Positions 1 through 64,000 of a DNA stretch of 64,000 nucleotides are shown here, piece by piece. This stretch comes from Polaribacter haliotis (GTDB lineage Bacteria > Bacteroidota > Bacteroidia > Flavobacteriales > Flavobacteriaceae). A program made the position numbers and the translations under genes. Within the stretch, counting starts at the first letter, position 1, and each line of letters opens with the position of its first letter. Under the pieces are notes generated by a model, which saw only the letters and a program-made list of their open reading frames with translations, made no database searches and was not told the origin of the DNA. The stretch covers positions 1-64,000 of the forward strand of contig NZ_CP061813.1 in assembly GCF_014784055.1 (NCBI RefSeq), read 5' to 3'.

Positions 1-1903
1 AACGATACCTATCTAAGTATAAATCTCCAGCAATACCATCTTGTTGTCCATTTACACCATAAGAAGCTCTTAGTTTTAAGTCGGAAATAACATCGTTCTC
101 TTTCAAAAAGTCTTCGTCGCTAATTCTCCAAGCTAAAGCGGCACCTCCAAAATTACCCCACCTATTTTCTGGTCCAAATCTAGAAGTCCCATCTCTTCTG
201 TAGTTTAAAGTAAATAGGTATTTTTCGTTATATGTAAATTTGGCTCTTGCTAAAAATCCTACTAAAACAACTGGCGTATTTGTATAAGTTGTAGCTCCTT
301 GGTCGTTAGGGTTTCTTGTGTTTCCTGTATCTCTTCCAGAACCATTAAAACTTTGGTAAGAATAACCAGCAGTAATATCTGTTTTAATTTTGTTAAATGT
401 ATTTACATAATTTAAGTATGTATCTAAAGACTCGTTTAAAACTTCATTTCTGTAAGCAGAATCATTTCCAATAAAAACATCGTTAAAACTTGCTGGACTA
501 TTTAGAGCAGAAATACTTGTTCCATCTCCAATAGATTTATCGAAACCTAAATTAACGGTTGCAGTCATCTCTGGTAAAAAGTGAAATTTATAATCTAAGT
601 TTAAGTTTCCATAATGTCTAAATACATCCGAGCTATTATTATTTTGTAATAAAGCAGCAACTGGGTTTCTTGTTCCATTTTGCATAATAACTCTACCTTG
701 AGCATCTCTTGTAAAATGCTGATAAAATCCACCAAATGGAGAAGAATTATCTCTAACTGGTTGTGAAGGATCGTAACGTAGTGCAGAGGCAACTTGTCCT
801 GCATCTGCAAAACGATTGTCTTCGAAAGCTCTATTGTAATTTAAGTTTACTTTTAAATGGTCATTTAAAAAAGAAGGATTCATAGATAAAGAAATGGTAG
901 CTCTATCATATTGAGAAGTTAAAATATTTCCCTCGATATTTGCGAAACCAACAGATAATCTTGTTGGAAGAAATCCAAAAATTTGACCTCTAGCAGTTAA
1001 ATTGTGTTGCGTAGAAACCGACTTTTGATAAATTTCATTTTGCCAATTGGTACTAGCAGTTCCAAGTAAAGCAATATCACTTGGTCTTTTTAAAGCTATT
1101 AAATTTCTAAAATCATCACCATTAAAAACATTTACACGATCTTTAATTTCACCAAACCCCATTTGGAAATCGTAATCTAAAGAATAATCGCTTCTTCCTT
1201 TTTTAGTTGTAATAATTATTACCCCATTTGCACCTCTAGAACCATAAATGGCAGTTGCAGAAGCATCTTTTAAAATAGAGAAAGAGTCAATGTCATTTGG
1301 ATTAATACTTGCTAAAACTCCTCTAGAGCCTCCAGCAGTTCCAGACATTGGTAAACCATCAATAACAATTAATGGGTTGTTAGAAGCATTTAAAGAAGAT
1401 CCCCCACGAATTCTAATTTCAGAACCAGAACCTGGTGCACCACTTGTGGTAATATTTACCCCAGCAACTCGTCCGCTTAATAAATTCTCAGGAGTAACTA
1501 TGTTACCTTTTGTAAATTCTTTTGCTGTAATTGCTTCTACAGAACCAGTAGCATCTTTAACAGTCGTGGATCCATAACCAACAACTACAATTTCATCTAA
1601 TTTTTCTGCGGAATCTTCTAATTCAACTGTTAAGTTTAAGTTTGTTCCTATAGTAACTTCTTTGTTGGCGTATCCTAAATATCTAAATACAAGAATATCT
1701 CCTGTTTTTACTTTAGTTATTTGAAAATTTCCATCGAAGTCGGTTTCTGTACCTTTAACAGTACCTTTTACTACTACACTTACACCAGGCAAAGGTTCGC
1801 CAGATGATTTTTCTTTTACAATACCTTTTACTGTTTGTTGTGCAAACATGCTAAAAGATGTAGTTAAAAGTAGTCCGATTAACAATAATTTAAATTTTTT
1901 CAT
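1..1903 (-). CDS. SusC-like TonB-dependent outer-membrane receptor, partial (C-terminus beyond window edge)
   Basis: This is the N-terminal 634 codons of a SusC-family TonB-dependent transporter, which imports oligosaccharides across the outer membrane with a SusD partner. The start is the ATG read leftward from 1903. It gives a signal peptide of about 22 residues (MKKFKLLLIG... ending FAQ). A carboxypeptidase-D-regulatory-like domain follows (about residues 25-105, GEPLPGVSVVVKGT). Next come the DEIVVVGYGS segment typical of SusC proteins and a plug domain (about 115-230) containing ILKDASATAIYGSRGANG. The beta-barrel then begins. The gene is divergent from the LacI-type regulator and the alpha-glucan enzymes, so maltodextrins are its inferred substrate. 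A SusD gene is expected just left of the window but cannot be seen. The family call is very secure; the substrate is inferred from neighbours. Confidence 0.95.
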   Translation of the reverse strand, partial: MKKFKLLLIGLLLTTSFSMFAQQTVKGIVKEKSSGEPLPGVSVVVKGTVKGTETDFDGNFQITKVKTGDILVFRYLGYANKEVTIGTNLNLTVELEDSAEKLDEIVVVGYGSTTVKDATGSVEAITAKEFTKGNIVTPENLLSGRVAGVNITTSGAPGSGSEIRIRGGSSLNASNNPLIVIDGLPMSGTAGGSRGVLASINPNDIDSFSILKDASATAIYGSRGANGVIIITTKKGRSDYSLDYDFQMGFGEIKDRVNVFNGDDFRNLIALKRPSDIALLGTASTNWQNEIYQKSVSTQHNLTARGQIFGFLPTRLSVGFANIEGNILTSQYDRATISLSMNPSFLNDHLKVNLNYNRAFEDNRFADAGQVASALRYDPSQPVRDNSSPFGGFYQHFTRDAQGRVIMQNGTRNPVAALLQNNNSSDVFRHYGNLNLDYKFHFLPEMTATVNLGFDKSIGDGTSISALNSPASFNDVFIGNDSAYRNEVLNESLDTYLNYVNTFNKIKTDITAGYSYQSFNGSGRDTGNTRNPNDQGATTYTNTPVVLVGFLARAKFTYNEKYLFTLNYRRDGTSRFGPENRWGNFGGAALAWRISDEDFLKENDVISDLKLRASYGVNGQQDGIAGDLYLDRYR

Positions 1904-1946
1904 GTATAATTTGTTAAATAATAACTGTAAATTTGATTTGTATTAA

Positions 1947-1965
1947 CAATAAATTTACATTCCAC
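1947..1965. repeat. 19-nt element in the susC leader, near-copy of 3192-3209
   Basis: CAATAAATTTACATTCCAC here and CAATAAATTACATTCCAC at 3192-3209 differ by a single T. They lie in the 5' regions of the two divergent transcription units that flank the lacI gene. Both read the same way on the plus strand, so they are in opposite orientation relative to the genes they precede. The function is unknown; it could be a binding site. Confidence 0.45.
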
Positions 1966-1970
1966 GATTG

Positions 1971-2000
1971 TAAATATATACAGACAAACCTTATTTTCAA
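1971..2000 (-). promoter_or_regulatory. Predicted promoter of the leftward susC gene
   Basis: On the minus strand a TTG (-33 candidate, 1998-2000) is followed after 19 nt by TATATTTA (1971-1978). The latter resembles the Bacteroidota -7 box TAnnTTTG. The leader to the ATG at 1903 would be about 60 nt. The spacing fits the family consensus, but the last base of the -7 box differs. Confidence 0.5.
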
Positions 2001-2013
2001 TAGAATAAAATCT

Positions 2014-2029
2014 ACGAAATCGGTTTCGT
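2014..2029. promoter_or_regulatory. LacI-family operator-like palindrome
   Basis: ACGAAATCGGTTTCGT is a near-perfect 16-bp palindrome centred on CG (7 of 8 positions match between halves). This is the usual form of LacI/GalR-family operators. It lies between the divergent susC gene and the LacI-type gene, 35 nt upstream of the predicted susC -7 box and about 75 nt upstream of the regulator ATG. It is a good candidate for the binding site of the neighbouring regulator. Whether it activates or represses cannot be read from position alone. Confidence 0.65.
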
Positions 2030-2102
2030 GTTGACAACTTTTTTTTATAATTTATCATTAAATTAGCAAAATAAAACGCTAAAATTCGTCATTTAATAAA
2101 AA

Positions 2103-3125
2103 ATGAAGCAAAAAATTACAATTAAAACAATCGCAAAAGAATTAGGGGTATCTACTTCTACTGTTTCTAAAGCTTTAAAAGATAGCCATGAAATTAGTAA
2201 AGAAACTAAAGATAAAATTCAGGCATATGCCAATCTTTACAACTATAAACCCAATAATTTAGCACTACAACTTCGAAATCAAAAAACAAAAGTAATTGGA
2301 GTAATTTGACCTAAAATTGTACACCATTTTTTCTCTACAGTAATTATGGGAATAGAAGATGGAGCAAATGCAAAAGGCTATAATATTATGGTTTGTTTCT
2401 CTAATGAATCTTATAAGAAAGAAGTAGAAACTTTAAAAGTTTTATCGAATGGAAGTGTAGATGGTTTAATTATTTCTATAGCAAGTGAAACGCTTGAAAA
2501 TAAGGATTTTAATCATATAAAAGGATTGGTTTCTGAAGAGATTCCATTAGTGTTGTTTGATCGAGTTGTAGATGAAATTTCTTGTGATAAAGTAGTGGTA
2601 GATGATGTTGGTGCAGGTTACAAAGCAACGAAATATTTGGTAGAAAATGGATCCAAAAAAATAGCAATGATAACAACGCCTAATCATGTAAATGTAGGGG
2701 CTTTAAGAAGGCAAGGTTATGAAAAAGCATTAATTGAAGCGTACATTAAAACTGATAAAAAATTAATAATAGAGGTTGATGAAAGTAAAGACATAAAAAC
2801 TCAAATAGAAAAAGTCTTTCATGAAGATATTGATGCTGTTTTTGCTGTAAATGAAATTTATGCAGCTAATGCAATGAGAGTAGCGAAAGAGAAAGGTTTT
2901 AATGTACCTAAAGATCTCTCTATAATAGGTTTTACAGATGGTTTAATATCAGAATATTCTTCACCATCTATCACTACAATTGCACAACATGGTTTTACAA
3001 TGGGAAAACAAGCAGTCGAATTATTAATTGAAAGAATAGAAAATGAAGCTGAAATTTTTAAACCTAAAAAAATTGTGATTTCTAGCGATTTAAAATTACG
3101 AGAATCTACGAAACCGTCGTCGTAA
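2103..3125 (+). pseudogene. LacI-family transcriptional regulator interrupted by an in-frame TGA
   Basis: The frame encodes a typical LacI/GalR regulator of 340 codons except for one TGA at codon 69 (2307-2309). Before the stop are the DNA-binding helix-turn-helix (ITIKTIAKELGVSTSTVSKAL, interrupted here only by description; residues about 4-24) and hinge helix. After it, in the same frame, the whole periplasmic-binding-protein-like sensor domain continues to 3125 with no other lesion. The residue lost sits in the GVI-x-PKIV strand that opens the sensor domain, where homologues have a hydrophobic residue, so TTA (Leu) to TGA is the simplest origin. Translation could restart at the ATG at 2346, but that product would lack the DNA-binding domain. 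Its position between a SusC gene and a maltose-phosphorylase cluster suggests control of the alpha-glucan locus. A recent nonsense mutation, a sequencing error or low-level readthrough (the context is TGA-C) all remain possible. Confidence 0.85.
3108..3123. promoter_or_regulatory. Possible second LacI half-operator overlapping the end of the regulator gene
   Basis: ACGAAACCGTCGTCGT has a left half (ACGAAACC) matching the 2014-2029 operator consensus exactly and a degenerate right half. It is preceded by TCT, as is the first site. It sits 41 nt upstream of the -7 candidate for the transporter operon, similar to the 35-nt distance at the susC promoter. The evidence is weaker than for 2014-2029. 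Confidence 0.35.
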
Positions 3126-3164
3126 CTTTTTTAGTGATTTTTTATCAATTTCATAAAATAAATA

Positions 3165-3172
3165 TATCTTTG
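3165..3172 (+). promoter_or_regulatory. -7 promoter box for the alpha-glucan operon
   Basis: TATCTTTG matches the Bacteroidota TAnnTTTG -7 consensus exactly and lies 97 nt before the transporter ATG. A clear -33 box is not visible. The leader contains the element repeated from 1947-1965 (at 3192-3209) and a hairpin at 3224-3243. Confidence 0.5.
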
Positions 3173-3191
3173 TTGCATTATTAAGGTTTAT

Positions 3192-3209
3192 CAATAAATT
3201 ACATTCCAC
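3192..3209. repeat. Second copy of the leader element found at 1947-1965
   Basis: CAATAAATTACATTCCAC matches the 1947-1965 element apart from one T. It lies downstream of the -7 box, inside the predicted leader of the transporter operon. Confidence 0.45.
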
Positions 3210-3223
3210 AAAATTTATTAATT

Positions 3224-3243
3224 GATAAGTCGAAAAACTTATC
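3224..3243 (+). promoter_or_regulatory. Short inverted repeat just upstream of the transporter start
   Basis: GATAAGT and ACTTATC form a 7-bp stem around a 6-nt loop, ending 26 nt before the ATG at 3270. It could be an operator or a leader hairpin; no T-tract follows, so it is not a terminator. Confidence 0.3.
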
Positions 3244-3269
3244 GTAATATTCATTTATAATATTCGATA

Positions 3270-4640
3270 ATGGAAAAGCGTAAATTAAGCTTCTGGCAAA
3301 TTTGGAACATGAGTTTCGGATTTCTAGGAATACAATTTGGATTCGCCCTTCAAGGTGGATTTATGTCAAGAATTTTTCAAACTTTAGGAGCAGGTAAGGA
3401 AGATATTCCTTTACTATGGATTGCTGCACCCTTAACAGGTTTACTTGTACAACCAATTATTGGTTATATGAGTGATCGAACCTGGAGCGTAAAATGGGGT
3501 AGAAGAAGACCTTACTTTTTAGTAGGAGCAGTTTTAAGTTCTATAGCTTTATTTTTAGTTCCTAATTCACCTGCTTTGTGGGTTGCTGCTGGATTTTTAT
3601 GGATTTTAGATGCTTCCATAAACATTTCTATGGAGCCATTTAGAGCTTTAGTGGCAGATAAATTACCAGAATCTCAACGTTCTTACGGTTTTGTAGTTCA
3701 AACATTAATTATTGGAATTGGAACTTGGATTGCTAGTAATTTACCTTGGATGGTATCACAATTAGGAGTGAGTAATGTTGCTGAATCTGGAGTGGTGCCA
3801 ATGTCTGTAAAAGTTGCTTTTGCAATTGGCGCTTTTGTTTTTTTAGCAAGTATTCTATACACTGTTTTTACAACAGATGAATATCCGCCAGAAGACATGG
3901 AGGAATTCGAAAGAGAGAAAGCAAAAAAGAATAATTTTATCCCTGATATTTTAAATAATATTGGAAGTATGCCTTTAACAATGAAAAAGTTAGGGGTTAT
4001 TCAGTTTTTCTCTTGGTTTGCTTTTTTTACGATGTGGAGTTTGGCAAATCCTGCTTTAACAGAGCACGTTTATCAATCGCCAGCACCAATTGAAACTGAT
4101 TACAATATGCAAGATTTAGCACAAAAAGATGCTTTTATTGTTGCCAATACAAAGTTTCAAGAATCTTCCAACTTGGTAGGTTCATCAATGGGAATTTACG
4201 GTTTATCTTCCATGGCTTTCGCATTATTATTAACCTTATACACTTCCAAAAGAAATATTAACAGAAAATATGTACACATGTTTTCTTTAATTGCTGGAGG
4301 TGCAGGTTTTTTACTAATGAATACAGCTTCACCAGAAACGTTAAAATACTGTTTTGTATTAATTGGAATTTCTTGGGGAAGTATTCTTTCCATGCCTTAT
4401 GCAATGTTATCGAGTTCTGTAGATCCAAAGAAAATGGGTGTAATTATGGGAATTTTTAACATGTTTATTGTAATTCCACAAATTATTGCTGCTTTAGGTG
4501 GTATTAATTATGTATCTAATTTAATTGGAGAAGAAGCAATCCATGCAATGACAATTGCAGGAATAAGTTTAATAATTGCTGGTTTGTGTAATTTGTTAAT
4601 TACCAATAAAAAAGCAATTCGTTATCAAGAAGAAATTTAA
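3270..4640 (+). CDS. MFS sugar transporter, probably maltose/maltodextrin importer
   Basis: This 456-residue inner-membrane protein has about 12 hydrophobic segments and the loop motif GYMSDRTWSVKWGRRRPYF (residues about 65-83). That loop is typical of the GPH/SLC45-like sugar:cation symporters found in flavobacterial maltose loci. It has no cleavable signal peptide, as expected. It is the first gene of the rightward cluster, and its stop lies 8 nt from the beta-phosphoglucomutase ATG, so the two are surely cotranscribed. Together with the phosphomutase and GH65 phosphorylase it forms a maltose import and phosphorolysis module. Maltose as substrate is inferred from this context. The protein family is clear. 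Confidence 0.88.
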   Translation: MEKRKLSFWQIWNMSFGFLGIQFGFALQGGFMSRIFQTLGAGKEDIPLLWIAAPLTGLLVQPIIGYMSDRTWSVKWGRRRPYFLVGAVLSSIALFLVPNSPALWVAAGFLWILDASINISMEPFRALVADKLPESQRSYGFVVQTLIIGIGTWIASNLPWMVSQLGVSNVAESGVVPMSVKVAFAIGAFVFLASILYTVFTTDEYPPEDMEEFEREKAKKNNFIPDILNNIGSMPLTMKKLGVIQFFSWFAFFTMWSLANPALTEHVYQSPAPIETDYNMQDLAQKDAFIVANTKFQESSNLVGSSMGIYGLSSMAFALLLTLYTSKRNINRKYVHMFSLIAGGAGFLLMNTASPETLKYCFVLIGISWGSILSMPYAMLSSSVDPKKMGVIMGIFNMFIVIPQIIAALGGINYVSNLIGEEAIHAMTIAGISLIIAGLCNLLITNKKAIRYQEEI

Positions 4641-4648
4641 AATTTAAT

Positions 4649-5305
4649 ATGAAGAAAGGATTTATATTCGATTTGGATGGTGTTATTGTAGACACTGCCA
4701 AATATCATTATTTAGCTTGGAAAAATTTAGCCAACGAATTAGGCTTCGAATTTACCAAAGAACAAAACGAATTATTTAAAGGCGTTAGTAGAAAGCGTTG
4801 TTTAGAAATTTTGTTAGAAATTGGTGAAGTTGAAGCAACACAAGAACAATTTGATACTTGGATGATCGAGAAAAATGTCGATTATTTAAAGTACATAGAA
4901 AATATGGACGCTTCTGAAATATTACCAGACGTTCCAAAAATATTAGATTACTTAAAAGATAGAAATCATCCAATAGCATTAGGTTCTGCAAGTAAAAACG
5001 CACAACCAATTTTAGAAAAAGTAGGATTATTGTCTTATTTTGATGTAATTGTAGATGGTAACAATGTTACAAAAGCAAAACCAGATCCAGAAGTATTTCT
5101 TCTTGCTGCAAAGCAATTGGGCGTAAATTCTAGCGATTGTGTGGTTTTTGAAGATGCTGTTGCAGGTGTACAAGCTGCAAATAGTGCAAAAATGATTAGT
5201 ATAGGAATTGGAGATGAAAAAGTCTTATCTGATGCAAGATATAATTTTAAAGATTTTACAGAAATCGACACCAATTTTATACAAGATTTAATCAATAAAA
5301 ATTAG
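4649..5305 (+). CDS. pgmB: Beta-phosphoglucomutase (HAD superfamily)
   Basis: A 218-residue cytoplasmic HAD phosphatase-like enzyme that interconverts beta-glucose-1-phosphate and glucose-6-phosphate. It shows motif I FDLDGVIVDTA, with nucleophile Asp8 and acid/base Asp10, then the cap segment FKGVSRKRCLEILL, motif II GSASKN, motif III Lys in KAKPDPEVF, and motif IV VVFEDAVAGVQAA. Length is normal for PgmB. It lies directly before the GH65 maltose phosphorylase, whose product is beta-glucose-1-phosphate, which makes the assignment specific rather than a generic HAD phosphatase. Confidence 0.93.
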   Translation: MKKGFIFDLDGVIVDTAKYHYLAWKNLANELGFEFTKEQNELFKGVSRKRCLEILLEIGEVEATQEQFDTWMIEKNVDYLKYIENMDASEILPDVPKILDYLKDRNHPIALGSASKNAQPILEKVGLLSYFDVIVDGNNVTKAKPDPEVFLLAAKQLGVNSSDCVVFEDAVAGVQAANSAKMISIGIGDEKVLSDARYNFKDFTEIDTNFIQDLINKN

Positions 5306-5396
5306 AATATAGAAACAAGGAAATAGCAAAAGAGTTTAGAAGATTTCAATTATAAGATGAAGAAAAATCAAAATTCAAAAACGAATTTCGACTACT

Positions 5397-5420
5397 AACT
5401 TCCCACTTCCAACTTCCCAC
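5397..5420 (+). repeat. Short direct repeat in the pgmB-GH65 gap
   Basis: AACTTCCCAC occurs twice with a 4-nt spacer inside the 140-nt gap between pgmB and the phosphorylase. The gap has no ORF and no convincing terminator. The significance is unknown. Confidence 0.4.
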
Positions 5421-5445
5421 TATTTTCTTATAAAAAAAAATTAAA

Positions 5446-7752
5446 ATGAATCAAGATTATATCATACCCAATGATTGGTCCATCATAGAAGAAGGTTTTA
5501 ATCCAGAAATGATTAAATCGTCTGAAAGTCTATTCAGTATTGGTAATGGCGCTATGGGACAACGTGCTAATTTCGAAGAAAATTACACAGGTTCAACTTT
5601 TCAAGGAAGTTATATTGGTGGTGTTTACTACCCAGATAAAACTAGAGTTGGTTGGTGGAAAAACGGCTATCCAGAATATTTTGCAAAAGTTTTAAATGCA
5701 CCAAATTGGATTGGAATAAACGTTCAAATTAACGACGAAAATTTAGATTTACATACTTGTAAAGAGGTTTCGAAATTTAAGAGAGAACTAAACATGAAAG
5801 AAGGTTGGTTGTCGCGAAGTTTTGAATCTGTTTTACAAAACGGAATTAAAATTAATGTTGAAACAAAGCGTTTTTTAAGTTTAGAATTAGATGAGGTTGG
5901 AGCAATTAAATATGCTGTTACGCCTTTAAATTCCGATGCAAAAATTACTTTTTCTCCATATTTAGATGCAGGAATTACAAATGAAGATACCAATTGGGAT
6001 GACCAATTTTGGGATGTTTTAGAAGTTACCCAAAACAACCAACAATCTTTTATTCAAGCTAGAACTATGAAAACACATTTTTATACGTGTACTTTTATGG
6101 AATCTCGTTTGTTTTTAGATGGAAACGAAGTAATAACTGGTTGTAATAATGAAAAAACAGCTAATTATGTTTCATGTAATTACCAACAAGAAACCAAAAA
6201 AAATCAAACGTTCACAATTCATAAGTTTGGAGGTTATGTGGTTGATAGAGATCATAATAAAGACGAATTAGTTAAAGCAGCAAAAGATGTTTTAGACAAA
6301 GCTGTAAGTTTTGGTTTCGATGCTTTATTAGAAACTCAAAAGCAATCTTGGGCAGAAATTTGGAAAATGTCCGACATTACTATTGAAGGAGATGTAAAAG
6401 CGCAACAAGGAATTCGTTTTAATATTTTTCACTTAAATCAAACTTATTTAGGAACAGATTCAACCTTAAATATTGGGCCAAAAGGTTTCACTGGAGAAAA
6501 ATACGGAGGAAGTACATATTGGGATACAGAAGCATATTGTATTCCATTTTATATGGCAACAAAAGACCAATCTGTTGCAAGAAAATTATTAGAATACAGA
6601 TACAATCATTTAGAAAAAGCGATTGAGAACGCAGCAAAACTCGGTTTTAAAAACGGGGCAGCTTTGTATCCAATGGTTACCATGAATGGCGAAGAATGCC
6701 ATAACGAATGGGAAATTACGTTTGAAGAAATTCATAGAAATGGCGCTATTGCATTTGCAATTTTTAATTATCATCGTTTTACAAACGACTATTCTTATAT
6801 TCCAGAAAAAGGTTTGGAAGTATTAATAGGAATTGCACGTTTTTGGCATCAAAGAGCAACATTTTCTACGAATAAAGATAAATTTATGATTTTGGGAGTA
6901 ACAGGTCCCAATGAATATGAAAATAACATCAACAATAATTGGTACACAAATTACATTGCAAAATGGTGTATTAATTACGCTTTAGAAAATATCGAGCTCG
7001 TAAAAACAGACCATATTTCAGATTATATTAGAATTAAAGAAAAAGTTTCTTTTACAGATGATGAATTAATTGGATGGAAAAAAGTGGCAGACAATATGTA
7101 CTTTCCACATTCGAAAGAACACAATATTTACTTACAACAAGATGGTTTTTTAGACAAAGAATTAATTACTGTTGCAGATTTAGATAAAAGTCAAAGACCT
7201 ATTAATCAGAAATGGAGTTGGGACAGAATTTTACGTTCTCCATACATAAAACAAGCAGATACTTTACAAGGTTTCTATATGTTCGAAGATAATTTTTCTA
7301 CGGAAGAATTAGAACGTCATTTCGATTTTTACGAACCATTTACAGTCCATGAAAGTTCACTTTCTCCATGTGTACACAGTATTCAAGCTGCAAAGTTAAA
7401 TAGAATGGAACAAGCGTATACATTCTATTTAAGAACATCGAGATTAGATTTAGACGATTACAATCACGAAGTAGAAGAAGGGTTACATATTACTTCTATG
7501 GCTGGAACTTGGATGAGTATTGTGGAAGGCTTTGGAGGAATGAGAGTGTTAAATAACACCTTGTCTTTTGCTCCAAAAATTCCAAAAGGATGGCAAACTT
7601 ATTCGTTTAAAGTTAATTTTAGAAACCAGGTTATTACTGTAAATGTTTCTCAAAACGAAACTGTTTTTGAAATTGATGGAAATAACGAAATAAACATTTT
7701 AGTCAATGGAAAATTAATTACAGTTTCTCCAAATAATTTAGTAACTGTTTAA
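5446..7752 (+). CDS. Maltose phosphorylase, GH65
   Basis: A 768-residue cytoplasmic enzyme without a signal peptide. GH65 maltose phosphorylases split maltose with inorganic phosphate, by inversion, into glucose and beta-glucose-1-phosphate. The N-terminal domain has the family signature SLFSIGNGAMGQRANFEE. The (alpha/alpha)6 barrel carries NGEECHNEWEITFEEIHRN at about residues 414-432, which includes the general-acid region. GVTGPNEYENNINNNWYTN and the C-terminal GTWMSIVEGFGGMR are also typical. Length is normal for the family. It sits 140 nt after pgmB in the same direction, and a 12-bp hairpin follows its stop. Trehalose or kojibiose phosphorylase are GH65 alternatives, but context favours maltose. 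Confidence 0.93.
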   Translation: MNQDYIIPNDWSIIEEGFNPEMIKSSESLFSIGNGAMGQRANFEENYTGSTFQGSYIGGVYYPDKTRVGWWKNGYPEYFAKVLNAPNWIGINVQINDENLDLHTCKEVSKFKRELNMKEGWLSRSFESVLQNGIKINVETKRFLSLELDEVGAIKYAVTPLNSDAKITFSPYLDAGITNEDTNWDDQFWDVLEVTQNNQQSFIQARTMKTHFYTCTFMESRLFLDGNEVITGCNNEKTANYVSCNYQQETKKNQTFTIHKFGGYVVDRDHNKDELVKAAKDVLDKAVSFGFDALLETQKQSWAEIWKMSDITIEGDVKAQQGIRFNIFHLNQTYLGTDSTLNIGPKGFTGEKYGGSTYWDTEAYCIPFYMATKDQSVARKLLEYRYNHLEKAIENAAKLGFKNGAALYPMVTMNGEECHNEWEITFEEIHRNGAIAFAIFNYHRFTNDYSYIPEKGLEVLIGIARFWHQRATFSTNKDKFMILGVTGPNEYENNINNNWYTNYIAKWCINYALENIELVKTDHISDYIRIKEKVSFTDDELIGWKKVADNMYFPHSKEHNIYLQQDGFLDKELITVADLDKSQRPINQKWSWDRILRSPYIKQADTLQGFYMFEDNFSTEELERHFDFYEPFTVHESSLSPCVHSIQAAKLNRMEQAYTFYLRTSRLDLDDYNHEVEEGLHITSMAGTWMSIVEGFGGMRVLNNTLSFAPKIPKGWQTYSFKVNFRNQVITVNVSQNETVFEIDGNNEINILVNGKLITVSPNNLVTV

Positions 7753-7769
7753 TTAGAATTTAAATAAAG

Positions 7770-7798
7770 ACCCTTCAGGTTTCAAAAACCTGAAGGGT
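7770..7798. repeat. Perfect 12-bp inverted repeat between GH65 and GH13 genes
   Basis: ACCCTTCAGGTT (7770-7781) and AACCTGAAGGGT (7787-7798) pair perfectly around a 5-nt loop. It sits 17 nt after the GH65 stop and 16 nt before the next ATG. There is no T-tract after it on the plus strand, so it is more likely a dispersed palindromic (REP-like) unit or an mRNA-stabilising hairpin than a standard terminator. Confidence 0.6.
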
Positions 7799-7813
7799 AT
7801 AAATACACAACTG

Positions 7814-9760
7814 ATGAGAAACTTAATCTTCTTTTTTTTATTAATTGGTTTCATTTCTTGTAACAACGAAAAAACCAAAGAAACCATTTCTACAGTTTCT
7901 ATTTCAAACACCTCTTTAGAAAGAGTAGAGCCACCCAATTGGTTTATCGGTTTTAAAGACTCTTCACTTCAACTATTAGTAAAAGAACCTAATATTGGTG
8001 CTTTTACAGCTTCTATTTCTTATGAAGGAGTTTCTATTGAAAAAGTACATACTGCAAAAAGTCCGAATTATTTATTTATCGATTTAAATATTGATTCATC
8101 AACAAAAGCAGGAAAATTCGATATTGTTTTCACTGATAAAAATGAAGCAAAAAAAAAACATACATACGAATTAAAAACAAGAGAGAAACCTGCAGATAAT
8201 TATGTAGGTTTTAATAGTTCCGATGTTATTTACCTAATAACGCCAGATCGTTTTGCAAATGCAGATCCTTCCAATGATATTGGATCTAAAACATCAAAAA
8301 GCAATGAGAATGGCGAATCTGTTCAGTTTTTAAAAGAAAATAAAATTGATAGAACAGACGATTATGCAAGACATGGAGGAGATATCAAAGGAATTACCAA
8401 TCATTTAAATTATATAAATGAAATGGGATTTACTGCAATTTGGTCTTCACCCTTATTAACAAACGACATGCCAAAACAGTCTTATCATGGTTATGCAATT
8501 ACAGATTTGTATGAGATAGATCCTCGTTTTGGAACCTTAGCAGATTATCGTGAATTGGCAGATAAAGCCAAAGAAAAAGGCATTAAATTAATTATGGATC
8601 AAGTTGCAAATCATTGTGGTAGCGAACATTGGTGGATGAAAGATTTACCATTTAAAGATTGGGTAAATTATCAAGAAAACTTCGAAAATAAAGGTGAATT
8701 AATCACTTCAAATCACAGAAGAACTTCGAATCAAGATTTGTATGCATCAAAAATTGATAAAAAACAAAATGCAGATGGTTGGTTCGTTTCTACAATGCCA
8801 GATTTGAATCAGAAGAATCCATTTATGGCAAAATACATCATTCAGAATAGTATTTGGTGGATAGAAACCATTGGTTTAGGTGGAATAAGACAAGACACTT
8901 ATCCTTATCCAGACAAGCAATTTATGAGCGATTGGGCAGGAGCAATTATGGCAGAATATCCTAATTTTTCTATTGTAGGCGAAGAATGGAGCTACAATCC
9001 ATTATTGATTGGTTATTGGCAAAAAGGGGCAAATAATAGAGATGGTTACGAATCTAATTTAACATCTACTATGGATTTTGCGATGCAAAGAAAAGTTGTT
9101 GAGGCCTTAAATGATGAAGAATCTTGGGACACAGGTTTGGTAAAAATTTACGAAGGTTTGGCAAACGATTTCCATTACGCATCTCCAAAAGATATTATGA
9201 TTTTTCCTGACAATCATGATATGAGTAGAATTTACACGCAATTAAATGGAGATTTAGAAAATACAAAAATGGCACTTTCTACGTATTTAACGATGCCGAG
9301 AATTCCACAAATTTATTACGGAACAGAAATTTTAATGAACGATTTTAAAAAACCAGGCGATCATGGTTTAATTCGTACAGATTTTCCTGGTGGTTTTAAA
9401 GATGATAAAATAAATGCTTTTACTGGTGAAGGATTAAAAGCAGATCAAAAAGAAATGCAATCTTTCTTAAAGAAATTATTAAATTATAGAAAGGATTCAA
9501 AAGCAATTCATGAAGGAAAAACTTTGCATTTTGCCCCATTTATGGGAACTTATTTCTTGTTTAGAATTTTAAATGATGAAGTTGTAGTAAATATTATCAA
9601 TAAAAATGAAAAACCAATAACCATTGACTTAAAACGTTATTCAGAAATTGGTTTACAAGGAAAAATATTGAAAAACATAATTTCAGGAGAAGAATTTACT
9701 TGGGGAGATTCCATAGAATTATCTAAAAAAGGAAGTATCATTTTAACCACAAAAAAATAA
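7814..9760 (+). CDS. GH13 neopullulanase/cyclomaltodextrinase-like lipoprotein (SusA-like)
   Basis: A 648-residue lipoprotein (lipobox ending at Cys16, FISC) predicted to hydrolyse maltodextrins, pullulan or cyclodextrins in the periplasm. Residues about 35-125 look like the cyclomaltodextrinase N-terminal domain (VEPPNWFIGFKDSSLQLLV). The GH13 barrel follows, starting VIYLITPDRFANADPSND. The catalytic set is visible: nucleophile Asp361 (GGIRQDTY), acid/base Glu390 (IVGEEW) and Asp469 (FPDNHDMSR). A C-terminal beta-domain ends the protein. The overall architecture matches Bacteroides SusA more than SusG. It lies in the alpha-glucan cluster, and a terminator-like hairpin follows at 9768. Confidence 0.9.
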   Translation: MRNLIFFFLLIGFISCNNEKTKETISTVSISNTSLERVEPPNWFIGFKDSSLQLLVKEPNIGAFTASISYEGVSIEKVHTAKSPNYLFIDLNIDSSTKAGKFDIVFTDKNEAKKKHTYELKTREKPADNYVGFNSSDVIYLITPDRFANADPSNDIGSKTSKSNENGESVQFLKENKIDRTDDYARHGGDIKGITNHLNYINEMGFTAIWSSPLLTNDMPKQSYHGYAITDLYEIDPRFGTLADYRELADKAKEKGIKLIMDQVANHCGSEHWWMKDLPFKDWVNYQENFENKGELITSNHRRTSNQDLYASKIDKKQNADGWFVSTMPDLNQKNPFMAKYIIQNSIWWIETIGLGGIRQDTYPYPDKQFMSDWAGAIMAEYPNFSIVGEEWSYNPLLIGYWQKGANNRDGYESNLTSTMDFAMQRKVVEALNDEESWDTGLVKIYEGLANDFHYASPKDIMIFPDNHDMSRIYTQLNGDLENTKMALSTYLTMPRIPQIYYGTEILMNDFKKPGDHGLIRTDFPGGFKDDKINAFTGEGLKADQKEMQSFLKKLLNYRKDSKAIHEGKTLHFAPFMGTYFLFRILNDEVVVNIINKNEKPITIDLKRYSEIGLQGKILKNIISGEEFTWGDSIELSKKGSIILTTKK

Positions 9761-9767
9761 AATTTTC

Positions 9768-9805
9768 AAATCAGAATCTGTCAGTTTGAGTGATTCTGAT
9801 TTTTT
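9768..9805 (+). terminator. Terminator-like hairpin after the SusA-like gene
   Basis: AAATCAGAATC (9768-9778) pairs with GATTCTGATTT (9792-9802) as an 11-bp stem with a 13-nt loop and a T-run ending at 9805. It lies between two genes of the same direction, so it may attenuate rather than end the operon. Confidence 0.6.
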
Positions 9806-9845
9806 ATCAGAATTGTATGGAGAACTATTTAATCTAAAAAAAAAT

Positions 9846-10814
9846 ATGAAAAATCTAATTATTCTTTGTTTAATATTATTTATTATTTCTTGTAAAACAC
9901 AAAATAAAGAGAATAATAAGGTAGAGAAAAAAGTTGATAATATTACTGCGAAAGTATTAGAAAATGCAGTTTTAGCAGAAGGAAAATTAATAAGAATAGA
10001 TTCTTTTCCCACAAAACACATTACACCAAGACCTGTAGATGTTTGGTTACCAGAAAATTATTCTGATGAAAAAAAATATGCAGTTTTATACATGCATGAT
10101 GGTCAAATGTTGTTTGATGAAACCACTACTTGGAATAAGCAAGAATGGAAAATAGATGAGGTTGCTTCAAAATTAATGAAAGAAGGAGTTACTAAAGATT
10201 TTATAGTTGTTGGTATTCATAATATTGCTGCAATAAGATGGTTGGACTTGTATCCAGAAAAAGCCATGAATTTTTTAACAAAAGAAGAGTTAGAAAGGGT
10301 TAAAAGTTTATCGAATAATGATGTTACTTTAGAAGATTTAAATGGTGATGAGTATTTAAAATTTTTAGTCGAAGATTTAAAACCTTACATAGACAAAACA
10401 TATTCGGTTTACACAAATAAAGATAACACATTTGTGGCTGGTTCTTCAATGGGTGGCTTAATGTCTATGTACGCAATTTCTCAATATCCAAACGTTTTTG
10501 AAGGTGCAGCTTGTATTTCTACACATTGGGTTGGTGCACAACCTGTAGAGAATAATCCATTACCAAATGCAATTCTTACTTATTTAGAAAAGAATATTCC
10601 AGATGCAAAAACACATAAAATGTATTTTGATTATGGGAATAAAACTTTAGATCAGTTTTATCCTGTTTATGCATCCAAAGTTGATTCTATTTTTCTAAAT
10701 AATGGATTTACTGATTCAAATTTCAAAAACTTATTTTTCGAAGGAACAGATCATTCAGAAATTTCTTGGCAAAATAGAGTAGATATTCCGTTAACTTTTT
10801 TATTGAAAAAATAA
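9846..10814 (+). CDS. Alpha/beta-hydrolase esterase lipoprotein (esterase D / PF00756 type)
   Basis: A 322-residue lipoprotein starting at the ATG at 9846, which gives the signal MKNLIILCLILFIISC with Cys16; an in-frame TTG 20 codons upstream would spoil the signal and lies in the terminator. The fold is that of the putative-esterase family related to enterochelin esterase. It has VWLPENYSDEKKYAVLYMHDG, the nucleophile elbow GSSMGG with Ser201, and the C-terminal His303 in EGTDHSE. The likely role is removal of acyl esters from sugars or a related substrate in the envelope. It stands between a GH13 enzyme and a deacetylase-SGNH fusion, hinting at acylated alpha-glucan. The exact substrate cannot be told from sequence. 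Confidence 0.8.
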   Translation: MKNLIILCLILFIISCKTQNKENNKVEKKVDNITAKVLENAVLAEGKLIRIDSFPTKHITPRPVDVWLPENYSDEKKYAVLYMHDGQMLFDETTTWNKQEWKIDEVASKLMKEGVTKDFIVVGIHNIAAIRWLDLYPEKAMNFLTKEELERVKSLSNNDVTLEDLNGDEYLKFLVEDLKPYIDKTYSVYTNKDNTFVAGSSMGGLMSMYAISQYPNVFEGAACISTHWVGAQPVENNPLPNAILTYLEKNIPDAKTHKMYFDYGNKTLDQFYPVYASKVDSIFLNNGFTDSNFKNLFFEGTDHSEISWQNRVDIPLTFLLKK

Positions 10815-10854
10815 TTATAATTTAAACGATTTTTTAAAATTTATTTTCCAAAAG

Positions 10855-12498
10855 ATGAAAGAAATCAAAATAAATAAAATAATAGATTCATATTTCTACT
10901 TATGTAGTTTTGTGTCTGTTTTATTGCTGATTTCTTGTAATTCTGCTACAAATCAACAAAAGATTGTAGATTCAAAGTTTAGTACTGATAAAGAGATTAA
11001 TGCTAATAATTTTGCTTTTCCTGAAGGTAAATTAAAAAGTTTAGTAATTAGCTTTGATGATGGGCCAGAACACGATAGAATATTACTTAAAAAATTAAAC
11101 GAAGCGAATATCGTTGGTACTTTTCATCTAAATTCTGGCAGACTTGGTAAAAGAGCAAATTGGTTAAGTACTGAATTGGGTTATGACGTATTTTTTGTCA
11201 AGGAATCAGAGGTAAATAGTATCTATAAAGGTCACGAAATTTCTAGTCATACTGTAAATCATTTGGGTTTAAATAACCAAAAAGATTCAATAATTAAGTC
11301 TGAAGTTTTTAATGATATTAAAAAGTTAAATAAGATAATCAAAAATACAAATCATAATGCAGTTCAAGGTTTGGCTTATCCTTTTGGTGCTTTTGATGAG
11401 CAAGTTTTACAATCTTTAAAAGCTTTAGATGTTAAATATGCAAGAACAACAGTTGCCACAAAAAACTTTGAATTACCTACCAATAATTTTTTAGAATTAA
11501 ACCCAACTTGTCATATAAATGATGCTATAAATTATGGTAATTATTTTGCCAATTTAAAGGCAACTAAAATGCAGTTATTGAATGTTTGGGGACATAGTTA
11601 TGAGTTTCATAACAATTGGCAATTGGCAGATTCCATTTGCAATTTATTAGGCAACAAAAAAGATATTTGGTATGCAAAAACCATAGAAATGGTAAATTAT
11701 TTAAATGCAATTAAAGCATTAGAATATAAAAATAATTCTGTTTTTAATCCTTCAAAAAACACTTCAGTTTGGATTAAAAATAAAGCTGAAAAATTTATAG
11801 AATTAAAACCAAACCAAACTTTACCTATTCATTTTAAAAGCTCATTTGTGCAAATAAATACTATTAATAGTTTGTATCCTGATGCATCAAAAGACATAAA
11901 ATTTCAAGGAGATTGGACAAAAGTACATTACAAACAAAGAATAGAATTGTTTAAAAAGGGTCCTTTAAACTTTAGTGATATCGTTTTTTTAGGAAATAGT
12001 ATAACAGAACAAGGTGGAAATTGGGCTGAAAAAGTAGGTATTAAAAATGTAAAAAACCGTGGTATTTCAGGTGATGTTACTGATGGAGTTTTAAACAGAC
12101 TTGATGAAATAACTCACTTTAAGCCTAAAACCGTTTTTTTACTAATTGGTATTAACGATTTGTTCAATTTACATTATCAGAAGCAAATTCCGTCTACAGA
12201 ATATGTGGCAAAAAATATCATTAAAATAACAGATTCAATTCATCAGAAATCGCCAGAAACAATAATTTATTTGCAAACAATTTTGCCAACAGCAGAAGTG
12301 TATATGACAGATTACATCAATCAAGTGAATAATATTATTAGAAATAATAAAATTGATGTGAATTACAAGTTGATAGATTTACACAACGAATTTGTGAATG
12401 AAAATGGATTGATAAAACCAGAATTGACTTCAGATGGAACGCATTTAAATGAATTAGGATACGAAGTTTGGGTGAAAACGATAAAAGATAAATTATAG
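10855..12498 (+). CDS. Two-domain lipoprotein: polysaccharide deacetylase (CE4) fused to SGNH/GDSL esterase
   Basis: A 547-residue protein with a long n-region and lipobox Cys28 (LLLISC). Residues about 60-235 resemble NodB/CE4 polysaccharide deacetylases. They contain SFDDGPEHD, with catalytic and metal Asp68/Asp69 (numbering from the ATG), the HTVNH metal motif, and LAYPFGAFDE. Residues about 345-547 are an SGNH hydrolase: FLGNSITEQGG with nucleophile Ser382 (GNS in place of GDS), RGISGDV, LLIGINDLF and the Asp527/His530 pair in DGTHLNELGY. Deacetylase plus O-acyl esterase in one chain suggests removal of N- or O-linked acyl groups from a surface or dietary glycan. It starts 40 nt after the esterase gene and 37 nt before GH31, in the alpha-glucan operon. 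Confidence 0.85.
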   Translation: MKEIKINKIIDSYFYLCSFVSVLLLISCNSATNQQKIVDSKFSTDKEINANNFAFPEGKLKSLVISFDDGPEHDRILLKKLNEANIVGTFHLNSGRLGKRANWLSTELGYDVFFVKESEVNSIYKGHEISSHTVNHLGLNNQKDSIIKSEVFNDIKKLNKIIKNTNHNAVQGLAYPFGAFDEQVLQSLKALDVKYARTTVATKNFELPTNNFLELNPTCHINDAINYGNYFANLKATKMQLLNVWGHSYEFHNNWQLADSICNLLGNKKDIWYAKTIEMVNYLNAIKALEYKNNSVFNPSKNTSVWIKNKAEKFIELKPNQTLPIHFKSSFVQINTINSLYPDASKDIKFQGDWTKVHYKQRIELFKKGPLNFSDIVFLGNSITEQGGNWAEKVGIKNVKNRGISGDVTDGVLNRLDEITHFKPKTVFLLIGINDLFNLHYQKQIPSTEYVAKNIIKITDSIHQKSPETIIYLQTILPTAEVYMTDYINQVNNIIRNNKIDVNYKLIDLHNEFVNENGLIKPELTSDGTHLNELGYEVWVKTIKDKL

Positions 12499-12535
12499 GT
12501 TTCAAAGCCTAAATAGATATAGAATAAAACACAAT

Positions 12536-14962
12536 ATGAAATATATTAAAATAGTAATTTTCCTTCTTTTTATAACACAAATTTCTATTGCTCAAAACTC
12601 AAATAGAGTTTTTAAAAAAGCTTCAGTTATAAAAGATGATATTTTAAATGTAGAAGTTAATGATGGGTTTTATTTAATAAAATTTTACAATTCTAAAATT
12701 GTTGAAACTTCTTTTATTCCAAAAGAAGAAACATATTCTATAAAATCTCATGCAGTAATTTTAGACAGAAATTCAACAGATGTAACCTTTAATGAAGTTT
12801 CAAATTATATAAATTTTTCATCAAGAGGGGTTTCAGTAAAAGTTCAAAAAGCGCCATTTAAAATCTCGTATTTTTATAAAAACGAAGAAATTACATCAGA
12901 AAAACAAGGCTATTTCAAATCGAAACACATTCCTCTAGAAAATGTAAAAGGAAATATTATTGCAAAAGAAACAGAAAAAATTGAATTCAATTTAACTTCA
13001 GATGAAATTTTATATGGAGCAGGAGCAAGAGCTTTAGGAATGAACAGACGTGGTAATCGTTTGGCATTATTTAACAGAGCGCATTATGGTTATGAAACTC
13101 ATTCAGAACTCATGAATTTTACGTTGCCAATTGTAATTTCATCAAAAAAATACATGCTTCATTTTGATAATACACCAGTTGGTTATTTAGATTTAGATAG
13201 TAAAAAAGACAATTCTTTAACTTATGAAACCATTTCCGGTCGTAAAACGTATCAAGTAATTGTTGGTGATTCTTGGATTGATTTAATAGATAATTATACC
13301 AATTTAACAGGAAAACAGCCTTTGCCTCCAAGATGGACTTTAGGTAATTTTTCCAGCAGATTTGGGTATCATTCTCAAGAAGAAACAGTAAATACCATTG
13401 CTAAATTTAAGGAGGAAGAAATACCTGTAGACGCTGTTATTTTAGACTTGTATTGGTTTGGAAAAGAAATGAAAGGTACTATGGGGAATTTAGAGGTTTA
13501 CAAAGATTCTTTCCCAGATATGAAAGGAATGATTTCTAATTTTAAAAAGAAAGGTGTAAAAACAGTTTTAATTACAGAGCCATTTATTTTAACCAACTCT
13601 AAAAAATGGAATGATGCTGTAGAAAAAGATGTTTTAGCAAAAGATTCTATTGGAAACCCTGCAAAATATGACTTCTATTTTGGAAATACAGGAATTGTAG
13701 ACATCTATAAAAAAGAAGGAAAAGATTGGTTTTGGAATATTTACAAAGACATTTTAAGTCTTGGAGCAAAAGGACTTTGGGGAGATTTAGGTGAGCCAGA
13801 AGTGCACCCAACATGGGTGCAACATGCAACAGGTTCTGCAAATGAAGTCCATAATATTTATGGACACGATTGGGCAAAACTAATTTTTGATGGCTATAAA
13901 ATTAATTTCCCTAACGAAAGACCTTTCATTTTAATGCGTGCAGGATATTCTGGTTCGCAACGTTTTGGAATGATTCCTTGGTCTGGAGATGTGAATAGAA
14001 CTTGGGGAGGCTTACAATCTCAAACAGAAATTTCTTTACAAATGGGAATGCAAGGTTTGGGCTACATGCATTCTGATTTAGGCGGATTTGCAGGCGCAAA
14101 TTTAGATGATAATTTATATACTCGTTGGTTACAATATGGTGTTTTTCAACCCATTTATAGGCCTCATGCACAAGAAGATGTAGCAAGTGAACCCGTTTTT
14201 AGAAGTAAAAAAGCAAAGAAATTAGCAAAAAAAGCTATTGAATTGCGTTACAAATTACTGCCTTACAATTACAATTTAGCGTTCGAGAATAACCAAAAAG
14301 GAACACCTTTAATGCGCCCAATTTTCTTTGAAGAAGATGATAAAAAATTAATGACAAATGCCTCTACTTATTTATGGGGAAAAGATTTTTTAATCACGCC
14401 AATTTTAAAAGATTCAGTAAAAACAAAAGAAATTTATTTTCCGAAAACTGCAAATTGGTTCAATTTTTATTTTGATGAAGAAAAAATTGAAGGAGGACAA
14501 ACAAAATCAGTAAAAGTGAAGCAAAAATCAATCCCAACTTATGTGAGAGGTGGCGCTTTTATTTTGATGACAGATGTAATTCAAACCACAGACGATTATG
14601 ATGACGACAAATTAGAACTGCATTATTATTATGATGTTTCCGTTACAGAAAGTGAAAGGACTTTTTATAACGATGATGGAATTACTGCAAATGCATTTGA
14701 AAAAGAAAATTACGAGTTGTTAGAATTTGAAGCAGAAACTTGTAAAAGATGGTTAGAAATTGATTTGGAAGCCCAATTAGGTAGTAATTGGAAATCAACA
14801 GAAAAAGAAATAACGTTGGTTATTCATAACATCAATTGGAATCCTAAAAAAATAAAAGTTGATGGAAAGAGAATTAGAATTTCTCCAGAAAATAATGTTT
14901 TAAAAATTCCTGTAAAATGGAATCCAAAAAAGGAATTAAAAATTAAAATAACAACAAAATAA
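12536..14962 (+). CDS. Alpha-glucosidase, GH31
   Basis: An 808-residue exported enzyme with a standard signal peptide (about 20 residues, ending QISIAQ) rather than a lipobox. GH31 retaining alpha-glucosidases release glucose from non-reducing ends, including alpha-1,6 or alpha-1,4 bonds. The N-terminal beta-sandwich precedes the catalytic barrel. The nucleophile is Asp417 in GLWGDLGEPE and the acid/base is Asp485 in WSGDVNRTW. HSDLGGFAG and RYKLLPYNY are also typical. The C-terminus (about 690-800) resembles the DUF5110 domain. Its stop is 9 nt from the next GH13 start, so it belongs to one tight transcription unit with three following enzymes. Confidence 0.93.
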   Translation: MKYIKIVIFLLFITQISIAQNSNRVFKKASVIKDDILNVEVNDGFYLIKFYNSKIVETSFIPKEETYSIKSHAVILDRNSTDVTFNEVSNYINFSSRGVSVKVQKAPFKISYFYKNEEITSEKQGYFKSKHIPLENVKGNIIAKETEKIEFNLTSDEILYGAGARALGMNRRGNRLALFNRAHYGYETHSELMNFTLPIVISSKKYMLHFDNTPVGYLDLDSKKDNSLTYETISGRKTYQVIVGDSWIDLIDNYTNLTGKQPLPPRWTLGNFSSRFGYHSQEETVNTIAKFKEEEIPVDAVILDLYWFGKEMKGTMGNLEVYKDSFPDMKGMISNFKKKGVKTVLITEPFILTNSKKWNDAVEKDVLAKDSIGNPAKYDFYFGNTGIVDIYKKEGKDWFWNIYKDILSLGAKGLWGDLGEPEVHPTWVQHATGSANEVHNIYGHDWAKLIFDGYKINFPNERPFILMRAGYSGSQRFGMIPWSGDVNRTWGGLQSQTEISLQMGMQGLGYMHSDLGGFAGANLDDNLYTRWLQYGVFQPIYRPHAQEDVASEPVFRSKKAKKLAKKAIELRYKLLPYNYNLAFENNQKGTPLMRPIFFEEDDKKLMTNASTYLWGKDFLITPILKDSVKTKEIYFPKTANWFNFYFDEEKIEGGQTKSVKVKQKSIPTYVRGGAFILMTDVIQTTDDYDDDKLELHYYYDVSVTESERTFYNDDGITANAFEKENYELLEFEAETCKRWLEIDLEAQLGSNWKSTEKEITLVIHNINWNPKKIKVDGKRIRISPENNVLKIPVKWNPKKELKIKITTK

Positions 14963-14971
14963 AAATCTATT

Positions 14972-16846
14972 ATGAAAAGAATTCACAGCATTTTAGCAGT
15001 TTTAATTTTATCAATAGTAGTTGGTTGTTCAACAGAAAAAGTATCAGAAAAGAAGATGGAGAGTATAGTTACAAAGAAAAAAATAGTGGTTTATCAGGTT
15101 TTTACACGTTTGTTTGGGAACACAAATACCGCCAACAAACCTTGGGGAACTATTGAAGAAAATGGTGTTGGTAAATTCAACGATTTTACAGACAAAGCTC
15201 TAACTGAAATTAAAAATTTAGGAGTTACACATATTTGGTACACAGGCGTTCCTCATCATGATGTAATTCGAGATTATACAAAATACGGTATTTCAAATGA
15301 CGACCCAGATGTTGTAAAAGGTAGAGCAGGATCTCCTTACGCAGTAAAAGATTATTACAATGTGAATCCGGATTTGGCAGAAAATGTAGCAAACAGATTG
15401 CAAGAATTTGAAGCTTTAATAGAACGTTCTCATAAAAACGATTTAAAAGTGATTATTGATATTGTTCCAAATCACGTTGCAAGAAATTACCAAAGTTTAT
15501 CAAACCCAGAAGGAACCAAAGATTTTGGTGCAGAAGATGATACTTCTGTAGAATATCATGTAGATAATAATTTTTATTACGTGCCTAATAAACCATTTGA
15601 AGTGCCAGATTTCTTAAATGGATATTTGCCTTTAGGTGGCGAAAAACATCCACTTTCTGATGGTAAATTCGATGAAAACCCAGCAAAATGGACAGGAAAT
15701 GGTGCTCGTTCTCCAAAACCAAGTTTTTACGATTGGTATGAAACTGTAAAAGTAAATTATGGGATTTCTCCTGATGGAAAAAAAGATTTTGATGAACTAC
15801 CAGCAGGTTTCGAAAATGAAGATTATAAAAAACATTTCGAGTTTTGGAAAGGTAAAAAAGTGCCAAATTCTTGGATAAAATTCAGAGATATTGCTTTGTA
15901 TTGGATAGATAAAGGTGTAGACGGATTTAGATATGACATGGCAGAAATGGTGCCTGTAGAATTTTGGAGTTATTTAAATTCTTCTATCAAAATGAAAAAT
16001 CAAGATGCGTTTTTGTTAGCAGAAGTGTACAATCCGAGTTTGTATAGAGATTATATACGAAAAGGAAAAATGGATTATTTGTATGACAAAGTGCAGTTGT
16101 ATGACACCATAAAACATGTAATGCAAGGAAAGGGTTTAACAGATAATATTCCACCAATTATTGAAGATTTAAAAGATATTGAACATAATATGTTGCATTT
16201 TTTAGAGAATCATGATGAACAAAGAATTGCGAGTCCAGAATTTGCTGGATATGCCCTAAAAGGAAAACCAGCAATGGTAGTTTCTACCACAATTTCTACA
16301 GCACCAACAATGGTGTATTTTGGGCAAGAATTTGGTGAAGATGGTTCCGAAAATGCAGGTTTTGGAAGTCCGTCAAGAACTTCAATTTTCGATTATGTGG
16401 GTGTTCCAACTATACAAAGATGGGTAAATGATAAAAATTTCGATGGAGGAAAATCTACAAAAGAAGAACTCGATTTAAGAGATTTTTACAAACGTTTATT
16501 AAACTTTACTATTAAAAGTGATGCTTTAATGGGAGAATATGCAGATTTACATCAATATAATAGAGAAAATACGCAAAATTACACACACAAAATATTGTCT
16601 TATACTCGTTTTTCAGAAGATGAAAAATTGGTGATTATTTCTAATTTCGATGATAATGAAGCCTTTAAATTTCAATTAAAATTTCCTTCAGAAATTATTA
16701 AAAAATGGAATTTAGAAGAAGGAACTTATATATTGAAAGATAAACTATACAATACAAAATCATTTAATTTAGTAGTGAATAATTCAGTAGGAAATATTAA
16801 TATAGTTATCAATCCATTAGAATCTTTTATTCTTCAAATCCAATAA
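14972..16846 (+). CDS. GH13 alpha-amylase-family lipoprotein
   Basis: A 624-residue lipoprotein (IVVGC, Cys19). The GH13 barrel begins at KIVVYQVFTRLFGN. The catalytic residues are Asp322 (GFRYDMAE), Glu351 (LLAEVYNP) and Asp415 (ENHDEQR). Conserved region I is DIVPNHVARNY. A large insertion between strand 3 and strand 4 (about residues 180-300, with FEVPDFLNGYLPLGGE) is characteristic of Bacteroidota enzymes annotated as alpha-amylases. It probably cuts internal alpha-1,4 bonds of starch fragments at or near the cell surface. Gaps to its neighbours are 9 and 8 nt. I cannot fix the GH13 subfamily by eye. Confidence 0.9.
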   Translation: MKRIHSILAVLILSIVVGCSTEKVSEKKMESIVTKKKIVVYQVFTRLFGNTNTANKPWGTIEENGVGKFNDFTDKALTEIKNLGVTHIWYTGVPHHDVIRDYTKYGISNDDPDVVKGRAGSPYAVKDYYNVNPDLAENVANRLQEFEALIERSHKNDLKVIIDIVPNHVARNYQSLSNPEGTKDFGAEDDTSVEYHVDNNFYYVPNKPFEVPDFLNGYLPLGGEKHPLSDGKFDENPAKWTGNGARSPKPSFYDWYETVKVNYGISPDGKKDFDELPAGFENEDYKKHFEFWKGKKVPNSWIKFRDIALYWIDKGVDGFRYDMAEMVPVEFWSYLNSSIKMKNQDAFLLAEVYNPSLYRDYIRKGKMDYLYDKVQLYDTIKHVMQGKGLTDNIPPIIEDLKDIEHNMLHFLENHDEQRIASPEFAGYALKGKPAMVVSTTISTAPTMVYFGQEFGEDGSENAGFGSPSRTSIFDYVGVPTIQRWVNDKNFDGGKSTKEELDLRDFYKRLLNFTIKSDALMGEYADLHQYNRENTQNYTHKILSYTRFSEDEKLVIISNFDDNEAFKFQLKFPSEIIKKWNLEEGTYILKDKLYNTKSFNLVVNNSVGNINIVINPLESFILQIQ

Positions 16847-16854
16847 AATTTATC

Positions 16855-18507
16855 ATGAAAAAAATATTCTTCATTTTCATTTTTGTAGCTATCATTAGCT
16901 GTAAAGAAAATACATCAAACAATAAAGAGGTAAAACTAACTGCAAAAAAAGAATTTGTTTGGGAAGGAGCAAACATCTACTTTTTGTTAACAGATAGATT
17001 TAATAATGGCGATACTTCTAATGATATTAATTTTGATAGAACCAAAGAAACTGGTAAGTTACGTGGTTTTGAAGGTGGAGATATTAAAGGTATTACGCAA
17101 AAAATTGAAGAAGGCTATTTTACCAAATTAGGAATCAACGCAATTTGGATGACGCCAATTGTAGAGCAAATTCATGGTGGAACAGATGAAGGTACAGGGC
17201 TTTCTTATGGTTTTCATGGGTATTGGGCTAAAGATTGGACAAAAATCGATCCAAATTATGGCACAAAAGAAGATCTTAAAGAATTGGTAAAAATTGCTCA
17301 TAAAAACGGAATTAGAGTTTTGTTAGATGCAGTAATTAATCATACAGGACCTGTTACAGAAAAAGACCCTGTTTGGCCAAATGATTGGGTTCGAACAGAG
17401 CCACAATGTACTTATGATAATTATGAACACACAGTATCTTGTACTTTGGTTAAAAATTTACCAGATATTAAAACAGAAAGTAATGAAAACGTAGCTTTGC
17501 CACCACAATTAGTTGCAAAATGGAAAGAAGAAGGACGTTATGAAGAAGAAGTTGCAGAATTAGATGCATTTTTTGAAAGAACAGGCCATCCAAAAGCACC
17601 TCGTTTTTATATTATAAAATGGCTAACAGATTATATTACAGAATTCGGAATTGATGGTTACAGAGTAGATACAGTAAAACATACAGAAGAATTTGTGTGG
17701 CAAGAATTTAAAGAAGAATGCGATGTAGCTTTTGCAGAATACAAGAAAAATAATCCTGAAAAAGTTTTAGATAATAATGATTTTTATTTAGTTGGAGAAG
17801 TATATAATTATGCAATTTCTCACGGAAAAGCATTTAGTTTTGGCGATAAAAAAGTCAATTATTTTGATAAAGCATTTAATAGTTTAATCAATTTTGAAAT
17901 TAAATGGAACGCCAAACAAATGACCGAAAAGGATGTTTTTCATAAATATGATACCATTCTTCAAAATGAATTAAAAGATTACGGAATTTTAAATTATATG
18001 ACTTCTCATGACGATGGTCAACCTTTTGATAAGGAAAGAAAAATGCCTTTTAAAACAGCTACAATGTTAATGATAACACCTGGAACTTCTCAAGTGTATT
18101 ATGGAGACGAATCTGCTAGAAATTTAACAATTGAAGGTACAGTTGGTGATGCAACTTTACGTTCTTTTATGAATTGGGACGATATAAAAAACAATGTTAA
18201 AACACAGGAAGTATTAAGTCATTGGCAGAAGTTGGGGCAATTTAGAGCAAATCACATGTCAGTTGGCGCAGGAAAACATCAATTAATATCAGAAAAAAAT
18301 GGTCTATTTTTCTCAAGAGTTAGAAATGAAGATAAAGTTGTAATTGGTATAAATATAATAGAAAACAAGATAGATATAGATGTTTCTTCCGTATTTAGTA
18401 ATGGTGATATATTAAGAGATGCTTATTCTAATAAAGAAATTGAAGTAAAAGAAGGAAAAGCAAGTTTTGTGTCAGAATTTAGTGTTGTTTTATTGGAAAA
18501 ATTATAA
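16855..18507 (+). CDS. GH13 alpha-amylase lipoprotein, MalS-like
   Basis: A 550-residue lipoprotein (AIISC, Cys16). The catalytic residues are Asp272 (GYRVDTVKH), Glu315 (LVGEVYNY) and Asp386 (TSHDDGQP). The stretch IVEQIHGGTDEGTG followed by YGFHGYWAKDWTKIDPNYGT resembles the periplasmic alpha-amylase MalS of enterobacteria (GH13_19 type). Region I is LDAVINHTGP. It likely produces maltooligosaccharides in the envelope. Its stop is 2 nt before the GH97 ATG, so translation of the two is probably coupled. Confidence 0.9.
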   Translation: MKKIFFIFIFVAIISCKENTSNNKEVKLTAKKEFVWEGANIYFLLTDRFNNGDTSNDINFDRTKETGKLRGFEGGDIKGITQKIEEGYFTKLGINAIWMTPIVEQIHGGTDEGTGLSYGFHGYWAKDWTKIDPNYGTKEDLKELVKIAHKNGIRVLLDAVINHTGPVTEKDPVWPNDWVRTEPQCTYDNYEHTVSCTLVKNLPDIKTESNENVALPPQLVAKWKEEGRYEEEVAELDAFFERTGHPKAPRFYIIKWLTDYITEFGIDGYRVDTVKHTEEFVWQEFKEECDVAFAEYKKNNPEKVLDNNDFYLVGEVYNYAISHGKAFSFGDKKVNYFDKAFNSLINFEIKWNAKQMTEKDVFHKYDTILQNELKDYGILNYMTSHDDGQPFDKERKMPFKTATMLMITPGTSQVYYGDESARNLTIEGTVGDATLRSFMNWDDIKNNVKTQEVLSHWQKLGQFRANHMSVGAGKHQLISEKNGLFFSRVRNEDKVVIGINIIENKIDIDVSSVFSNGDILRDAYSNKEIEVKEGKASFVSEFSVVLLEKL

Positions 18508-18509
18508 TT

Positions 18510-20627
18510 ATGAAAAATCAATCGTTACTAATCTTATTTATATTTTCTGTTTTACTTTTTTCTTGTGGAGTGAAATCATCTAATTTGAGTTCGCCAGACA
18601 AAAATATTTCAGTAAATTTTCATTTGTCAAACGAAGGGCAGTTTTTTTACACAGTAGCTTATAAAGAAAAGGCGATTATAGATACTTCTTATGTTGGGTT
18701 TAAATTACTAAACGCTCCTGATTTAGATAAAGGATTTATTGCTAGCGTAAAGAAACCAAACGAAGTAGAAGAAACTTGGAAAATGCCTTGGGGTGAACAA
18801 GAGAACGTTGTAAATAACTACAACGAAATTCGAGTAGAACTCCAAGAGAAAGAAAACTTAAAAAGAAAACTAAACATTATTTTTAAAGTTTATAATGATG
18901 GTGTAGGTTTTCGTTACGAATTCCCTAAACAACCTAATTTAAAAGAAGTTTTAATTGCTGAAGAAAATACAGAATTCAATTTAACAGAAGACTATAAAAC
19001 CTTTTGGATTCCTGGAGATTGGGATATTTACGAGCATTTATATAGTACTACAAAATTATCTGAAATTGATGCAAAAAACTACAAAGTAAACAGTGCTTTG
19101 GCTCAAACAAATATCCCGGAAAACGCTGTTAATACCCCAGTAACTTTGGTTGGAGAAAATGGAATTCATTTAAGTTTTCATGAAGCTTCTTTGGTCGATT
19201 ATTCAGGTATGACTTTAAAAGTAGATACTGAAAATTTAGGATTTAAAAGTAGTTTGGTCGGTTCAAGAAATACAAAATATAAAGTAAAAAGAACGACTCC
19301 TTTTGTAACTCCTTGGAGAACAATTCAAATTACAGATAATGCTCCAGATTTAATTCAGTCGAATTTAATTGTCAATTTAAATGAACCCAATAAATTAGGC
19401 GATGTTTCTTGGTTTACACCTATGAAATATACAGGAGTTTGGTGGGAAATGCATTTAGGAAAATCTTCTTGGGATTATGGAATGGAAATGGTGGATGGAA
19501 AATGGACAGACACTGGAAAAGCGCATGGAAAGCATGGAGCAACTACAGAAAATGTAAAACGTTTTATCGATTTTTCTGCAAAAAATAATATTGGAGGTGT
19601 TTTAGTAGAAGGCTGGAACACAGGTTGGGAACGTTGGATAGGTTTTGAAGATAGAGAAGGGGTTTTCGATTTTGTTACCACTTATCCAGATTATAATTTA
19701 GAGGAGGTTACCACATACTCAAAAGAAAAAGGAGTGCAAATTATTATGCATCATGAAACTTCTGCAGCATCAGAAACTTACGAAAAGCAACAAGATACTG
19801 CATATGCATTAATGAAAAAGTACGGAATGCATACTGTAAAATCGGGTTATGTTGGTAAGATTCTTCCAAAGGGAGAATATCATCATGGACAGTATATGGT
19901 TAATCAATATAACAATGCAGCTATAAAGGCCGCAAAATATAAAGTTGCTGTGAATGCTCATGAACCAATAAAAGCTACTGGTTTAAGAAGAACTTATCCT
20001 AATATTATTTCTAGAGAAGGCTTACGTGGACAAGAATTTAATGCTTGGTCTCCAGATGGAGGAAATCCTCCAGAACATTTGTCTATAGTTGCTTTTACAA
20101 GAATGTTAGCAGGACCAATAGATTTTACTCCTGGTATTTTCAATATAAAATTCGACGAGTTTAAAAAAGAAAATCAAGTGAATACTACATTAGCACATCA
20201 ACTAGCTTTATATGTGGTTGTTTATAGTCCAGTGCAAATGGTTGCGGATTTGATTGAGCATTATGAGGCAAATCCTGCTCCTTTAGAATTTATTAAAGAT
20301 GTTGGTGTAGATTGGTCTGAAACTAAAGTATTAAATGGTGAAGTTGGAAATTTTGTTACGATTGCTAGAAAAGAAAGAAAAACTGGCAATTGGTTTTTAG
20401 GAAGTATTACTGATGAAAATTCTCGTGAAATAACTATTAATTTCGACTTTTTGGATGAAAACATCACGTATGAAGCAAAAATTTATAAAGATGGTAAAAA
20501 CGCACATTGGAACGATAATCCTTTAGATATAACTATTGAAACTAAGAAAATTACAAAAAACGATAAGCAAACATTTAATTTAGCTGCAGGTGGAGGTTTG
20601 GCTATTAGTATTAAGAAAAAAGATTAA
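18510..20627 (+). CDS. Alpha-glucosidase, GH97 (SusB-like)
   Basis: A 705-residue lipoprotein (LLFSC, Cys19). SusB-type GH97 enzymes are calcium-dependent inverting alpha-glucoside hydrolases. The four key Glu positions of Bacteroides SusB (439, 508, 526, 532) have exact spacing counterparts here: Glu416 (HHETS), Glu485 (AHEPIKATG), Glu503 and Glu509 (SREGLRGQEFN). That favours the inverting type over retaining alpha-galactosidase members of GH97. It is the last gene of the rightward alpha-glucan cluster. Its TAA stop overlaps the stop of a small leftward gene through a shared TTAA (20624-20627). Confidence 0.94.
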   Translation: MKNQSLLILFIFSVLLFSCGVKSSNLSSPDKNISVNFHLSNEGQFFYTVAYKEKAIIDTSYVGFKLLNAPDLDKGFIASVKKPNEVEETWKMPWGEQENVVNNYNEIRVELQEKENLKRKLNIIFKVYNDGVGFRYEFPKQPNLKEVLIAEENTEFNLTEDYKTFWIPGDWDIYEHLYSTTKLSEIDAKNYKVNSALAQTNIPENAVNTPVTLVGENGIHLSFHEASLVDYSGMTLKVDTENLGFKSSLVGSRNTKYKVKRTTPFVTPWRTIQITDNAPDLIQSNLIVNLNEPNKLGDVSWFTPMKYTGVWWEMHLGKSSWDYGMEMVDGKWTDTGKAHGKHGATTENVKRFIDFSAKNNIGGVLVEGWNTGWERWIGFEDREGVFDFVTTYPDYNLEEVTTYSKEKGVQIIMHHETSAASETYEKQQDTAYALMKKYGMHTVKSGYVGKILPKGEYHHGQYMVNQYNNAAIKAAKYKVAVNAHEPIKATGLRRTYPNIISREGLRGQEFNAWSPDGGNPPEHLSIVAFTRMLAGPIDFTPGIFNIKFDEFKKENQVNTTLAHQLALYVVVYSPVQMVADLIEHYEANPAPLEFIKDVGVDWSETKVLNGEVGNFVTIARKERKTGNWFLGSITDENSREITINFDFLDENITYEAKIYKDGKNAHWNDNPLDITIETKKITKNDKQTFNLAAGGGLAISIKKKD

Positions 20628-20731
20628 TCTTTAGTTACTTTATTGTATTCGTTAATCATAAAATATGCCCAAATAACTACACATATTACAACAAATATGG
20701 AAAAAAATAAAACAATATTATCTGCGCTCAC
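20624..20731 (-). CDS. Tiny membrane protein, 35 aa, GTG start
   Basis: A 35-codon leftward frame starting at GTG (20729-20731) encodes MSADNIVLFF..., with one strong hydrophobic helix (about residues 6-24) and a polar tail ending YNKVTKD. It overlaps the end of the 62-codon gene upstream by 14 nt in another frame, a typical arrangement for translational coupling. Its own stop shares TTAA with the GH97 stop on the other strand. I do not recognise a family. The coupling and clean membrane-helix composition support it being real, but 35 codons is short enough to occur by chance. Confidence 0.5.
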   Translation of the reverse strand: MSADNIVLFFSIFVVICVVIWAYFMINEYNKVTKD

Positions 20732-20906
20732 GATAGATAAGTTTTATGTAAATCATTATACCCAATAATGTTGGTGCCCAAAGGCCAATAAAAATTCCAT
20801 GTAATTTTTCACCAGTTAAAAAAAAATATTCGGCTACTAATATAATTACAACACATAAAAGTAGCATTAAAAAGTTAGTAATTCCTAGGTTTTTTATCCA
20901 ATTCAT
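20718..20906 (-). CDS. Small membrane protein, 62 aa
   Basis: A 62-residue frame on the opposite strand to its neighbours with two predicted membrane helices (about residues 9-31 and 37-56) and a basic C-terminus (KLIYRERR). The ATG is preceded by a plausible ribosome site, AAAGGAA. It resembles small conserved membrane proteins seen in Flavobacteriia (IFIGLWAPTLLG segment), but I cannot name a function. It lies between the alpha-glucan cluster and the laminarin regulator and overlaps the following 35-codon gene. Confidence 0.65.
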   Translation of the reverse strand: MNWIKNLGITNFLMLLLCVVIILVAEYFFLTGEKLHGIFIGLWAPTLLGIMIYIKLIYRERR

Positions 20907-21106
20907 TTCCTTTATTTATTTACTTTAAAAATAGGAATAATTTTTATTATGATAAGTTTTTATTTTTTTAAGAAATAAATAAATTAGGTTTTTGGTATTC
21001 TATGTTGTAATTTCATAATCTTAAAACTATACAAAGTATTACATTTTTTGTATATCTATTTGAAATATAGTTTTTTAGGTTTTATTTTTTCCAAACATTT
21101 CTAAAA

Positions 21107-23911
21107 ATGAATAGATTTAAAAATACATTTCTTTTTTTCTTTTTTTTATTTACTATACAGTTGTTTCATGCTCAAGAAATACCACCAATCCAAAATTTTA
21201 CAACAGAAGATTATGGGGCAGAGAATCAAAATTGGTCTATATCTCAATCAGAAAATAAATATATTTACGTTGCGAATAATAAAGGTTTGTTAGAGTATAA
21301 TGGCGCAAATTGGCAGTTATATTCTACTCCAAACGAAACGATTATGCGTTCTGTAAAATGTATTGGAGATAAAATTTTCAGTGGTTTTTATAGAGATTTT
21401 GGGTATTGGCAGAAAAACGATTTTGGTTTTTTAGAATTTACATCTATTGTAAATACTAAGAATATAGAAATGCTAGAAGATGAACAAATCTGGGAAATAG
21501 TAGAGCTAGATGGTTGGGTGCTTTTTAAATCATTACAAAATATTTACATATATAATTTAAAAACAAGTGCAATTAAAACGATTAGAGCAAATAATTTAAT
21601 TGCAAAAATTGTAGCCGTAAATGGCTTCATTTATTTTCAGGAATTAGGAAAAGGGTTGTTTAAAATTGAAAACGGAGAGCCAGAATTAATTTCTGATGCT
21701 ACTATATTACAAAATAATAGGCTTACAGAGATTTTTTTAAAAGACCAAAAGCTATTTTTTATTACACAAAAAAAAGGACTTTTTTTTCTTGAAGATCAAA
21801 AAATAAAAAAATGGAATATTCCTGCAGATAAGTTTTTAGATACTAATATAATTTATAGCGCTAAGTTGTTGAAGGATAATAAATTAGTTCTAGGTTCCGT
21901 TTCTAGTGGAATTTTATATTTAAACGAAAAAGGCGAAATTGAATCTCAAATTAACCAAAACTTAGGTCTATCTAATAATACAGTTTTGTCTATTTTCGAA
22001 GATGTAGATAGTAATATTTGGTTGGGTTTAGACAATGGTATTAGCTTTTTAAATTTTAAATCACCATTTAAGTTGTTTGTAAATCAAGATTTGTTTTTAG
22101 GAACAATTTACACATCTACATTATTTAAAGATAATTTATATTTAGGTACAAACCAGGGGTTATTTTATAAAAAATACAATTCTAAAGAAGATTTTAAATT
22201 TGTAGATAATACGCAAGGTCAAGTTTGGAGTTTAAAAATTATTGATAATAAATTATTTTGTGGTCATGATTCAGGTACATTTATTATCAAAGAAAACAAA
22301 GCCGAATTAATAGTAGATGTTCAAGGAACTTGGGATATAAAAAAACTTAATGATAGTACTTTAATACAAGGTAATTACGATGGTTTGTATGTTTTAAAAA
22401 GGAAAGATAATAATTGGTCTTTAAAAAACAAAATAGAAGGTTTCGAAAATAGTTCTCGATATTTTTTATTGTTAGAAGAAAATAGAATTTTTGTAAACCA
22501 TGAGTACAAAGGAATTTTTAAACTTAAAATTAATGAAAGTTATACATCTGTAATAGAAAACATTAAAGATAGTACAATTCAAAAAGGAATACATTCTAGT
22601 TTGATACAGCATAAAAATGAAATATTGTATGCTTCTAAAAAAGGTGTTTTTAAATATTCGAAGAATTCTAACGATTTTATGTTAGATACTTTGTATAGTA
22701 AATTAATTCCTGAAGACGATTTTATAACAGCAAAATTAATTTCAAATTCAAGTACTAATAAACTTTGGTCTTTCACAAAAAAAGGGTTTCGTTATCTTAA
22801 TCCTGGACAGTTTAGTAACAAACCAAGTTTAGAATTAATTCCTTTAAGAAATACATTGTTTAAAGGAGCTTCTGGTTTTGAAAATATTCTTCATTTAGAA
22901 AAAGAAAAATATTTAGTAGGCGCTACAAATGGTTATGTAACTTTAGATTTAAGCCTGTTTTTAATACCAAAATCTTTTAAAGTAGATATTGCTAGGATAT
23001 ATAATTACCAATTAGATCAACCTTTAAAAAATGTTTCTTTAAAAAATAAATTAAATTTTAAAAATGAAGAAAATAGTATTGAGTTCTTTTATAGTGTTCC
23101 TAATTTTACAAAGTCCTCAAATATATTGTACCAATATAAATTAGAGGGGTATAATAGTAAGTGGAGTGATTTTTCATCATCGAATTTCGTGTTATTTGAA
23201 AACCTTCCATTTGGTAATTATAATTTTAAAGTTCGGGCTTCAATTGGTGGTGTGTTGAGTGAGAATATTGCTGAATTTCAATTTAAAATTGAAAAACCCT
23301 GGTATTTATCAACTTTGCTCTTAATTATATATTTATTGTTTTTTTTAACAATTATTTATGTATGGCAAAAACTTTCGAAAAGACATTATATTAAACAACA
23401 AGAAAAGTTATTAGAGAAAGCTCAGAAAGAGTTAGAATTAAAAGAGTTGGAAACTTCTCAAAAAATAATAAAGTTAAATAACGATAAGTTAAGAAATGAT
23501 ATTGAGAGTAAAAGTCGAGAGTTGGCTACTTCTACAATGAGTATTATAAAGAAAAATGAATTTTTAAATACCATTAAGAAAGAATTGTTGGAAGGTAAAA
23601 TGCAAAGTATAGATAAAGTTGTGAAAATTATCGATAAAAACATAACCAATACAGACGATTGGAAAATGTTTCAAGAAGCATTTAATAATGCAGATAAAAA
23701 ATTTCTTAAGAAAATGAAATCTAAACACCCAGATTTAACTCCTAACGACTTAAGGCTGTGTGCATATCTTCGTCTAAATCTGTCTTCTAAAGAAATAGCG
23801 CCACTTCTTAATATTTCTCCTAGAAGTGTAGAGGTAAAAAGATATAGACTTCGAAAAAAAATAAATTTAGAGCACGATGCGAACTTAACAAATTACATTT
23901 TGGAAATTTAA
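21107..23911 (+). CDS. Membrane-spanning glycan-sensing regulator: beta-propeller, Y_Y_Y, coiled coil, LuxR-type HTH
   Basis: A 934-residue one-protein signalling regulator. A signal peptide (about 22 residues, ending FHA) leads into propeller repeats of the two-component-regulator type (about residues 30-630; repeated units like VANNKGLLEYNGANW and NIWLGLDNGISFLNF). A Y_Y_Y domain follows (about 655-725), then one membrane helix (about 731-753), a coiled coil (about 760-840) and a C-terminal GerE/LuxR-like helix-turn-helix (about 877-922, LRLCAYLRLNLSSKEIAPLLNISPRSVEVKRYRLR; quoted motif core SSKEIAPLLNISPRSVEVKR). There is no histidine kinase or receiver domain. It stands just upstream of susC, and a terminator separates them, so it is probably the local activator of the laminarin genes. 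The sensed ligand is inferred. Confidence 0.88.
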   Translation: MNRFKNTFLFFFFLFTIQLFHAQEIPPIQNFTTEDYGAENQNWSISQSENKYIYVANNKGLLEYNGANWQLYSTPNETIMRSVKCIGDKIFSGFYRDFGYWQKNDFGFLEFTSIVNTKNIEMLEDEQIWEIVELDGWVLFKSLQNIYIYNLKTSAIKTIRANNLIAKIVAVNGFIYFQELGKGLFKIENGEPELISDATILQNNRLTEIFLKDQKLFFITQKKGLFFLEDQKIKKWNIPADKFLDTNIIYSAKLLKDNKLVLGSVSSGILYLNEKGEIESQINQNLGLSNNTVLSIFEDVDSNIWLGLDNGISFLNFKSPFKLFVNQDLFLGTIYTSTLFKDNLYLGTNQGLFYKKYNSKEDFKFVDNTQGQVWSLKIIDNKLFCGHDSGTFIIKENKAELIVDVQGTWDIKKLNDSTLIQGNYDGLYVLKRKDNNWSLKNKIEGFENSSRYFLLLEENRIFVNHEYKGIFKLKINESYTSVIENIKDSTIQKGIHSSLIQHKNEILYASKKGVFKYSKNSNDFMLDTLYSKLIPEDDFITAKLISNSSTNKLWSFTKKGFRYLNPGQFSNKPSLELIPLRNTLFKGASGFENILHLEKEKYLVGATNGYVTLDLSLFLIPKSFKVDIARIYNYQLDQPLKNVSLKNKLNFKNEENSIEFFYSVPNFTKSSNILYQYKLEGYNSKWSDFSSSNFVLFENLPFGNYNFKVRASIGGVLSENIAEFQFKIEKPWYLSTLLLIIYLLFFLTIIYVWQKLSKRHYIKQQEKLLEKAQKELELKELETSQKIIKLNNDKLRNDIESKSRELATSTMSIIKKNEFLNTIKKELLEGKMQSIDKVVKIIDKNITNTDDWKMFQEAFNNADKKFLKKMKSKHPDLTPNDLRLCAYLRLNLSSKEIAPLLNISPRSVEVKRYRLRKKINLEHDANLTNYILEI

Positions 23912-23933
23912 AAACCAATCAAGTGGTTTTTTT
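23910..23933 (+). terminator. Intrinsic terminator after the regulator gene
   Basis: An 8-bp stem, AAAAACCA (23910-23917) with TGGTTTTT (23924-23931) and a 6-nt loop, overlaps the stop codon and runs into a T-tract to 23933. It separates the regulator transcript from the susC promoter. Confidence 0.65.
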
Positions 23934-24005
23934 GACCATACATAACCACAACATTTCCTTTTTTCAATTTTTTTATTGAAAATTAAATTCCTTGCTATAA
24001 AAGGA

Positions 24006-24025
24006 TTTTTCACCTTTTTTCACCT
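24006..24025 (+). repeat. Tandem 10-bp repeat upstream of susC
   Basis: TTTTTCACCT occurs twice head to tail, with one-helical-turn spacing, ending 11 nt before the 21-bp promoter motif at 24037. It is a candidate for a dimeric regulator site. Confidence 0.55.
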
Positions 24026-24036
24026 TAAAAATTATC

Positions 24037-24057
24037 ATGTATGTTTTTTGTTGGGGT
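24037..24057 (+). promoter_or_regulatory. 21-bp susC promoter motif, identical to 42202-42222
   Basis: The motif starts ATGTATG and ends TTGGGGT, with a T-run between. The same 21 bases occur upstream of the secreted module protein at 42289. ACCTT lies exactly 15 nt before the motif start in both places (24022 and 42187). It is likely a regulator binding site of the laminarin locus. Confidence 0.75.
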
Positions 24058-24088
24058 GTTTTTTATCAATTTAACAAGTAATCGTTCT

Positions 24089-24096
24089 TAATTTTA
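24089..24096 (+). promoter_or_regulatory. -7 promoter box of the laminarin susCD operon
   Basis: TAATTTTA resembles TAnnTTTG with a changed final base. It begins 31 nt after the 21-bp motif, exactly as at 42254, and lies 24 nt before the susC ATG. Confidence 0.55.
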
Positions 24097-24120
24097 CAGA
24101 AAAAATAAAACTCTTTATTC

Positions 24121-27100
24121 ATGAGAAAACAAATCACATTATTACTCTTTATGTTTATCGCTTTTTGTGTGCATGCACAAACTGTAAATGTAAAAGGTGT
24201 TGTTACAGATGCTACAACTGGAGATCCACTTCCTGGTGTAAGCGTAATTGTTAAAGGAACTGTTAAAGGTACTCAAACAGATTTCGATGGTATGTATAAT
24301 ATATCAAACGTTACTACAGGTGCAACTTTAGTATTTAGATACTTAGGTTATAAAGAAACTGAGGTATTGGTAAAAAACGCTACAGTTAATGTATCTCTAG
24401 AAGTAGAAGCACAAGCTTTAGATGAAATTGTAGTAATTGGTTATGGAACTCAAAAAAGGGCAGAAGTAACAGGTGCAGTTTCTGTGGTAAGTAACGAAAC
24501 TATAGAAAACCTAAAACCAACTAGAATAGAGCAAGCTTTACAAGGACAGGTTGCAGGTGTAAATATTACATCTTCTTCTGGAGCTCCTGGTGCAGGTTTA
24601 AATATTAGAATTAGAGGTGTTTCTACAAATGGAAACAACAATCCTTTAATTTTGTTAGATGGAAACGTTATTGAAGATTTAAGTGTGGTGAATCCATCAG
24701 ATATAGAATCTATGAACGTTTTAAAAGACGCAACTGCTGGTATTTATGGTGTTAGAGGTGCAAATGGTGTAATTTTAATTACTACTAAGAAAGGTAGAAA
24801 AAATACTGAATTTAAGTATACCTTTAATTCATATGTTGGTTTTCAACAAACAACTAGAAAAATTCCTTTATTAAATGCAACAGAATATGCCTTATTGGCA
24901 AATGAAGCTTTTGCTGCAAATGGAGAAGCTTTACCATTTTCTAACATTCTTAGTTTAGGACAAGGCACAGATTGGCAAAATGAAGTTTTTAAAGATGCAA
25001 TTATTTCTAGTGCAGATATTAATATTACTAAAGGAACTGAAAAATCTACTTTTTCATTTGGAGCCTCTCACTTAGATCAAGATGGTATAGTTGGTGGAAG
25101 TAAAGCAAACTTCAATAGAACAACTGCTAAATTTGGTTTTAGTCACGATATTTTAAAGAATTTAAAATTTAAGTCTTCCTCTATTTACACAAATACCAAT
25201 AGAAAAGGGTTGCCAGAAAATGCTTTAGGTTCAGTTTTATTTAATGCTTTAAATATGCCTGCAAATTTAACTCCTAGAGATGCAAATGGAGACTTTACAT
25301 TAGCGCCAAATACTGGAGTTGGTATTGAGGTAATTAATCCTTTAGCACAAACACAAAATTCATTCAATAGAACTTGGGTAAATAAATTTGCTGGAAGTTA
25401 TGGTTTAAACTATTCTTTTTTAGATGGTTTTTCTGCGGAGTCAAACATTCAATTTAATTATGCAAAAGTAAATTCTAAAAGTTATACACCAGAATTATTT
25501 TATGGTTCAGGAAAGGTGTTTAACACTGTTGGTGCAGCATCAGATTTAAATGATGGAATTAACAACTCAAGTGTTTTCGAGAGCCAGCAAACTTATAAAG
25601 ATTATACTTTTGATGCTTTTATAAAATACGAGAAAGTATTTAACGATGTACATGATGTAAAAATATTGTTAGGAACATCCGTTTTTAAATCGGAAGGAAT
25701 TAATGATTCTAACCTACTAGGGTTTGGTGCAAATGGAAATACTTTAGAAGATGTTAGTGTAGCTGGAGCAGATAGTTCTCAAGATAATTTAGCCCTTAGC
25801 AATCAACCAAGACAGTTTTTTGATAGTAGATTGCTATCTTACTTTACACGTTTACAGTATAATTACGATGGAAAATATTTATTCTCAGCTGTTGTAAGAA
25901 GAGATGGTTCATCTAATTTTGGACCAAAAAATAAATTCGGAATTTTTCCAACAGCATCCATTGGTTGGGTAGCTTCAAAAGAAAGTTTCTTAGAAGATTC
26001 AGAAGCAATTAGTTTTTTAAAATTAAGAGCAAGTTATGGTGTTATTGGAAATGACAGAATTGGTAGTTTCGGTTTTGTTTCAACAATTTCAGGTGAAGGA
26101 GAATATGTTTTTAACAACCAAATTAATTTTGGTACAGCAATTGGGGCCTTATCTAATCCAGAAATTAAATGGGAAAGACAAATACCTTTAGATTTTGGTA
26201 TAGATATCGAATTATTTGATAAAATAAATATTACTGCAGATTATTTTAATAAAAGAACAGAAGATTTATTATTAAATCCTCAAGTTTCAGGAATATTAGG
26301 AGTTTCTGCACCAGGTTCTGCAGGGCCAATTGTAAATGCAGGAACTGTAGAAAATAGAGGTTTCGAATTTGCTATTGGTTACAAAGAAAGAATTTCCGAA
26401 GACTTTAAATTTAGTATGAACTACAACTTTACAACAATTAAAAACGAAGTTTTATTTGTTGGTAGCGAAAGTGGCGTATTATTTGGCGGATCTTTTGGCG
26501 TTGGACAAGAACCACCATCAAGAATGGAAGCAGGTTTACCAATAGGATACTATTATGGATTTAAAACCAATGGAATTTTTCAAAACCAAGCAGAAGTAGA
26601 TGCTCATGCAACACAAACAAATGCAAATCCTGGAGATTTAAGATTTGTAGATCAATTAACTGTAGATACAGATAATGATGGAATTGCAGATGCTACAGAT
26701 GGTATTATTAATAACGATGATAAAACATATATTGGAGACCCAATTGCAGATGTAACTATGGGATTCAATTTCTCTTTCGATTATAAAAATTTCGATTTTA
26801 ACATGTATGCATTCGCATCAATTGGAAACGAAATTGTAAGAAATTACGAAAGAAACCTACCATTAACAAACAGACCAACATACTATTTAGATAGATGGAC
26901 AGGTCCTGGAACTAGTAACACTTTTCCAAGAGTAACTACAGGTGCTACAGGAAATTCTTTATTCTCAGATTTTTATGTGGAAGATGGTTCTTTCTTAAGA
27001 TTACAAAATATACAATTAGGATATTCTTTAAAAAACAATATTACAGAGCAAGTAGGTTTAAGTAAGTTGCGTTTTTATGTAACAGCAAATAATTTGTTTA

Positions 27101-27225
27101 CGTTAACAAAGTATAGAGGTTTCGATCCAACAACTTCTAATGGAGCTCCAATAGGTGGAGGTATAGATCAAGGTTTTTATCCAACACCAAAGACTTTTTT
27201 AGTTGGTTTAAATGTTAATTTTTAA
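24121..27225 (+). CDS. SusC-like TonB-dependent receptor of the laminarin locus
   Basis: A complete 1034-residue SusC-family outer-membrane transporter. It has a 20-residue signal peptide ending VHAQ, a carboxypeptidase-regulatory-like domain (about 22-105, GDPLPGVSVIVKGTVKGTQ), and the DEIVVIGYGTQKR segment. The plug domain follows (about 115-225, with VNPSDIESMNVLKDATA and YGVRGANGVILITTKKG), then a beta-barrel ending in the aromatic-rich KTFLVGLNVNF. It imports oligosaccharides with TonB energy. SusD starts 11 nt downstream. The enzymes that follow (GH16, GH149, GH17, GH30) point to beta-1,3/1,6-glucan as substrate. Confidence 0.96.
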   Translation: MRKQITLLLFMFIAFCVHAQTVNVKGVVTDATTGDPLPGVSVIVKGTVKGTQTDFDGMYNISNVTTGATLVFRYLGYKETEVLVKNATVNVSLEVEAQALDEIVVIGYGTQKRAEVTGAVSVVSNETIENLKPTRIEQALQGQVAGVNITSSSGAPGAGLNIRIRGVSTNGNNNPLILLDGNVIEDLSVVNPSDIESMNVLKDATAGIYGVRGANGVILITTKKGRKNTEFKYTFNSYVGFQQTTRKIPLLNATEYALLANEAFAANGEALPFSNILSLGQGTDWQNEVFKDAIISSADINITKGTEKSTFSFGASHLDQDGIVGGSKANFNRTTAKFGFSHDILKNLKFKSSSIYTNTNRKGLPENALGSVLFNALNMPANLTPRDANGDFTLAPNTGVGIEVINPLAQTQNSFNRTWVNKFAGSYGLNYSFLDGFSAESNIQFNYAKVNSKSYTPELFYGSGKVFNTVGAASDLNDGINNSSVFESQQTYKDYTFDAFIKYEKVFNDVHDVKILLGTSVFKSEGINDSNLLGFGANGNTLEDVSVAGADSSQDNLALSNQPRQFFDSRLLSYFTRLQYNYDGKYLFSAVVRRDGSSNFGPKNKFGIFPTASIGWVASKESFLEDSEAISFLKLRASYGVIGNDRIGSFGFVSTISGEGEYVFNNQINFGTAIGALSNPEIKWERQIPLDFGIDIELFDKINITADYFNKRTEDLLLNPQVSGILGVSAPGSAGPIVNAGTVENRGFEFAIGYKERISEDFKFSMNYNFTTIKNEVLFVGSESGVLFGGSFGVGQEPPSRMEAGLPIGYYYGFKTNGIFQNQAEVDAHATQTNANPGDLRFVDQLTVDTDNDGIADATDGIINNDDKTYIGDPIADVTMGFNFSFDYKNFDFNMYAFASIGNEIVRNYERNLPLTNRPTYYLDRWTGPGTSNTFPRVTTGATGNSLFSDFYVEDGSFLRLQNIQLGYSLKNNITEQVGLSKLRFYVTANNLFTLTKYRGFDPTTSNGAPIGGGIDQGFYPTPKTFLVGLNVNF

Positions 27226-27236
27226 TAAAAAATAAG

Positions 27237-28721
27237 ATGAAAAAATTAAACATAAAATTTTTAGCAACAATTATGTTACTTGTAGGTTTAACTGCTTGTA
27301 GCGATGATTTTGTAAATGTAGAATCTCAGGCAGAAAATTCTGAAGATTATTTCAATTCAGAAGAAGATTACCAAAATGCACTAGTAGGAGCATACGATTT
27401 ATTACAATCTACATACTTAAATGCACTTTTAGGAGAAATTGCTTCAGACAATACATTAGCAGGTGGCGAAAGCGCAACAGATGTAATAGGAATCCAAGAA
27501 GTAGATGATATGGTACACACACCAGTAAATCAACAACTAAGAGATATTTGGGGGTGGATGTTCTCTGGAGTTAATAGAACGAACTACATTTTAGAGTTTC
27601 AAGATAAAACAGATTTTGCAGGAAAAGATCAAGTAATTGCACAAGCAAGATTTTTAAGAGCTTACTATTATTTTGAATTGGTAAAATGGTTTGGAGATGT
27701 TCCATTAGTAGTAGATCAAAGAATATTATTCGGAGATCAATTTACTGTAGATAGAACTCCAAAAGCAGAAGTATATGCACAAATTGAAAAAGATTTAATA
27801 TTTGCAGCAAATACTTTACCATATATTCAAGCAGAAACAGGTAGAGTAACTAGAGGTGCAGCACAAGCATTACTAGGAAAAGCTTATTTATATCAAAATA
27901 AATTTGATGAAGCTGCAGGAATTTTAGATACTTTAATTACACAAGGACCTCATGCTTTAGTAACAGATGCTACTAGATTTATGAACCTATTTGAAAATGA
28001 TAACGAAAACAGTGTAGAGTCAGTTTTTGAAGTTCAATACACAGAAATTCAAGGAGCAGGTTTTGATTGTTTACAATGTAGTGAAGGTAATGTAGCAGTA
28101 GGATTTAGTGGTGTAAGAGGCTATAATGGACAAGATTTTACATCAGGATTTAGTTTTAACGTTCCTGTACAAGAATTAGTAGATGCTTTCGAAATGGGAG
28201 ATAGAAGAATAGATGTTGCAATTTTAGATATTGAAGCTTGGTCTCAACAAACTGGAGCAACTTTTGATAAAGGTTACGAGCATACTGGATACTTCAATAG
28301 AAAATATTTACCAAGAAAAAGAGGTGCAGATGCTCAAGGAGACAGAAACTTAACAAACCCAAATAATTATAGAGCAATACGTTTTGCAGATGTTTTATTA
28401 ATGGCTGCAGAAGCTTTTAATAAAAGTACAATTCCAAATGATGTAAAAGCACGAGGATACTTAAATCAGGTAAGACAACGTGCTTTCGGAGATATGTTAC
28501 ACAATGTTTCTTCATCAGGTTCAGCTCTAACAGAAGATGTTTATAAAGAAAGAAGAGTAGAGTTAGCAGGAGAAGGGCATCGTTTTTTCGACTTGGTTAG
28601 AACAGGTAAAGCAGCTCAAGAAATTAACGGTTTTGTTGCAGGTAAGCACGAATTGTTTCCAATTCCATCAATCGAAATTCAATTAGCTGGAAATAGATGG
28701 TCTCAAAATCCTAATTATTAA
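27237..28721 (+). CDS. SusD-like surface glycan-binding lipoprotein
   Basis: A 494-residue SusD/RagB lipoprotein with lipobox LTAC (Cys21) followed by SDD, an acidic stretch of the kind that directs Bacteroidota lipoproteins to the cell surface. TPR-like helices include RFLRAYYYFELVKWFGDVPLV, quoted core RAYYYFELVKWFGDVPLV, the hallmark of the family, and the C-terminal RRVELAGEGHRFFDLVR is equally characteristic. It caps the SusC channel and delivers glycan. It lies 11 nt after susC and 8 nt before the next lipoprotein gene, in the same operon. Confidence 0.96.
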   Translation: MKKLNIKFLATIMLLVGLTACSDDFVNVESQAENSEDYFNSEEDYQNALVGAYDLLQSTYLNALLGEIASDNTLAGGESATDVIGIQEVDDMVHTPVNQQLRDIWGWMFSGVNRTNYILEFQDKTDFAGKDQVIAQARFLRAYYYFELVKWFGDVPLVVDQRILFGDQFTVDRTPKAEVYAQIEKDLIFAANTLPYIQAETGRVTRGAAQALLGKAYLYQNKFDEAAGILDTLITQGPHALVTDATRFMNLFENDNENSVESVFEVQYTEIQGAGFDCLQCSEGNVAVGFSGVRGYNGQDFTSGFSFNVPVQELVDAFEMGDRRIDVAILDIEAWSQQTGATFDKGYEHTGYFNRKYLPRKRGADAQGDRNLTNPNNYRAIRFADVLLMAAEAFNKSTIPNDVKARGYLNQVRQRAFGDMLHNVSSSGSALTEDVYKERRVELAGEGHRFFDLVRTGKAAQEINGFVAGKHELFPIPSIEIQLAGNRWSQNPNY

Positions 28722-28729
28722 AAAATATA

Positions 28730-30883
28730 ATGATGAAAAAAAATAAAATTATATATAAACTTATAATTGCGCTTTTAATTATAAGCGCATGTACAGATAA
28801 TGTAAGAGATTTGGATTTTTTAGATAAGGTTTTACCACCTACTAACCTTACAGCTTCTTACGATATTACACAAGACAATACTGGTTTAGTTACAATTACA
28901 CCAACTGCAGAAGGAGCTCAAGAAATACAAGTGTTTTTTGGAGATGGAACAAACGAATTTGAAATTTTAACAAATGGAGAAAGTGTACAAAGAACATATA
29001 AAGAAGGTACTTTCGATGTTAAAATTGTTGCTTCTAATGCTGTTGGAAACAGTATAGAAATCATGCAACAATTAATAGTTTCTTTTAAAGCACCGCAAAA
29101 TTTGGTGGTTGTTATAGAAAATGATGCTGCAGTTTCTAAACAAGTAAATGTTACTGCGAATGCAGATTTTGCAACAATGTTCGATTTTTATTCTGGACAA
29201 ACTGGTTCAGATCCAGTTACAGGAAATATTGGAGAAACAATTACTTTTCAATATGATGAAGCTGGTACATACTCAGTTAGAGTTGTGGCAAAAGGTGGTG
29301 CAATAGCAACCACAGAATATACAGAAGATTTTATTGTAACCGAAATTTTAGATCCTACAACTTTAGCACCAAATCCACCTTTAAGAAATGCATCTGATGT
29401 AATTTCTTTATTTAGTGATGTATATACAAATGTTACTGTAGATACTTGGAATACATCTTGGAGCCAGGCTTCATTTGAAGATGTTACTATTAATGGAAAT
29501 GCAGTTAAAAAATATACCTCTTTAGGATTTAATGGAATCGAAACTACATCTAATCCATTGGATGCTAGTTCAATGACCCATGTTCATTTAGATGTTTGGA
29601 CACCAAATGCAACAGAAATTAAATTAAAGTTAGTAGATTTCTTAGGCGATGGTTTCGATGATGGTTCAAATAATTCTGAAGCAGAATTAACCTTTGCAAT
29701 AAATACTGGAGAGTGGACAAGCATAGACATTCCTTTAGCAGATTTTACAGCTGCAGGAATCACATCTTTTGCAGATATTAATCAGTATATAATTACAGCT
29801 ACACCATTTGGTTCTTCTATATTGTTTGTAGATAATTTTTACTTTCATAAACCACCATCAGAATTACAAAAGTTACCCGTTAATTTTGAATCAAGCACTT
29901 TAAATTATACTTGGACAGGTTTTGGAGATCCTAATTTCAGTGCTATACCAACAGCTGTTATTTCAAACCCAGATAAATCAGGTATTAATACAACAAATAC
30001 TGTATTAGAAATAGAAAAGCCTTCAGGTTCTCAAGTTTGGGCTGGTGCATCTATGCCATTAGATCAAGGGATAGATTTTTCAGCAGGAACTACAATTACT
30101 GTAAAAGTTTGGTCTCCAAGAGTGGGAACAGATATTTTACTAAAAATGGAAGATCCTACATCTCCAAAAGATGGTAATGGAAATCCTACAGTTTTTGCAG
30201 AAGTAAAAGCGACAACAACAGTAGCAAGTGCTTGGGAAGAACTATCTTTTGATATGACAACTTTTGCAAGTTTTAGCACAAGCATTGCATATAAAAATGT
30301 AATATTATTTCCAGATTTTGGAAACATGGGACAAGGAGAAAAGTTTTATTTCGATGATATAGAAATTGCATCTATAAAATTACCAGTTAATTTCGAAGTT
30401 CCAGGTTTAACATATACTTGGGTTGGTTTTGGAGACCCTAATTTTGGACCACTTCCAACTGCAATTATTTCTAATCCAGATGTAACAGGAATTAATATGA
30501 GTTCTACAGTTTTAGAAATTCAAAAACCATCAGGATCACAAGTTTGGGCAGGTGCTTCAATGGCACTAGATGCTCCAATAAACTTTGCTTATGGTACTAA
30601 AGTTAAAATTAAAGTCTGGTCTCCAAGAGTAGGAACTAAAATTTTATTTAAAACAGAAGATCCAAGTTCTCCAAAAGATGGTAATGGAAACCCAACTGTT
30701 TTTGTAGAAATTGAAGCAACTTCAACTGTTGCTAATCAGTGGGAAGAACTTACTTTCGATTTAACAAGTTCAGGATCTTTTAATACTTCTATAAATTATG
30801 AAAACGTTATTATTTTTCCAGATTTTGGAAATGGAGGTCAAGGAGAAAGCTTTTATTTTGATGACTTAATTTTAACAAACTAA
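28730..30883 (+). CDS. Multimodular surface glycan-binding lipoprotein (SusE/F position)
   Basis: A 717-residue lipoprotein (IISAC, Cys21; acidic TDNVRDLD after it). Two PKD-like domains (about 35-205) precede three carbohydrate-binding-like beta-sandwich modules. Module A (about 215-380) begins DVISLFSDVYTNV and is homologous to the repeats of the secreted protein at 42289. Modules B1 (about 382-548) and B2 (about 550-717) are near-duplicates 168 residues apart, each starting LPVNFE and containing KPSGSQVWAGASM and PKDGNGNPTVF. There is no catalytic motif. Its position after SusD and its modules indicate laminarin capture at the surface. The binding function is inferred, not shown. Confidence 0.85.
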   Translation: MMKKNKIIYKLIIALLIISACTDNVRDLDFLDKVLPPTNLTASYDITQDNTGLVTITPTAEGAQEIQVFFGDGTNEFEILTNGESVQRTYKEGTFDVKIVASNAVGNSIEIMQQLIVSFKAPQNLVVVIENDAAVSKQVNVTANADFATMFDFYSGQTGSDPVTGNIGETITFQYDEAGTYSVRVVAKGGAIATTEYTEDFIVTEILDPTTLAPNPPLRNASDVISLFSDVYTNVTVDTWNTSWSQASFEDVTINGNAVKKYTSLGFNGIETTSNPLDASSMTHVHLDVWTPNATEIKLKLVDFLGDGFDDGSNNSEAELTFAINTGEWTSIDIPLADFTAAGITSFADINQYIITATPFGSSILFVDNFYFHKPPSELQKLPVNFESSTLNYTWTGFGDPNFSAIPTAVISNPDKSGINTTNTVLEIEKPSGSQVWAGASMPLDQGIDFSAGTTITVKVWSPRVGTDILLKMEDPTSPKDGNGNPTVFAEVKATTTVASAWEELSFDMTTFASFSTSIAYKNVILFPDFGNMGQGEKFYFDDIEIASIKLPVNFEVPGLTYTWVGFGDPNFGPLPTAIISNPDVTGINMSSTVLEIQKPSGSQVWAGASMALDAPINFAYGTKVKIKVWSPRVGTKILFKTEDPSSPKDGNGNPTVFVEIEATSTVANQWEELTFDLTSSGSFNTSINYENVIIFPDFGNGGQGESFYFDDLILTN

Positions 30884-30896
30884 AATTTTAAAAAAA

Positions 30897-31814
30897 ATGA
30901 AAAACATAAAAAATCTATATATAATTCTATTTTCGTTAACGATTGGTTTTTACGGTTGTCAAGAAAACGATTATGAATTTGGAGAGATTATAGCTCCTTC
31001 GAACATTACAATTGAAGCAAGTATAGTTGGTGCAGACGCTTCTAATCCAAATGGAGATGGAAGTGGTGTTGTAAGTTTTAAAACGACTGCAAACAATGCC
31101 GTTTCTTATAAATACATTTTTAATGGAAATGCAAATGTGGCTCCTTCAGGAGAATACACTTACAGTTTTAGTAAATTAGGCTTAAATACCTATACTGTTA
31201 CAGTTGTAGCATCAGGAACTGCAGGAGTAAGTTCTAGTAAATCTATTGAAGTTCAAGTCTTATCTACCTATTCTCCACCACAAGAATTATTAGATAAATT
31301 ATATGGAACAGGTTCTAAAACTTGGAAAATTCAATCTGCAAAGCCAGGGCATTTTGGTTTAGGTTCTGTGGGTGGTCCAATGAACGAGTTTTATGGAGCA
31401 GGTCCAAATGAAAAAGCGGGTGTTGGAATGTATGACGATAGATATATCTTTAATTCAGATGGAACATTTAAACACATTACAGACAATACAAATGATGCAA
31501 CAGCTGTAAATACGGATGGAACCATTTTTGGACGTGACCCTTACATTGTAGACGATTTAGGGCCAACAAGTTTATCTCCAAATGGAGCAGATATCGAAAA
31601 CTATGTTTATAGCGATTATGATGCTACTTTTAGCTTATCAGCTCCTGGAGGACAAGAAACTATTTCTTTATCAGGAATTGGTTTTATTGGATATTATACT
31701 GGAGGTTCTCATAGTTACCAAATTGTAGATAGAGGAGTTCCTAACGAACTTGTTCTAAAAACAACGGATGGAAATGGACAATTCGACTGGTGGTTTATAA
31801 TCGTTTCAGAATAA
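30897..31814 (+). CDS. PKD-like surface lipoprotein, putative glycan-binding
   Basis: A 305-residue lipoprotein (FYGC, Cys21, then QENDYEFGE). An N-terminal PKD-like domain (about 30-125, with NPNGDGSGVVSF) is homologous to the N-terminal domain of the next gene's GH16 enzyme. The C-terminal 170 residues (SKTWKIQSAKPGHFGLGS onward) form a separate domain rich in Gly and aromatics that I recognise only as common in flavobacterial laminarin loci, without known catalysis. It starts 13 nt after the preceding gene and its stop is 5 nt before the GH16 ATG. The likely role is glycan binding or enzyme scaffolding. Confidence 0.75.
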   Translation: MKNIKNLYIILFSLTIGFYGCQENDYEFGEIIAPSNITIEASIVGADASNPNGDGSGVVSFKTTANNAVSYKYIFNGNANVAPSGEYTYSFSKLGLNTYTVTVVASGTAGVSSSKSIEVQVLSTYSPPQELLDKLYGTGSKTWKIQSAKPGHFGLGSVGGPMNEFYGAGPNEKAGVGMYDDRYIFNSDGTFKHITDNTNDATAVNTDGTIFGRDPYIVDDLGPTSLSPNGADIENYVYSDYDATFSLSAPGGQETISLSGIGFIGYYTGGSHSYQIVDRGVPNELVLKTTDGNGQFDWWFIIVSE

Positions 31815-31819
31815 ATAAT

Positions 31820-32920
31820 ATGAAATTATTCAAAACAAAATTTTATCTAACAATAATTGCTTCTTTCTTATTACTTTCTTGCGGAAGTTCGGAAGGAGGA
31901 GGAGAAGTAATTATTGACAATTCCATTATTCCAACAAATTTAACTATTGCTGTTGCTGTTGTAGGAGTTTCTAAAGCAAACCCTTCTGGAGATGGTTCTG
32001 GAGAGATAAAACTTACAGTTTCTGCAAAAGACGCAATTCGTTACAAAGTAAAATTTGGCGATGGAAATGAAACAGAATCAACCTCTGGAAATATAGATTA
32101 TACTTACACAAATGTGGGGTCAAATAAATATACAATAGAAGTAATTGCATTTTCCAAAACCGACGATTTTGTGAGCGATTTTATTCAACAAGAAGTTTTT
32201 GTTTCTGTGAATGGATTAAAGTTAGTTTGGTCAGATAATTTTGATTCAGATGGTGCTCCAGACCCAACAAAATGGACTTACGATCTTGGAAGAGGCAGTA
32301 ATGGTTGGGGTAATAATGAGTCTCAATTTTACACAAAAAGAACAGAAAATGTTACGATTAGTAATGGAACTCTAAAAATTAAAGCCAAGAAAGAGAATTT
32401 TTCCGGAGCAAATTATACATCAGCAAGATTAAAAACGCAAGGGTTATATAATTTTACCTATGGTCGTGTAGAAATTAGAGCAAAGTTACCTTCAACAAAA
32501 GGAACTTGGCCAGCACTATGGACATTGGGTTCTAACATTAATTCTGTTAGTTGGCCAAATTGTGGTGAAATAGATATAATGGAGCATATTGGTAACGAAT
32601 TAGGTAGAGTACAAAGTGCAACACACACACCTTCAAGTTTTGCAAATACACAAAATAAAGGAGCCACTTTTTCTAACAGTACATCAACTGCTTTTCATAT
32701 CTACGAATTAAGATGGACAGAAGAAAAATTAGAATTTTTATTCGATGGAGAATTGTATTACACATATAATCCATCAGTAAAAAATAGTAGTACTTGGCCT
32801 TTTAATTCTAGCCAATTCTTAATAATGAATGTTGCTATTGGAGGTACTTTAGGAGGAAATATAGATGCCTCTTTTACTGAAGATGTTATGGAAATAGATT
32901 ACATAAAAGTTTATCAATAA
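31820..32920 (+). CDS. Laminarinase (endo-beta-1,3-glucanase), GH16 lipoprotein
   Basis: A 366-residue lipoprotein from the ATG at 31820 (LLLSC, Cys21); a GTG 10 codons upstream lies inside the previous gene and is not used. A PKD-like domain (about 35-125) is followed by the GH16 jelly roll. The active-site motif is Glu250-Ile-Asp252-Ile-Met-Glu255 (GEIDIMEHIG), the laminarinase form with the extra Met. WALWTLG-type residues (TWPALWTLGSN) and ILMNVAIGG (FLIMNVAIGGTLGG) also fit. It cuts internal beta-1,3 bonds of laminarin at the surface, producing oligosaccharides for SusCD. It is the last gene before the terminator at 32941. Confidence 0.95.
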   Translation: MKLFKTKFYLTIIASFLLLSCGSSEGGGEVIIDNSIIPTNLTIAVAVVGVSKANPSGDGSGEIKLTVSAKDAIRYKVKFGDGNETESTSGNIDYTYTNVGSNKYTIEVIAFSKTDDFVSDFIQQEVFVSVNGLKLVWSDNFDSDGAPDPTKWTYDLGRGSNGWGNNESQFYTKRTENVTISNGTLKIKAKKENFSGANYTSARLKTQGLYNFTYGRVEIRAKLPSTKGTWPALWTLGSNINSVSWPNCGEIDIMEHIGNELGRVQSATHTPSSFANTQNKGATFSNSTSTAFHIYELRWTEEKLEFLFDGELYYTYNPSVKNSSTWPFNSSQFLIMNVAIGGTLGGNIDASFTEDVMEIDYIKVYQ

Positions 32921-32940
32921 ATTAATTTTGTTTTGATTTG

Positions 32941-32972
32941 AAAAGGTCGAAGGTATTTTATTCGACCTTTTT
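32941..32972 (+). terminator. Intrinsic terminator after GH16
   Basis: AAAAGGTCGAA (32941-32951) pairs with TTCGACCTTTT (32961-32971), giving an 11-bp stem and a 9-nt loop, then a T-tract. It ends the susCD-GH16 operon. Confidence 0.8.
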
Positions 32973-33010
32973 ATTAAAACTAAACTTCTATAATTTACAA
33001 TTAAATACAC

Positions 33011-33040
33011 TTTTGATTTTAAAGTAGTACATGAATTTTG
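33011..33040 (+). promoter_or_regulatory. Predicted promoter of the phosphorylase-GH17-GH30 operon
   Basis: TTTTG (33011-33015) and GAATTTTG (33033-33040, one mismatch to TAnnTTTG) are spaced by 17 nt and lie 39 nt before the ATG at 33080. The 21-bp motif of the susC promoter is absent here. Confidence 0.4.
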
Positions 33041-33079
33041 CACTCTTATTTTAATCAAAAATTATATAAAAAAATATTA

Positions 33080-36000
33080 ATGAGTACTGTTTTACAAGAA
33101 AATAAATTAGAGTCTAATGGAAAATTAGTTTCTATAAATAACGAGTCGTTTTATAAAATTTCTGATAGCCATCTAATGCGTCCGTTTTTTATGACGATTG
33201 TTTCAGATGCAAACCATTGGATGTTCATCTCTAGTAATGGAGGGTTAACAGCTGGGAGAAAAAATGCACAAAATGCACTTTTTCCATATTATACAGATGA
33301 TAAAATTACAGCTTTAGCAGAAACTTCTGGAACGAAAACAATCTTCAGAATTACAAAAAACAACCAGAATTCACTTTGGGAACCATTTTCTGAAAGGCAA
33401 GCAGGACTTTATAATATTTCAAGAAATTTATATAAAAACGTTTACGGAAATAAAGTAATTTTCGAAGAGATAAATCACGATTTAGAACTTACTTTTAAAT
33501 ACGAGTGGAATTCTAGTAATAAATTTGGTTTCATAAGAAAACCAACACTTTTAAATAATTCTTTGGAAGAAATTTCTGTGGAAGCTTTAGATGGTTTTCA
33601 AGATTTGTTACCAGCAGGTATTGGTTCGGAATTTCAATTAAGCTACAGTAATTTAGCAGATGCTTATAAGAAATGCGAGTTAGAAAAAGAAGTTGGTCTA
33701 GGTATTTATGCGTTAAGCGCGATAATTGTTGATAAAGCAGAACCAAGTGAAGCTTTAAAAGCAAATGTTGTTTGGTCTTTAGGTATAGATAATCCTACTT
33801 TTTTATTATCAACTTTACAATTAAATAATTTTAGAAGAGGCATTTCTTTAGAGGAAGAAGTAGACTTGAAAGCAGAAAAAGGAGCCTACTTAACTCAGTT
33901 TAATTTCTCACTTTCTTCGGGCAAAGATAAAAATTGGATGCAAGTTGCAGAGGTAAATCAAACTGTTTCTCAAATTCATAAAATTGCAGCTCAAATTTCA
34001 TCAGAAAAAAATCTACAAGAAATTGTTGAACAAGACGTTGAATTAGGAACCGAAAACTTAATAAAGTTAACAGCAGGAGCAGATGGTTTACAACTTACAA
34101 ACGACAAATTAGTAAATACAAGACATTTTTCGAATACACTTTTCAATATCATGAGAGGTGGGATTTTCGATGATAATTATACCATTGAAAAAGAAGATTT
34201 TATTCAATATGTATCGAAAGCAAACAAAACTGTTTTTGCAGACAAAAAACAAGAATTAGAAAATTTACCAGTGAAATTCACCTTAGATTTTTTAAGAGAA
34301 TTTGCTAAAAAAGATTCAAATTCAAATTTTAAAAGACTTTCTTTAGAATATTTACCATTAAAATTTAGTAGAAGACATGGAGATCCAAGTAGACCTTGGA
34401 ACAAGTTTTCTATAAATACACAAAGTGAAGTTGATGGTTCTAAAATTTTAGATTACGAAGGGAATTGGCGAGATATTTTCCAGAATTGGGAAGGTTTAGC
34501 ACATTCATATCCTCAATTTATTGAGAGTATGATTCATAAATTCTTAAATGCCACAACTTTTGAAGGTTATAATCCTTACAGAGTTACAAAAGGTGGTTTC
34601 GATTGGGAAATTATCGAAGAACACGATCCTTGGTCTTATATTGGGTATTGGGGAGATCATCAAATTATTTATTTGTTGAAGTTTTTAGAGTTTATAGAAG
34701 ACCATTATCCGAATGAATTATTAAAATTATTTACGGAAAACGTTTTTGTATATGCAAATGTGCCTTATAAAATAAAATCGTATCAAGATATTCTTAAAAA
34801 CCCTAAAGACACGATTGATTTCGATTACAAATTAAATGTAGAAATCGATGAAAAAAGAGCGCATTTAGGAGCGGATGGCGCTTTAATTGAAGATAAAAAT
34901 AACGCCATTTACAAGGTAAATCTAATAGAAAAATTATTAGTTACTGTTTTGGCGAAAATAGCCAACTTTATTCCTGAAGGTGGAATTTGGTTAAATACAC
35001 AAAGACCAGAATGGAACGATGCCAACAACGCTTTGGTTGGAAATGGTGTTTCTATGGTTACTTTAAATTACTTGCGACGTTTTATCGATTTTTATGAAAA
35101 TTTAGTTAAAAAATCGGAAGTTGATAATATAGAAATTTCTGAAGAATTAGCAGTTTTCTTCTTTAAAGTTTTAGAAACTTTAGAAGAGAATAAGCATATT
35201 TTATCAGGTAATTTTTCAGATGTTGATAGAAAAACTGTTTTAGACGGTTTAGGAAATCCTGCAAGTGTGTATAGAGAATCAGTTTACAAAAACGGATTTT
35301 CAGCAAAGAAAAAGAACCTTTCAAAAGAAAATTTATTAGAATTTTTCGAAACTACAAAAGCGTATTTAGAGCATACAATTAGAGCAAATAAACGTGATGA
35401 CAATATGTATCACGCTTATAATTTAATGACGATTAATTCAAACAAAGAAGTTTCTATTTCTTATTTATCTGAAATGTTAGAAGGGCAAGTTGCTGCTTTA
35501 AGTTCTGGTTATTTAAGTGCAAAGGACGCCTTGGATTTATTGGACGGATTAAAAAATAGCGCACTATTTAGGAAAGACCAATACAGTTATATTTTATATC
35601 CGAATAAAGAATTACCAAGGTTTACTAAGAAAAATAATATTGATTCAGAACGTGTAGAAAAATCTGAATTATTATCTACATTAATTAAAAACAACGATCA
35701 AACAATTGTTGAAAAAGATGTCCATGGAAATTATCATTTCAATGGAAATTTCAACAATGCAAATAGCGTAAAAGAAGCATTAGATAAATTACCAAAAGAA
35801 AAATATAAAAATCTTTTAAAAAAGGATAGTCAAGATGTTTTAAACATTTTCGAAGAAGTTTTCGACCACAAATCTTTTACAGGTCGTTCTGGAACATTTT
35901 TCGGTTACGAAGGTTTAGGTTCTATTTATTGGCATATGGTTTCTAAGTTGCTTTTAGCGGTTCAAGAAAACTGTTTATTGGCAATAAATAATAACGAAAG

Positions 36001-36514
36001 TGAAGCAATAATAGGAAGATTATTAGACCATTATTACGAAATAAATGCAGGAGTTGGCGTACATAAATCACCAAATTTATATGGCGCTTTTCCAACAGAT
36101 GCTTATTCACATACACCAGCAGGAAAAGGAGCACAACAACCAGGAATGACTGGGCAAGTAAAAGAAGATGTTTTAAATAGATTTGGAGAGTTAGGTGTTT
36201 TTGTTACAGAAGGGAAGATAGTTTTCAATCCAAGATTATTAAAACAAGAGGAGTTTTTAACAAGCGAAAATGACTTTGAGTATATATCTGTTTCTGGGGA
36301 AAATAAAAAACTAAGCTTAGCTTCAGGTAATTTGGCTTTTACATTTTGTCAAGTTCCTGTGGTTTATGAATTGGCCTCAAAAAATAGCATTCAATTATTT
36401 TATAATGATGGAAATAAAAAAGAAATTGAAGGTTTACAATTAAACACAATAATAAGTAAAGAAATTTTTGAAAGAACAAATGCTATTGAAAAAATAGTAG
36501 TTCTTATAAAATAA
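33080..36514 (+). CDS. Beta-1,3-glucan/oligosaccharide phosphorylase, GH149-type
   Basis: A 1144-residue cytoplasmic protein with no signal peptide. The ATG at 33080 is chosen over an in-frame TTG 14 codons upstream. Size and motifs fit the GH149 phosphorylases, which use phosphate to release glucose-1-phosphate from beta-1,3-oligoglucans. The N-terminal beta-sandwich has FISSNGGLTAGRKNAQN. The (alpha/alpha)6 barrel has RRHGDPSRPWNKF and GGFDWEIIEEHDPW, whose Asp508/Asp516 are catalytic candidates. The C-terminus has GRSGTFFGYEGLGSIYWHM and VGVHKSPNLYGAFPTDAYS. GH94 and GH161 are less likely given length. It heads an operon with GH17 (5 nt gap). It is the beta-glucan counterpart of the maltose phosphorylase at 5446. 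Confidence 0.8.
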   Translation: MSTVLQENKLESNGKLVSINNESFYKISDSHLMRPFFMTIVSDANHWMFISSNGGLTAGRKNAQNALFPYYTDDKITALAETSGTKTIFRITKNNQNSLWEPFSERQAGLYNISRNLYKNVYGNKVIFEEINHDLELTFKYEWNSSNKFGFIRKPTLLNNSLEEISVEALDGFQDLLPAGIGSEFQLSYSNLADAYKKCELEKEVGLGIYALSAIIVDKAEPSEALKANVVWSLGIDNPTFLLSTLQLNNFRRGISLEEEVDLKAEKGAYLTQFNFSLSSGKDKNWMQVAEVNQTVSQIHKIAAQISSEKNLQEIVEQDVELGTENLIKLTAGADGLQLTNDKLVNTRHFSNTLFNIMRGGIFDDNYTIEKEDFIQYVSKANKTVFADKKQELENLPVKFTLDFLREFAKKDSNSNFKRLSLEYLPLKFSRRHGDPSRPWNKFSINTQSEVDGSKILDYEGNWRDIFQNWEGLAHSYPQFIESMIHKFLNATTFEGYNPYRVTKGGFDWEIIEEHDPWSYIGYWGDHQIIYLLKFLEFIEDHYPNELLKLFTENVFVYANVPYKIKSYQDILKNPKDTIDFDYKLNVEIDEKRAHLGADGALIEDKNNAIYKVNLIEKLLVTVLAKIANFIPEGGIWLNTQRPEWNDANNALVGNGVSMVTLNYLRRFIDFYENLVKKSEVDNIEISEELAVFFFKVLETLEENKHILSGNFSDVDRKTVLDGLGNPASVYRESVYKNGFSAKKKNLSKENLLEFFETTKAYLEHTIRANKRDDNMYHAYNLMTINSNKEVSISYLSEMLEGQVAALSSGYLSAKDALDLLDGLKNSALFRKDQYSYILYPNKELPRFTKKNNIDSERVEKSELLSTLIKNNDQTIVEKDVHGNYHFNGNFNNANSVKEALDKLPKEKYKNLLKKDSQDVLNIFEEVFDHKSFTGRSGTFFGYEGLGSIYWHMVSKLLLAVQENCLLAINNNESEAIIGRLLDHYYEINAGVGVHKSPNLYGAFPTDAYSHTPAGKGAQQPGMTGQVKEDVLNRFGELGVFVTEGKIVFNPRLLKQEEFLTSENDFEYISVSGENKKLSLASGNLAFTFCQVPVVYELASKNSIQLFYNDGNKKEIEGLQLNTIISKEIFERTNAIEKIVVLIK

Positions 36515-36519
36515 GTAAA

Positions 36520-37794
36520 GTGAAGAAAGTTTTTAGAATTTTAGTGGTTTTATTCATTCTAATTTTGAGTTACAGTTGTAATTCGAAAAAGGAAAAAACT
36601 GCAAATTCTAAAACGAAAATTACGGCATCAGATATTTTAGGAAACCCTAATTATTTGGCAATTTCTTATGGTGGTTATCGACAAAAGTCGAGAGCTGTTC
36701 AGCCAACAATTCAAGAATTAAAAGACGATTTAAAAATTTTATCTGCGATGAATATTAAGGTTTTAAGAACCTACAATGTTCATTTGGCACAAGCTTCTAA
36801 TTTGTTGGAAGCAATTCATCAACTTAAAAAAGAAGATACAGATTTCGAAATGTATGTGATGTTGGGTGCTTGGATAGATTGCGAAAATTCTTTCAGTTCA
36901 GAAAATGGTGGCCCAAATCACGAAAAGGAAAATCCAAGAAATGCAAAAGAGATAGAAACTGCAGTTTCTTTAGTTAAGAAATACCCAAATATTGTAAAAA
37001 TTATTGCAGTTGGTAACGAAGCAATGGTAAAATGGGCAACCAGTTATTATGTGCAGCCAAAAGTGATTTTAAAATGGGTAAATCACCTTCAAAATTTAAA
37101 GAAAAAAGGAGAATTACCAACAGATTTATGGATTACTTCTTCAGACGATTTTGCTTCTTGGGGTGGAGGAGATGAGAACTATAAAGTGAAAGAATTAGAA
37201 GAATTGATAAAAGCTGTAGATTATGTTTCTATGCACACATATCCTTATCATAATTCACATTACAACCCTTCTTTTTGGAAAGTTCCAGAAAATGAAGAAG
37301 ATTTGAGCGACATCGAAAAAATAGACAAAGCAATGTTAAGAGCGTTTGAATTTGCAAAAAATCAATATAAAAATGTTTCGAAATACGTAAAAAGTATTGA
37401 TAGCACAAAACAAATTCATATTGGAGAAACTGGTTGGGCAACAATTTCAAACGGACATTATGGAGCAAATGGTTCCAGAGCTACAGACGAATATAAGCAA
37501 GCTAAATATTATCAATTAATTAGAGATTTTACCAATAAAAATAACATTTCGTGTTTTTATTTTGAAGCTTTTGATGAGCAGTGGAAAGATGCAAATAATG
37601 CAGAAGGTTCAGAAAATCATTTTGGATTGATAAATCTTAAGAATGAAGCCAAATATCCTTTATGGAAAATGGTGGATAATGGCGTTTTTAATGGATTGAA
37701 AAGAAATGGAAAACCAATTACAAAAACATATAATGGAAATCTGGATAGTTTAATGAAAAGTTTACAAACACCAAATACAGAGTATCCAAGATAA
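36520..37794 (+). CDS. GH17 beta-1,3-glucan-active lipoprotein, GTG start
   Basis: A 424-residue lipoprotein. The start is GTG at 36520, required to include the signal MKKVFRILVVLF and lipobox Cys20 (SYSC). GH17 enzymes hydrolyse or transglycosylate beta-1,3-glucan. The barrel contains acid/base Glu167 (AVGNEAMVKW) and nucleophile Glu303 (HIGETGWATIS), and YGGYRQKSR near the start. SMHTYPYHN sits in the expected strand between them. It probably shortens laminarin oligosaccharides in the periplasm. Spacing is 5 nt from the phosphorylase and 8 nt to the next gene. Confidence 0.88.
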   Translation: MKKVFRILVVLFILILSYSCNSKKEKTANSKTKITASDILGNPNYLAISYGGYRQKSRAVQPTIQELKDDLKILSAMNIKVLRTYNVHLAQASNLLEAIHQLKKEDTDFEMYVMLGAWIDCENSFSSENGGPNHEKENPRNAKEIETAVSLVKKYPNIVKIIAVGNEAMVKWATSYYVQPKVILKWVNHLQNLKKKGELPTDLWITSSDDFASWGGGDENYKVKELEELIKAVDYVSMHTYPYHNSHYNPSFWKVPENEEDLSDIEKIDKAMLRAFEFAKNQYKNVSKYVKSIDSTKQIHIGETGWATISNGHYGANGSRATDEYKQAKYYQLIRDFTNKNNISCFYFEAFDEQWKDANNAEGSENHFGLINLKNEAKYPLWKMVDNGVFNGLKRNGKPITKTYNGNLDSLMKSLQTPNTEYPR

Positions 37795-37802
37795 ACGAAT
37801 AA

Positions 37803-38810
37803 ATGATGAAAAAAATCTTATTAATTCCTATTGTTCTATTTGTTTTAATTTCTTGTAATAAAGAAGTTAAAAGTGATGTGGTTACTGTTTCTGGAAGAAA
37901 AATAATGGTAAATAATCAACCTTATTTAATTAAAGGAATCTGTTATCATCCAGTTCCAAAAGGTTCTGATAAAAGAGATTTTGGCAATCTTACGCAAGAT
38001 TTATCTTTAATGAAAGAAGCAGGAATAAACACAATTAGAGTGTATGAACCTATTGAAGAAGTTGCTGTTTTAGATGAGATTAATAAAGCAGAGATAAAAG
38101 TAATTATCGGTTTTGGCTACAATCAAGGAGGTAAAAATGATATTCTTTCGGGCACTTTTATCAATTATGTAAATAAATTCAAAAACCACAATGCAATTTT
38201 AATGTGGGAGTTAGGAAACGAATATAATTATCATCCAGAATGGTTTGAAGGTGATATTAAAAACTGGTATACAGCAATGAATGCTGCCTCAGAAATCATT
38301 CACGAAAACGATAAAAATCATCCAACAACAACAGCTCATGGAGATTTACCAGATGCATTAGCTTTATCTATGAGTAAAAATATAGATGTTTGGGGAATGA
38401 ATGTTTATAGATGGGATAATCCAGAAACAATTTTTGCTCAATGGGAAAAAGTAAGCGAAAAACCAATGTATTTATCAGAAGCTGGAGGAGATAGTTATAT
38501 GGTAATTGAAAAAGCAGGTTACAAAAAAGGAGTCAACGAAAAAGCACAAGCAGATGCTACTTTAAATGTTTTAAAAAAATCATTTACGAACAAAAATATC
38601 TGCTCAGGAATCACTTTATTTTCTTTTACAGACGGTTGGTGGAAAGCAGGAGATAACACCACACAAGATATTGGTGGTTGGGCACCCAACAGTTCTGGAG
38701 TTCCTTATGATGGATCACCAAATGAAGAATTTTGGGGAATTGTAGATATTGAAAGAAATAAAAAACAAGCTTTTAAAGTAGTGCAAACACTTTATGAAGA
38801 ACAAAATTAA
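37803..38810 (+). CDS. Clan GH-A glycosidase lipoprotein, family uncertain (GH2-core/GH5/GH158-like)
   Basis: A 335-residue lipoprotein (VLISC, Cys18) that is a single TIM barrel. The sequence VSGRKIMVNNQPYLIKGICYHP resembles the barrel entry of GH2 and GH5 enzymes (quoted core NNQPYLIKGICYHP). The two catalytic Glu are visible, Glu140 in WELGNEYNYHP and Glu226 in MYLSEAGGDS, and DVWGMNVYRWDNP lies between them. It lacks the beta-sandwich domains of full GH2 enzymes. GH158 endo-beta-1,3-glucanase is a plausible home given context, but I cannot place it by eye. It lies between GH17 and GH30 (4 nt to the GH30 ATG), so beta-glucan is the inferred substrate. Confidence 0.75.
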   Translation: MMKKILLIPIVLFVLISCNKEVKSDVVTVSGRKIMVNNQPYLIKGICYHPVPKGSDKRDFGNLTQDLSLMKEAGINTIRVYEPIEEVAVLDEINKAEIKVIIGFGYNQGGKNDILSGTFINYVNKFKNHNAILMWELGNEYNYHPEWFEGDIKNWYTAMNAASEIIHENDKNHPTTTAHGDLPDALALSMSKNIDVWGMNVYRWDNPETIFAQWEKVSEKPMYLSEAGGDSYMVIEKAGYKKGVNEKAQADATLNVLKKSFTNKNICSGITLFSFTDGWWKAGDNTTQDIGGWAPNSSGVPYDGSPNEEFWGIVDIERNKKQAFKVVQTLYEEQN

Positions 38811-38814
38811 AATT

Positions 38815-40308
38815 ATGAAAAAAAGCACACATTTTTTAAGCGTTTTTTTACTTGTAATGATGATGAGTTGCGAAAGTAATAGCAAAAAATTATCTGTTGA
38901 AGTTTTTGAAACTTCAGAAAGCGGAAATAAGTTAACAAAAATTTCTAATTTTAATACAAATGAAAATGCTTCAATTATAAAGTTAGATACTTCTAAAACT
39001 TTCCAAACCATTACTGGTTTTGGAGGAGCTTTTACTGAATCTTCTGCTTATTTACTTAATCGATTAAGTAAAAAAAATAGAGATACTATTCTACAAGCTT
39101 ATTTTTCAAAAGACGGTGCAAATTATTCATTAACTAGAACGCACATGAATTCTTGTGATTTTTCTTTGTCTCAATATTCATATTCACCAGTTGAAGATGA
39201 CATGGAATTAGAACATTTTACAATTAAAGAAGATAAAGACGATTTAATTCCGATGATAAAGGATGCAATGAAAGTGTCTGAAGATGGTTTTAAAATATTC
39301 GCTTCTCCTTGGACAGCTGCTCCTTGGATGAAAGATAACAAAAAATGGGTTGGAGGAAAATTACTATCAAAATATTATGATACATGGGCACTTTTCTTTT
39401 CAAAATATATAGACGCTTATAAGGAAGAGGGAATAGATATTTGGGGTTTTACAGTAGAAAATGAACCTTTAGGAAATGGGAATAATTGGGAATCTATGCA
39501 TTATTCTCCTGATGAAATGACCAATTTTGTTAAAAATCATTTAGGACCAAAATTAGACGAAGATTATCCAAATGTAAAGATTTTAGGATATGATCAAAAT
39601 AGAGAACATTTAAAAGAATGGGTAGATTCTCAATTTAAAAACGAGGAAACCTCTAAATATTTTGATGGAACAGCCATTCATTGGTATGCAAGTACTTATG
39701 ATTTTTTTGCAGAAGAATTACAATACGCACATCATAAAGCCCCAAATAAATACTTAATAGAAACAGAAGGTTGTATCGATTCTCAGGTTCCAGAATGGAA
39801 AAACGATGCTTGGTATTGGAAAAAAGAAGCAACAGATTGGGGTTGGGATTGGGCTCCAGAAAAAGACAAACATTTGCATCCAAAATATGCGCCAGTTAAT
39901 AGATATGCAAGAGATATTATTGGTTGCTTAAATAATTGGGTAGATGGTTGGGTAGACTGGAACATGGTTTTAGACAAACAAGGAGGCCCAAATTGGTTTA
40001 AAAATTGGTGTGTGGCTCCTGTAATTGTAGATCCAGAAAAAGATGAAGTTTATTTTACGCCACTTTATTATACAATGGCTCATTTTAGTAAATATATTAG
40101 ACCAGAGGCTAAAGTTATAGGTTTAGAGAATTCTGATAAAGATTTACAAGTTACAGCAGTTGAAAATCAAGATGGTTCGATAGCAGTTGTTGTTTTCAAT
40201 GAAGGAAAAATTGCGAAGGATTTCAAATTACAATTTGGCGAAAAAGAAACTGCAATACATATAAGTGCACAAGCATTACAAACAATTATAATATCAAATA
40301 AAAATTAA
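38815..40308 (+). CDS. GH30 beta-glucosidase/beta-1,6-glucanase lipoprotein
   Basis: A 497-residue lipoprotein starting at ATG 38815, just after the previous stop (lipobox MMSC, Cys19). An ATG seven codons upstream overlaps the previous gene and lengthens the signal, so it is not preferred. GH30 signatures are ITGFGGAFTESSAYLLNRL, acid/base Glu217 (TVENEPLG) and nucleophile candidate Glu318 (IETEGC). FASPWTAAPWMK is also typical. The C-terminal beta-domain closes the protein. In laminarin loci of marine Bacteroidota, GH30 enzymes remove beta-1,6 side glucose, the expected role here. The 3' neighbour transporter follows after 4 nt. Confidence 0.92.
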   Translation: MKKSTHFLSVFLLVMMMSCESNSKKLSVEVFETSESGNKLTKISNFNTNENASIIKLDTSKTFQTITGFGGAFTESSAYLLNRLSKKNRDTILQAYFSKDGANYSLTRTHMNSCDFSLSQYSYSPVEDDMELEHFTIKEDKDDLIPMIKDAMKVSEDGFKIFASPWTAAPWMKDNKKWVGGKLLSKYYDTWALFFSKYIDAYKEEGIDIWGFTVENEPLGNGNNWESMHYSPDEMTNFVKNHLGPKLDEDYPNVKILGYDQNREHLKEWVDSQFKNEETSKYFDGTAIHWYASTYDFFAEELQYAHHKAPNKYLIETEGCIDSQVPEWKNDAWYWKKEATDWGWDWAPEKDKHLHPKYAPVNRYARDIIGCLNNWVDGWVDWNMVLDKQGGPNWFKNWCVAPVIVDPEKDEVYFTPLYYTMAHFSKYIRPEAKVIGLENSDKDLQVTAVENQDGSIAVVVFNEGKIAKDFKLQFGEKETAIHISAQALQTIIISNKN

Positions 40309-40312
40309 TATT

Positions 40313-41809
40313 ATGTCAAACTCTAATTCTACATCTAAAGTTCCATTTGGGCAAAAAGTAGCATTCGGAATAGGAATGTTAGCAAACCAAATGTTTCCAG
40401 CTATTTTAGGAATTTTTATGGTGGTTTTGGTACAGGATTTAGGCTTCCCTGGTTGGATGTGGGGTGTGTTGTTTTTTCTGCCAAGAGTTTTCGACTCCAT
40501 TACAGATCCAATAATGGGTTTTATTTCTGATAATACAAAATCGAAATGGGGAAGAAGAAGACAATATGTATTTATTGGTGCTATTATTATGGGAGCCGCT
40601 TTTATTATGATGTGGCAACTGCATAGAGAAGATGGTATCGATTATAATTTTATGTATTTTCTTTTATGGTCTTTCGTATTTTATTTAGGACTTACAATTT
40701 TTAGTGTTCCCTATGTAGCAATGGGTTATGAGATGAGTAACGATTTTCATGAACGCACAAACATTATGGCAGTTGCACAATGGATTGGCCAATGGGCTTG
40801 GGTAATTGCACCTTGGTTTTGGGTTATTATGTACGACCAAGGTTGGTTCGAAACTGCAGACATTGCTACAAGAGAATTGGCTATTTATGTAGGTATTATT
40901 TGTATGTTATTTGCTATGGTACCAGCTATTTTTATCAAAAGTAAATCTACTTTAAATGAAAATTATTCACCCTTAACATTTAAAAATATTGGAGGAAGTT
41001 TAAAAGAAATATTAAACGGATTTAAAGAAGCTTTTAAATCAGAACCTTTTAGAAAATTATGTATTGCTACATTTTTTATATTCAATGCATTTAATACAAT
41101 TGCAAGTTTTTCATTCTTTATAGTAGTTTATTATTTATTTAATGGAGATGCAGGTGCTGCAGGAATTTGGCCAACCTTATTTGGTAGTATTGGTGCTTTA
41201 GCCACCACATTTTTAGTAATTCCTATAGTTACAAAAATGTCTAAAGTAATGGGTAAAAAGAATGCATTTATAGTATCACAAGGAATTTCTATAATTGGGT
41301 ATGTAATGTTGTGGTTTTTATTTATTCCAGGAAAACCATATATGTTTATTTTTGCATTGCCATTTTTCTCATTCGGAATAGGAAGTTTATTTACTTTAAT
41401 GATGTCCATGACTGCAGATGTTATTGACTTAGATGAGTTAAATACTGGTAAACGAAGAGAAGGAATTTTTGGTGCGATTTATTGGTGGATGGTAAAATTC
41501 GGTTTTGCGATTGCAGGTTTATTAACTGGTGCAATTATGACGCTTGTTGGTTTTGATCCAAGTGTAGCTGTACAACCAGAAGGAGCTGTAACAGGTTTAA
41601 GAATGTTCTATTCAGGTTTTCCAATTTTAGGAACATTGGTAGCCATGTTTATAATGCGTAATTATAATGTTACTGAAGAAAAAGCAAGAGAAATTAGAAC
41701 AGAACTAGATAAGAGATTACTTGTAAAAGAGAAGGATACAAATAGAAAAAATAAGAACAGAATTAAAAATAAAGAGTTATATAATTCAATTTCAATAGCT
41801 GATAAATAA
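40313..41809 (+). CDS. GPH-family sugar:cation symporter, probably for laminari-oligosaccharides or glucose
   Basis: A 498-residue inner-membrane protein of about 12 helices. The loop MGFISDNTKSKWGRRRQYVF (residues about 65-84) is the signature of glycoside-pentoside-hexuronide symporters, as is VFDSITDPIMG. A second signature is LDELNTGKRREGIFGAIYWW (about 378-397). It ends in a long charged cytoplasmic tail rich in Lys/Arg/Asn. It is the last gene of the phosphorylase-GH17-GH30 operon and would bring oligosaccharides to the cytoplasmic phosphorylase. A strong terminator follows at 41869. Confidence 0.9.
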   Translation: MSNSNSTSKVPFGQKVAFGIGMLANQMFPAILGIFMVVLVQDLGFPGWMWGVLFFLPRVFDSITDPIMGFISDNTKSKWGRRRQYVFIGAIIMGAAFIMMWQLHREDGIDYNFMYFLLWSFVFYLGLTIFSVPYVAMGYEMSNDFHERTNIMAVAQWIGQWAWVIAPWFWVIMYDQGWFETADIATRELAIYVGIICMLFAMVPAIFIKSKSTLNENYSPLTFKNIGGSLKEILNGFKEAFKSEPFRKLCIATFFIFNAFNTIASFSFFIVVYYLFNGDAGAAGIWPTLFGSIGALATTFLVIPIVTKMSKVMGKKNAFIVSQGISIIGYVMLWFLFIPGKPYMFIFALPFFSFGIGSLFTLMMSMTADVIDLDELNTGKRREGIFGAIYWWMVKFGFAIAGLLTGAIMTLVGFDPSVAVQPEGAVTGLRMFYSGFPILGTLVAMFIMRNYNVTEEKAREIRTELDKRLLVKEKDTNRKNKNRIKNKELYNSISIADK

Positions 41810-41868
41810 AATTAACTATGTATAATTAATATTATTTATAGTAATATTTTTAGAAATTATTTTTAAAT

Positions 41869-41902
41869 AAAAACACTACTTAAAATGTAGTGTTTTTTTT
41901 TT
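41869..41902 (+). terminator. Strong intrinsic terminator after the GPH transporter
   Basis: An 11-bp stem (AAAAACACTAC with GTAGTGTTTTT) and a 7-nt loop are followed by a run of 10 T residues from 41893 to 41902. Confidence 0.88.
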
Positions 41903-42201
41903 GAGAAGATTTTAAATTTAATTTTGTTGTTTATTAAAAGATAATTTAAAACCTACCTCGTTGTTTTTTAATAATTTAATTTTTAATAAATCAGTTTTAA
42001 TTATGTGAATTTCATTTTTTTAAATCAATACATTTAAAAACAGTAGCTTAACATTTCGATTGCTAACAATACATTACCCATACAAAACCATTTTTGATAT
42101 AAAATATATAAAATTTTATTTATTAACTGAATTTTACTTATAAGCCTATTATTACTGGTTATTATTTGGGTTATTAATAATTAATTACCTTTTATTTTAC
42201 A

Positions 42202-42222
42202 ATGTATGTTTTTTGTTGGGGT
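42202..42222 (+). promoter_or_regulatory. 21-bp promoter motif identical to the one upstream of laminarin susC
   Basis: All 21 bases match 24037-24057, and ACCTT occurs at the same 15-nt offset upstream (42187). The distance to the -7 box (31 nt) is also identical. This strongly suggests one regulator controls both promoters. Confidence 0.75.
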
Positions 42223-42253
42223 ATTAATTAAGAATATTTCAATAAAGTGGATG

Positions 42254-42261
42254 TATTTTTG
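42254..42261 (+). promoter_or_regulatory. -7 promoter box of the secreted module protein gene
   Basis: TATTTTTG matches TAnnTTTG exactly, 31 nt after the shared motif and 27 nt before the ATG. Confidence 0.65.
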
Positions 42262-42288
42262 AGACATAACGAATAAAACATTTACAAC

Positions 42289-44670
42289 ATGAAAAAAATT
42301 ACTTTTTTACTTTTCCTTTTATGTGTGTCTTTAGGGTATGCACAACAACAAGAATATCATTTAGATTTTGAAGATGGAACTCCTTCAGGTGTTGCTGCTA
42401 ATTGGTTTACTTTTGATAATTCACCTGCACCAGCAGAAGTTATAGATAACCCAGATTTAGATGGAGTAAATTCTACAGCTTCAAAAGTTTTAAAGGTGGT
42501 TGTTGGTTCAGGTAATGCATTTTATGCAGGTGTTAATAATAAATGGGAAGATTCAAAATTTGGAACTTGGAAAATTGATTTAGGTGTTGCAAGCAATTCA
42601 ACATTAACAATGGATGTCAATAAAAATTATGTAGGTACTGTAGGTATAAAAATGTCAACAAATACTGGAGGAACTACATTTCAGATAACAGATCAGAACG
42701 TTGGTAACACAGTTGTTGATGAATGGCAAACTTTAACATTTGATCTTTCAGGTATAAATCCTAATGGAGATTTAACAAACATCAGTCAAATGGTTGTTTT
42801 TGTAGATTGGACAGAAGGTATGGCTGACAGAGCAGATGGTAATACTATATTAATTGATAATATAAAATTTAATGCAGAAAAATTAACAGATGCACCAGCA
42901 CCTTCAGTAGCAGGATCTGCACCAACAACAGATGCACCAACACCTCCAGCAAGAGCAGCAGGAGATGTTTTATCTATTTATAGTGATGCTTACACAAATG
43001 TAAACGTAACTAATTTTAACCCAGGTTGGGGACAATCAGGAGCAGTAGATGCAGCTTTTGATCCAACAGGAAATGGTACAAATACTGTTTTAAAGTATTC
43101 AAATTTTAATTATCAAGGAACAGAATTCGATGCAACAGATGCTTCAGGAATGGACTTTGTACATATTGATATTTGGACAGCAGATGCCACAGATATTAAG
43201 TTTTCACCAATAAATAATGGTACTGGAGCAGGAGAGTTTTTAGTAAACGTTCCTTTAATAACAGGATCATGGAGTAGTGTAGATATTGCTATAGCAGATT
43301 TTACAGGTATGACATGGGATTCATTATTTCAAATGAAATTTGATGGACAAGGAGGCGTAAACCCTTCAACAATTTATATAGACAACGTTTATTTCTATAA
43401 AGGAAGTCCAGCTGTAGCAACAGCACCAACAACAGATGCACCAACACCTCCAACAAGAGCAGCAGGAGATGTTTTATCTATTTACAGTGATGCTTACACA
43501 AATGTAAACGTAACTAACTTCAACCCAGGTTGGGGACAATCAGGTGCAGTAGATGCTGCTTATGATCCAACAGGAAATGGTACAAATACTGTATTAAAGT
43601 ATTCAAATTTTAATTATCAAGGAACAGAATTCGATGCAACAGATGCTTCAGGAATGGACTTTGTACATATTGATATTTGGACAGCAGATGCCACAGATAT
43701 TAAGTTTTCACCAATAAATAATGGTACTGGAGCAGGAGAGTTTTTAGTAAACGTTCCTTTAGTAACAGGATCATGGAGTAGTGTAGATATTGCTATAGCA
43801 GATTTTACAGGTATGACTTGGGATTCATTATTTCAAATGAAATTTGATGGACAAGGAGGCGTAAACCCTTCAACTATTTATATAGATAACGTTTATTTCT
43901 ATAAAGGTACTACAACTGTAGCAACAGCACCAACAACAGATGCACCAACACCTCCAACAAGAGCAGCAGGAGATGTTTTATCTATTTATAGTGATGCTTA
44001 CACAAATGTAAACATAACTAACTTCAACCCAGGTTGGGGACAATCAGGAGCAGTAGATGCTGCTTATGATCCAACAGGAAATGGTACAAATACTGTATTA
44101 AAGTATTCAAATTTTAATTATCAAGGAACAGAATTCGATGCAACAGATGCTTCAGGAATGGATTTTGTACATATTGATATTTGGACAGCAGATGCCACAG
44201 ATATTAAGTTTTCACCAATAAATAATGGTACTGGAGCAGGAGAGTTTTTAGTAAACGTTCCTTTAGTAACAGGATCATGGAGTAGTGTAGATATTGCTAT
44301 AGCAGATTTTACAGGTATGACATGGGATTCATTATTTCAAATGAAATTTGATGGACAAGGAGGTGTAAATCCTTCTACTATTTATGTAGATAATGTTTAT
44401 TTTTATAAGTCAAATACTGCAAGCATTAAAGACAATACTTTAGCAAACTTGAGTTTATACCCAAATCCAGCAACAAATTTTGTAACAATTTCTGCGGATA
44501 ATACAATTGATAAAGTAAGTGTATATAATATTTTAGGGAAAACTGTAAAAACAATTTCTGTAAATGATACTTCTAAAAATATTGATATTTCTGATTTGAA
44601 TTCAGGTATCTATTTAATTAAATTTACTGTTAATAATGCAGTTGGAACCGCTAAATTTATAAAGAGATAA
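42289..44670 (+). CDS. Secreted T9SS protein with three near-identical glycan-binding-like modules
   Basis: A 793-residue protein with a cleavable signal peptide (about 19 residues, ending GYAQ) and no lipobox. Residues about 22-205 form one beta-sandwich module (YHLDFEDGTPSG ... TILIDNIKF), similar in style to modules B of the lipoprotein at 28730. Three 168-residue repeats follow, each from APTTDAPTPP to YIDNVYFYK, homologous to module A of that lipoprotein. The last 70 residues (LSLYPNPATNFVTI ... KFIKR) are a type A T9SS sorting domain, so the protein is exported and released or surface-attached. No catalytic residues are evident. The shared promoter motif ties it to the laminarin locus; a soluble or surface laminarin-binding protein is the best inference. 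Confidence 0.88.
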   Translation: MKKITFLLFLLCVSLGYAQQQEYHLDFEDGTPSGVAANWFTFDNSPAPAEVIDNPDLDGVNSTASKVLKVVVGSGNAFYAGVNNKWEDSKFGTWKIDLGVASNSTLTMDVNKNYVGTVGIKMSTNTGGTTFQITDQNVGNTVVDEWQTLTFDLSGINPNGDLTNISQMVVFVDWTEGMADRADGNTILIDNIKFNAEKLTDAPAPSVAGSAPTTDAPTPPARAAGDVLSIYSDAYTNVNVTNFNPGWGQSGAVDAAFDPTGNGTNTVLKYSNFNYQGTEFDATDASGMDFVHIDIWTADATDIKFSPINNGTGAGEFLVNVPLITGSWSSVDIAIADFTGMTWDSLFQMKFDGQGGVNPSTIYIDNVYFYKGSPAVATAPTTDAPTPPTRAAGDVLSIYSDAYTNVNVTNFNPGWGQSGAVDAAYDPTGNGTNTVLKYSNFNYQGTEFDATDASGMDFVHIDIWTADATDIKFSPINNGTGAGEFLVNVPLVTGSWSSVDIAIADFTGMTWDSLFQMKFDGQGGVNPSTIYIDNVYFYKGTTTVATAPTTDAPTPPTRAAGDVLSIYSDAYTNVNITNFNPGWGQSGAVDAAYDPTGNGTNTVLKYSNFNYQGTEFDATDASGMDFVHIDIWTADATDIKFSPINNGTGAGEFLVNVPLVTGSWSSVDIAIADFTGMTWDSLFQMKFDGQGGVNPSTIYVDNVYFYKSNTASIKDNTLANLSLYPNPATNFVTISADNTIDKVSVYNILGKTVKTISVNDTSKNIDISDLNSGIYLIKFTVNNAVGTAKFIKR
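42919..44408 (+). repeat. Three tandem 504-bp direct repeats within the secreted module protein
   Basis: Units start at 42919, 43423 and 43927, exactly 504 bp (168 codons) apart. They differ at few bases, mostly silent ones, with isolated changes such as Pro-Ala versus Pro-Thr in the linker and Ile/Val. The third unit is slightly shortened where the sorting domain begins. Each contains a Thr/Pro/Ala linker and one beta-sandwich module. Confidence 0.95.
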
Positions 44671-44704
44671 TTTTTTTATCGGGGGATTTTAAAATTATTG
44701 TATC

Positions 44705-44736
44705 AACGCTCAAGATTTAATTCTTGGGCGTTTTTT
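44705..44736 (+). terminator. Intrinsic terminator after the secreted module protein
   Basis: AACGCTCAAGA (44705-44715) pairs with TCTTGGGCGTT (44722-44732) with one G-U pair and a 6-nt loop, followed by six T residues. It overlaps the end of the convergent metallophosphoesterase gene by two bases. Confidence 0.8.
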
Positions 44737-45355
44737 ATAATTCAATTTCAATAGGAGAATTCACATTCCTGTATTTATTATCTAACAAAGAAGCATTTAC
44801 AAAAACGGTATTATTTCTTACTGTTTTTCCATAAGCTTCGTGGATATGTCCAAAAACATGTAGTTTAGGTTTAATTTCTAAAACTTTATTTTTTAGTTCT
44901 TTACAACCAACATATTCTTCTTTTTTTGTTAAATCTAAAATTTTATGTGGTGGTCCATGAGTAATTAATACATCTGTATCATTAGGAATTAAATCCCAAT
45001 GTTTTTTTATTTCTTCCCCTCTTTTCCTATTAAATGCCCAATCAAAAAAAGTTGGTTGAATAGGAGATCCCCAAAACTTAATACCATCAATTTCACAACC
45101 AGAATCATTTAAATAAATAAGATCTAGAAAATTTATTTCGATGTTATTTTTTATAGCTTCTTCAAAATAAAAATCATGATTTCCAGCAATAAAAATCTTA
45201 TGTTTATGTGGTTGAGATTGGAACCATTTTATAAATGCATCAATTTCTGTTTTTCTTCCTCTTGAAGAAACATCACCAGCGTGAATTAAAACATCTCCTT
45301 TTGGGATTCTAAAATTATGGTTGCCATGTGTGTCTGAAATTAAGATGATTTTCAT
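44735..45355 (-). CDS. Calcineurin-like metallophosphoesterase
   Basis: A 206-residue cytoplasmic protein with all metal-binding motifs of the superfamily: ISDTHGNH (DxH), HAGDVS (GD), AGNHDFYF (GNHD), THGPPH and VFGHIHEAYG (GHxH). The compact form is that of small phosphodiesterase-like proteins of the YfcE/MPPED type. The substrate is unknown. It lies 3 nt after the stop of the upstream membrane protein gene on the same strand, so they form an operon. It is convergent with the laminarin-associated gene and probably unrelated to glucan use. Confidence 0.9.
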   Translation of the reverse strand: MKIILISDTHGNHNFRIPKGDVLIHAGDVSSRGRKTEIDAFIKWFQSQPHKHKIFIAGNHDFYFEEAIKNNIEINFLDLIYLNDSGCEIDGIKFWGSPIQPTFFDWAFNRKRGEEIKKHWDLIPNDTDVLITHGPPHKILDLTKKEEYVGCKELKNKVLEIKPKLHVFGHIHEAYGKTVRNNTVFVNASLLDNKYRNVNSPIEIEL

Positions 45356-45358
45356 CTT

Positions 45359-46021
45359 TTACCTCATTAAAGCATCTAAAGTTAAAATATCTAATTTTCC
45401 ATCCGCAAAAAGATTGTTTATTTCTTCGAAAGATTTAATGGCATTAGAAGTTTCTGCTCTGTAAATTCCATCTACAGCAATGTTAAAACCATTTTTAACC
45501 AATAGTTTTTGCACTTCAAAAATTAATGCCGTTTTTTGATTGGAAACAATTTTTTTGGAGTCACTAAATAATGTTTTCATTCTGCTTTTGTAAGAAGCTA
45601 ATTCTTGTTCTTGTAAATGAGTTTTTAAATTGGTGCCTGTTTCTTCCAAATATTTAATTTCTTTATTAGAAAGACCTTTTTCTTTTAAAAGAGCCGATTT
45701 TTCTAATTTAGCCTCATAATATTTCACTTTTGCCAATTTATCAGCGTATTTTTTTACTGCAAATTTTGTTTCAGTATCATCATCTTCAGGCGTAACAACA
45801 TCAATATCATTTGCTGTCCATTGCAACTTTACCCAACTATTTAAATCTTCTATAGCATTAAAATAGTCAAAAACCAAATCTTGATTATGACATTCCATGT
45901 CTATCTTTTTATCAGTTTTATACTCTAATTTTGGTGTGTTGTACCTTTTATATTGTTGGTATTTTCCAAAACCGATAAAAAATGCGATTATAAGAAGAAG
46001 AAATATAATTATTTGTTTCAT
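45359..46021 (-). CDS. Membrane-anchored protein with C-terminal peptidoglycan-binding-like domain
   Basis: A 220-residue protein with an N-terminal hydrophobic anchor (about residues 3-20), then a helical, charged middle (about 75-160, probably coiled coil) and a C-terminal 60 residues resembling the PG_binding_1 fold (VQKLLVKNGFNIAVDGIYRAETSNAIKSFEE; quoted core NGFNIAVDGIYRAETSNAIK). It may tether to or sense cell-wall material. The gene precedes the metallophosphoesterase with a 3-nt gap. It is divergent from the giant protein gene at 46227. Confidence 0.65.
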   Translation of the reverse strand: MKQIIIFLLLIIAFFIGFGKYQQYKRYNTPKLEYKTDKKIDMECHNQDLVFDYFNAIEDLNSWVKLQWTANDIDVVTPEDDDTETKFAVKKYADKLAKVKYYEAKLEKSALLKEKGLSNKEIKYLEETGTNLKTHLQEQELASYKSRMKTLFSDSKKIVSNQKTALIFEVQKLLVKNGFNIAVDGIYRAETSNAIKSFEEINNLFADGKLDILTLDALMR

Positions 46022-46158
46022 AATAATTGGTTAAATCAGTATCAATAGTAAACAAATGTAATTAATTCTTTTAACAAAAAGACAGATTTAAAAAAACGAA
46101 TTATTAATCCCCTAAACTCCATTCTTTAAAATTTCTACCTTTTCTTACCTTATTTTAT

Positions 46159-46181
46159 AGATGAATTTATAGAATTCATCT
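46159..46181. promoter_or_regulatory. Inverted repeat in the divergent intergenic region
   Basis: AGATGAATT and AATTCATCT form a 9-bp perfect inverted repeat around 5 nt, 46 nt before the ATG at 46227. It has no T-tract, so a protein-binding site is more likely than a terminator. The 205-nt region must also hold both divergent promoters, which I cannot place with confidence. Confidence 0.4.
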
Positions 46182-46226
46182 GCGTATAAATTTTTGATAT
46201 TTAAATTTTAATCCCCCAAAAAACAA

Positions 46227-49200
46227 ATGAAAAATCTATTACTATTATTACTAACACTAATTATTTTTTCGTGTAAAAACCAAACCCAAAAAGAACTTAT
46301 ATTTTTAAACAAAAATGCTTACGAAGTCCCAGTTTGGGAAGAAATGTTATTAGAAGACAAAATAAAGTTTTCCGATGTTATTTCGGCCTTTAAAGCCTAT
46401 AAATCAAATAATATTTTAGATAAAGAAACCATCGAACATTTCGAGAAATTAGAAAAAAGAGTCAAAGAACATCTAGGAGAAGATGGTTTTTATACCTCAC
46501 AATTATACGATTACAAAGAACTATTAAAATACAGAAAAGCAATAAGAGTAAAAAAAGAAGAAGCGCCTGTTGCTAATAGCTTATCGTTATTAAATACGGT
46601 TACAAAACAAATACCCAATGTTAATAATTTAGGAAACTGGAAAAACATGGGGCCTTTTGGAAATCCAGAAGTAAAATGGTCTGCCACAGGAAATGGAGCT
46701 TTAGATTATATAGAAATGCATCCAACAAACCCTGCAATAATGTATGTTTGCGCAAGAAATGGAGGTTTATGGAAAACCATAAATTATGGTAAAAACTGGA
46801 TTCCTCAAACAGATTATTTTGCCTCAAACAGTACAACTTGTGTAGAAGTATGTGAAGAAAACCCTGCAATACTTTATTTGGGAACTGGAGGGGATCAAAA
46901 AATTTGGTATTCTTCAGATGAAGGGAATTCTTGGGAGAATAGAAGTACAGGTATTTCTGGCGCAATTTATGAAATAAAGTCAGATCCTTCTAATTCGAAT
47001 AGAGCTTTAGCAGCTACAACAGGAGGGTTATTTTTAACAATAGATTCAGGGCAAAATTGGACATTAAAAGTAGCAGGAAGTTATACAGATATAGATGTTA
47101 CAGATAATTGGGATTTAATTATAGTTTCTGATGCAAATGACAATATAGACCCAATTTTAAGTTTCTCCAAAGACAAAGGAGACACTTTTACAGCAAGTAC
47201 AATTACAACAAACTACGAAAAAGTAGATAAGATGTATGTGGCGCTTCACAAACCTAAAACAGGTGCAACAAAGGTCTTTGCTTATGGAATTAAAAATGAC
47301 AATAATCCAACAAGATTTATTGGTTTCTGGAAATCGGATTTTACTCCAAATCCAACAGATGGAACTTCTTTTTTCGATTTTAAAGAAGTAAAACACCCAA
47401 CTTACAATTATCCAAATGGACCAGTTCCTTTAACTGTGGCAGATAATACTGAAGGGTATAATGCAGAAACAAGTGATTATTATGGAAGTGTAAATCCGTA
47501 TTCTGGAGGAACTTGGATAAGCGATTTTTATGTAAGTCCTACCAATCCTGATAGATTTATAACTTTAAGAGAAAAAATATGGAGTTCTGGTGATGGAGGA
47601 ATTATCTGGGAGCAAAAACCAAGTTATGGTTCAAGTAATTGGGCAGACAATAGGTTTATTACCACAAATGTCGCAAAAGATTCAATTTTTTGGTGTAATG
47701 ATGGTGGAGTTTGGGCAGCAAAAGAATCAGAATTTTTTCCAACAGAAGAAGAGGTGAGTGCATCTGGTTTAAGCAGATGGTATTTTATGAACAGAAGTAT
47801 CGTTCCAAAAAATGGAGATATTTGTATTATTGAAGGAAGTCAAATGGATGTGAGTCAATTAAACAAAGGAGTTTTTATGACTGGTGGACAAGATTTAGGG
47901 CAATTTTTTACAAGAAATGGTAGAGATTCTCATGTTGCTTCTGCAGATGTTTACAGAGGAAGAATAAAACCAACAGACGATTCTAAATTTATAACAGGTA
48001 GTTTATTAGTTAATTTAGATGGTGGTACAGATGTGTTTAGCGTGTATAATAATATTGAGCCAGACCATTTTAATGCAGATAAGTTGTATGGTTTTACAAC
48101 AAGTAACACAACCTCTGGACAAGGAGATGTAAGGTTGGTTCGATCTCCAGAAGGTAAAGATGGTTGGTTAGTTAATAATTTTAAGGGAGAAAATTCCGCA
48201 AATTCTGGTGGACATAATTGGACTGCCACAAATAATAATTGGGAAACCATTTCTTTTGCTTCAGTGGGCGTTACAAGTGTAAGAAGTGGTACTTTCGAGC
48301 AATCCAGAGCAAATAAAGAAATCGCTTTTTTTGGCGACGAAGTGGGTAACAGATTGTTTTTTACAGCTAATTTATCTGATAAAAACCCTACTTGGACAGA
48401 AGTTACAAATGCACCAAAAGCAAATAAATATAGAATAGCCACCCATCAATTTAACGAAAACATAATTGTTTTAGCAACCAATATTGGCGCTTTTATATCC
48501 AAAGATAAAGGAGAAAACTGGCGAAAAATAGCAACGCTTCCAACGACAAATCCTTCAGCAGTTTTAATGGATAAAAATACAAGCGAAGGAATTTATGTTT
48601 CTACAAGTTTAACGGTTTATTATATTGATGAAAATTTAACAGAATGGACAGAGTTTAACAAAGGGTTGCCTTTGCAAAACGTATCCGACATGCGAATTGC
48701 CTATTATCCAGATGGCGATCATAGATTGTATGTTTCTAAATATGGTAGAGGAGTTTGGGCTTCCAGCTTGCAATCTGTTTTAAATAATGAACAAAAACCT
48801 ATTGCAGATTTTTCTTTATTTGGAAATCAATTAAATGTAATTTCGGTTGGAGAAGAAGTAAAGTTTTTAGACCAATCTTTAAACGCAAATTCATTAAAAT
48901 GGACAGTAGAAAATGGAACGGATGTATACAATCTACCGAATAAAAAGGACCCATCTTTAACATTAAGTAAAAAAGGTTTCTACAAAGTAACTTTGGTGGC
49001 TACAAACGAAAATGGTTCCAGCACAAAAGTTAAAGAGCAGTTTATTAATGTTTTAGAAGAACCAGTTGTAAATTGTAGTTTAGACGATACACAAACTTTA
49101 CCTTGGTACAAAGGCTTTGGAACTATCAGTATTAATGAAGATACCTACAATGTAAATAAAAGAAATTTTTATGTAAAAACAGATAAATTATTTATTTTAC

Positions 49201-52082
49201 AGGAAGGAAGTAGCAATACTTTAGCCACAAATAATCGACATGCAAGTTATAATTTTTACTCAAAAGCTTGGATAGATTTTAATAATGATGGTAATTTCGA
49301 TGCTACTGAAGAAATCGCATCAAGTAATGGTAAAGATGCTACTCTTATTGGTAATTTTACAATTCCAACAGACGCTGTTTTAAGTAAGCAAATAACACTT
49401 AGGTTTGCAAGTTTAGAGTCTAACAATCCACCAACAGCTTGCCAAGACGAATATACAAGACAAACCATAGATTTTAAAATTATAATTCAACCAAAACCGA
49501 ATTTCAATGTAACCCATACTATATTGTCGGAAAACAGTGTAAAACTTCAAACGAATTTCACAAATGGAAAAAATGTGAAAGAAGCAGGTTTTGTTTATTC
49601 AAGATTCGATGGAAATTTAACAGTCGAAAACTCAAATACATCAACATTTAATACAGCACTTTCAAATGAAGATAACTTTTCAAAAACAATTGAAAATTTA
49701 GACTATAATGGAGTTTATTATTACATACCTTTTATAATAAACGAATATGGAGTTTTCTATGGAGATAAAGGGAATTTTGAATTAGAAAAATATAAAATCC
49801 CTTCTTTAGAAAGTCAATATGCTTCCATTAACCTCGATAATAAATGGGAGTTAAAAGGAGTAATTTATCCAGAAGGAAATAATTTAGATAAGATTTTTAT
49901 AGATTATGGAACTTCAGATTTTAGCAATTCTATTGAATTAGATCCAACTTCATATCCAATAGATCAAAATTTTGAGGTAGTTGCAGAAATTGAAAACAAC
50001 GAATTAAAACAGCAAAAATTTAGAGTAAGAATATTAAAAGGAGACCAAACCTATGTAAGTAACCCAACAGTTTTCAAGAAGAATGAAGGGTATTGTACAC
50101 CAACTGTAGATAGTAATAAGTGGTATAAGAAAATTAGCAAAGTAACCTTTAATGGCATTTCTAAAAGCTCTTCTTCGAATGCTTCTTACGAAGATTTCTC
50201 CGACATAATTTTTAATGTAAGCGAAGGCATAAGTTATCCAATTTCTGTAGAAGATTCATACAATAGTGGGTATGATATGAGTTACATTGTATATATCGAT
50301 TACAACAACGATGGCGATTTTAATGGAATTAACGAAACAGTTGCTTTTGGAACGCCAAATGCAAGTATTTTTGAGGCCGATATTACCATTCCAACAGAAA
50401 ATGTATTGGTAAATAAAAATTTAAAAATGCGTGTTGTTGCTTATGGGAACTCTGCAAGTCCTTGTAACATTAATACTGGTCAGTTCGAAGATTACACCAT
50501 TAAAATCGATAGAAATATTTGGGAAGGAACAGTAAGTGCAGATTGGGATACTCCAGAAAATTGGTCTTTAAATGCTGTGCCAACGATTACTACAAATGTA
50601 TCCATAGATAAAAGAGCGACCAATAATCCTGTAGCAAATGGAGATATTCATGTGAATAATTTACATTTAAAAGACAATAAGGGTTTAACAGTAAATGGAG
50701 CTACAACAAATAACGGAATTATAGAAATTTCTTCAGGAGCTTCATTTATAACCAAAAAACCAGTTTCTGGTACTATTAAATATTCAAGAGATTTAAGTGA
50801 GAAAGACAAATGGTATTTAGTTTCGCCACCAGTAAAAAATGTAGATATTAAAACCTTAATTGAGGGGCATTATTTTGCAAAAGGTTCAGGTACAAATATT
50901 GGTATTGCAACTTATAAAAACGATGGTTCTGCTTGGAATTATTTTAATGAAAATGCTACCGGAAGTTTAACTTCAGGAAAAGGATATTCTGTGAGGCTTT
51001 TAGGACCTAACCAAATTTCGTTTTCAGGAAATATGATTACCAGAAACGTTTGGTATTCTATAAATACAACTGTTAGTAACTTTAATTTAATAGGAAACCC
51101 ATATCCATCTTATTTGGCCGTAAATAATAGTGCGAATGCAAGCGCGAATCTTTTAAAGAAAAACACGTTCGATAACGACTTTTTAGAAGAGGCAACCATT
51201 TGGGTTTGGAACCAATCTTTAAATTCAGGAAAGGGAGATTACGAAGCCATTAATCATGCAAGCAAAAGTAGATTTATTGCACCTACAGAAGCCTTTTTTG
51301 TAAAATCGAAAGGAAATCAAAAATTTATATTTGCACAAAATACACAATATCACCAAGAAACGGATGCATTTTATAAAGTTGAGGGAAATAGGTTTGAAAT
51401 AAAACTAAACGTAAATGATGGAGTAAGCGCATCTTCAACAGAGATTTTTTATATTGATGGTACAACTAAAGGCTGGGATAATGGTTTTGATAGTACAATT
51501 TTCGAAGGCAGTACTAATAATTTAAAAGTGTACTCAGAATTGGTTTCAGATAATGAAAATCAGAAATTAAAAATCCAATCTTTACCAACTTCAAAATTCC
51601 AAGAAATGGTCATTCCAATTGGTTTAAATGTTGAAGAAAATGCTACAGTTACTTTTACCATTGAAACAAAAAATATGCCATCTGGTTTTGATATATTTTT
51701 AGAAGATAGGGTATTAAATAGTTATACAAAATTAAGAAAAACTGAAGATAATGTTGTTATAGATTTGGTTAGAAAAGAGCATCGAAATCGTTTCTTTATT
51801 CATGTAAAAACTTCACAAGTATTAGCTACAAAAGACTTTAATGATACAAGTGTAAAACTCTATTATTCAGAAAATACAAAGCACATAAATATTTTAGGAG
51901 TATTAGAAGATAATGCTAAAATTCAGCTTTTCGATGCGCAAGGAAAAGAAGTTTTTTCAAAAAGATTTAAAGGAAATGGAACAAACAAAGTTTTTGTACC
52001 AACTTTAAGTGCAGGTGTTTACATTGCCAAAATTACAAACAAAAACAACAAATCTGTAACAAAAAAAATATTGGTTAAATAA
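46227..52082 (+). CDS. Giant T9SS lipoprotein-like protein: BNR propeller, PKD, two GEVED domains (paralogue 1)
   Basis: A 1951-residue protein. A lipobox-like signal ends at Cys16 (IIFSC). Residues about 20-100 are a conserved charged domain beginning KELIFLNKNAYEVPVW. A large BNR/sortilin-like propeller (about 130-850) has repeats such as NGGLWKTINYGKNW and WYSSDEGNSWENR. A PKD domain (about 855-945) follows. Two GEVED domains carry the calcium-loop-like motif at about 1013 (WIDFNNDGNFD) and 1353 (YIDYNNDGDFN), with fibronectin-like stretches between them. After about 1430 comes a beta-rich domain (ADWDTPENWSLNAVP). The final 75 residues are a T9SS sorting domain ending GVYIAKITNKNNKSVTKKIL. 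It is probably a surface adhesin or peptidase-like propeller protein; no active site is evident. Confidence 0.82.
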   Translation: MKNLLLLLLTLIIFSCKNQTQKELIFLNKNAYEVPVWEEMLLEDKIKFSDVISAFKAYKSNNILDKETIEHFEKLEKRVKEHLGEDGFYTSQLYDYKELLKYRKAIRVKKEEAPVANSLSLLNTVTKQIPNVNNLGNWKNMGPFGNPEVKWSATGNGALDYIEMHPTNPAIMYVCARNGGLWKTINYGKNWIPQTDYFASNSTTCVEVCEENPAILYLGTGGDQKIWYSSDEGNSWENRSTGISGAIYEIKSDPSNSNRALAATTGGLFLTIDSGQNWTLKVAGSYTDIDVTDNWDLIIVSDANDNIDPILSFSKDKGDTFTASTITTNYEKVDKMYVALHKPKTGATKVFAYGIKNDNNPTRFIGFWKSDFTPNPTDGTSFFDFKEVKHPTYNYPNGPVPLTVADNTEGYNAETSDYYGSVNPYSGGTWISDFYVSPTNPDRFITLREKIWSSGDGGIIWEQKPSYGSSNWADNRFITTNVAKDSIFWCNDGGVWAAKESEFFPTEEEVSASGLSRWYFMNRSIVPKNGDICIIEGSQMDVSQLNKGVFMTGGQDLGQFFTRNGRDSHVASADVYRGRIKPTDDSKFITGSLLVNLDGGTDVFSVYNNIEPDHFNADKLYGFTTSNTTSGQGDVRLVRSPEGKDGWLVNNFKGENSANSGGHNWTATNNNWETISFASVGVTSVRSGTFEQSRANKEIAFFGDEVGNRLFFTANLSDKNPTWTEVTNAPKANKYRIATHQFNENIIVLATNIGAFISKDKGENWRKIATLPTTNPSAVLMDKNTSEGIYVSTSLTVYYIDENLTEWTEFNKGLPLQNVSDMRIAYYPDGDHRLYVSKYGRGVWASSLQSVLNNEQKPIADFSLFGNQLNVISVGEEVKFLDQSLNANSLKWTVENGTDVYNLPNKKDPSLTLSKKGFYKVTLVATNENGSSTKVKEQFINVLEEPVVNCSLDDTQTLPWYKGFGTISINEDTYNVNKRNFYVKTDKLFILQEGSSNTLATNNRHASYNFYSKAWIDFNNDGNFDATEEIASSNGKDATLIGNFTIPTDAVLSKQITLRFASLESNNPPTACQDEYTRQTIDFKIIIQPKPNFNVTHTILSENSVKLQTNFTNGKNVKEAGFVYSRFDGNLTVENSNTSTFNTALSNEDNFSKTIENLDYNGVYYYIPFIINEYGVFYGDKGNFELEKYKIPSLESQYASINLDNKWELKGVIYPEGNNLDKIFIDYGTSDFSNSIELDPTSYPIDQNFEVVAEIENNELKQQKFRVRILKGDQTYVSNPTVFKKNEGYCTPTVDSNKWYKKISKVTFNGISKSSSSNASYEDFSDIIFNVSEGISYPISVEDSYNSGYDMSYIVYIDYNNDGDFNGINETVAFGTPNASIFEADITIPTENVLVNKNLKMRVVAYGNSASPCNINTGQFEDYTIKIDRNIWEGTVSADWDTPENWSLNAVPTITTNVSIDKRATNNPVANGDIHVNNLHLKDNKGLTVNGATTNNGIIEISSGASFITKKPVSGTIKYSRDLSEKDKWYLVSPPVKNVDIKTLIEGHYFAKGSGTNIGIATYKNDGSAWNYFNENATGSLTSGKGYSVRLLGPNQISFSGNMITRNVWYSINTTVSNFNLIGNPYPSYLAVNNSANASANLLKKNTFDNDFLEEATIWVWNQSLNSGKGDYEAINHASKSRFIAPTEAFFVKSKGNQKFIFAQNTQYHQETDAFYKVEGNRFEIKLNVNDGVSASSTEIFYIDGTTKGWDNGFDSTIFEGSTNNLKVYSELVSDNENQKLKIQSLPTSKFQEMVIPIGLNVEENATVTFTIETKNMPSGFDIFLEDRVLNSYTKLRKTEDNVVIDLVRKEHRNRFFIHVKTSQVLATKDFNDTSVKLYYSENTKHINILGVLEDNAKIQLFDAQGKEVFSKRFKGNGTNKVFVPTLSAGVYIAKITNKNNKSVTKKILVK

Positions 52083-52109
52083 TAAATCTTCAAGAGAAAT
52101 TATTGGAAA

Positions 52110-52143
52110 AAAGGCTTACAAATTTGTAAGCCTTTATTTTTTT
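52110..52143 (+). terminator. Intrinsic terminator after giant paralogue 1
   Basis: A perfect 26-nt palindrome, AAAGGCTTACAAA (52110-52122) followed by its complement (52123-52135), then A and a T-tract. Confidence 0.82.
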
Positions 52144-52149
52144 AATTGT

Positions 52150-52197
52150 TTTGTTTATCAGAAATCGAAAGAAAACCGTTTTCTGACGATAAACAAA
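52150..52197. promoter_or_regulatory. Bulged inverted repeat upstream of giant paralogue 2
   Basis: TTTGTTTATCAGAAA (52150-52164) pairs with TTTCTG-acg-ATAAACAAA (52180-52197), 15 pairs with a 3-nt bulge. It may be an operator or an additional transcript-end structure. Confidence 0.35.
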
Positions 52198-52240
52198 CCC
52201 ATTTCAACTAAAAAATAATTCAATTTGTTAATTATTGATT

Positions 52241-52248
52241 TAATTTTG
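52241..52248 (+). promoter_or_regulatory. -7 promoter box for giant paralogue 2
   Basis: TAATTTTG matches TAnnTTTG exactly, 23 nt before the ATG at 52272. No -33 box at normal spacing is obvious. Confidence 0.5.
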
Positions 52249-52271
52249 TGGGTTGAAAAATATTATAATAA

Positions 52272-55200
52272 ATGAAAAAAGTATTACTCCTAATTGTATT
52301 ATCAATTCTATTATTCTCTTGCAACCAACAATCAAAAAAAGAATTAATTTTTTTAAATAAAAATGCTTACGAGTTTCCAGTTTGGCAAGATATGCTTACC
52401 CAAGAAAAAGTGAAATTTTCTGACGTTATATTAGCATTTAAAGCATACAGATCTAATAATATTGTAGATAAAGAGACTTTAGAACATTTCGAGAAATTTG
52501 AAAAAAGAACAAAAAGTAGTCTAGATTTAGATGGTTACTTGTATTCTGAATCAGCAAAATATAAAAGATTAGAAGCATATAGAAATGCAACTAAAAACCC
52601 AAATCAACAAACCACAGTAACAAATAATTTGTCAACTGCAACTTCAATTAGTTTTGGTGTTCCAAATAGTGCAAGTTTAGGAAAATGGAAAAATATAGGT
52701 CCTTTTGGAGATCCAGATGTAAAATGGTCTGCAACTGGAAATGGTTCTTTAGAACATGTAGAATTTCATCCAACAAATCCTGCAGAAATGTATGTTTCAG
52801 CAAGAAATGGTGGTTTATGGAAAACGACCAATTATGGAAAGAATTGGACACCAATGACAGATCATTTTGCAACAGATAATGTTTCTTGTTTGTCAATTTC
52901 TAAAAAAGACCCAACCATTTTTTATATGGGAGCAGGTGAAGATAAAAAAGTTTGGTATTCATCAGACTCTGGTTCTACTTGGGAAGATAGAAGTACTGGA
53001 ATTGCTGGTACAATATATGGCCTTTATTCTGCTCCAGATGACGAAACGAAAGTATTAGCAGCAACAACAGAGGGTATTTATTTAACAACCAACTCTGGAA
53101 CTTCTTGGACACAGAAAGTAGCAGGAAGATATTTAGATATAAGACTTACAGATAATTGGGATTTAATTGTAGCAACTACAGATAATAATAATGACGCTAC
53201 AGGTTATAAAGATTTCTTCTTTTCTAAAGACGAAGGTGTAACTTTTACAGAACAAACTGTAACCACTACAATAGATAAAATTAATAGATTTTTCTTGGCA
53301 ATTCATAAACCAACATCTGGTGCAACTCAAGTTTTTGCTTATGGAATAAAAAATTCGAATACACCAACTACATTTGTTGGTTTATGGAAATCAGATTATA
53401 CACCTAGTCCAGCAGATGGCACTTCTTTTTTTAGTTTTACAGAAGTTAAACATGCTACATATACTTATCCTAATGGAGCAGTTCCATTAATTGAAGATAG
53501 TTCTCTAGCAGCAGGTTATAAAGCAGAAACAGAAGATTATTATGGAGGTATAAATCCATATTCTTCTGCATATTATCAAAGTGATTTTTATGTAAGTCCA
53601 AACAACCCAGACTATATGCTTACTTGTAGAGAAAAAATTTGGGGATCTGAAGATGGTGGTAAAATTTGGAGTTATAAGCCAAGTTATGGTGGAAGTCATT
53701 GGGCAGATAATAGATATTTTACAACAAATAAAGCTAAAGATTCTATCTTTTTCTGTAATGATGGTGGTTTGTGGGCAATTAAAGATACAGACATGTTTCC
53801 TTCAGCAGCAACAGTTACAGCTTCTGGTTTAAGTAAAGACGATTATATGGCTTCCAAAATTGTTTCTAAAAACGGAGATATTTGTGTTGCAGAAGGTTCT
53901 CAAATGGATGTTAGCCAGTTAGATAAAGGGGTTTTTATGACTGGTGGACAAGATTTAGGACAAATGTTTACCAGAAATGGAAGAACTTCTCATGTGGCAT
54001 CTGCAGATGTTTATAGAGGAAGAATTAAACCAACAGACGATAGTAAATTTATTACTGGTAGATTAAATGTAAGTTTAGATGGAAGTACAGATATTCATTC
54101 TGTGTATGATAATATAGATGCAGATCATTTTAATTCAGAAAGATTATATGGTTTTACAAACACCAATCAAACCACAGAACTTGCAGACGTACGTTTGGTA
54201 AGATCTCCTATTAATAAAGACGGTTGGTTGGTAGATGGTTTTTATGGAGAAAATAGAGCAAATACTGGAGGTAGAGATTGGACTGCAACGAATAATGATT
54301 GGGAAACTGTAAACATTTCTTCTACAGGAATAACAGATTTAAAACCAGGAACTTTCGAGCAATCTAGAGCAAATGGAGAAATCGCTTTTTTAGGTGATGA
54401 AGTTGGTCAAAAATTATTTATTACAGAAAATTTGTCTGCAGCTACACCAACTTGGGTTGAGCTAACAACTGCACCAAAAGCAAATATTTATAGATTGGCA
54501 ACACATCCAAATAATGAAAACATTATAGTTGCAGCAACAAGTGTTGGTGTATTTATTTCTAAAGATAAAGGTCAAACCTGGAATGTTAGATCAAATGTGC
54601 CAGAAACAAAACCAAAAGGGGTTTTAATAGATAAAACAACAGAGGAAGGTATTTATGTTTATACAAGCTTAACAGTTTATTATATAGATGAAACCAGAAC
54701 AGAATGGAAAGAATTTAATAAAGGTTTACCGTTGCAAAACCTTACAGATATGCGAATTGCATATTATGCAAATAACGATAACAGGTTGTATGTTTCTAAA
54801 TATGGGAGAGGAGTTTGGTCTACCAGTTTACAATCTGTTTTAGATAAAAACACAAATAAACCAGTAGCAGATTTTACAATTCATGGTTTAAGTAAAAAAA
54901 CTTTTTCAGTTGGTGATACTTTAAAATTGATAAGTCATGCTTCAAATGCTACAAGTTTGCAATGGACAATTGAGAATGGGGCAAATGTAAAAAATATTGC
55001 AGATGAAGAAGCTCCTGAAGCAAAATTACTAAATGCAGGTTTTTACAAAGTTACTTTGTTAGCAACAAATGCTAATGGTTCTCATACAAAAATTGAAGAA
55101 AATTATATACAAGTTATTGCAGAACCAACTGCTTTAAGTTGTACACCAACAAATAGTGCTACATTAAATTGGTACAGATATATATATAAGATAAAAGTAG

Positions 55201-58169
55201 ATGATGATGAGTATTTAAACTCAGAGCAAGATAATTATGCTAAACTAGATAAGGTTTTTACTGTAGAAAAAGGCGAAAATATACCAATTTACATAGAAGA
55301 TAGCCACGTAGATTCTAATGGAAATTTTAATCATTATATAAAGGTTTGGATAGATTATAATAATGATGGCGATTTTGATGATGCAAATGAAGAAATAGCA
55401 ACTTCTGGTGGTAGAGTAGAAAACTTTACCGCAAATTTTACAGTGCCTTCAACAGCATTAGTTGGGCAGAAATTAAACATGAGAGTAGTTGGTTTAGAAA
55501 GTTCTGATGCACCTATTTCTTGTCAAGAGACAGGATCAAGACATGTATTAGATTTAGGTATCATTTTTAAATCAAAAATTGTTAATTCTATATCGCACAC
55601 ATTATTAACTAATAATAGTGTAAAATTAGAAAACAACTTTACGGGTGCAAATAATATAGTAAAAGCTGGTTTTGTATATTCTACTTTAGATACAGAGTTA
55701 ACAACAGAAAATTCTCATTCTATTTTATCTTCTGCAAGTCTTACTAACGATGATTCTTTTGAAACAGATTTAATAGATTTAGACTACAATAGAAAATACT
55801 ATTATAAAGCGTTTATTATAGATGATTCAGGAAAATCATATAGCGAAAGAAAAAGTTTTCAATTAGCAGCATTTACAGCACCTTCTTTAGAAACTATTTC
55901 AGCTTTAAATTTAGAAAATAATTCTTGGAAATTAATGGGAACAGTGTATCCTAATAATAATTTATTTGTTGAGTTAAAAATAGAATATGGTGTTTCAGAT
56001 TTTTCTAATGCTATAACTTTTGATGCTACCTCTTATGCAACAGACAAAACGTATAATATAGAAACAGATATTTCTATAGATCCTGCAAATGAATATCAAT
56101 ATAGATTATCTGGAGTTTTAAATGGCAAAACATATGTAAGTAACATTGCACGTATAAATGGTAATGCAACACATTGTGCACCAAGTGTAGATAGTTACCA
56201 GTGGTATAGGAGAATAGATAAATTTGTGTTTAACGGTCAAACTATCAATTCATCTGGCTATACTGGTTACGAAGATTTTTCGAGTACTGTATTTAATGTA
56301 ACTGAAGGAAGTACATATGCTGTTTCTTTTACAGATTCGCACGCAGGTTCACCAAGTGCAGATTTAAACTATATTGTTTATATCGATTATAATAATGATG
56401 GAGATTTCGAAGATAATAACGAGATTGTTTTAACAGGTAGAGGTTTAAATACATTTACAAGTTCTATAACAATTCCAGAAGATGATATTATTTTTAATAC
56501 AAATTTAAAAATGAGAATTGGAGGTTATCATAGCAATGTAAGTCCATGTAAAATTGATATTGGTGAGTTCGAAGATTATACAATTAATGTTGTAAGAAAT
56601 ATTTGGAACGGAACAACAAGTACAGATTGGGATGTTGCTACAAACTGGTCTATAGGAGAAGTGCCAACTACAGGCTCTAACGTAATTATACCAGCAAACA
56701 CCACTTTTAAGGCAGAAGCAAATGGGGTAATAATATTAAATAAATTAACGCTATTAGATAATGCAAGTTTAACAGTAAATGGAGCAGTAACGAACTCAGG
56801 AGAAATTAAAATTGGTTCTGGTGCATCTTTTATTGCTAAAACAAGTGTTTCTGGTGTTATAAAATATAGTAGAGATTTAGATGAAAAAGATAAGTGGTAT
56901 TTAGTATCACCACCAATGAAAAATGTTAGTATTACTACTTTAAAGGAAAATACAGTTTTGGCAAAAGGTACAGGCTCTAATATAGGTATTGGAACTTACA
57001 ATTCTGGTGCAACAGCTTGGACTTATTTTACAACAGCTTCATCTGGAAATTTAACATCTGGTCAAGGTTACGCTGTAAGACTAGCAGGTCCTGGTAAAGT
57101 ATCTTTTGAAGGAAATATGCAGACTGCAGATGAAACTAAAATTGCAATTAATAATAGTTTCGATGGCTATAATTTAGTAGGTAACCCTTATCCATCATAT
57201 ATTCCAGTAAATAATAAAACAGAAGCGACTTACAATATTTTAAAAATAAATGATGCTGATAATGATTATCTAACAGAAAGTACGCTTTGGTTCTGGAATC
57301 AATCATTAAATTCAGGTAAAGGTTCTTATCAAGCATATAACCATGCTTCAGATAAACGATACATAGCACCAGGACAAGCATTTTTTGTAAAAGCAAATGG
57401 AAGCCATCAATTTAAGTTTACAGAAGATATGCAAAGTCATCAAACATCAGACGTTTTTAATAAGATGTCAAATGATAGGTTCGAAATTAATTTAAAAATT
57501 AGTGATGAAACAAATACAGCATCTACCGAAATTTATTTTATAAATGGAACAACATCAGGTTGGGATGATGGCTATGATTCTACAACTTTTAATGATCCTA
57601 ATAATCATTTAAAATTATATTCGGAATTAGTAACAAATAGTACTGGGCAAAAATTACAAATTCAATCTTTACCAGATAGTAAATTTCAAGAAATGGTTAT
57701 TCCTCTTTTTGTAAAAGGAAAATCTGGCTCAACTGTAAACTTTAAAATAGATGCTATTAATATTCCAACTAAATTAAATGTTATTTTAGAGGATAGACAG
57801 AAAGGAGTACTTACTGTTTTAGAAAAATCTTCAGACGTTTATTCAGTTAATTTAGATAATAACAATTTAATTTCTAGCCGTTTTTATATACATGTAAACA
57901 CCTTACAAGCTTTATCTACAGAAATATTTAATATTGATAAGGTTCTTTTTTTTACAGAAAATAATAGTAGTATAAAAATATTAGGATTATTTGGCGAAAA
58001 TTCTAAATTAGAACTTTTCGATATCAATGGAAAGAAGTTGTTTAATACTACATTTAATGCAAATGGAAATAATAGTATTGCAATATCTAATTTAAGTTCT
58101 GGGATATACATTGGTAAAATTACCACAAAAAATAACAAAACTATATCTAAAAAAATATTTTTAAGATAA
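52272..58169 (+). CDS. Giant T9SS lipoprotein-like protein: BNR propeller, PKD, two GEVED domains (paralogue 2)
   Basis: A 1965-residue full-length paralogue of the preceding gene with the same domain order. The lipobox is at Cys17 (LLFSC) and the N-terminal charged domain begins KELIFLNKNAYEFPVW. The propeller (about 130-855) has NGGLWKTTNYGKNWTP and GVFMTGGQDLGQMFTRNG. PKD is at about 860-950. GEVED motifs lie at about 1024 (WIDYNNDGDFDD) and 1367 (YIDYNNDGDFED). The T9SS sorting domain starts near 1890 and ends SKKIFLR. Conservation is highest in the propeller and lower in the fibronectin-like middle. The separate terminator and -7 box suggest independent transcription. Function is unknown; surface adhesion or macromolecule binding is inferred. 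Confidence 0.82.
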   Translation: MKKVLLLIVLSILLFSCNQQSKKELIFLNKNAYEFPVWQDMLTQEKVKFSDVILAFKAYRSNNIVDKETLEHFEKFEKRTKSSLDLDGYLYSESAKYKRLEAYRNATKNPNQQTTVTNNLSTATSISFGVPNSASLGKWKNIGPFGDPDVKWSATGNGSLEHVEFHPTNPAEMYVSARNGGLWKTTNYGKNWTPMTDHFATDNVSCLSISKKDPTIFYMGAGEDKKVWYSSDSGSTWEDRSTGIAGTIYGLYSAPDDETKVLAATTEGIYLTTNSGTSWTQKVAGRYLDIRLTDNWDLIVATTDNNNDATGYKDFFFSKDEGVTFTEQTVTTTIDKINRFFLAIHKPTSGATQVFAYGIKNSNTPTTFVGLWKSDYTPSPADGTSFFSFTEVKHATYTYPNGAVPLIEDSSLAAGYKAETEDYYGGINPYSSAYYQSDFYVSPNNPDYMLTCREKIWGSEDGGKIWSYKPSYGGSHWADNRYFTTNKAKDSIFFCNDGGLWAIKDTDMFPSAATVTASGLSKDDYMASKIVSKNGDICVAEGSQMDVSQLDKGVFMTGGQDLGQMFTRNGRTSHVASADVYRGRIKPTDDSKFITGRLNVSLDGSTDIHSVYDNIDADHFNSERLYGFTNTNQTTELADVRLVRSPINKDGWLVDGFYGENRANTGGRDWTATNNDWETVNISSTGITDLKPGTFEQSRANGEIAFLGDEVGQKLFITENLSAATPTWVELTTAPKANIYRLATHPNNENIIVAATSVGVFISKDKGQTWNVRSNVPETKPKGVLIDKTTEEGIYVYTSLTVYYIDETRTEWKEFNKGLPLQNLTDMRIAYYANNDNRLYVSKYGRGVWSTSLQSVLDKNTNKPVADFTIHGLSKKTFSVGDTLKLISHASNATSLQWTIENGANVKNIADEEAPEAKLLNAGFYKVTLLATNANGSHTKIEENYIQVIAEPTALSCTPTNSATLNWYRYIYKIKVDDDEYLNSEQDNYAKLDKVFTVEKGENIPIYIEDSHVDSNGNFNHYIKVWIDYNNDGDFDDANEEIATSGGRVENFTANFTVPSTALVGQKLNMRVVGLESSDAPISCQETGSRHVLDLGIIFKSKIVNSISHTLLTNNSVKLENNFTGANNIVKAGFVYSTLDTELTTENSHSILSSASLTNDDSFETDLIDLDYNRKYYYKAFIIDDSGKSYSERKSFQLAAFTAPSLETISALNLENNSWKLMGTVYPNNNLFVELKIEYGVSDFSNAITFDATSYATDKTYNIETDISIDPANEYQYRLSGVLNGKTYVSNIARINGNATHCAPSVDSYQWYRRIDKFVFNGQTINSSGYTGYEDFSSTVFNVTEGSTYAVSFTDSHAGSPSADLNYIVYIDYNNDGDFEDNNEIVLTGRGLNTFTSSITIPEDDIIFNTNLKMRIGGYHSNVSPCKIDIGEFEDYTINVVRNIWNGTTSTDWDVATNWSIGEVPTTGSNVIIPANTTFKAEANGVIILNKLTLLDNASLTVNGAVTNSGEIKIGSGASFIAKTSVSGVIKYSRDLDEKDKWYLVSPPMKNVSITTLKENTVLAKGTGSNIGIGTYNSGATAWTYFTTASSGNLTSGQGYAVRLAGPGKVSFEGNMQTADETKIAINNSFDGYNLVGNPYPSYIPVNNKTEATYNILKINDADNDYLTESTLWFWNQSLNSGKGSYQAYNHASDKRYIAPGQAFFVKANGSHQFKFTEDMQSHQTSDVFNKMSNDRFEINLKISDETNTASTEIYFINGTTSGWDDGYDSTTFNDPNNHLKLYSELVTNSTGQKLQIQSLPDSKFQEMVIPLFVKGKSGSTVNFKIDAINIPTKLNVILEDRQKGVLTVLEKSSDVYSVNLDNNNLISSRFYIHVNTLQALSTEIFNIDKVLFFTENNSSIKILGLFGENSKLELFDINGKKLFNTTFNANGNNSIAISNLSSGIYIGKITTKNNKTISKKIFLR

Positions 58170-58177
58170 AAACTAAG

Positions 58178-58208
58178 AGTGGTTTTCAAAATCGGAAAAC
58201 CGCTTTTT
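58178..58208 (+). terminator. Intrinsic terminator after giant paralogue 2
   Basis: AGTGGTTTTC (58178-58187) pairs with GAAAACCGCT (58195-58204) with one wobble and a 7-nt loop, then five T residues. Confidence 0.75.
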
Positions 58209-58558
58209 ATTAATATTAAAGTTACTATAAGAACAATGTTGCAGCTATATTATTAAAATTGAATCTTAAAATTACATTACGTCAATTAATAGATTTTTTT
58301 GCTATTTCAATTTTATCAATCTAAGAAATACTTTTAAAAAAAAATAAAGCAAAAATTTGTAGGATTATAAAATTTCAGCTCAATAAAAAAATTAATAGTG
58401 ACTTAAAAAAAGAAATGTGTCTTACTTAATGTAAAGTATATATAATAAAGAGTATTTAATCAAAAAAATGATTAATTTTGCAAATCGATAAATAGGACTT
58501 TGTTCAGTTATCAATTTTTTGAATTTCCCCCACAAAAACATAAAATAAGAATTATTCC
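58209..58558. other. 350-nt AT-rich region with a predicted promoter
   Basis: No ORF of note. TAATTTTG at 58473-58480 matches the TAnnTTTG -7 box and would give a leader of about 70 nt for the gene at 58559. The leader contains a C-rich stretch (TTTCCCCCACAAAAAC around 58525). Nothing else was recognised. Confidence 0.5.
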
Positions 58559-61500
58559 ATGGAAAAAAGTTTTTTTCTAGTATCTGAATTTGGGGAAATT
58601 CAGTACTTATCTAAGAAGAATGTTACAAAAAAATCAATAGTTTTTTTAACTATATTATTTTTGTTCCTTTTTAATTTTCAATCTTTTTCACAAACTATAA
58701 CAGGTACAGGTTCTAGAACAACTACATGTGGTACATGTACACCTGTAGGTTGGTTTAATACTGGTGGATCTCCAGATGTTTCGAATAGAAATAATGCTGG
58801 TGGACAAGGAACTCAGGGTGGTAATGCATCTTGGATTAATGCACCTTTACCATTACCTCCTACAGGAGATGTTACTTGGATAACTATGAGAGATGTTGGT
58901 AACTTAAATACGTTACCAGAAGAATCTGTAACTACTAATATGGGTGGTCTTGTTAATGGAAAGTTATATAAACTTTCTGTTTATCATATGACTTCTATTA
59001 GTAATACAAATGGTGTTGGTGGAGACCCATATTCTCGTAAATATATAGATGCTTTCGATTACCAAATTGATGGAAATGCAAGACAAAAAATCCCTGTAAT
59101 ATCTTCAGCACATGAAAATTGGGTTGAAAAAGCTTATATTTTTAAAGCAGAACCTAATGCAAGTGGAGAGATGACATTAACTTTTTATCCATTAGATAAT
59201 GTAGTTAATCCTTTTGATGGTGATGGAAACGCAACTTTCGATAATGTAGAATCGATACACATCGCAGTAGAATTAAACGCTGTAGAGGAATTAGATTCAG
59301 ATGGCGATGGAGTTCCAGATACAATAGATATAGATGATGATAATGATGGTATTTTAGATACAGTAGAAAGTACAGTAAATGGTACAGTTTACAATCCTTT
59401 AGGAGATGAGGATGGAGATTTACTTCCAAATTATTTAGATACAAGAGATGATGGTACTGGAGATGGAAGTACTACTAATTATAACGATATTAATGGAGAT
59501 GGAGTTGCAGATATTTTCGATTTCGATAATGATGGAGTTCCAAATCATTTAGATTTAGACGCAGATGGAGATGGAATACCAGATATTATAGAAGGTCAAC
59601 CAACAGGTACATATAAAGCTTTTACAGGAAATGTTGGGGCTAATGGTTTAGATAGTGCTTTCGAAAATAACGATTCACCTACTGCAACTAGTTACCCACT
59701 TATAAATACAGAAAATGTTGGAAATCCAGATTATTTAGATTTAGATTCAGATGGTGATGGACAATCAGACGAAGAGGAAGCTAACATTACTCTTACTGGA
59801 GATGTTGGTGTAAATGGTTTAGATAACTCTTATGATATTGCAGACGATTATACAGACCCAAATGGTATTTTCGATAATTCGCAATCAGACAACTTCCCAG
59901 ACTCTACAAATGGTGGAGATGTAGATTGGAGAGATGCTTCAACTTCAAAAGATACAGATGGAGATGGTGTTGCAGATGCCATAGATATAGATGATGATAA
60001 TGACGGTATTCCAGACACAGTAGAATGCCCTAGTGTAGCTGGTAGTAATGCAACAGGTGTGCAAAGTAGTACTAGTGTTACTAATCCTACTAATGCTATT
60101 GGCTCAAACGATGCTAGAGCAACCTTAAACGACATTGCAGATGTATTAGTAATAGATTTAGGAAAAGTTGTAGCTAAAAATGCAATTATAGAAATAGAGT
60201 CTCGTGTTACTAGTAACATTAATCACTTTATGAGTGTAGATCAATCTCTTACTGCAGCTACATCTAGCTATACAAATGCAAAATCTTATTCATGGACAAC
60301 TGTTAATACAGATGAAAATAAACAATATAAATTAACATCAGCAGCAAGGTATATAAGAATTAAATTAGCTGTAGATGGTGGTGGTTCTTTACAAATAGAT
60401 AATGTTCTATATAAAAGTTTTCAACCAATTTGTGACTCAGATGGAGATGGAATTCCTAATATTAGAGATTTAGATTCAGATAACGATGGTATTCCAGACA
60501 ATATAGAGGCACAAAGTTCATTCAATTATAAAGCACCAGATAGCAATGGAACAACAGATTCTGATGGAGATGGTTTAAATGATGCTTACGATACAGATTG
60601 TGTAGGAGGTCTATTTAGTTGTGGAGGAGTAACTGGTGTAAGTTTAGCTGTTCCTAATAATCATGATGGTACAGACACCCCAGATTATTTAGACACAGAT
60701 TCAGACAATGATGGTACTACAGACAGAATTGAAGCTGGCTTATCTTTAAGTGGTGTTGTTGGTGTAAATGGTTTAGATAACAATTATGATAATGGAGATA
60801 ATTATACAGATGTTAATGGTAGTTTTGATAATTCACCTTATGGAGAGATTCCAAACACCAATGGAACAGACTCTCCAGACGATGTAGATTTTAGAGATAC
60901 AATTACTGTCTTTTTAGATACAGATAATGATGGTGTGCCAGATTCTGTAGATATAGATGACGATAATGATGGTATTTTAGATACTGAAGAGGATGGTAAT
61001 TGTACTGGATCTACTACTGTATCTACATATAATTTTACAAGCCGAGCAAGTGCTAATAATAATTGGAATTTTAGCGATCCTCGTGGAACAGGTTTGCAGG
61101 TTAATAATACAGGAGGACGTTGGTCTTGGCATAACGGATCCACATCATCAAGTAATGTTGGTCCAGATGGAGGACAATCAGGAGGTACAGATGGTTATGC
61201 GTATACAGAAATGTCTAATCCTGGTGCCAATGAAGATAAATTTGAAGTAGAATTAAAATCAACTTTCGATGCAAGTAATCATAGTATTATCTTTAGTTAC
61301 TACTTTGGGTATAGAGGAGATGGAAATAACGGAACTATACAGTTACAGTCTAGTGATAACGGAATTTTATGGGTAAATAGAGGTAACGCAGAACAATTAG
61401 ACCAACAAGGTATAGCACAGAACGGAACTTTTACTTGGATTAAAAAAACAGTAGATTTAAGCGGCTTAATAAGCGGGAGTGCTACAAGGTTTAAACTTGT

Positions 61501-64000
61501 AATAACACAAGGTAATAATGGTACATCTTGGCATAAAGATGTTGGTTTAGATTCTGTTACTGTTTCTTTATGTAATATAGATGCAGATGGAGATGGCATC
61601 TCAAATTCTCGAGATTTAGATTCAGACAACGATGGTATTCCAGATATTATAGAAGCACAAAGTACAAAAGATTATACGAAACCTTTAGGTTTAGATTCAG
61701 ATAACGATGGTTTAGATGATGCCTATGATACTACACCAAATGGAGATTCTGCAGGTACAGGTTCTTTAGGTTTAACACCTGTTAATACAGACAGTACAGA
61801 TAATCCAGATTATAAAGATTTAGATGCAGATAACGATGGTATCTTTGATGTTAATGAATCTGGTAGTGAGTTACCAAATGACGGAAGTGGAAAAGTTTCA
61901 GGAGCTGTTGGTATAAACGGTTTAGTTAACGCATTAGATAATGGCGATAATTATGCAGATGTAAATGGTAGCTTCGATGATACGCAAACAGACAATTTCA
62001 CAGATGTAGATGATGATGCTAATTTTGGTGGAGATGTAGATTACAGAGATACAACTTTCGATTTAGATACTGATAAAGATGGGGTTCCAGATGATACAGA
62101 TTTAGATGACGATAACGATGGTATTTTAGATTCAGAGGAAACTGGAGTTTGTGGAACTGATAATACAGTTGCAAGTGTAACAGGTTTTGAAGGAATACTA
62201 TTTGATATGCCAGATCAAGATACTTGGTCGTTTATTAATGCTTCTAATCAATTTCCTGATTTTAATCAAACACAAATAGCAACGTTTGATTACGTAGAAT
62301 ATAAAAATACAGACAATGCCTTTAACGTAAGGTTTGCTAATTCACCAGTAAATCTTTCAGGATACTCTAAAGCAACCAACTATAATGGTTCCAATGTACC
62401 AAATGGTTCTGAAGATGCTGCCATTTTATTTACTAAAACAATTACAACTGTAGAAGCAGGAGTATATCAAATAGATTTAGGGTATGGAGATGACCATATT
62501 GTAGTATATCATAACGGTAATAAGGTGTATTCAATTCAAAATGCATACAATTCAACTACTAATAATAATGCAGTAAGTATTAGCAGTGTAATACCATCAA
62601 TAACACTTAATACAGGTGACGTTTTACAATATCTTTTAATAGAAGAACATACTGGTAACACTAATATCGATATTTATGGAACAAAACTTACTGAAATTGG
62701 TGGTGGAGAAAAAAGATGTGTAATTGATACAGATGGTGATGGAATTCCAAATCATTTAGATTTAGATTCAGATAACGATGGAATTCCTGACGTTATAGAG
62801 GCTGGTGGTACAGACACTAACAGAGATGGTATGGCAGATGATGATGATGATAATGCAGACAATACTGCAACTAATGGTATTCCAACTTCTGCAGGATCAG
62901 GTCAAACACCAAGAAACACAGATACAGACGGTATTCCAGACTATCTAGACATAGATGCAGATAATGATGGAATTCCAGATAATATAGAAGGTCAACCTTC
63001 TAACAACTATAAAGAACCAAGTGGTATTGCAACAGGAATTACAGATGTTAATAATAACGGTGTAGATGACACTTACGAAATTGGTGCTATTATTGGTCTA
63101 GAAGCAACAAACACAGATAATACAGATACTCCAGATTATATAGATTTAGATGCAGACAATGATGGTATTCCAGACATACAAGAAAACGGAGACACAGATA
63201 ACGTTGCTTCCGGAAACGATGCAGATAATGATGGTTTAGATGATGCATTTGATGATAATAATGACTCAAGTATTTTGGGTTCTACTGTAAATGATGGTTT
63301 AGGAGCTAATGATAAAGTTACAAATGAAGCAACATTAGAAACGGCTTATGGAGATTCAGACAATGATTTTCCACTTCCTGAAACTGGTGATTTAGACTAT
63401 AGAGATGCTACAGACACAGATAATGATGGTATTCCTGACAACGTAGATTTAGATGACGATAATGACGGAATTCCAGATAATTTAGAATGTACTACCCCAA
63501 TTGTATCAACTTTTAATGGAGGTACTGCAACACAAAGTTCTTCATTAAATAATGGTAATTGCCCAAGTAATAGTTGTTCCGCAAATTTAGCGAGAGATGG
63601 TAACACAAGTGGAGATTTTGGAAATGGTTCTGTAACACATACAAACACCCAAAAAGATCCTTGGTGGCTATTAGACATGGGATTTGTTACAACTATAGAT
63701 AATGTAGTTTTATACAATAGAACAAATTGTTGTGGAGATCGATTAGATGGTTTTATTTTAGAAGTATTAGATAATAATGATAACGTAGTTTATACTCATA
63801 ATAATGTCGTTGCATCTGCTACAAACACTATTAGTGGAATTAATACTTTAGGAAAGAAAATAAGAATTAGATTAGAAGGAGATGGCAGAATTTTAAGTTT
63901 AGCTGAGGTAGTTGTACAAGTTTCTGATTGTAATGGTACAGATACAGATGGAGATGGTATTCCAAATCATTTAGATTTAGATTCAGACAATGATGGTATT
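58559..64000 (+). CDS. Giant calcium-binding repeat adhesin with lectin-like domains, partial (runs off window)
   Basis: The frame from the ATG at 58559 stays open for 1814 codons to the window end. About 27 mostly polar residues precede a hydrophobic helix ending FSQ near residue 45, an extended signal peptide; no in-frame start nearer the helix exists. Residues about 46-240 form a beta-rich domain. From about 245 there are many thrombospondin type 3-like units of the form DSDGDGIPD-x-DLDSDNDGIPD, which bind calcium. Between them are globular inserts that each begin near a Cys: about 487-630, 815-1000, 1195-1385 and 1643-1790. The last looks like an F5/8 type C or F-type lectin domain (DPWWLLDMGFVTTIDNVVLYN; core WWLLDMGFVTTIDNVVLY). 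Probably a T9SS-exported adhesin whose sorting domain lies beyond the window. Confidence 0.85.
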   Translation, partial: MEKSFFLVSEFGEIQYLSKKNVTKKSIVFLTILFLFLFNFQSFSQTITGTGSRTTTCGTCTPVGWFNTGGSPDVSNRNNAGGQGTQGGNASWINAPLPLPPTGDVTWITMRDVGNLNTLPEESVTTNMGGLVNGKLYKLSVYHMTSISNTNGVGGDPYSRKYIDAFDYQIDGNARQKIPVISSAHENWVEKAYIFKAEPNASGEMTLTFYPLDNVVNPFDGDGNATFDNVESIHIAVELNAVEELDSDGDGVPDTIDIDDDNDGILDTVESTVNGTVYNPLGDEDGDLLPNYLDTRDDGTGDGSTTNYNDINGDGVADIFDFDNDGVPNHLDLDADGDGIPDIIEGQPTGTYKAFTGNVGANGLDSAFENNDSPTATSYPLINTENVGNPDYLDLDSDGDGQSDEEEANITLTGDVGVNGLDNSYDIADDYTDPNGIFDNSQSDNFPDSTNGGDVDWRDASTSKDTDGDGVADAIDIDDDNDGIPDTVECPSVAGSNATGVQSSTSVTNPTNAIGSNDARATLNDIADVLVIDLGKVVAKNAIIEIESRVTSNINHFMSVDQSLTAATSSYTNAKSYSWTTVNTDENKQYKLTSAARYIRIKLAVDGGGSLQIDNVLYKSFQPICDSDGDGIPNIRDLDSDNDGIPDNIEAQSSFNYKAPDSNGTTDSDGDGLNDAYDTDCVGGLFSCGGVTGVSLAVPNNHDGTDTPDYLDTDSDNDGTTDRIEAGLSLSGVVGVNGLDNNYDNGDNYTDVNGSFDNSPYGEIPNTNGTDSPDDVDFRDTITVFLDTDNDGVPDSVDIDDDNDGILDTEEDGNCTGSTTVSTYNFTSRASANNNWNFSDPRGTGLQVNNTGGRWSWHNGSTSSSNVGPDGGQSGGTDGYAYTEMSNPGANEDKFEVELKSTFDASNHSIIFSYYFGYRGDGNNGTIQLQSSDNGILWVNRGNAEQLDQQGIAQNGTFTWIKKTVDLSGLISGSATRFKLVITQGNNGTSWHKDVGLDSVTVSLCNIDADGDGISNSRDLDSDNDGIPDIIEAQSTKDYTKPLGLDSDNDGLDDAYDTTPNGDSAGTGSLGLTPVNTDSTDNPDYKDLDADNDGIFDVNESGSELPNDGSGKVSGAVGINGLVNALDNGDNYADVNGSFDDTQTDNFTDVDDDANFGGDVDYRDTTFDLDTDKDGVPDDTDLDDDNDGILDSEETGVCGTDNTVASVTGFEGILFDMPDQDTWSFINASNQFPDFNQTQIATFDYVEYKNTDNAFNVRFANSPVNLSGYSKATNYNGSNVPNGSEDAAILFTKTITTVEAGVYQIDLGYGDDHIVVYHNGNKVYSIQNAYNSTTNNNAVSISSVIPSITLNTGDVLQYLLIEEHTGNTNIDIYGTKLTEIGGGEKRCVIDTDGDGIPNHLDLDSDNDGIPDVIEAGGTDTNRDGMADDDDDNADNTATNGIPTSAGSGQTPRNTDTDGIPDYLDIDADNDGIPDNIEGQPSNNYKEPSGIATGITDVNNNGVDDTYEIGAIIGLEATNTDNTDTPDYIDLDADNDGIPDIQENGDTDNVASGNDADNDGLDDAFDDNNDSSILGSTVNDGLGANDKVTNEATLETAYGDSDNDFPLPETGDLDYRDATDTDNDGIPDNVDLDDDNDGIPDNLECTTPIVSTFNGGTATQSSSLNNGNCPSNSCSANLARDGNTSGDFGNGSVTHTNTQKDPWWLLDMGFVTTIDNVVLYNRTNCCGDRLDGFILEVLDNNDNVVYTHNNVVASATNTISGINTLGKKIRIRLEGDGRILSLAEVVVQVSDCNGTDTDGDGIPNHLDLDSDNDGI

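Follow-up and report, generated by a model that had tools for sequence, protein, structure and literature searches.

A 21-bp element at two promoters of a Polaribacter haliotis laminarin locus as the probable operator of a local transmembrane regulator

The enzymes of laminarin PULs are well studied, and the literature that we found does not describe how the genes encoding them are switched on. A laminarin locus in the first 64,000 nucleotides of Polaribacter haliotis contig NZ_CP061813.1 (hereafter the window, meaning the whole stretch analysed) raises this question, as two of its promoters carry the same short sequence. Here, we compare this element with its counterparts in related genomes and ask which protein could bind it.

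A repeated element in the window and in the host genome

The identical 21-mer ATGTATGTTTTTTGTTGGGGT occurs at both positions given by the original prediction, on the + strand and between ORFs (Table 1). These two sites are the only ones in the genome (one contig, 3,800,626 bases) at up to three mismatches, the reversed-pattern control giving none, and 100 dinucleotide shuffles of the window contained no match at the same threshold. The genome scan that had been suggested as a check thus returned two intergenic promoter sites and not many occurrences in coding DNA. When the window was scanned with a profile of the family sites described below, the next-best place reached 8.2 bits. The two operators were the sole high-scoring places and the region upstream of the regulator gene was devoid of any, so that autoregulation by this protein was dropped.

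Table 1. Features of the laminarin locus (positions in the window)
Feature	Position	Strand	Remarks
Regulator, 934 aa	21107..23911	+	signal peptide (by eye), periplasmic beta-propellers, Y_Y_Y, membrane helix, LuxR/GerE helix-turn-helix
Operator 1 (class A)	24037..24057	+	exact copy, family profile 36.8 bits; 5' of SusC gene
-7-like box TAATTTTA	24089..24096	+	31 nt 3' of operator 1; last base A
SusC, TonB-dependent outer-membrane transporter	24121..27225	+	TIGR04056 818.6 bits; first gene behind operator 1
SusD	27237..28721	+	
PKD-type surface protein	28730..30883	+	PKD 28.7 bits
305-aa protein of SusCD operon	30897..31814	+	ORF; no Pfam family at E 0.001
GH16 enzyme	31790..32920	+	last gene of SusCD operon
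Terminator-like hairpin between SusCD and GH149 operons	32939..32973	+	32935-32985 folds to -15.8 kcal/mol
GH149 beta-1,3-glucan phosphorylase	33080..36514	+	NF058639 1785.7 bits, cut-off 1150
Phosphorylase operon	33080-41809		after GH149: GH17, GH2-like TIM barrel, GH30, MFS transporter
Terminator-like hairpin with T run, between phosphorylase operon and operator 2	41869..41897	+	fold of 41810-41905
Operator 2 (class A)	42202..42222	+	exact copy, family profile 36.8 bits; 5' of T9SS protein gene
-7-like box TATTTTTG	42254..42261	+	31 nt 3' of operator 2
Secreted T9SS protein, 793 aa	42289..44670	+	N-terminal CBM-like domain, three near-identical repeats, T9SS sorting tail; behind operator 2

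The remaining upstream regions had been described as dissimilar, and the flanks are indeed only slightly alike and not duplicates (50/120 bases upstream against a shuffled mean of 41.5; 30/63 downstream against 21.4), which is no more than expected for two promoters of one build. The chance that two sites of the family profile match exactly is ~0.07 (profile of 70 sites, window excluded); with this profile known, two perfectly matching copies are no surprise in themselves. Two further details of the original prediction stood in part. The gap of 31 nt between motif and -7 box is present at both promoters, but the first box does not end in the G of the proposed consensus. ACCTT does start 15 nt before each motif (24022 and 42187), but it holds this place in only 2 of the 72 aligned family sites and is therefore not part of the element, which also rules it out as the second half of the operator.

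Operator 1 precedes an adjacent susCD pair. The secreted protein behind operator 2 ends in a T9SS sorting domain (PF18962, 56.6 bits, cut-off 27), as T9SS cargo does, and has four domains of carbohydrate-binding fold. It resembles the laminarin-binding CBM X584 (PDB 8qx6) in fold, at 22% identity and with no sequence match at E 0.01, and one of its repeats searched against the PDB by sequence gave nothing at E 0.01. Its first repeat is related to the module of the PKD-type surface protein (38% identity in 168 columns; score 266, whereas 200 shuffles reached 63 at most). Given the hairpins that precede the phosphorylase operon and operator 2, the T9SS gene likely forms a unit of its own. A search of 57000-64000 with Rfam gave nothing at gathering score.

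Distribution of the element and of the genes behind it

Among 299 genomes of the family, the 21-mer was found at up to two mismatches in 62, with 76 sites (74 stretches from outside the window and the window's two) against 5 for the reversed control. A homologue of the regulator lies 128-196 bp 5' of the site in 58 of these 76 motif-selected sites. The gene next after the site encodes SusC in 35 cases, a GH2-like protein, mostly of ~1060 aa, in 21, a homologue of the T9SS protein in 6 (window included; the other five in five other genera) and a GH16 enzyme in 2, no known gene being called in the remaining 12. Four sites show no link to the system (L136, L148 and L191, inside ORFs, and L211) and were removed before the other 72 were aligned.

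The consensus of these 72 sites reads nTGTAT(G/A)TTTTTTGT(T/A)GnGGT, with a T tract directly 5' of it. A TAnnTTT(A/G) box, taken as the best fit within 22-36 nt after the site with ties resolved towards 30, was located at 29-31 nt in all 72 (30 nt in 63, 31 in 7, 29 in 2), and in the 65 sites for which a start codon was called, this codon lies 55-199 nt from the site. A phylum survey of 395 genomes with a degenerate pattern, in which rows were counted by hand, matched 25 genomes, namely 23/41 of the family, 1/8 in the rest of the order, 1/49 in the rest of the class and 0/297 of the others, with one site for the reversed control. Judged from this distribution, the element is an old operator that recurs among related bacteria. 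In the open-licence literature searched, it is named in no title or abstract opening that we found.

We also examined 116 genomes of the genus at up to three mismatches, counting by hand. This threshold is noisy (150 sites in 81/116 genomes against 39 reversed-control sites). At least two same-strand sites within 45 kb were present in 34/116 genomes, the host included, and 24 of the 46 pair distances fall between 16.8 and 20.6 kb (18.2 kb in the host genome); in most cases the sites listed for one pair are not identical. Of 20 second sites, 12 are followed by a clear homologue of the T9SS protein encoded in the window and five by other T9SS-tailed frames, which either match that protein at the sorting-tail end only (L329, L337, L346) or were recognized by eye (L335, L347); in L342, L343 and L345 the second site precedes a GH2-like protein. 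Starting from the protein, a site of at least 10 bits was found in 12 of 25 regions encoding T9SS homologues (L245-L269), the reversed profile giving 0/25, and 11 of the 12 sites stand directly before the homologous frame (L263 before another frame); the other 13 regions and L270 contain no site. A small regulon made up of the SusCD operon and the gene of the T9SS protein, as foreseen in the original prediction, is therefore supported, as far as sequence comparison can tell, by the two sites of the genome, by 17/20 of the genus second sites (5 of these 17 by sorting tail only) and by the homologues of the five other genera.

The same prediction had placed the phosphorylase operon outside the motif's reach, and this was borne out. 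Its best upstream profile score in the window is -16.2, and in all 10 relatives whose stretch reaches the GH149 gene the best upstream scores are below zero on both strands, which also eliminates a degenerate operator there. The GH149 operon lies outside this regulon, or would be reached by read-through only.

The regulator and its pairing with the operator

In the regulator, hydropathy indicates one membrane helix (~733-752) followed by a long helix, and the GerE helix-turn-helix is recognized by Pfam (PF00196, 31.7 bits, cut-off 23.5). The same hmmscan found only Y_Y_Y, GerE and a sub-cut-off sigma-70 region 4, with no histidine kinase, receiver or AraC helix-turn-helix. In the structure model (mean pLDDT 81, pTM 0.62), propeller strands extend to ~614 and the Y_Y_Y part follows; a long helix begins at 736, and the helices of the helix-turn-helix lie at 879-918. 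Compared with 39 relatives, mean identity is 95% for residues 885-920 and 54% for the propeller. By sequence profile and fold the sensor resembles PDB 4a2l, 3v9f and 3ott, many unrelated propellers scoring nearly as high, and the fold match to HTCS sensors has a whole-chain rmsd of ~23, which means that the domains are placed differently. The protein is best read as a one-component transmembrane regulator in which a sensor of HTCS type is fused to a LuxR-type helix-turn-helix. A paralogue at 230672-233383, 32% identical and with a different helix-turn-helix, was rejected as a user of the same operator (the 700 nt that follow its gene score -23.5 at best).

A periplasmic propeller and Y_Y_Y sensor is shared with the Bacteroides HTCS (e.g. 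BT4663, BT3049, BT4673), from which the regulator differs by its LuxR/GerE helix-turn-helix and by the lack, according to Pfam, of kinase, receiver and AraC domains. SusR and SusR-like regulators of Bacteroides are similar in that a PUL-local sensor and a DNA-binding part share one chain, act on susCD and have a predicted direct-repeat operator (Ravcheev 2013, PMC3878776); this likeness is one of layout. The passages of that study used here describe SusR motifs as two boxes 67 or 77 bp apart and HTCS motifs as direct repeats on average 21 bp apart (PMC3878776), whereas the 72 aligned sites show one 21-bp block and no comparable second block. In a search for a SusR-type second box 45-120 nt upstream, three columns were weakly conserved (-61, -60 and -50, at most 0.44 bits); columns -124 and -123 reach 0.43 and 0.83. 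The regulator would thus work like a one-component HTCS, and like SusR in layout, with an operator unlike both types as given in those passages (PMC3878776).

To avoid selection by the motif, regulators were also collected by protein (named loci, the 30 best family matches and regions chosen by protein place). A site matching the operator skeleton lies within 420 nt behind the stop codon in 75 of the 82 distinct regulators with enough sequence, against 5/82 on the reverse complement of the same stretches and 6/82 on the reversed stretch. Overall, 125 of 133 regulators have a site and 8 show none at up to three skeleton mismatches. Some genomes encode a second regulator of the family (class B), with the helix (I/V/T)KSVETK against, mostly, (P/S/V)RSVE(V/I)K, and six of these (L280, L281, L283-L286) are followed at a similar distance by ATGTTCGTTTTTTATCGAGGT or a near form. 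L280 precedes genes for SusC, SusD and a GDPD-family protein, and L285 is also accompanied by a GDPD gene. As a genome-wide pattern the class B operator gave 7 sites in 299 genomes, equal to the 7 of its reversed control, so that this operator is meaningful only where it lies behind a class B regulator; the 3-kb stretches L293 and L298 of that search showed no such regulator.

The operator changes together with the recognition helix of the regulator, which is the new observation of these comparisons. With Val or Ile at residue 910, the core is TGTAT, with AT at positions 5-6, in 117/117 cases; with Thr this AT is present in 0/8 (six TC, one CG, one CT), one of the eight, L289, having an intermediate core. 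The class A sample was found partly via the motif itself; in the regulator-first subset, AT stands at positions 5-6 in 68/68 Val/Ile regulators and 0/7 Thr regulators. On a tree of 114 regulators a single change explains the Thr form (9 rows; branch support weak, 39), so that it probably represents one lineage and not many independent events, and the switch of operator with residue 910 may have occurred once. The place of the host among the named loci of this tree fits a Polaribacter of the Flavobacteriaceae. The positions of the sites (58/76 and 75/82) and this change with residue 910 support the assignment of the operator to the local regulator, as had been predicted.

Proposed control of the locus and alternatives

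Comparative analysis shows that the element is conserved and consistently placed, that a layout with two promoters recurs and that the operator changes with the recognition helix. It is very probable that the element is the binding site of the regulator, which would activate both promoters. A laminarin breakdown product would be sensed in the periplasm, and the cytoplasmic helix-turn-helix would bind the operator just 5' of the core promoter and switch on transcription; the constant spacing to the -7 box points to a contact with RNA polymerase at roughly -60 to -40. Two units would be driven, the operon encoding SusC, SusD, the surface protein and GH16, and the T9SS protein gene 18 kb away, the phosphorylase operon not belonging to the regulon.

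Binding by another factor that serves the same loci by chance, be it an alternative sigma factor or a global regulator, is improbable. The genome does encode further regulators of related build, such as the paralogue mentioned above, and some sites precede genes that do not adjoin a regulator gene; a global factor would, however, have many sites where this genome has two, and the site both follows the regulator gene in 75/82 cases and changes with its recognition helix. A sigma-factor -35 element sits ~16-20 nt from the -10/-7 box and not 30 nt, which argues against the sigma-factor version. A role at the RNA level, as a leader or as a signal for mRNA stability, would agree with the orientation of the element, which is that of the gene wherever a downstream gene was called (genes were sought on the strand of the element). 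Such a role is very unlikely, given that the element lies 5' of the -7-like box, at a spacing of 29-31 nt, and that its distance to the start codon is not constant.

Hardly credible is a recent promoter duplication with no wider meaning. It would explain the identity of the 21 bases, but neither the non-duplicate flanks nor the same-strand pairs of the genus, with their recurrent spacing and mostly differing sites; recurrence across the family and the comparison of flanks thus support the earlier claim of selection over recent copying. Repression by the same regulator, relieved by laminarin products, also seems unlikely: sequence does not show the direction of control, but the site ends ~30 nt 5' of the -7-like box. 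Such a location is common for activators, unlike that of repressors which cover the transcription start. In addition, the characterized SusR of B. theta is described as an activator in the passages of PMC3878776 considered. Activation by the local regulator is accordingly the reading that we retain.

The laminarin PULs of Formosa and Muricauda have a largely similar set of genes, with SusC/D, PKD, GH16, GH17, GH30 and GH149 (PMC6246565, PMC13188888). The passages of these papers considered here report laminarin-specific expression of the Formosa PULs (PMC6246565) and a LuxR gene heading many such clusters (PMC13188888), and give no operator or regulon. A family-wide operator with its paired regulator would offer a direct genome test of membership in the laminarin response; so far it brings in a secreted protein with carbohydrate-binding folds and excludes the GH149 phosphorylase operon.

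As positions 6 and 16 both change from T to C, the operator may consist of two tandem half-sites 10 bp apart. It is quite possible, if somewhat doubtful, that they belong to a readable regulator-operator code of head-to-tail half-sites at positions 5-7 and 15-17, in which Val/Ile-910 would go with ATG and TTG/TAG and Thr-910, in most of its lineage, with TCG and TCG. The exchange of T for C affects the two half-sites together, as would be expected if a single residue contacted the same base in each. If such a code holds, the regulator sequence alone would suffice to predict the PUL regulons of marine Flavobacteriaceae. Residue 910 is a candidate specificity residue that could be swapped in a laboratory strain.

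Operator, regulator and transporter in relatives

In Polaribacter aestuariivivens (L066), the SusD, PKD protein, 305-aa protein and GH16 share 81–89% identity with their counterparts in the window, while identity falls to 69% for SusC and to just 48% for the regulator. The predicted 21-bp operator (class A) is present there with three mismatches. This disparity between the genes points to either replacement or fast evolution of both transporter and regulator, with the operator site retained.

A protein of ~1060 aa is often found downstream of the operator in relatives (L195, L122, L139 and others). It consists of a GH2-like TIM barrel followed by a long C-terminal part that, on visual inspection, resembles an outer-membrane barrel.

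A regulator paralogue

At an E-value cut-off of 1e-5, the genome holds just one further protein that matches the regulator over its full length. It shares 32% identity with the regulator, and its gene lies close to GH3, glycoamylase-like, MFS and T9SS/CBM4_9 genes. Its HTH differs from that of the regulator, and a search for the class A operator behind the paralogue gene found none.

Repeats and neighbouring genes

The T9SS gene behind the second operator contains three 504-nt tandem repeats, whose near-identity (467–488 of 504 bases, pairwise) suggests a recent internal duplication. Three giant ORFs stand in a row on the same strand. The first two, of 1951 and 1965 aa, have GEVED and T9SS sorting domains; the third is at least 1814 aa long. 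Alpha-glucan genes (GH65, GH13, GH31, GH97) lie upstream of the laminarin locus.

Positions of the features described
Feature	Sequence	Position
Alpha-glucan genes	window	5446–20627
504-nt repeats	window	42928–44439
Giant ORFs	window	46227–64000
Regulator paralogue (L153)	genome of the window (G000)	230672–233383
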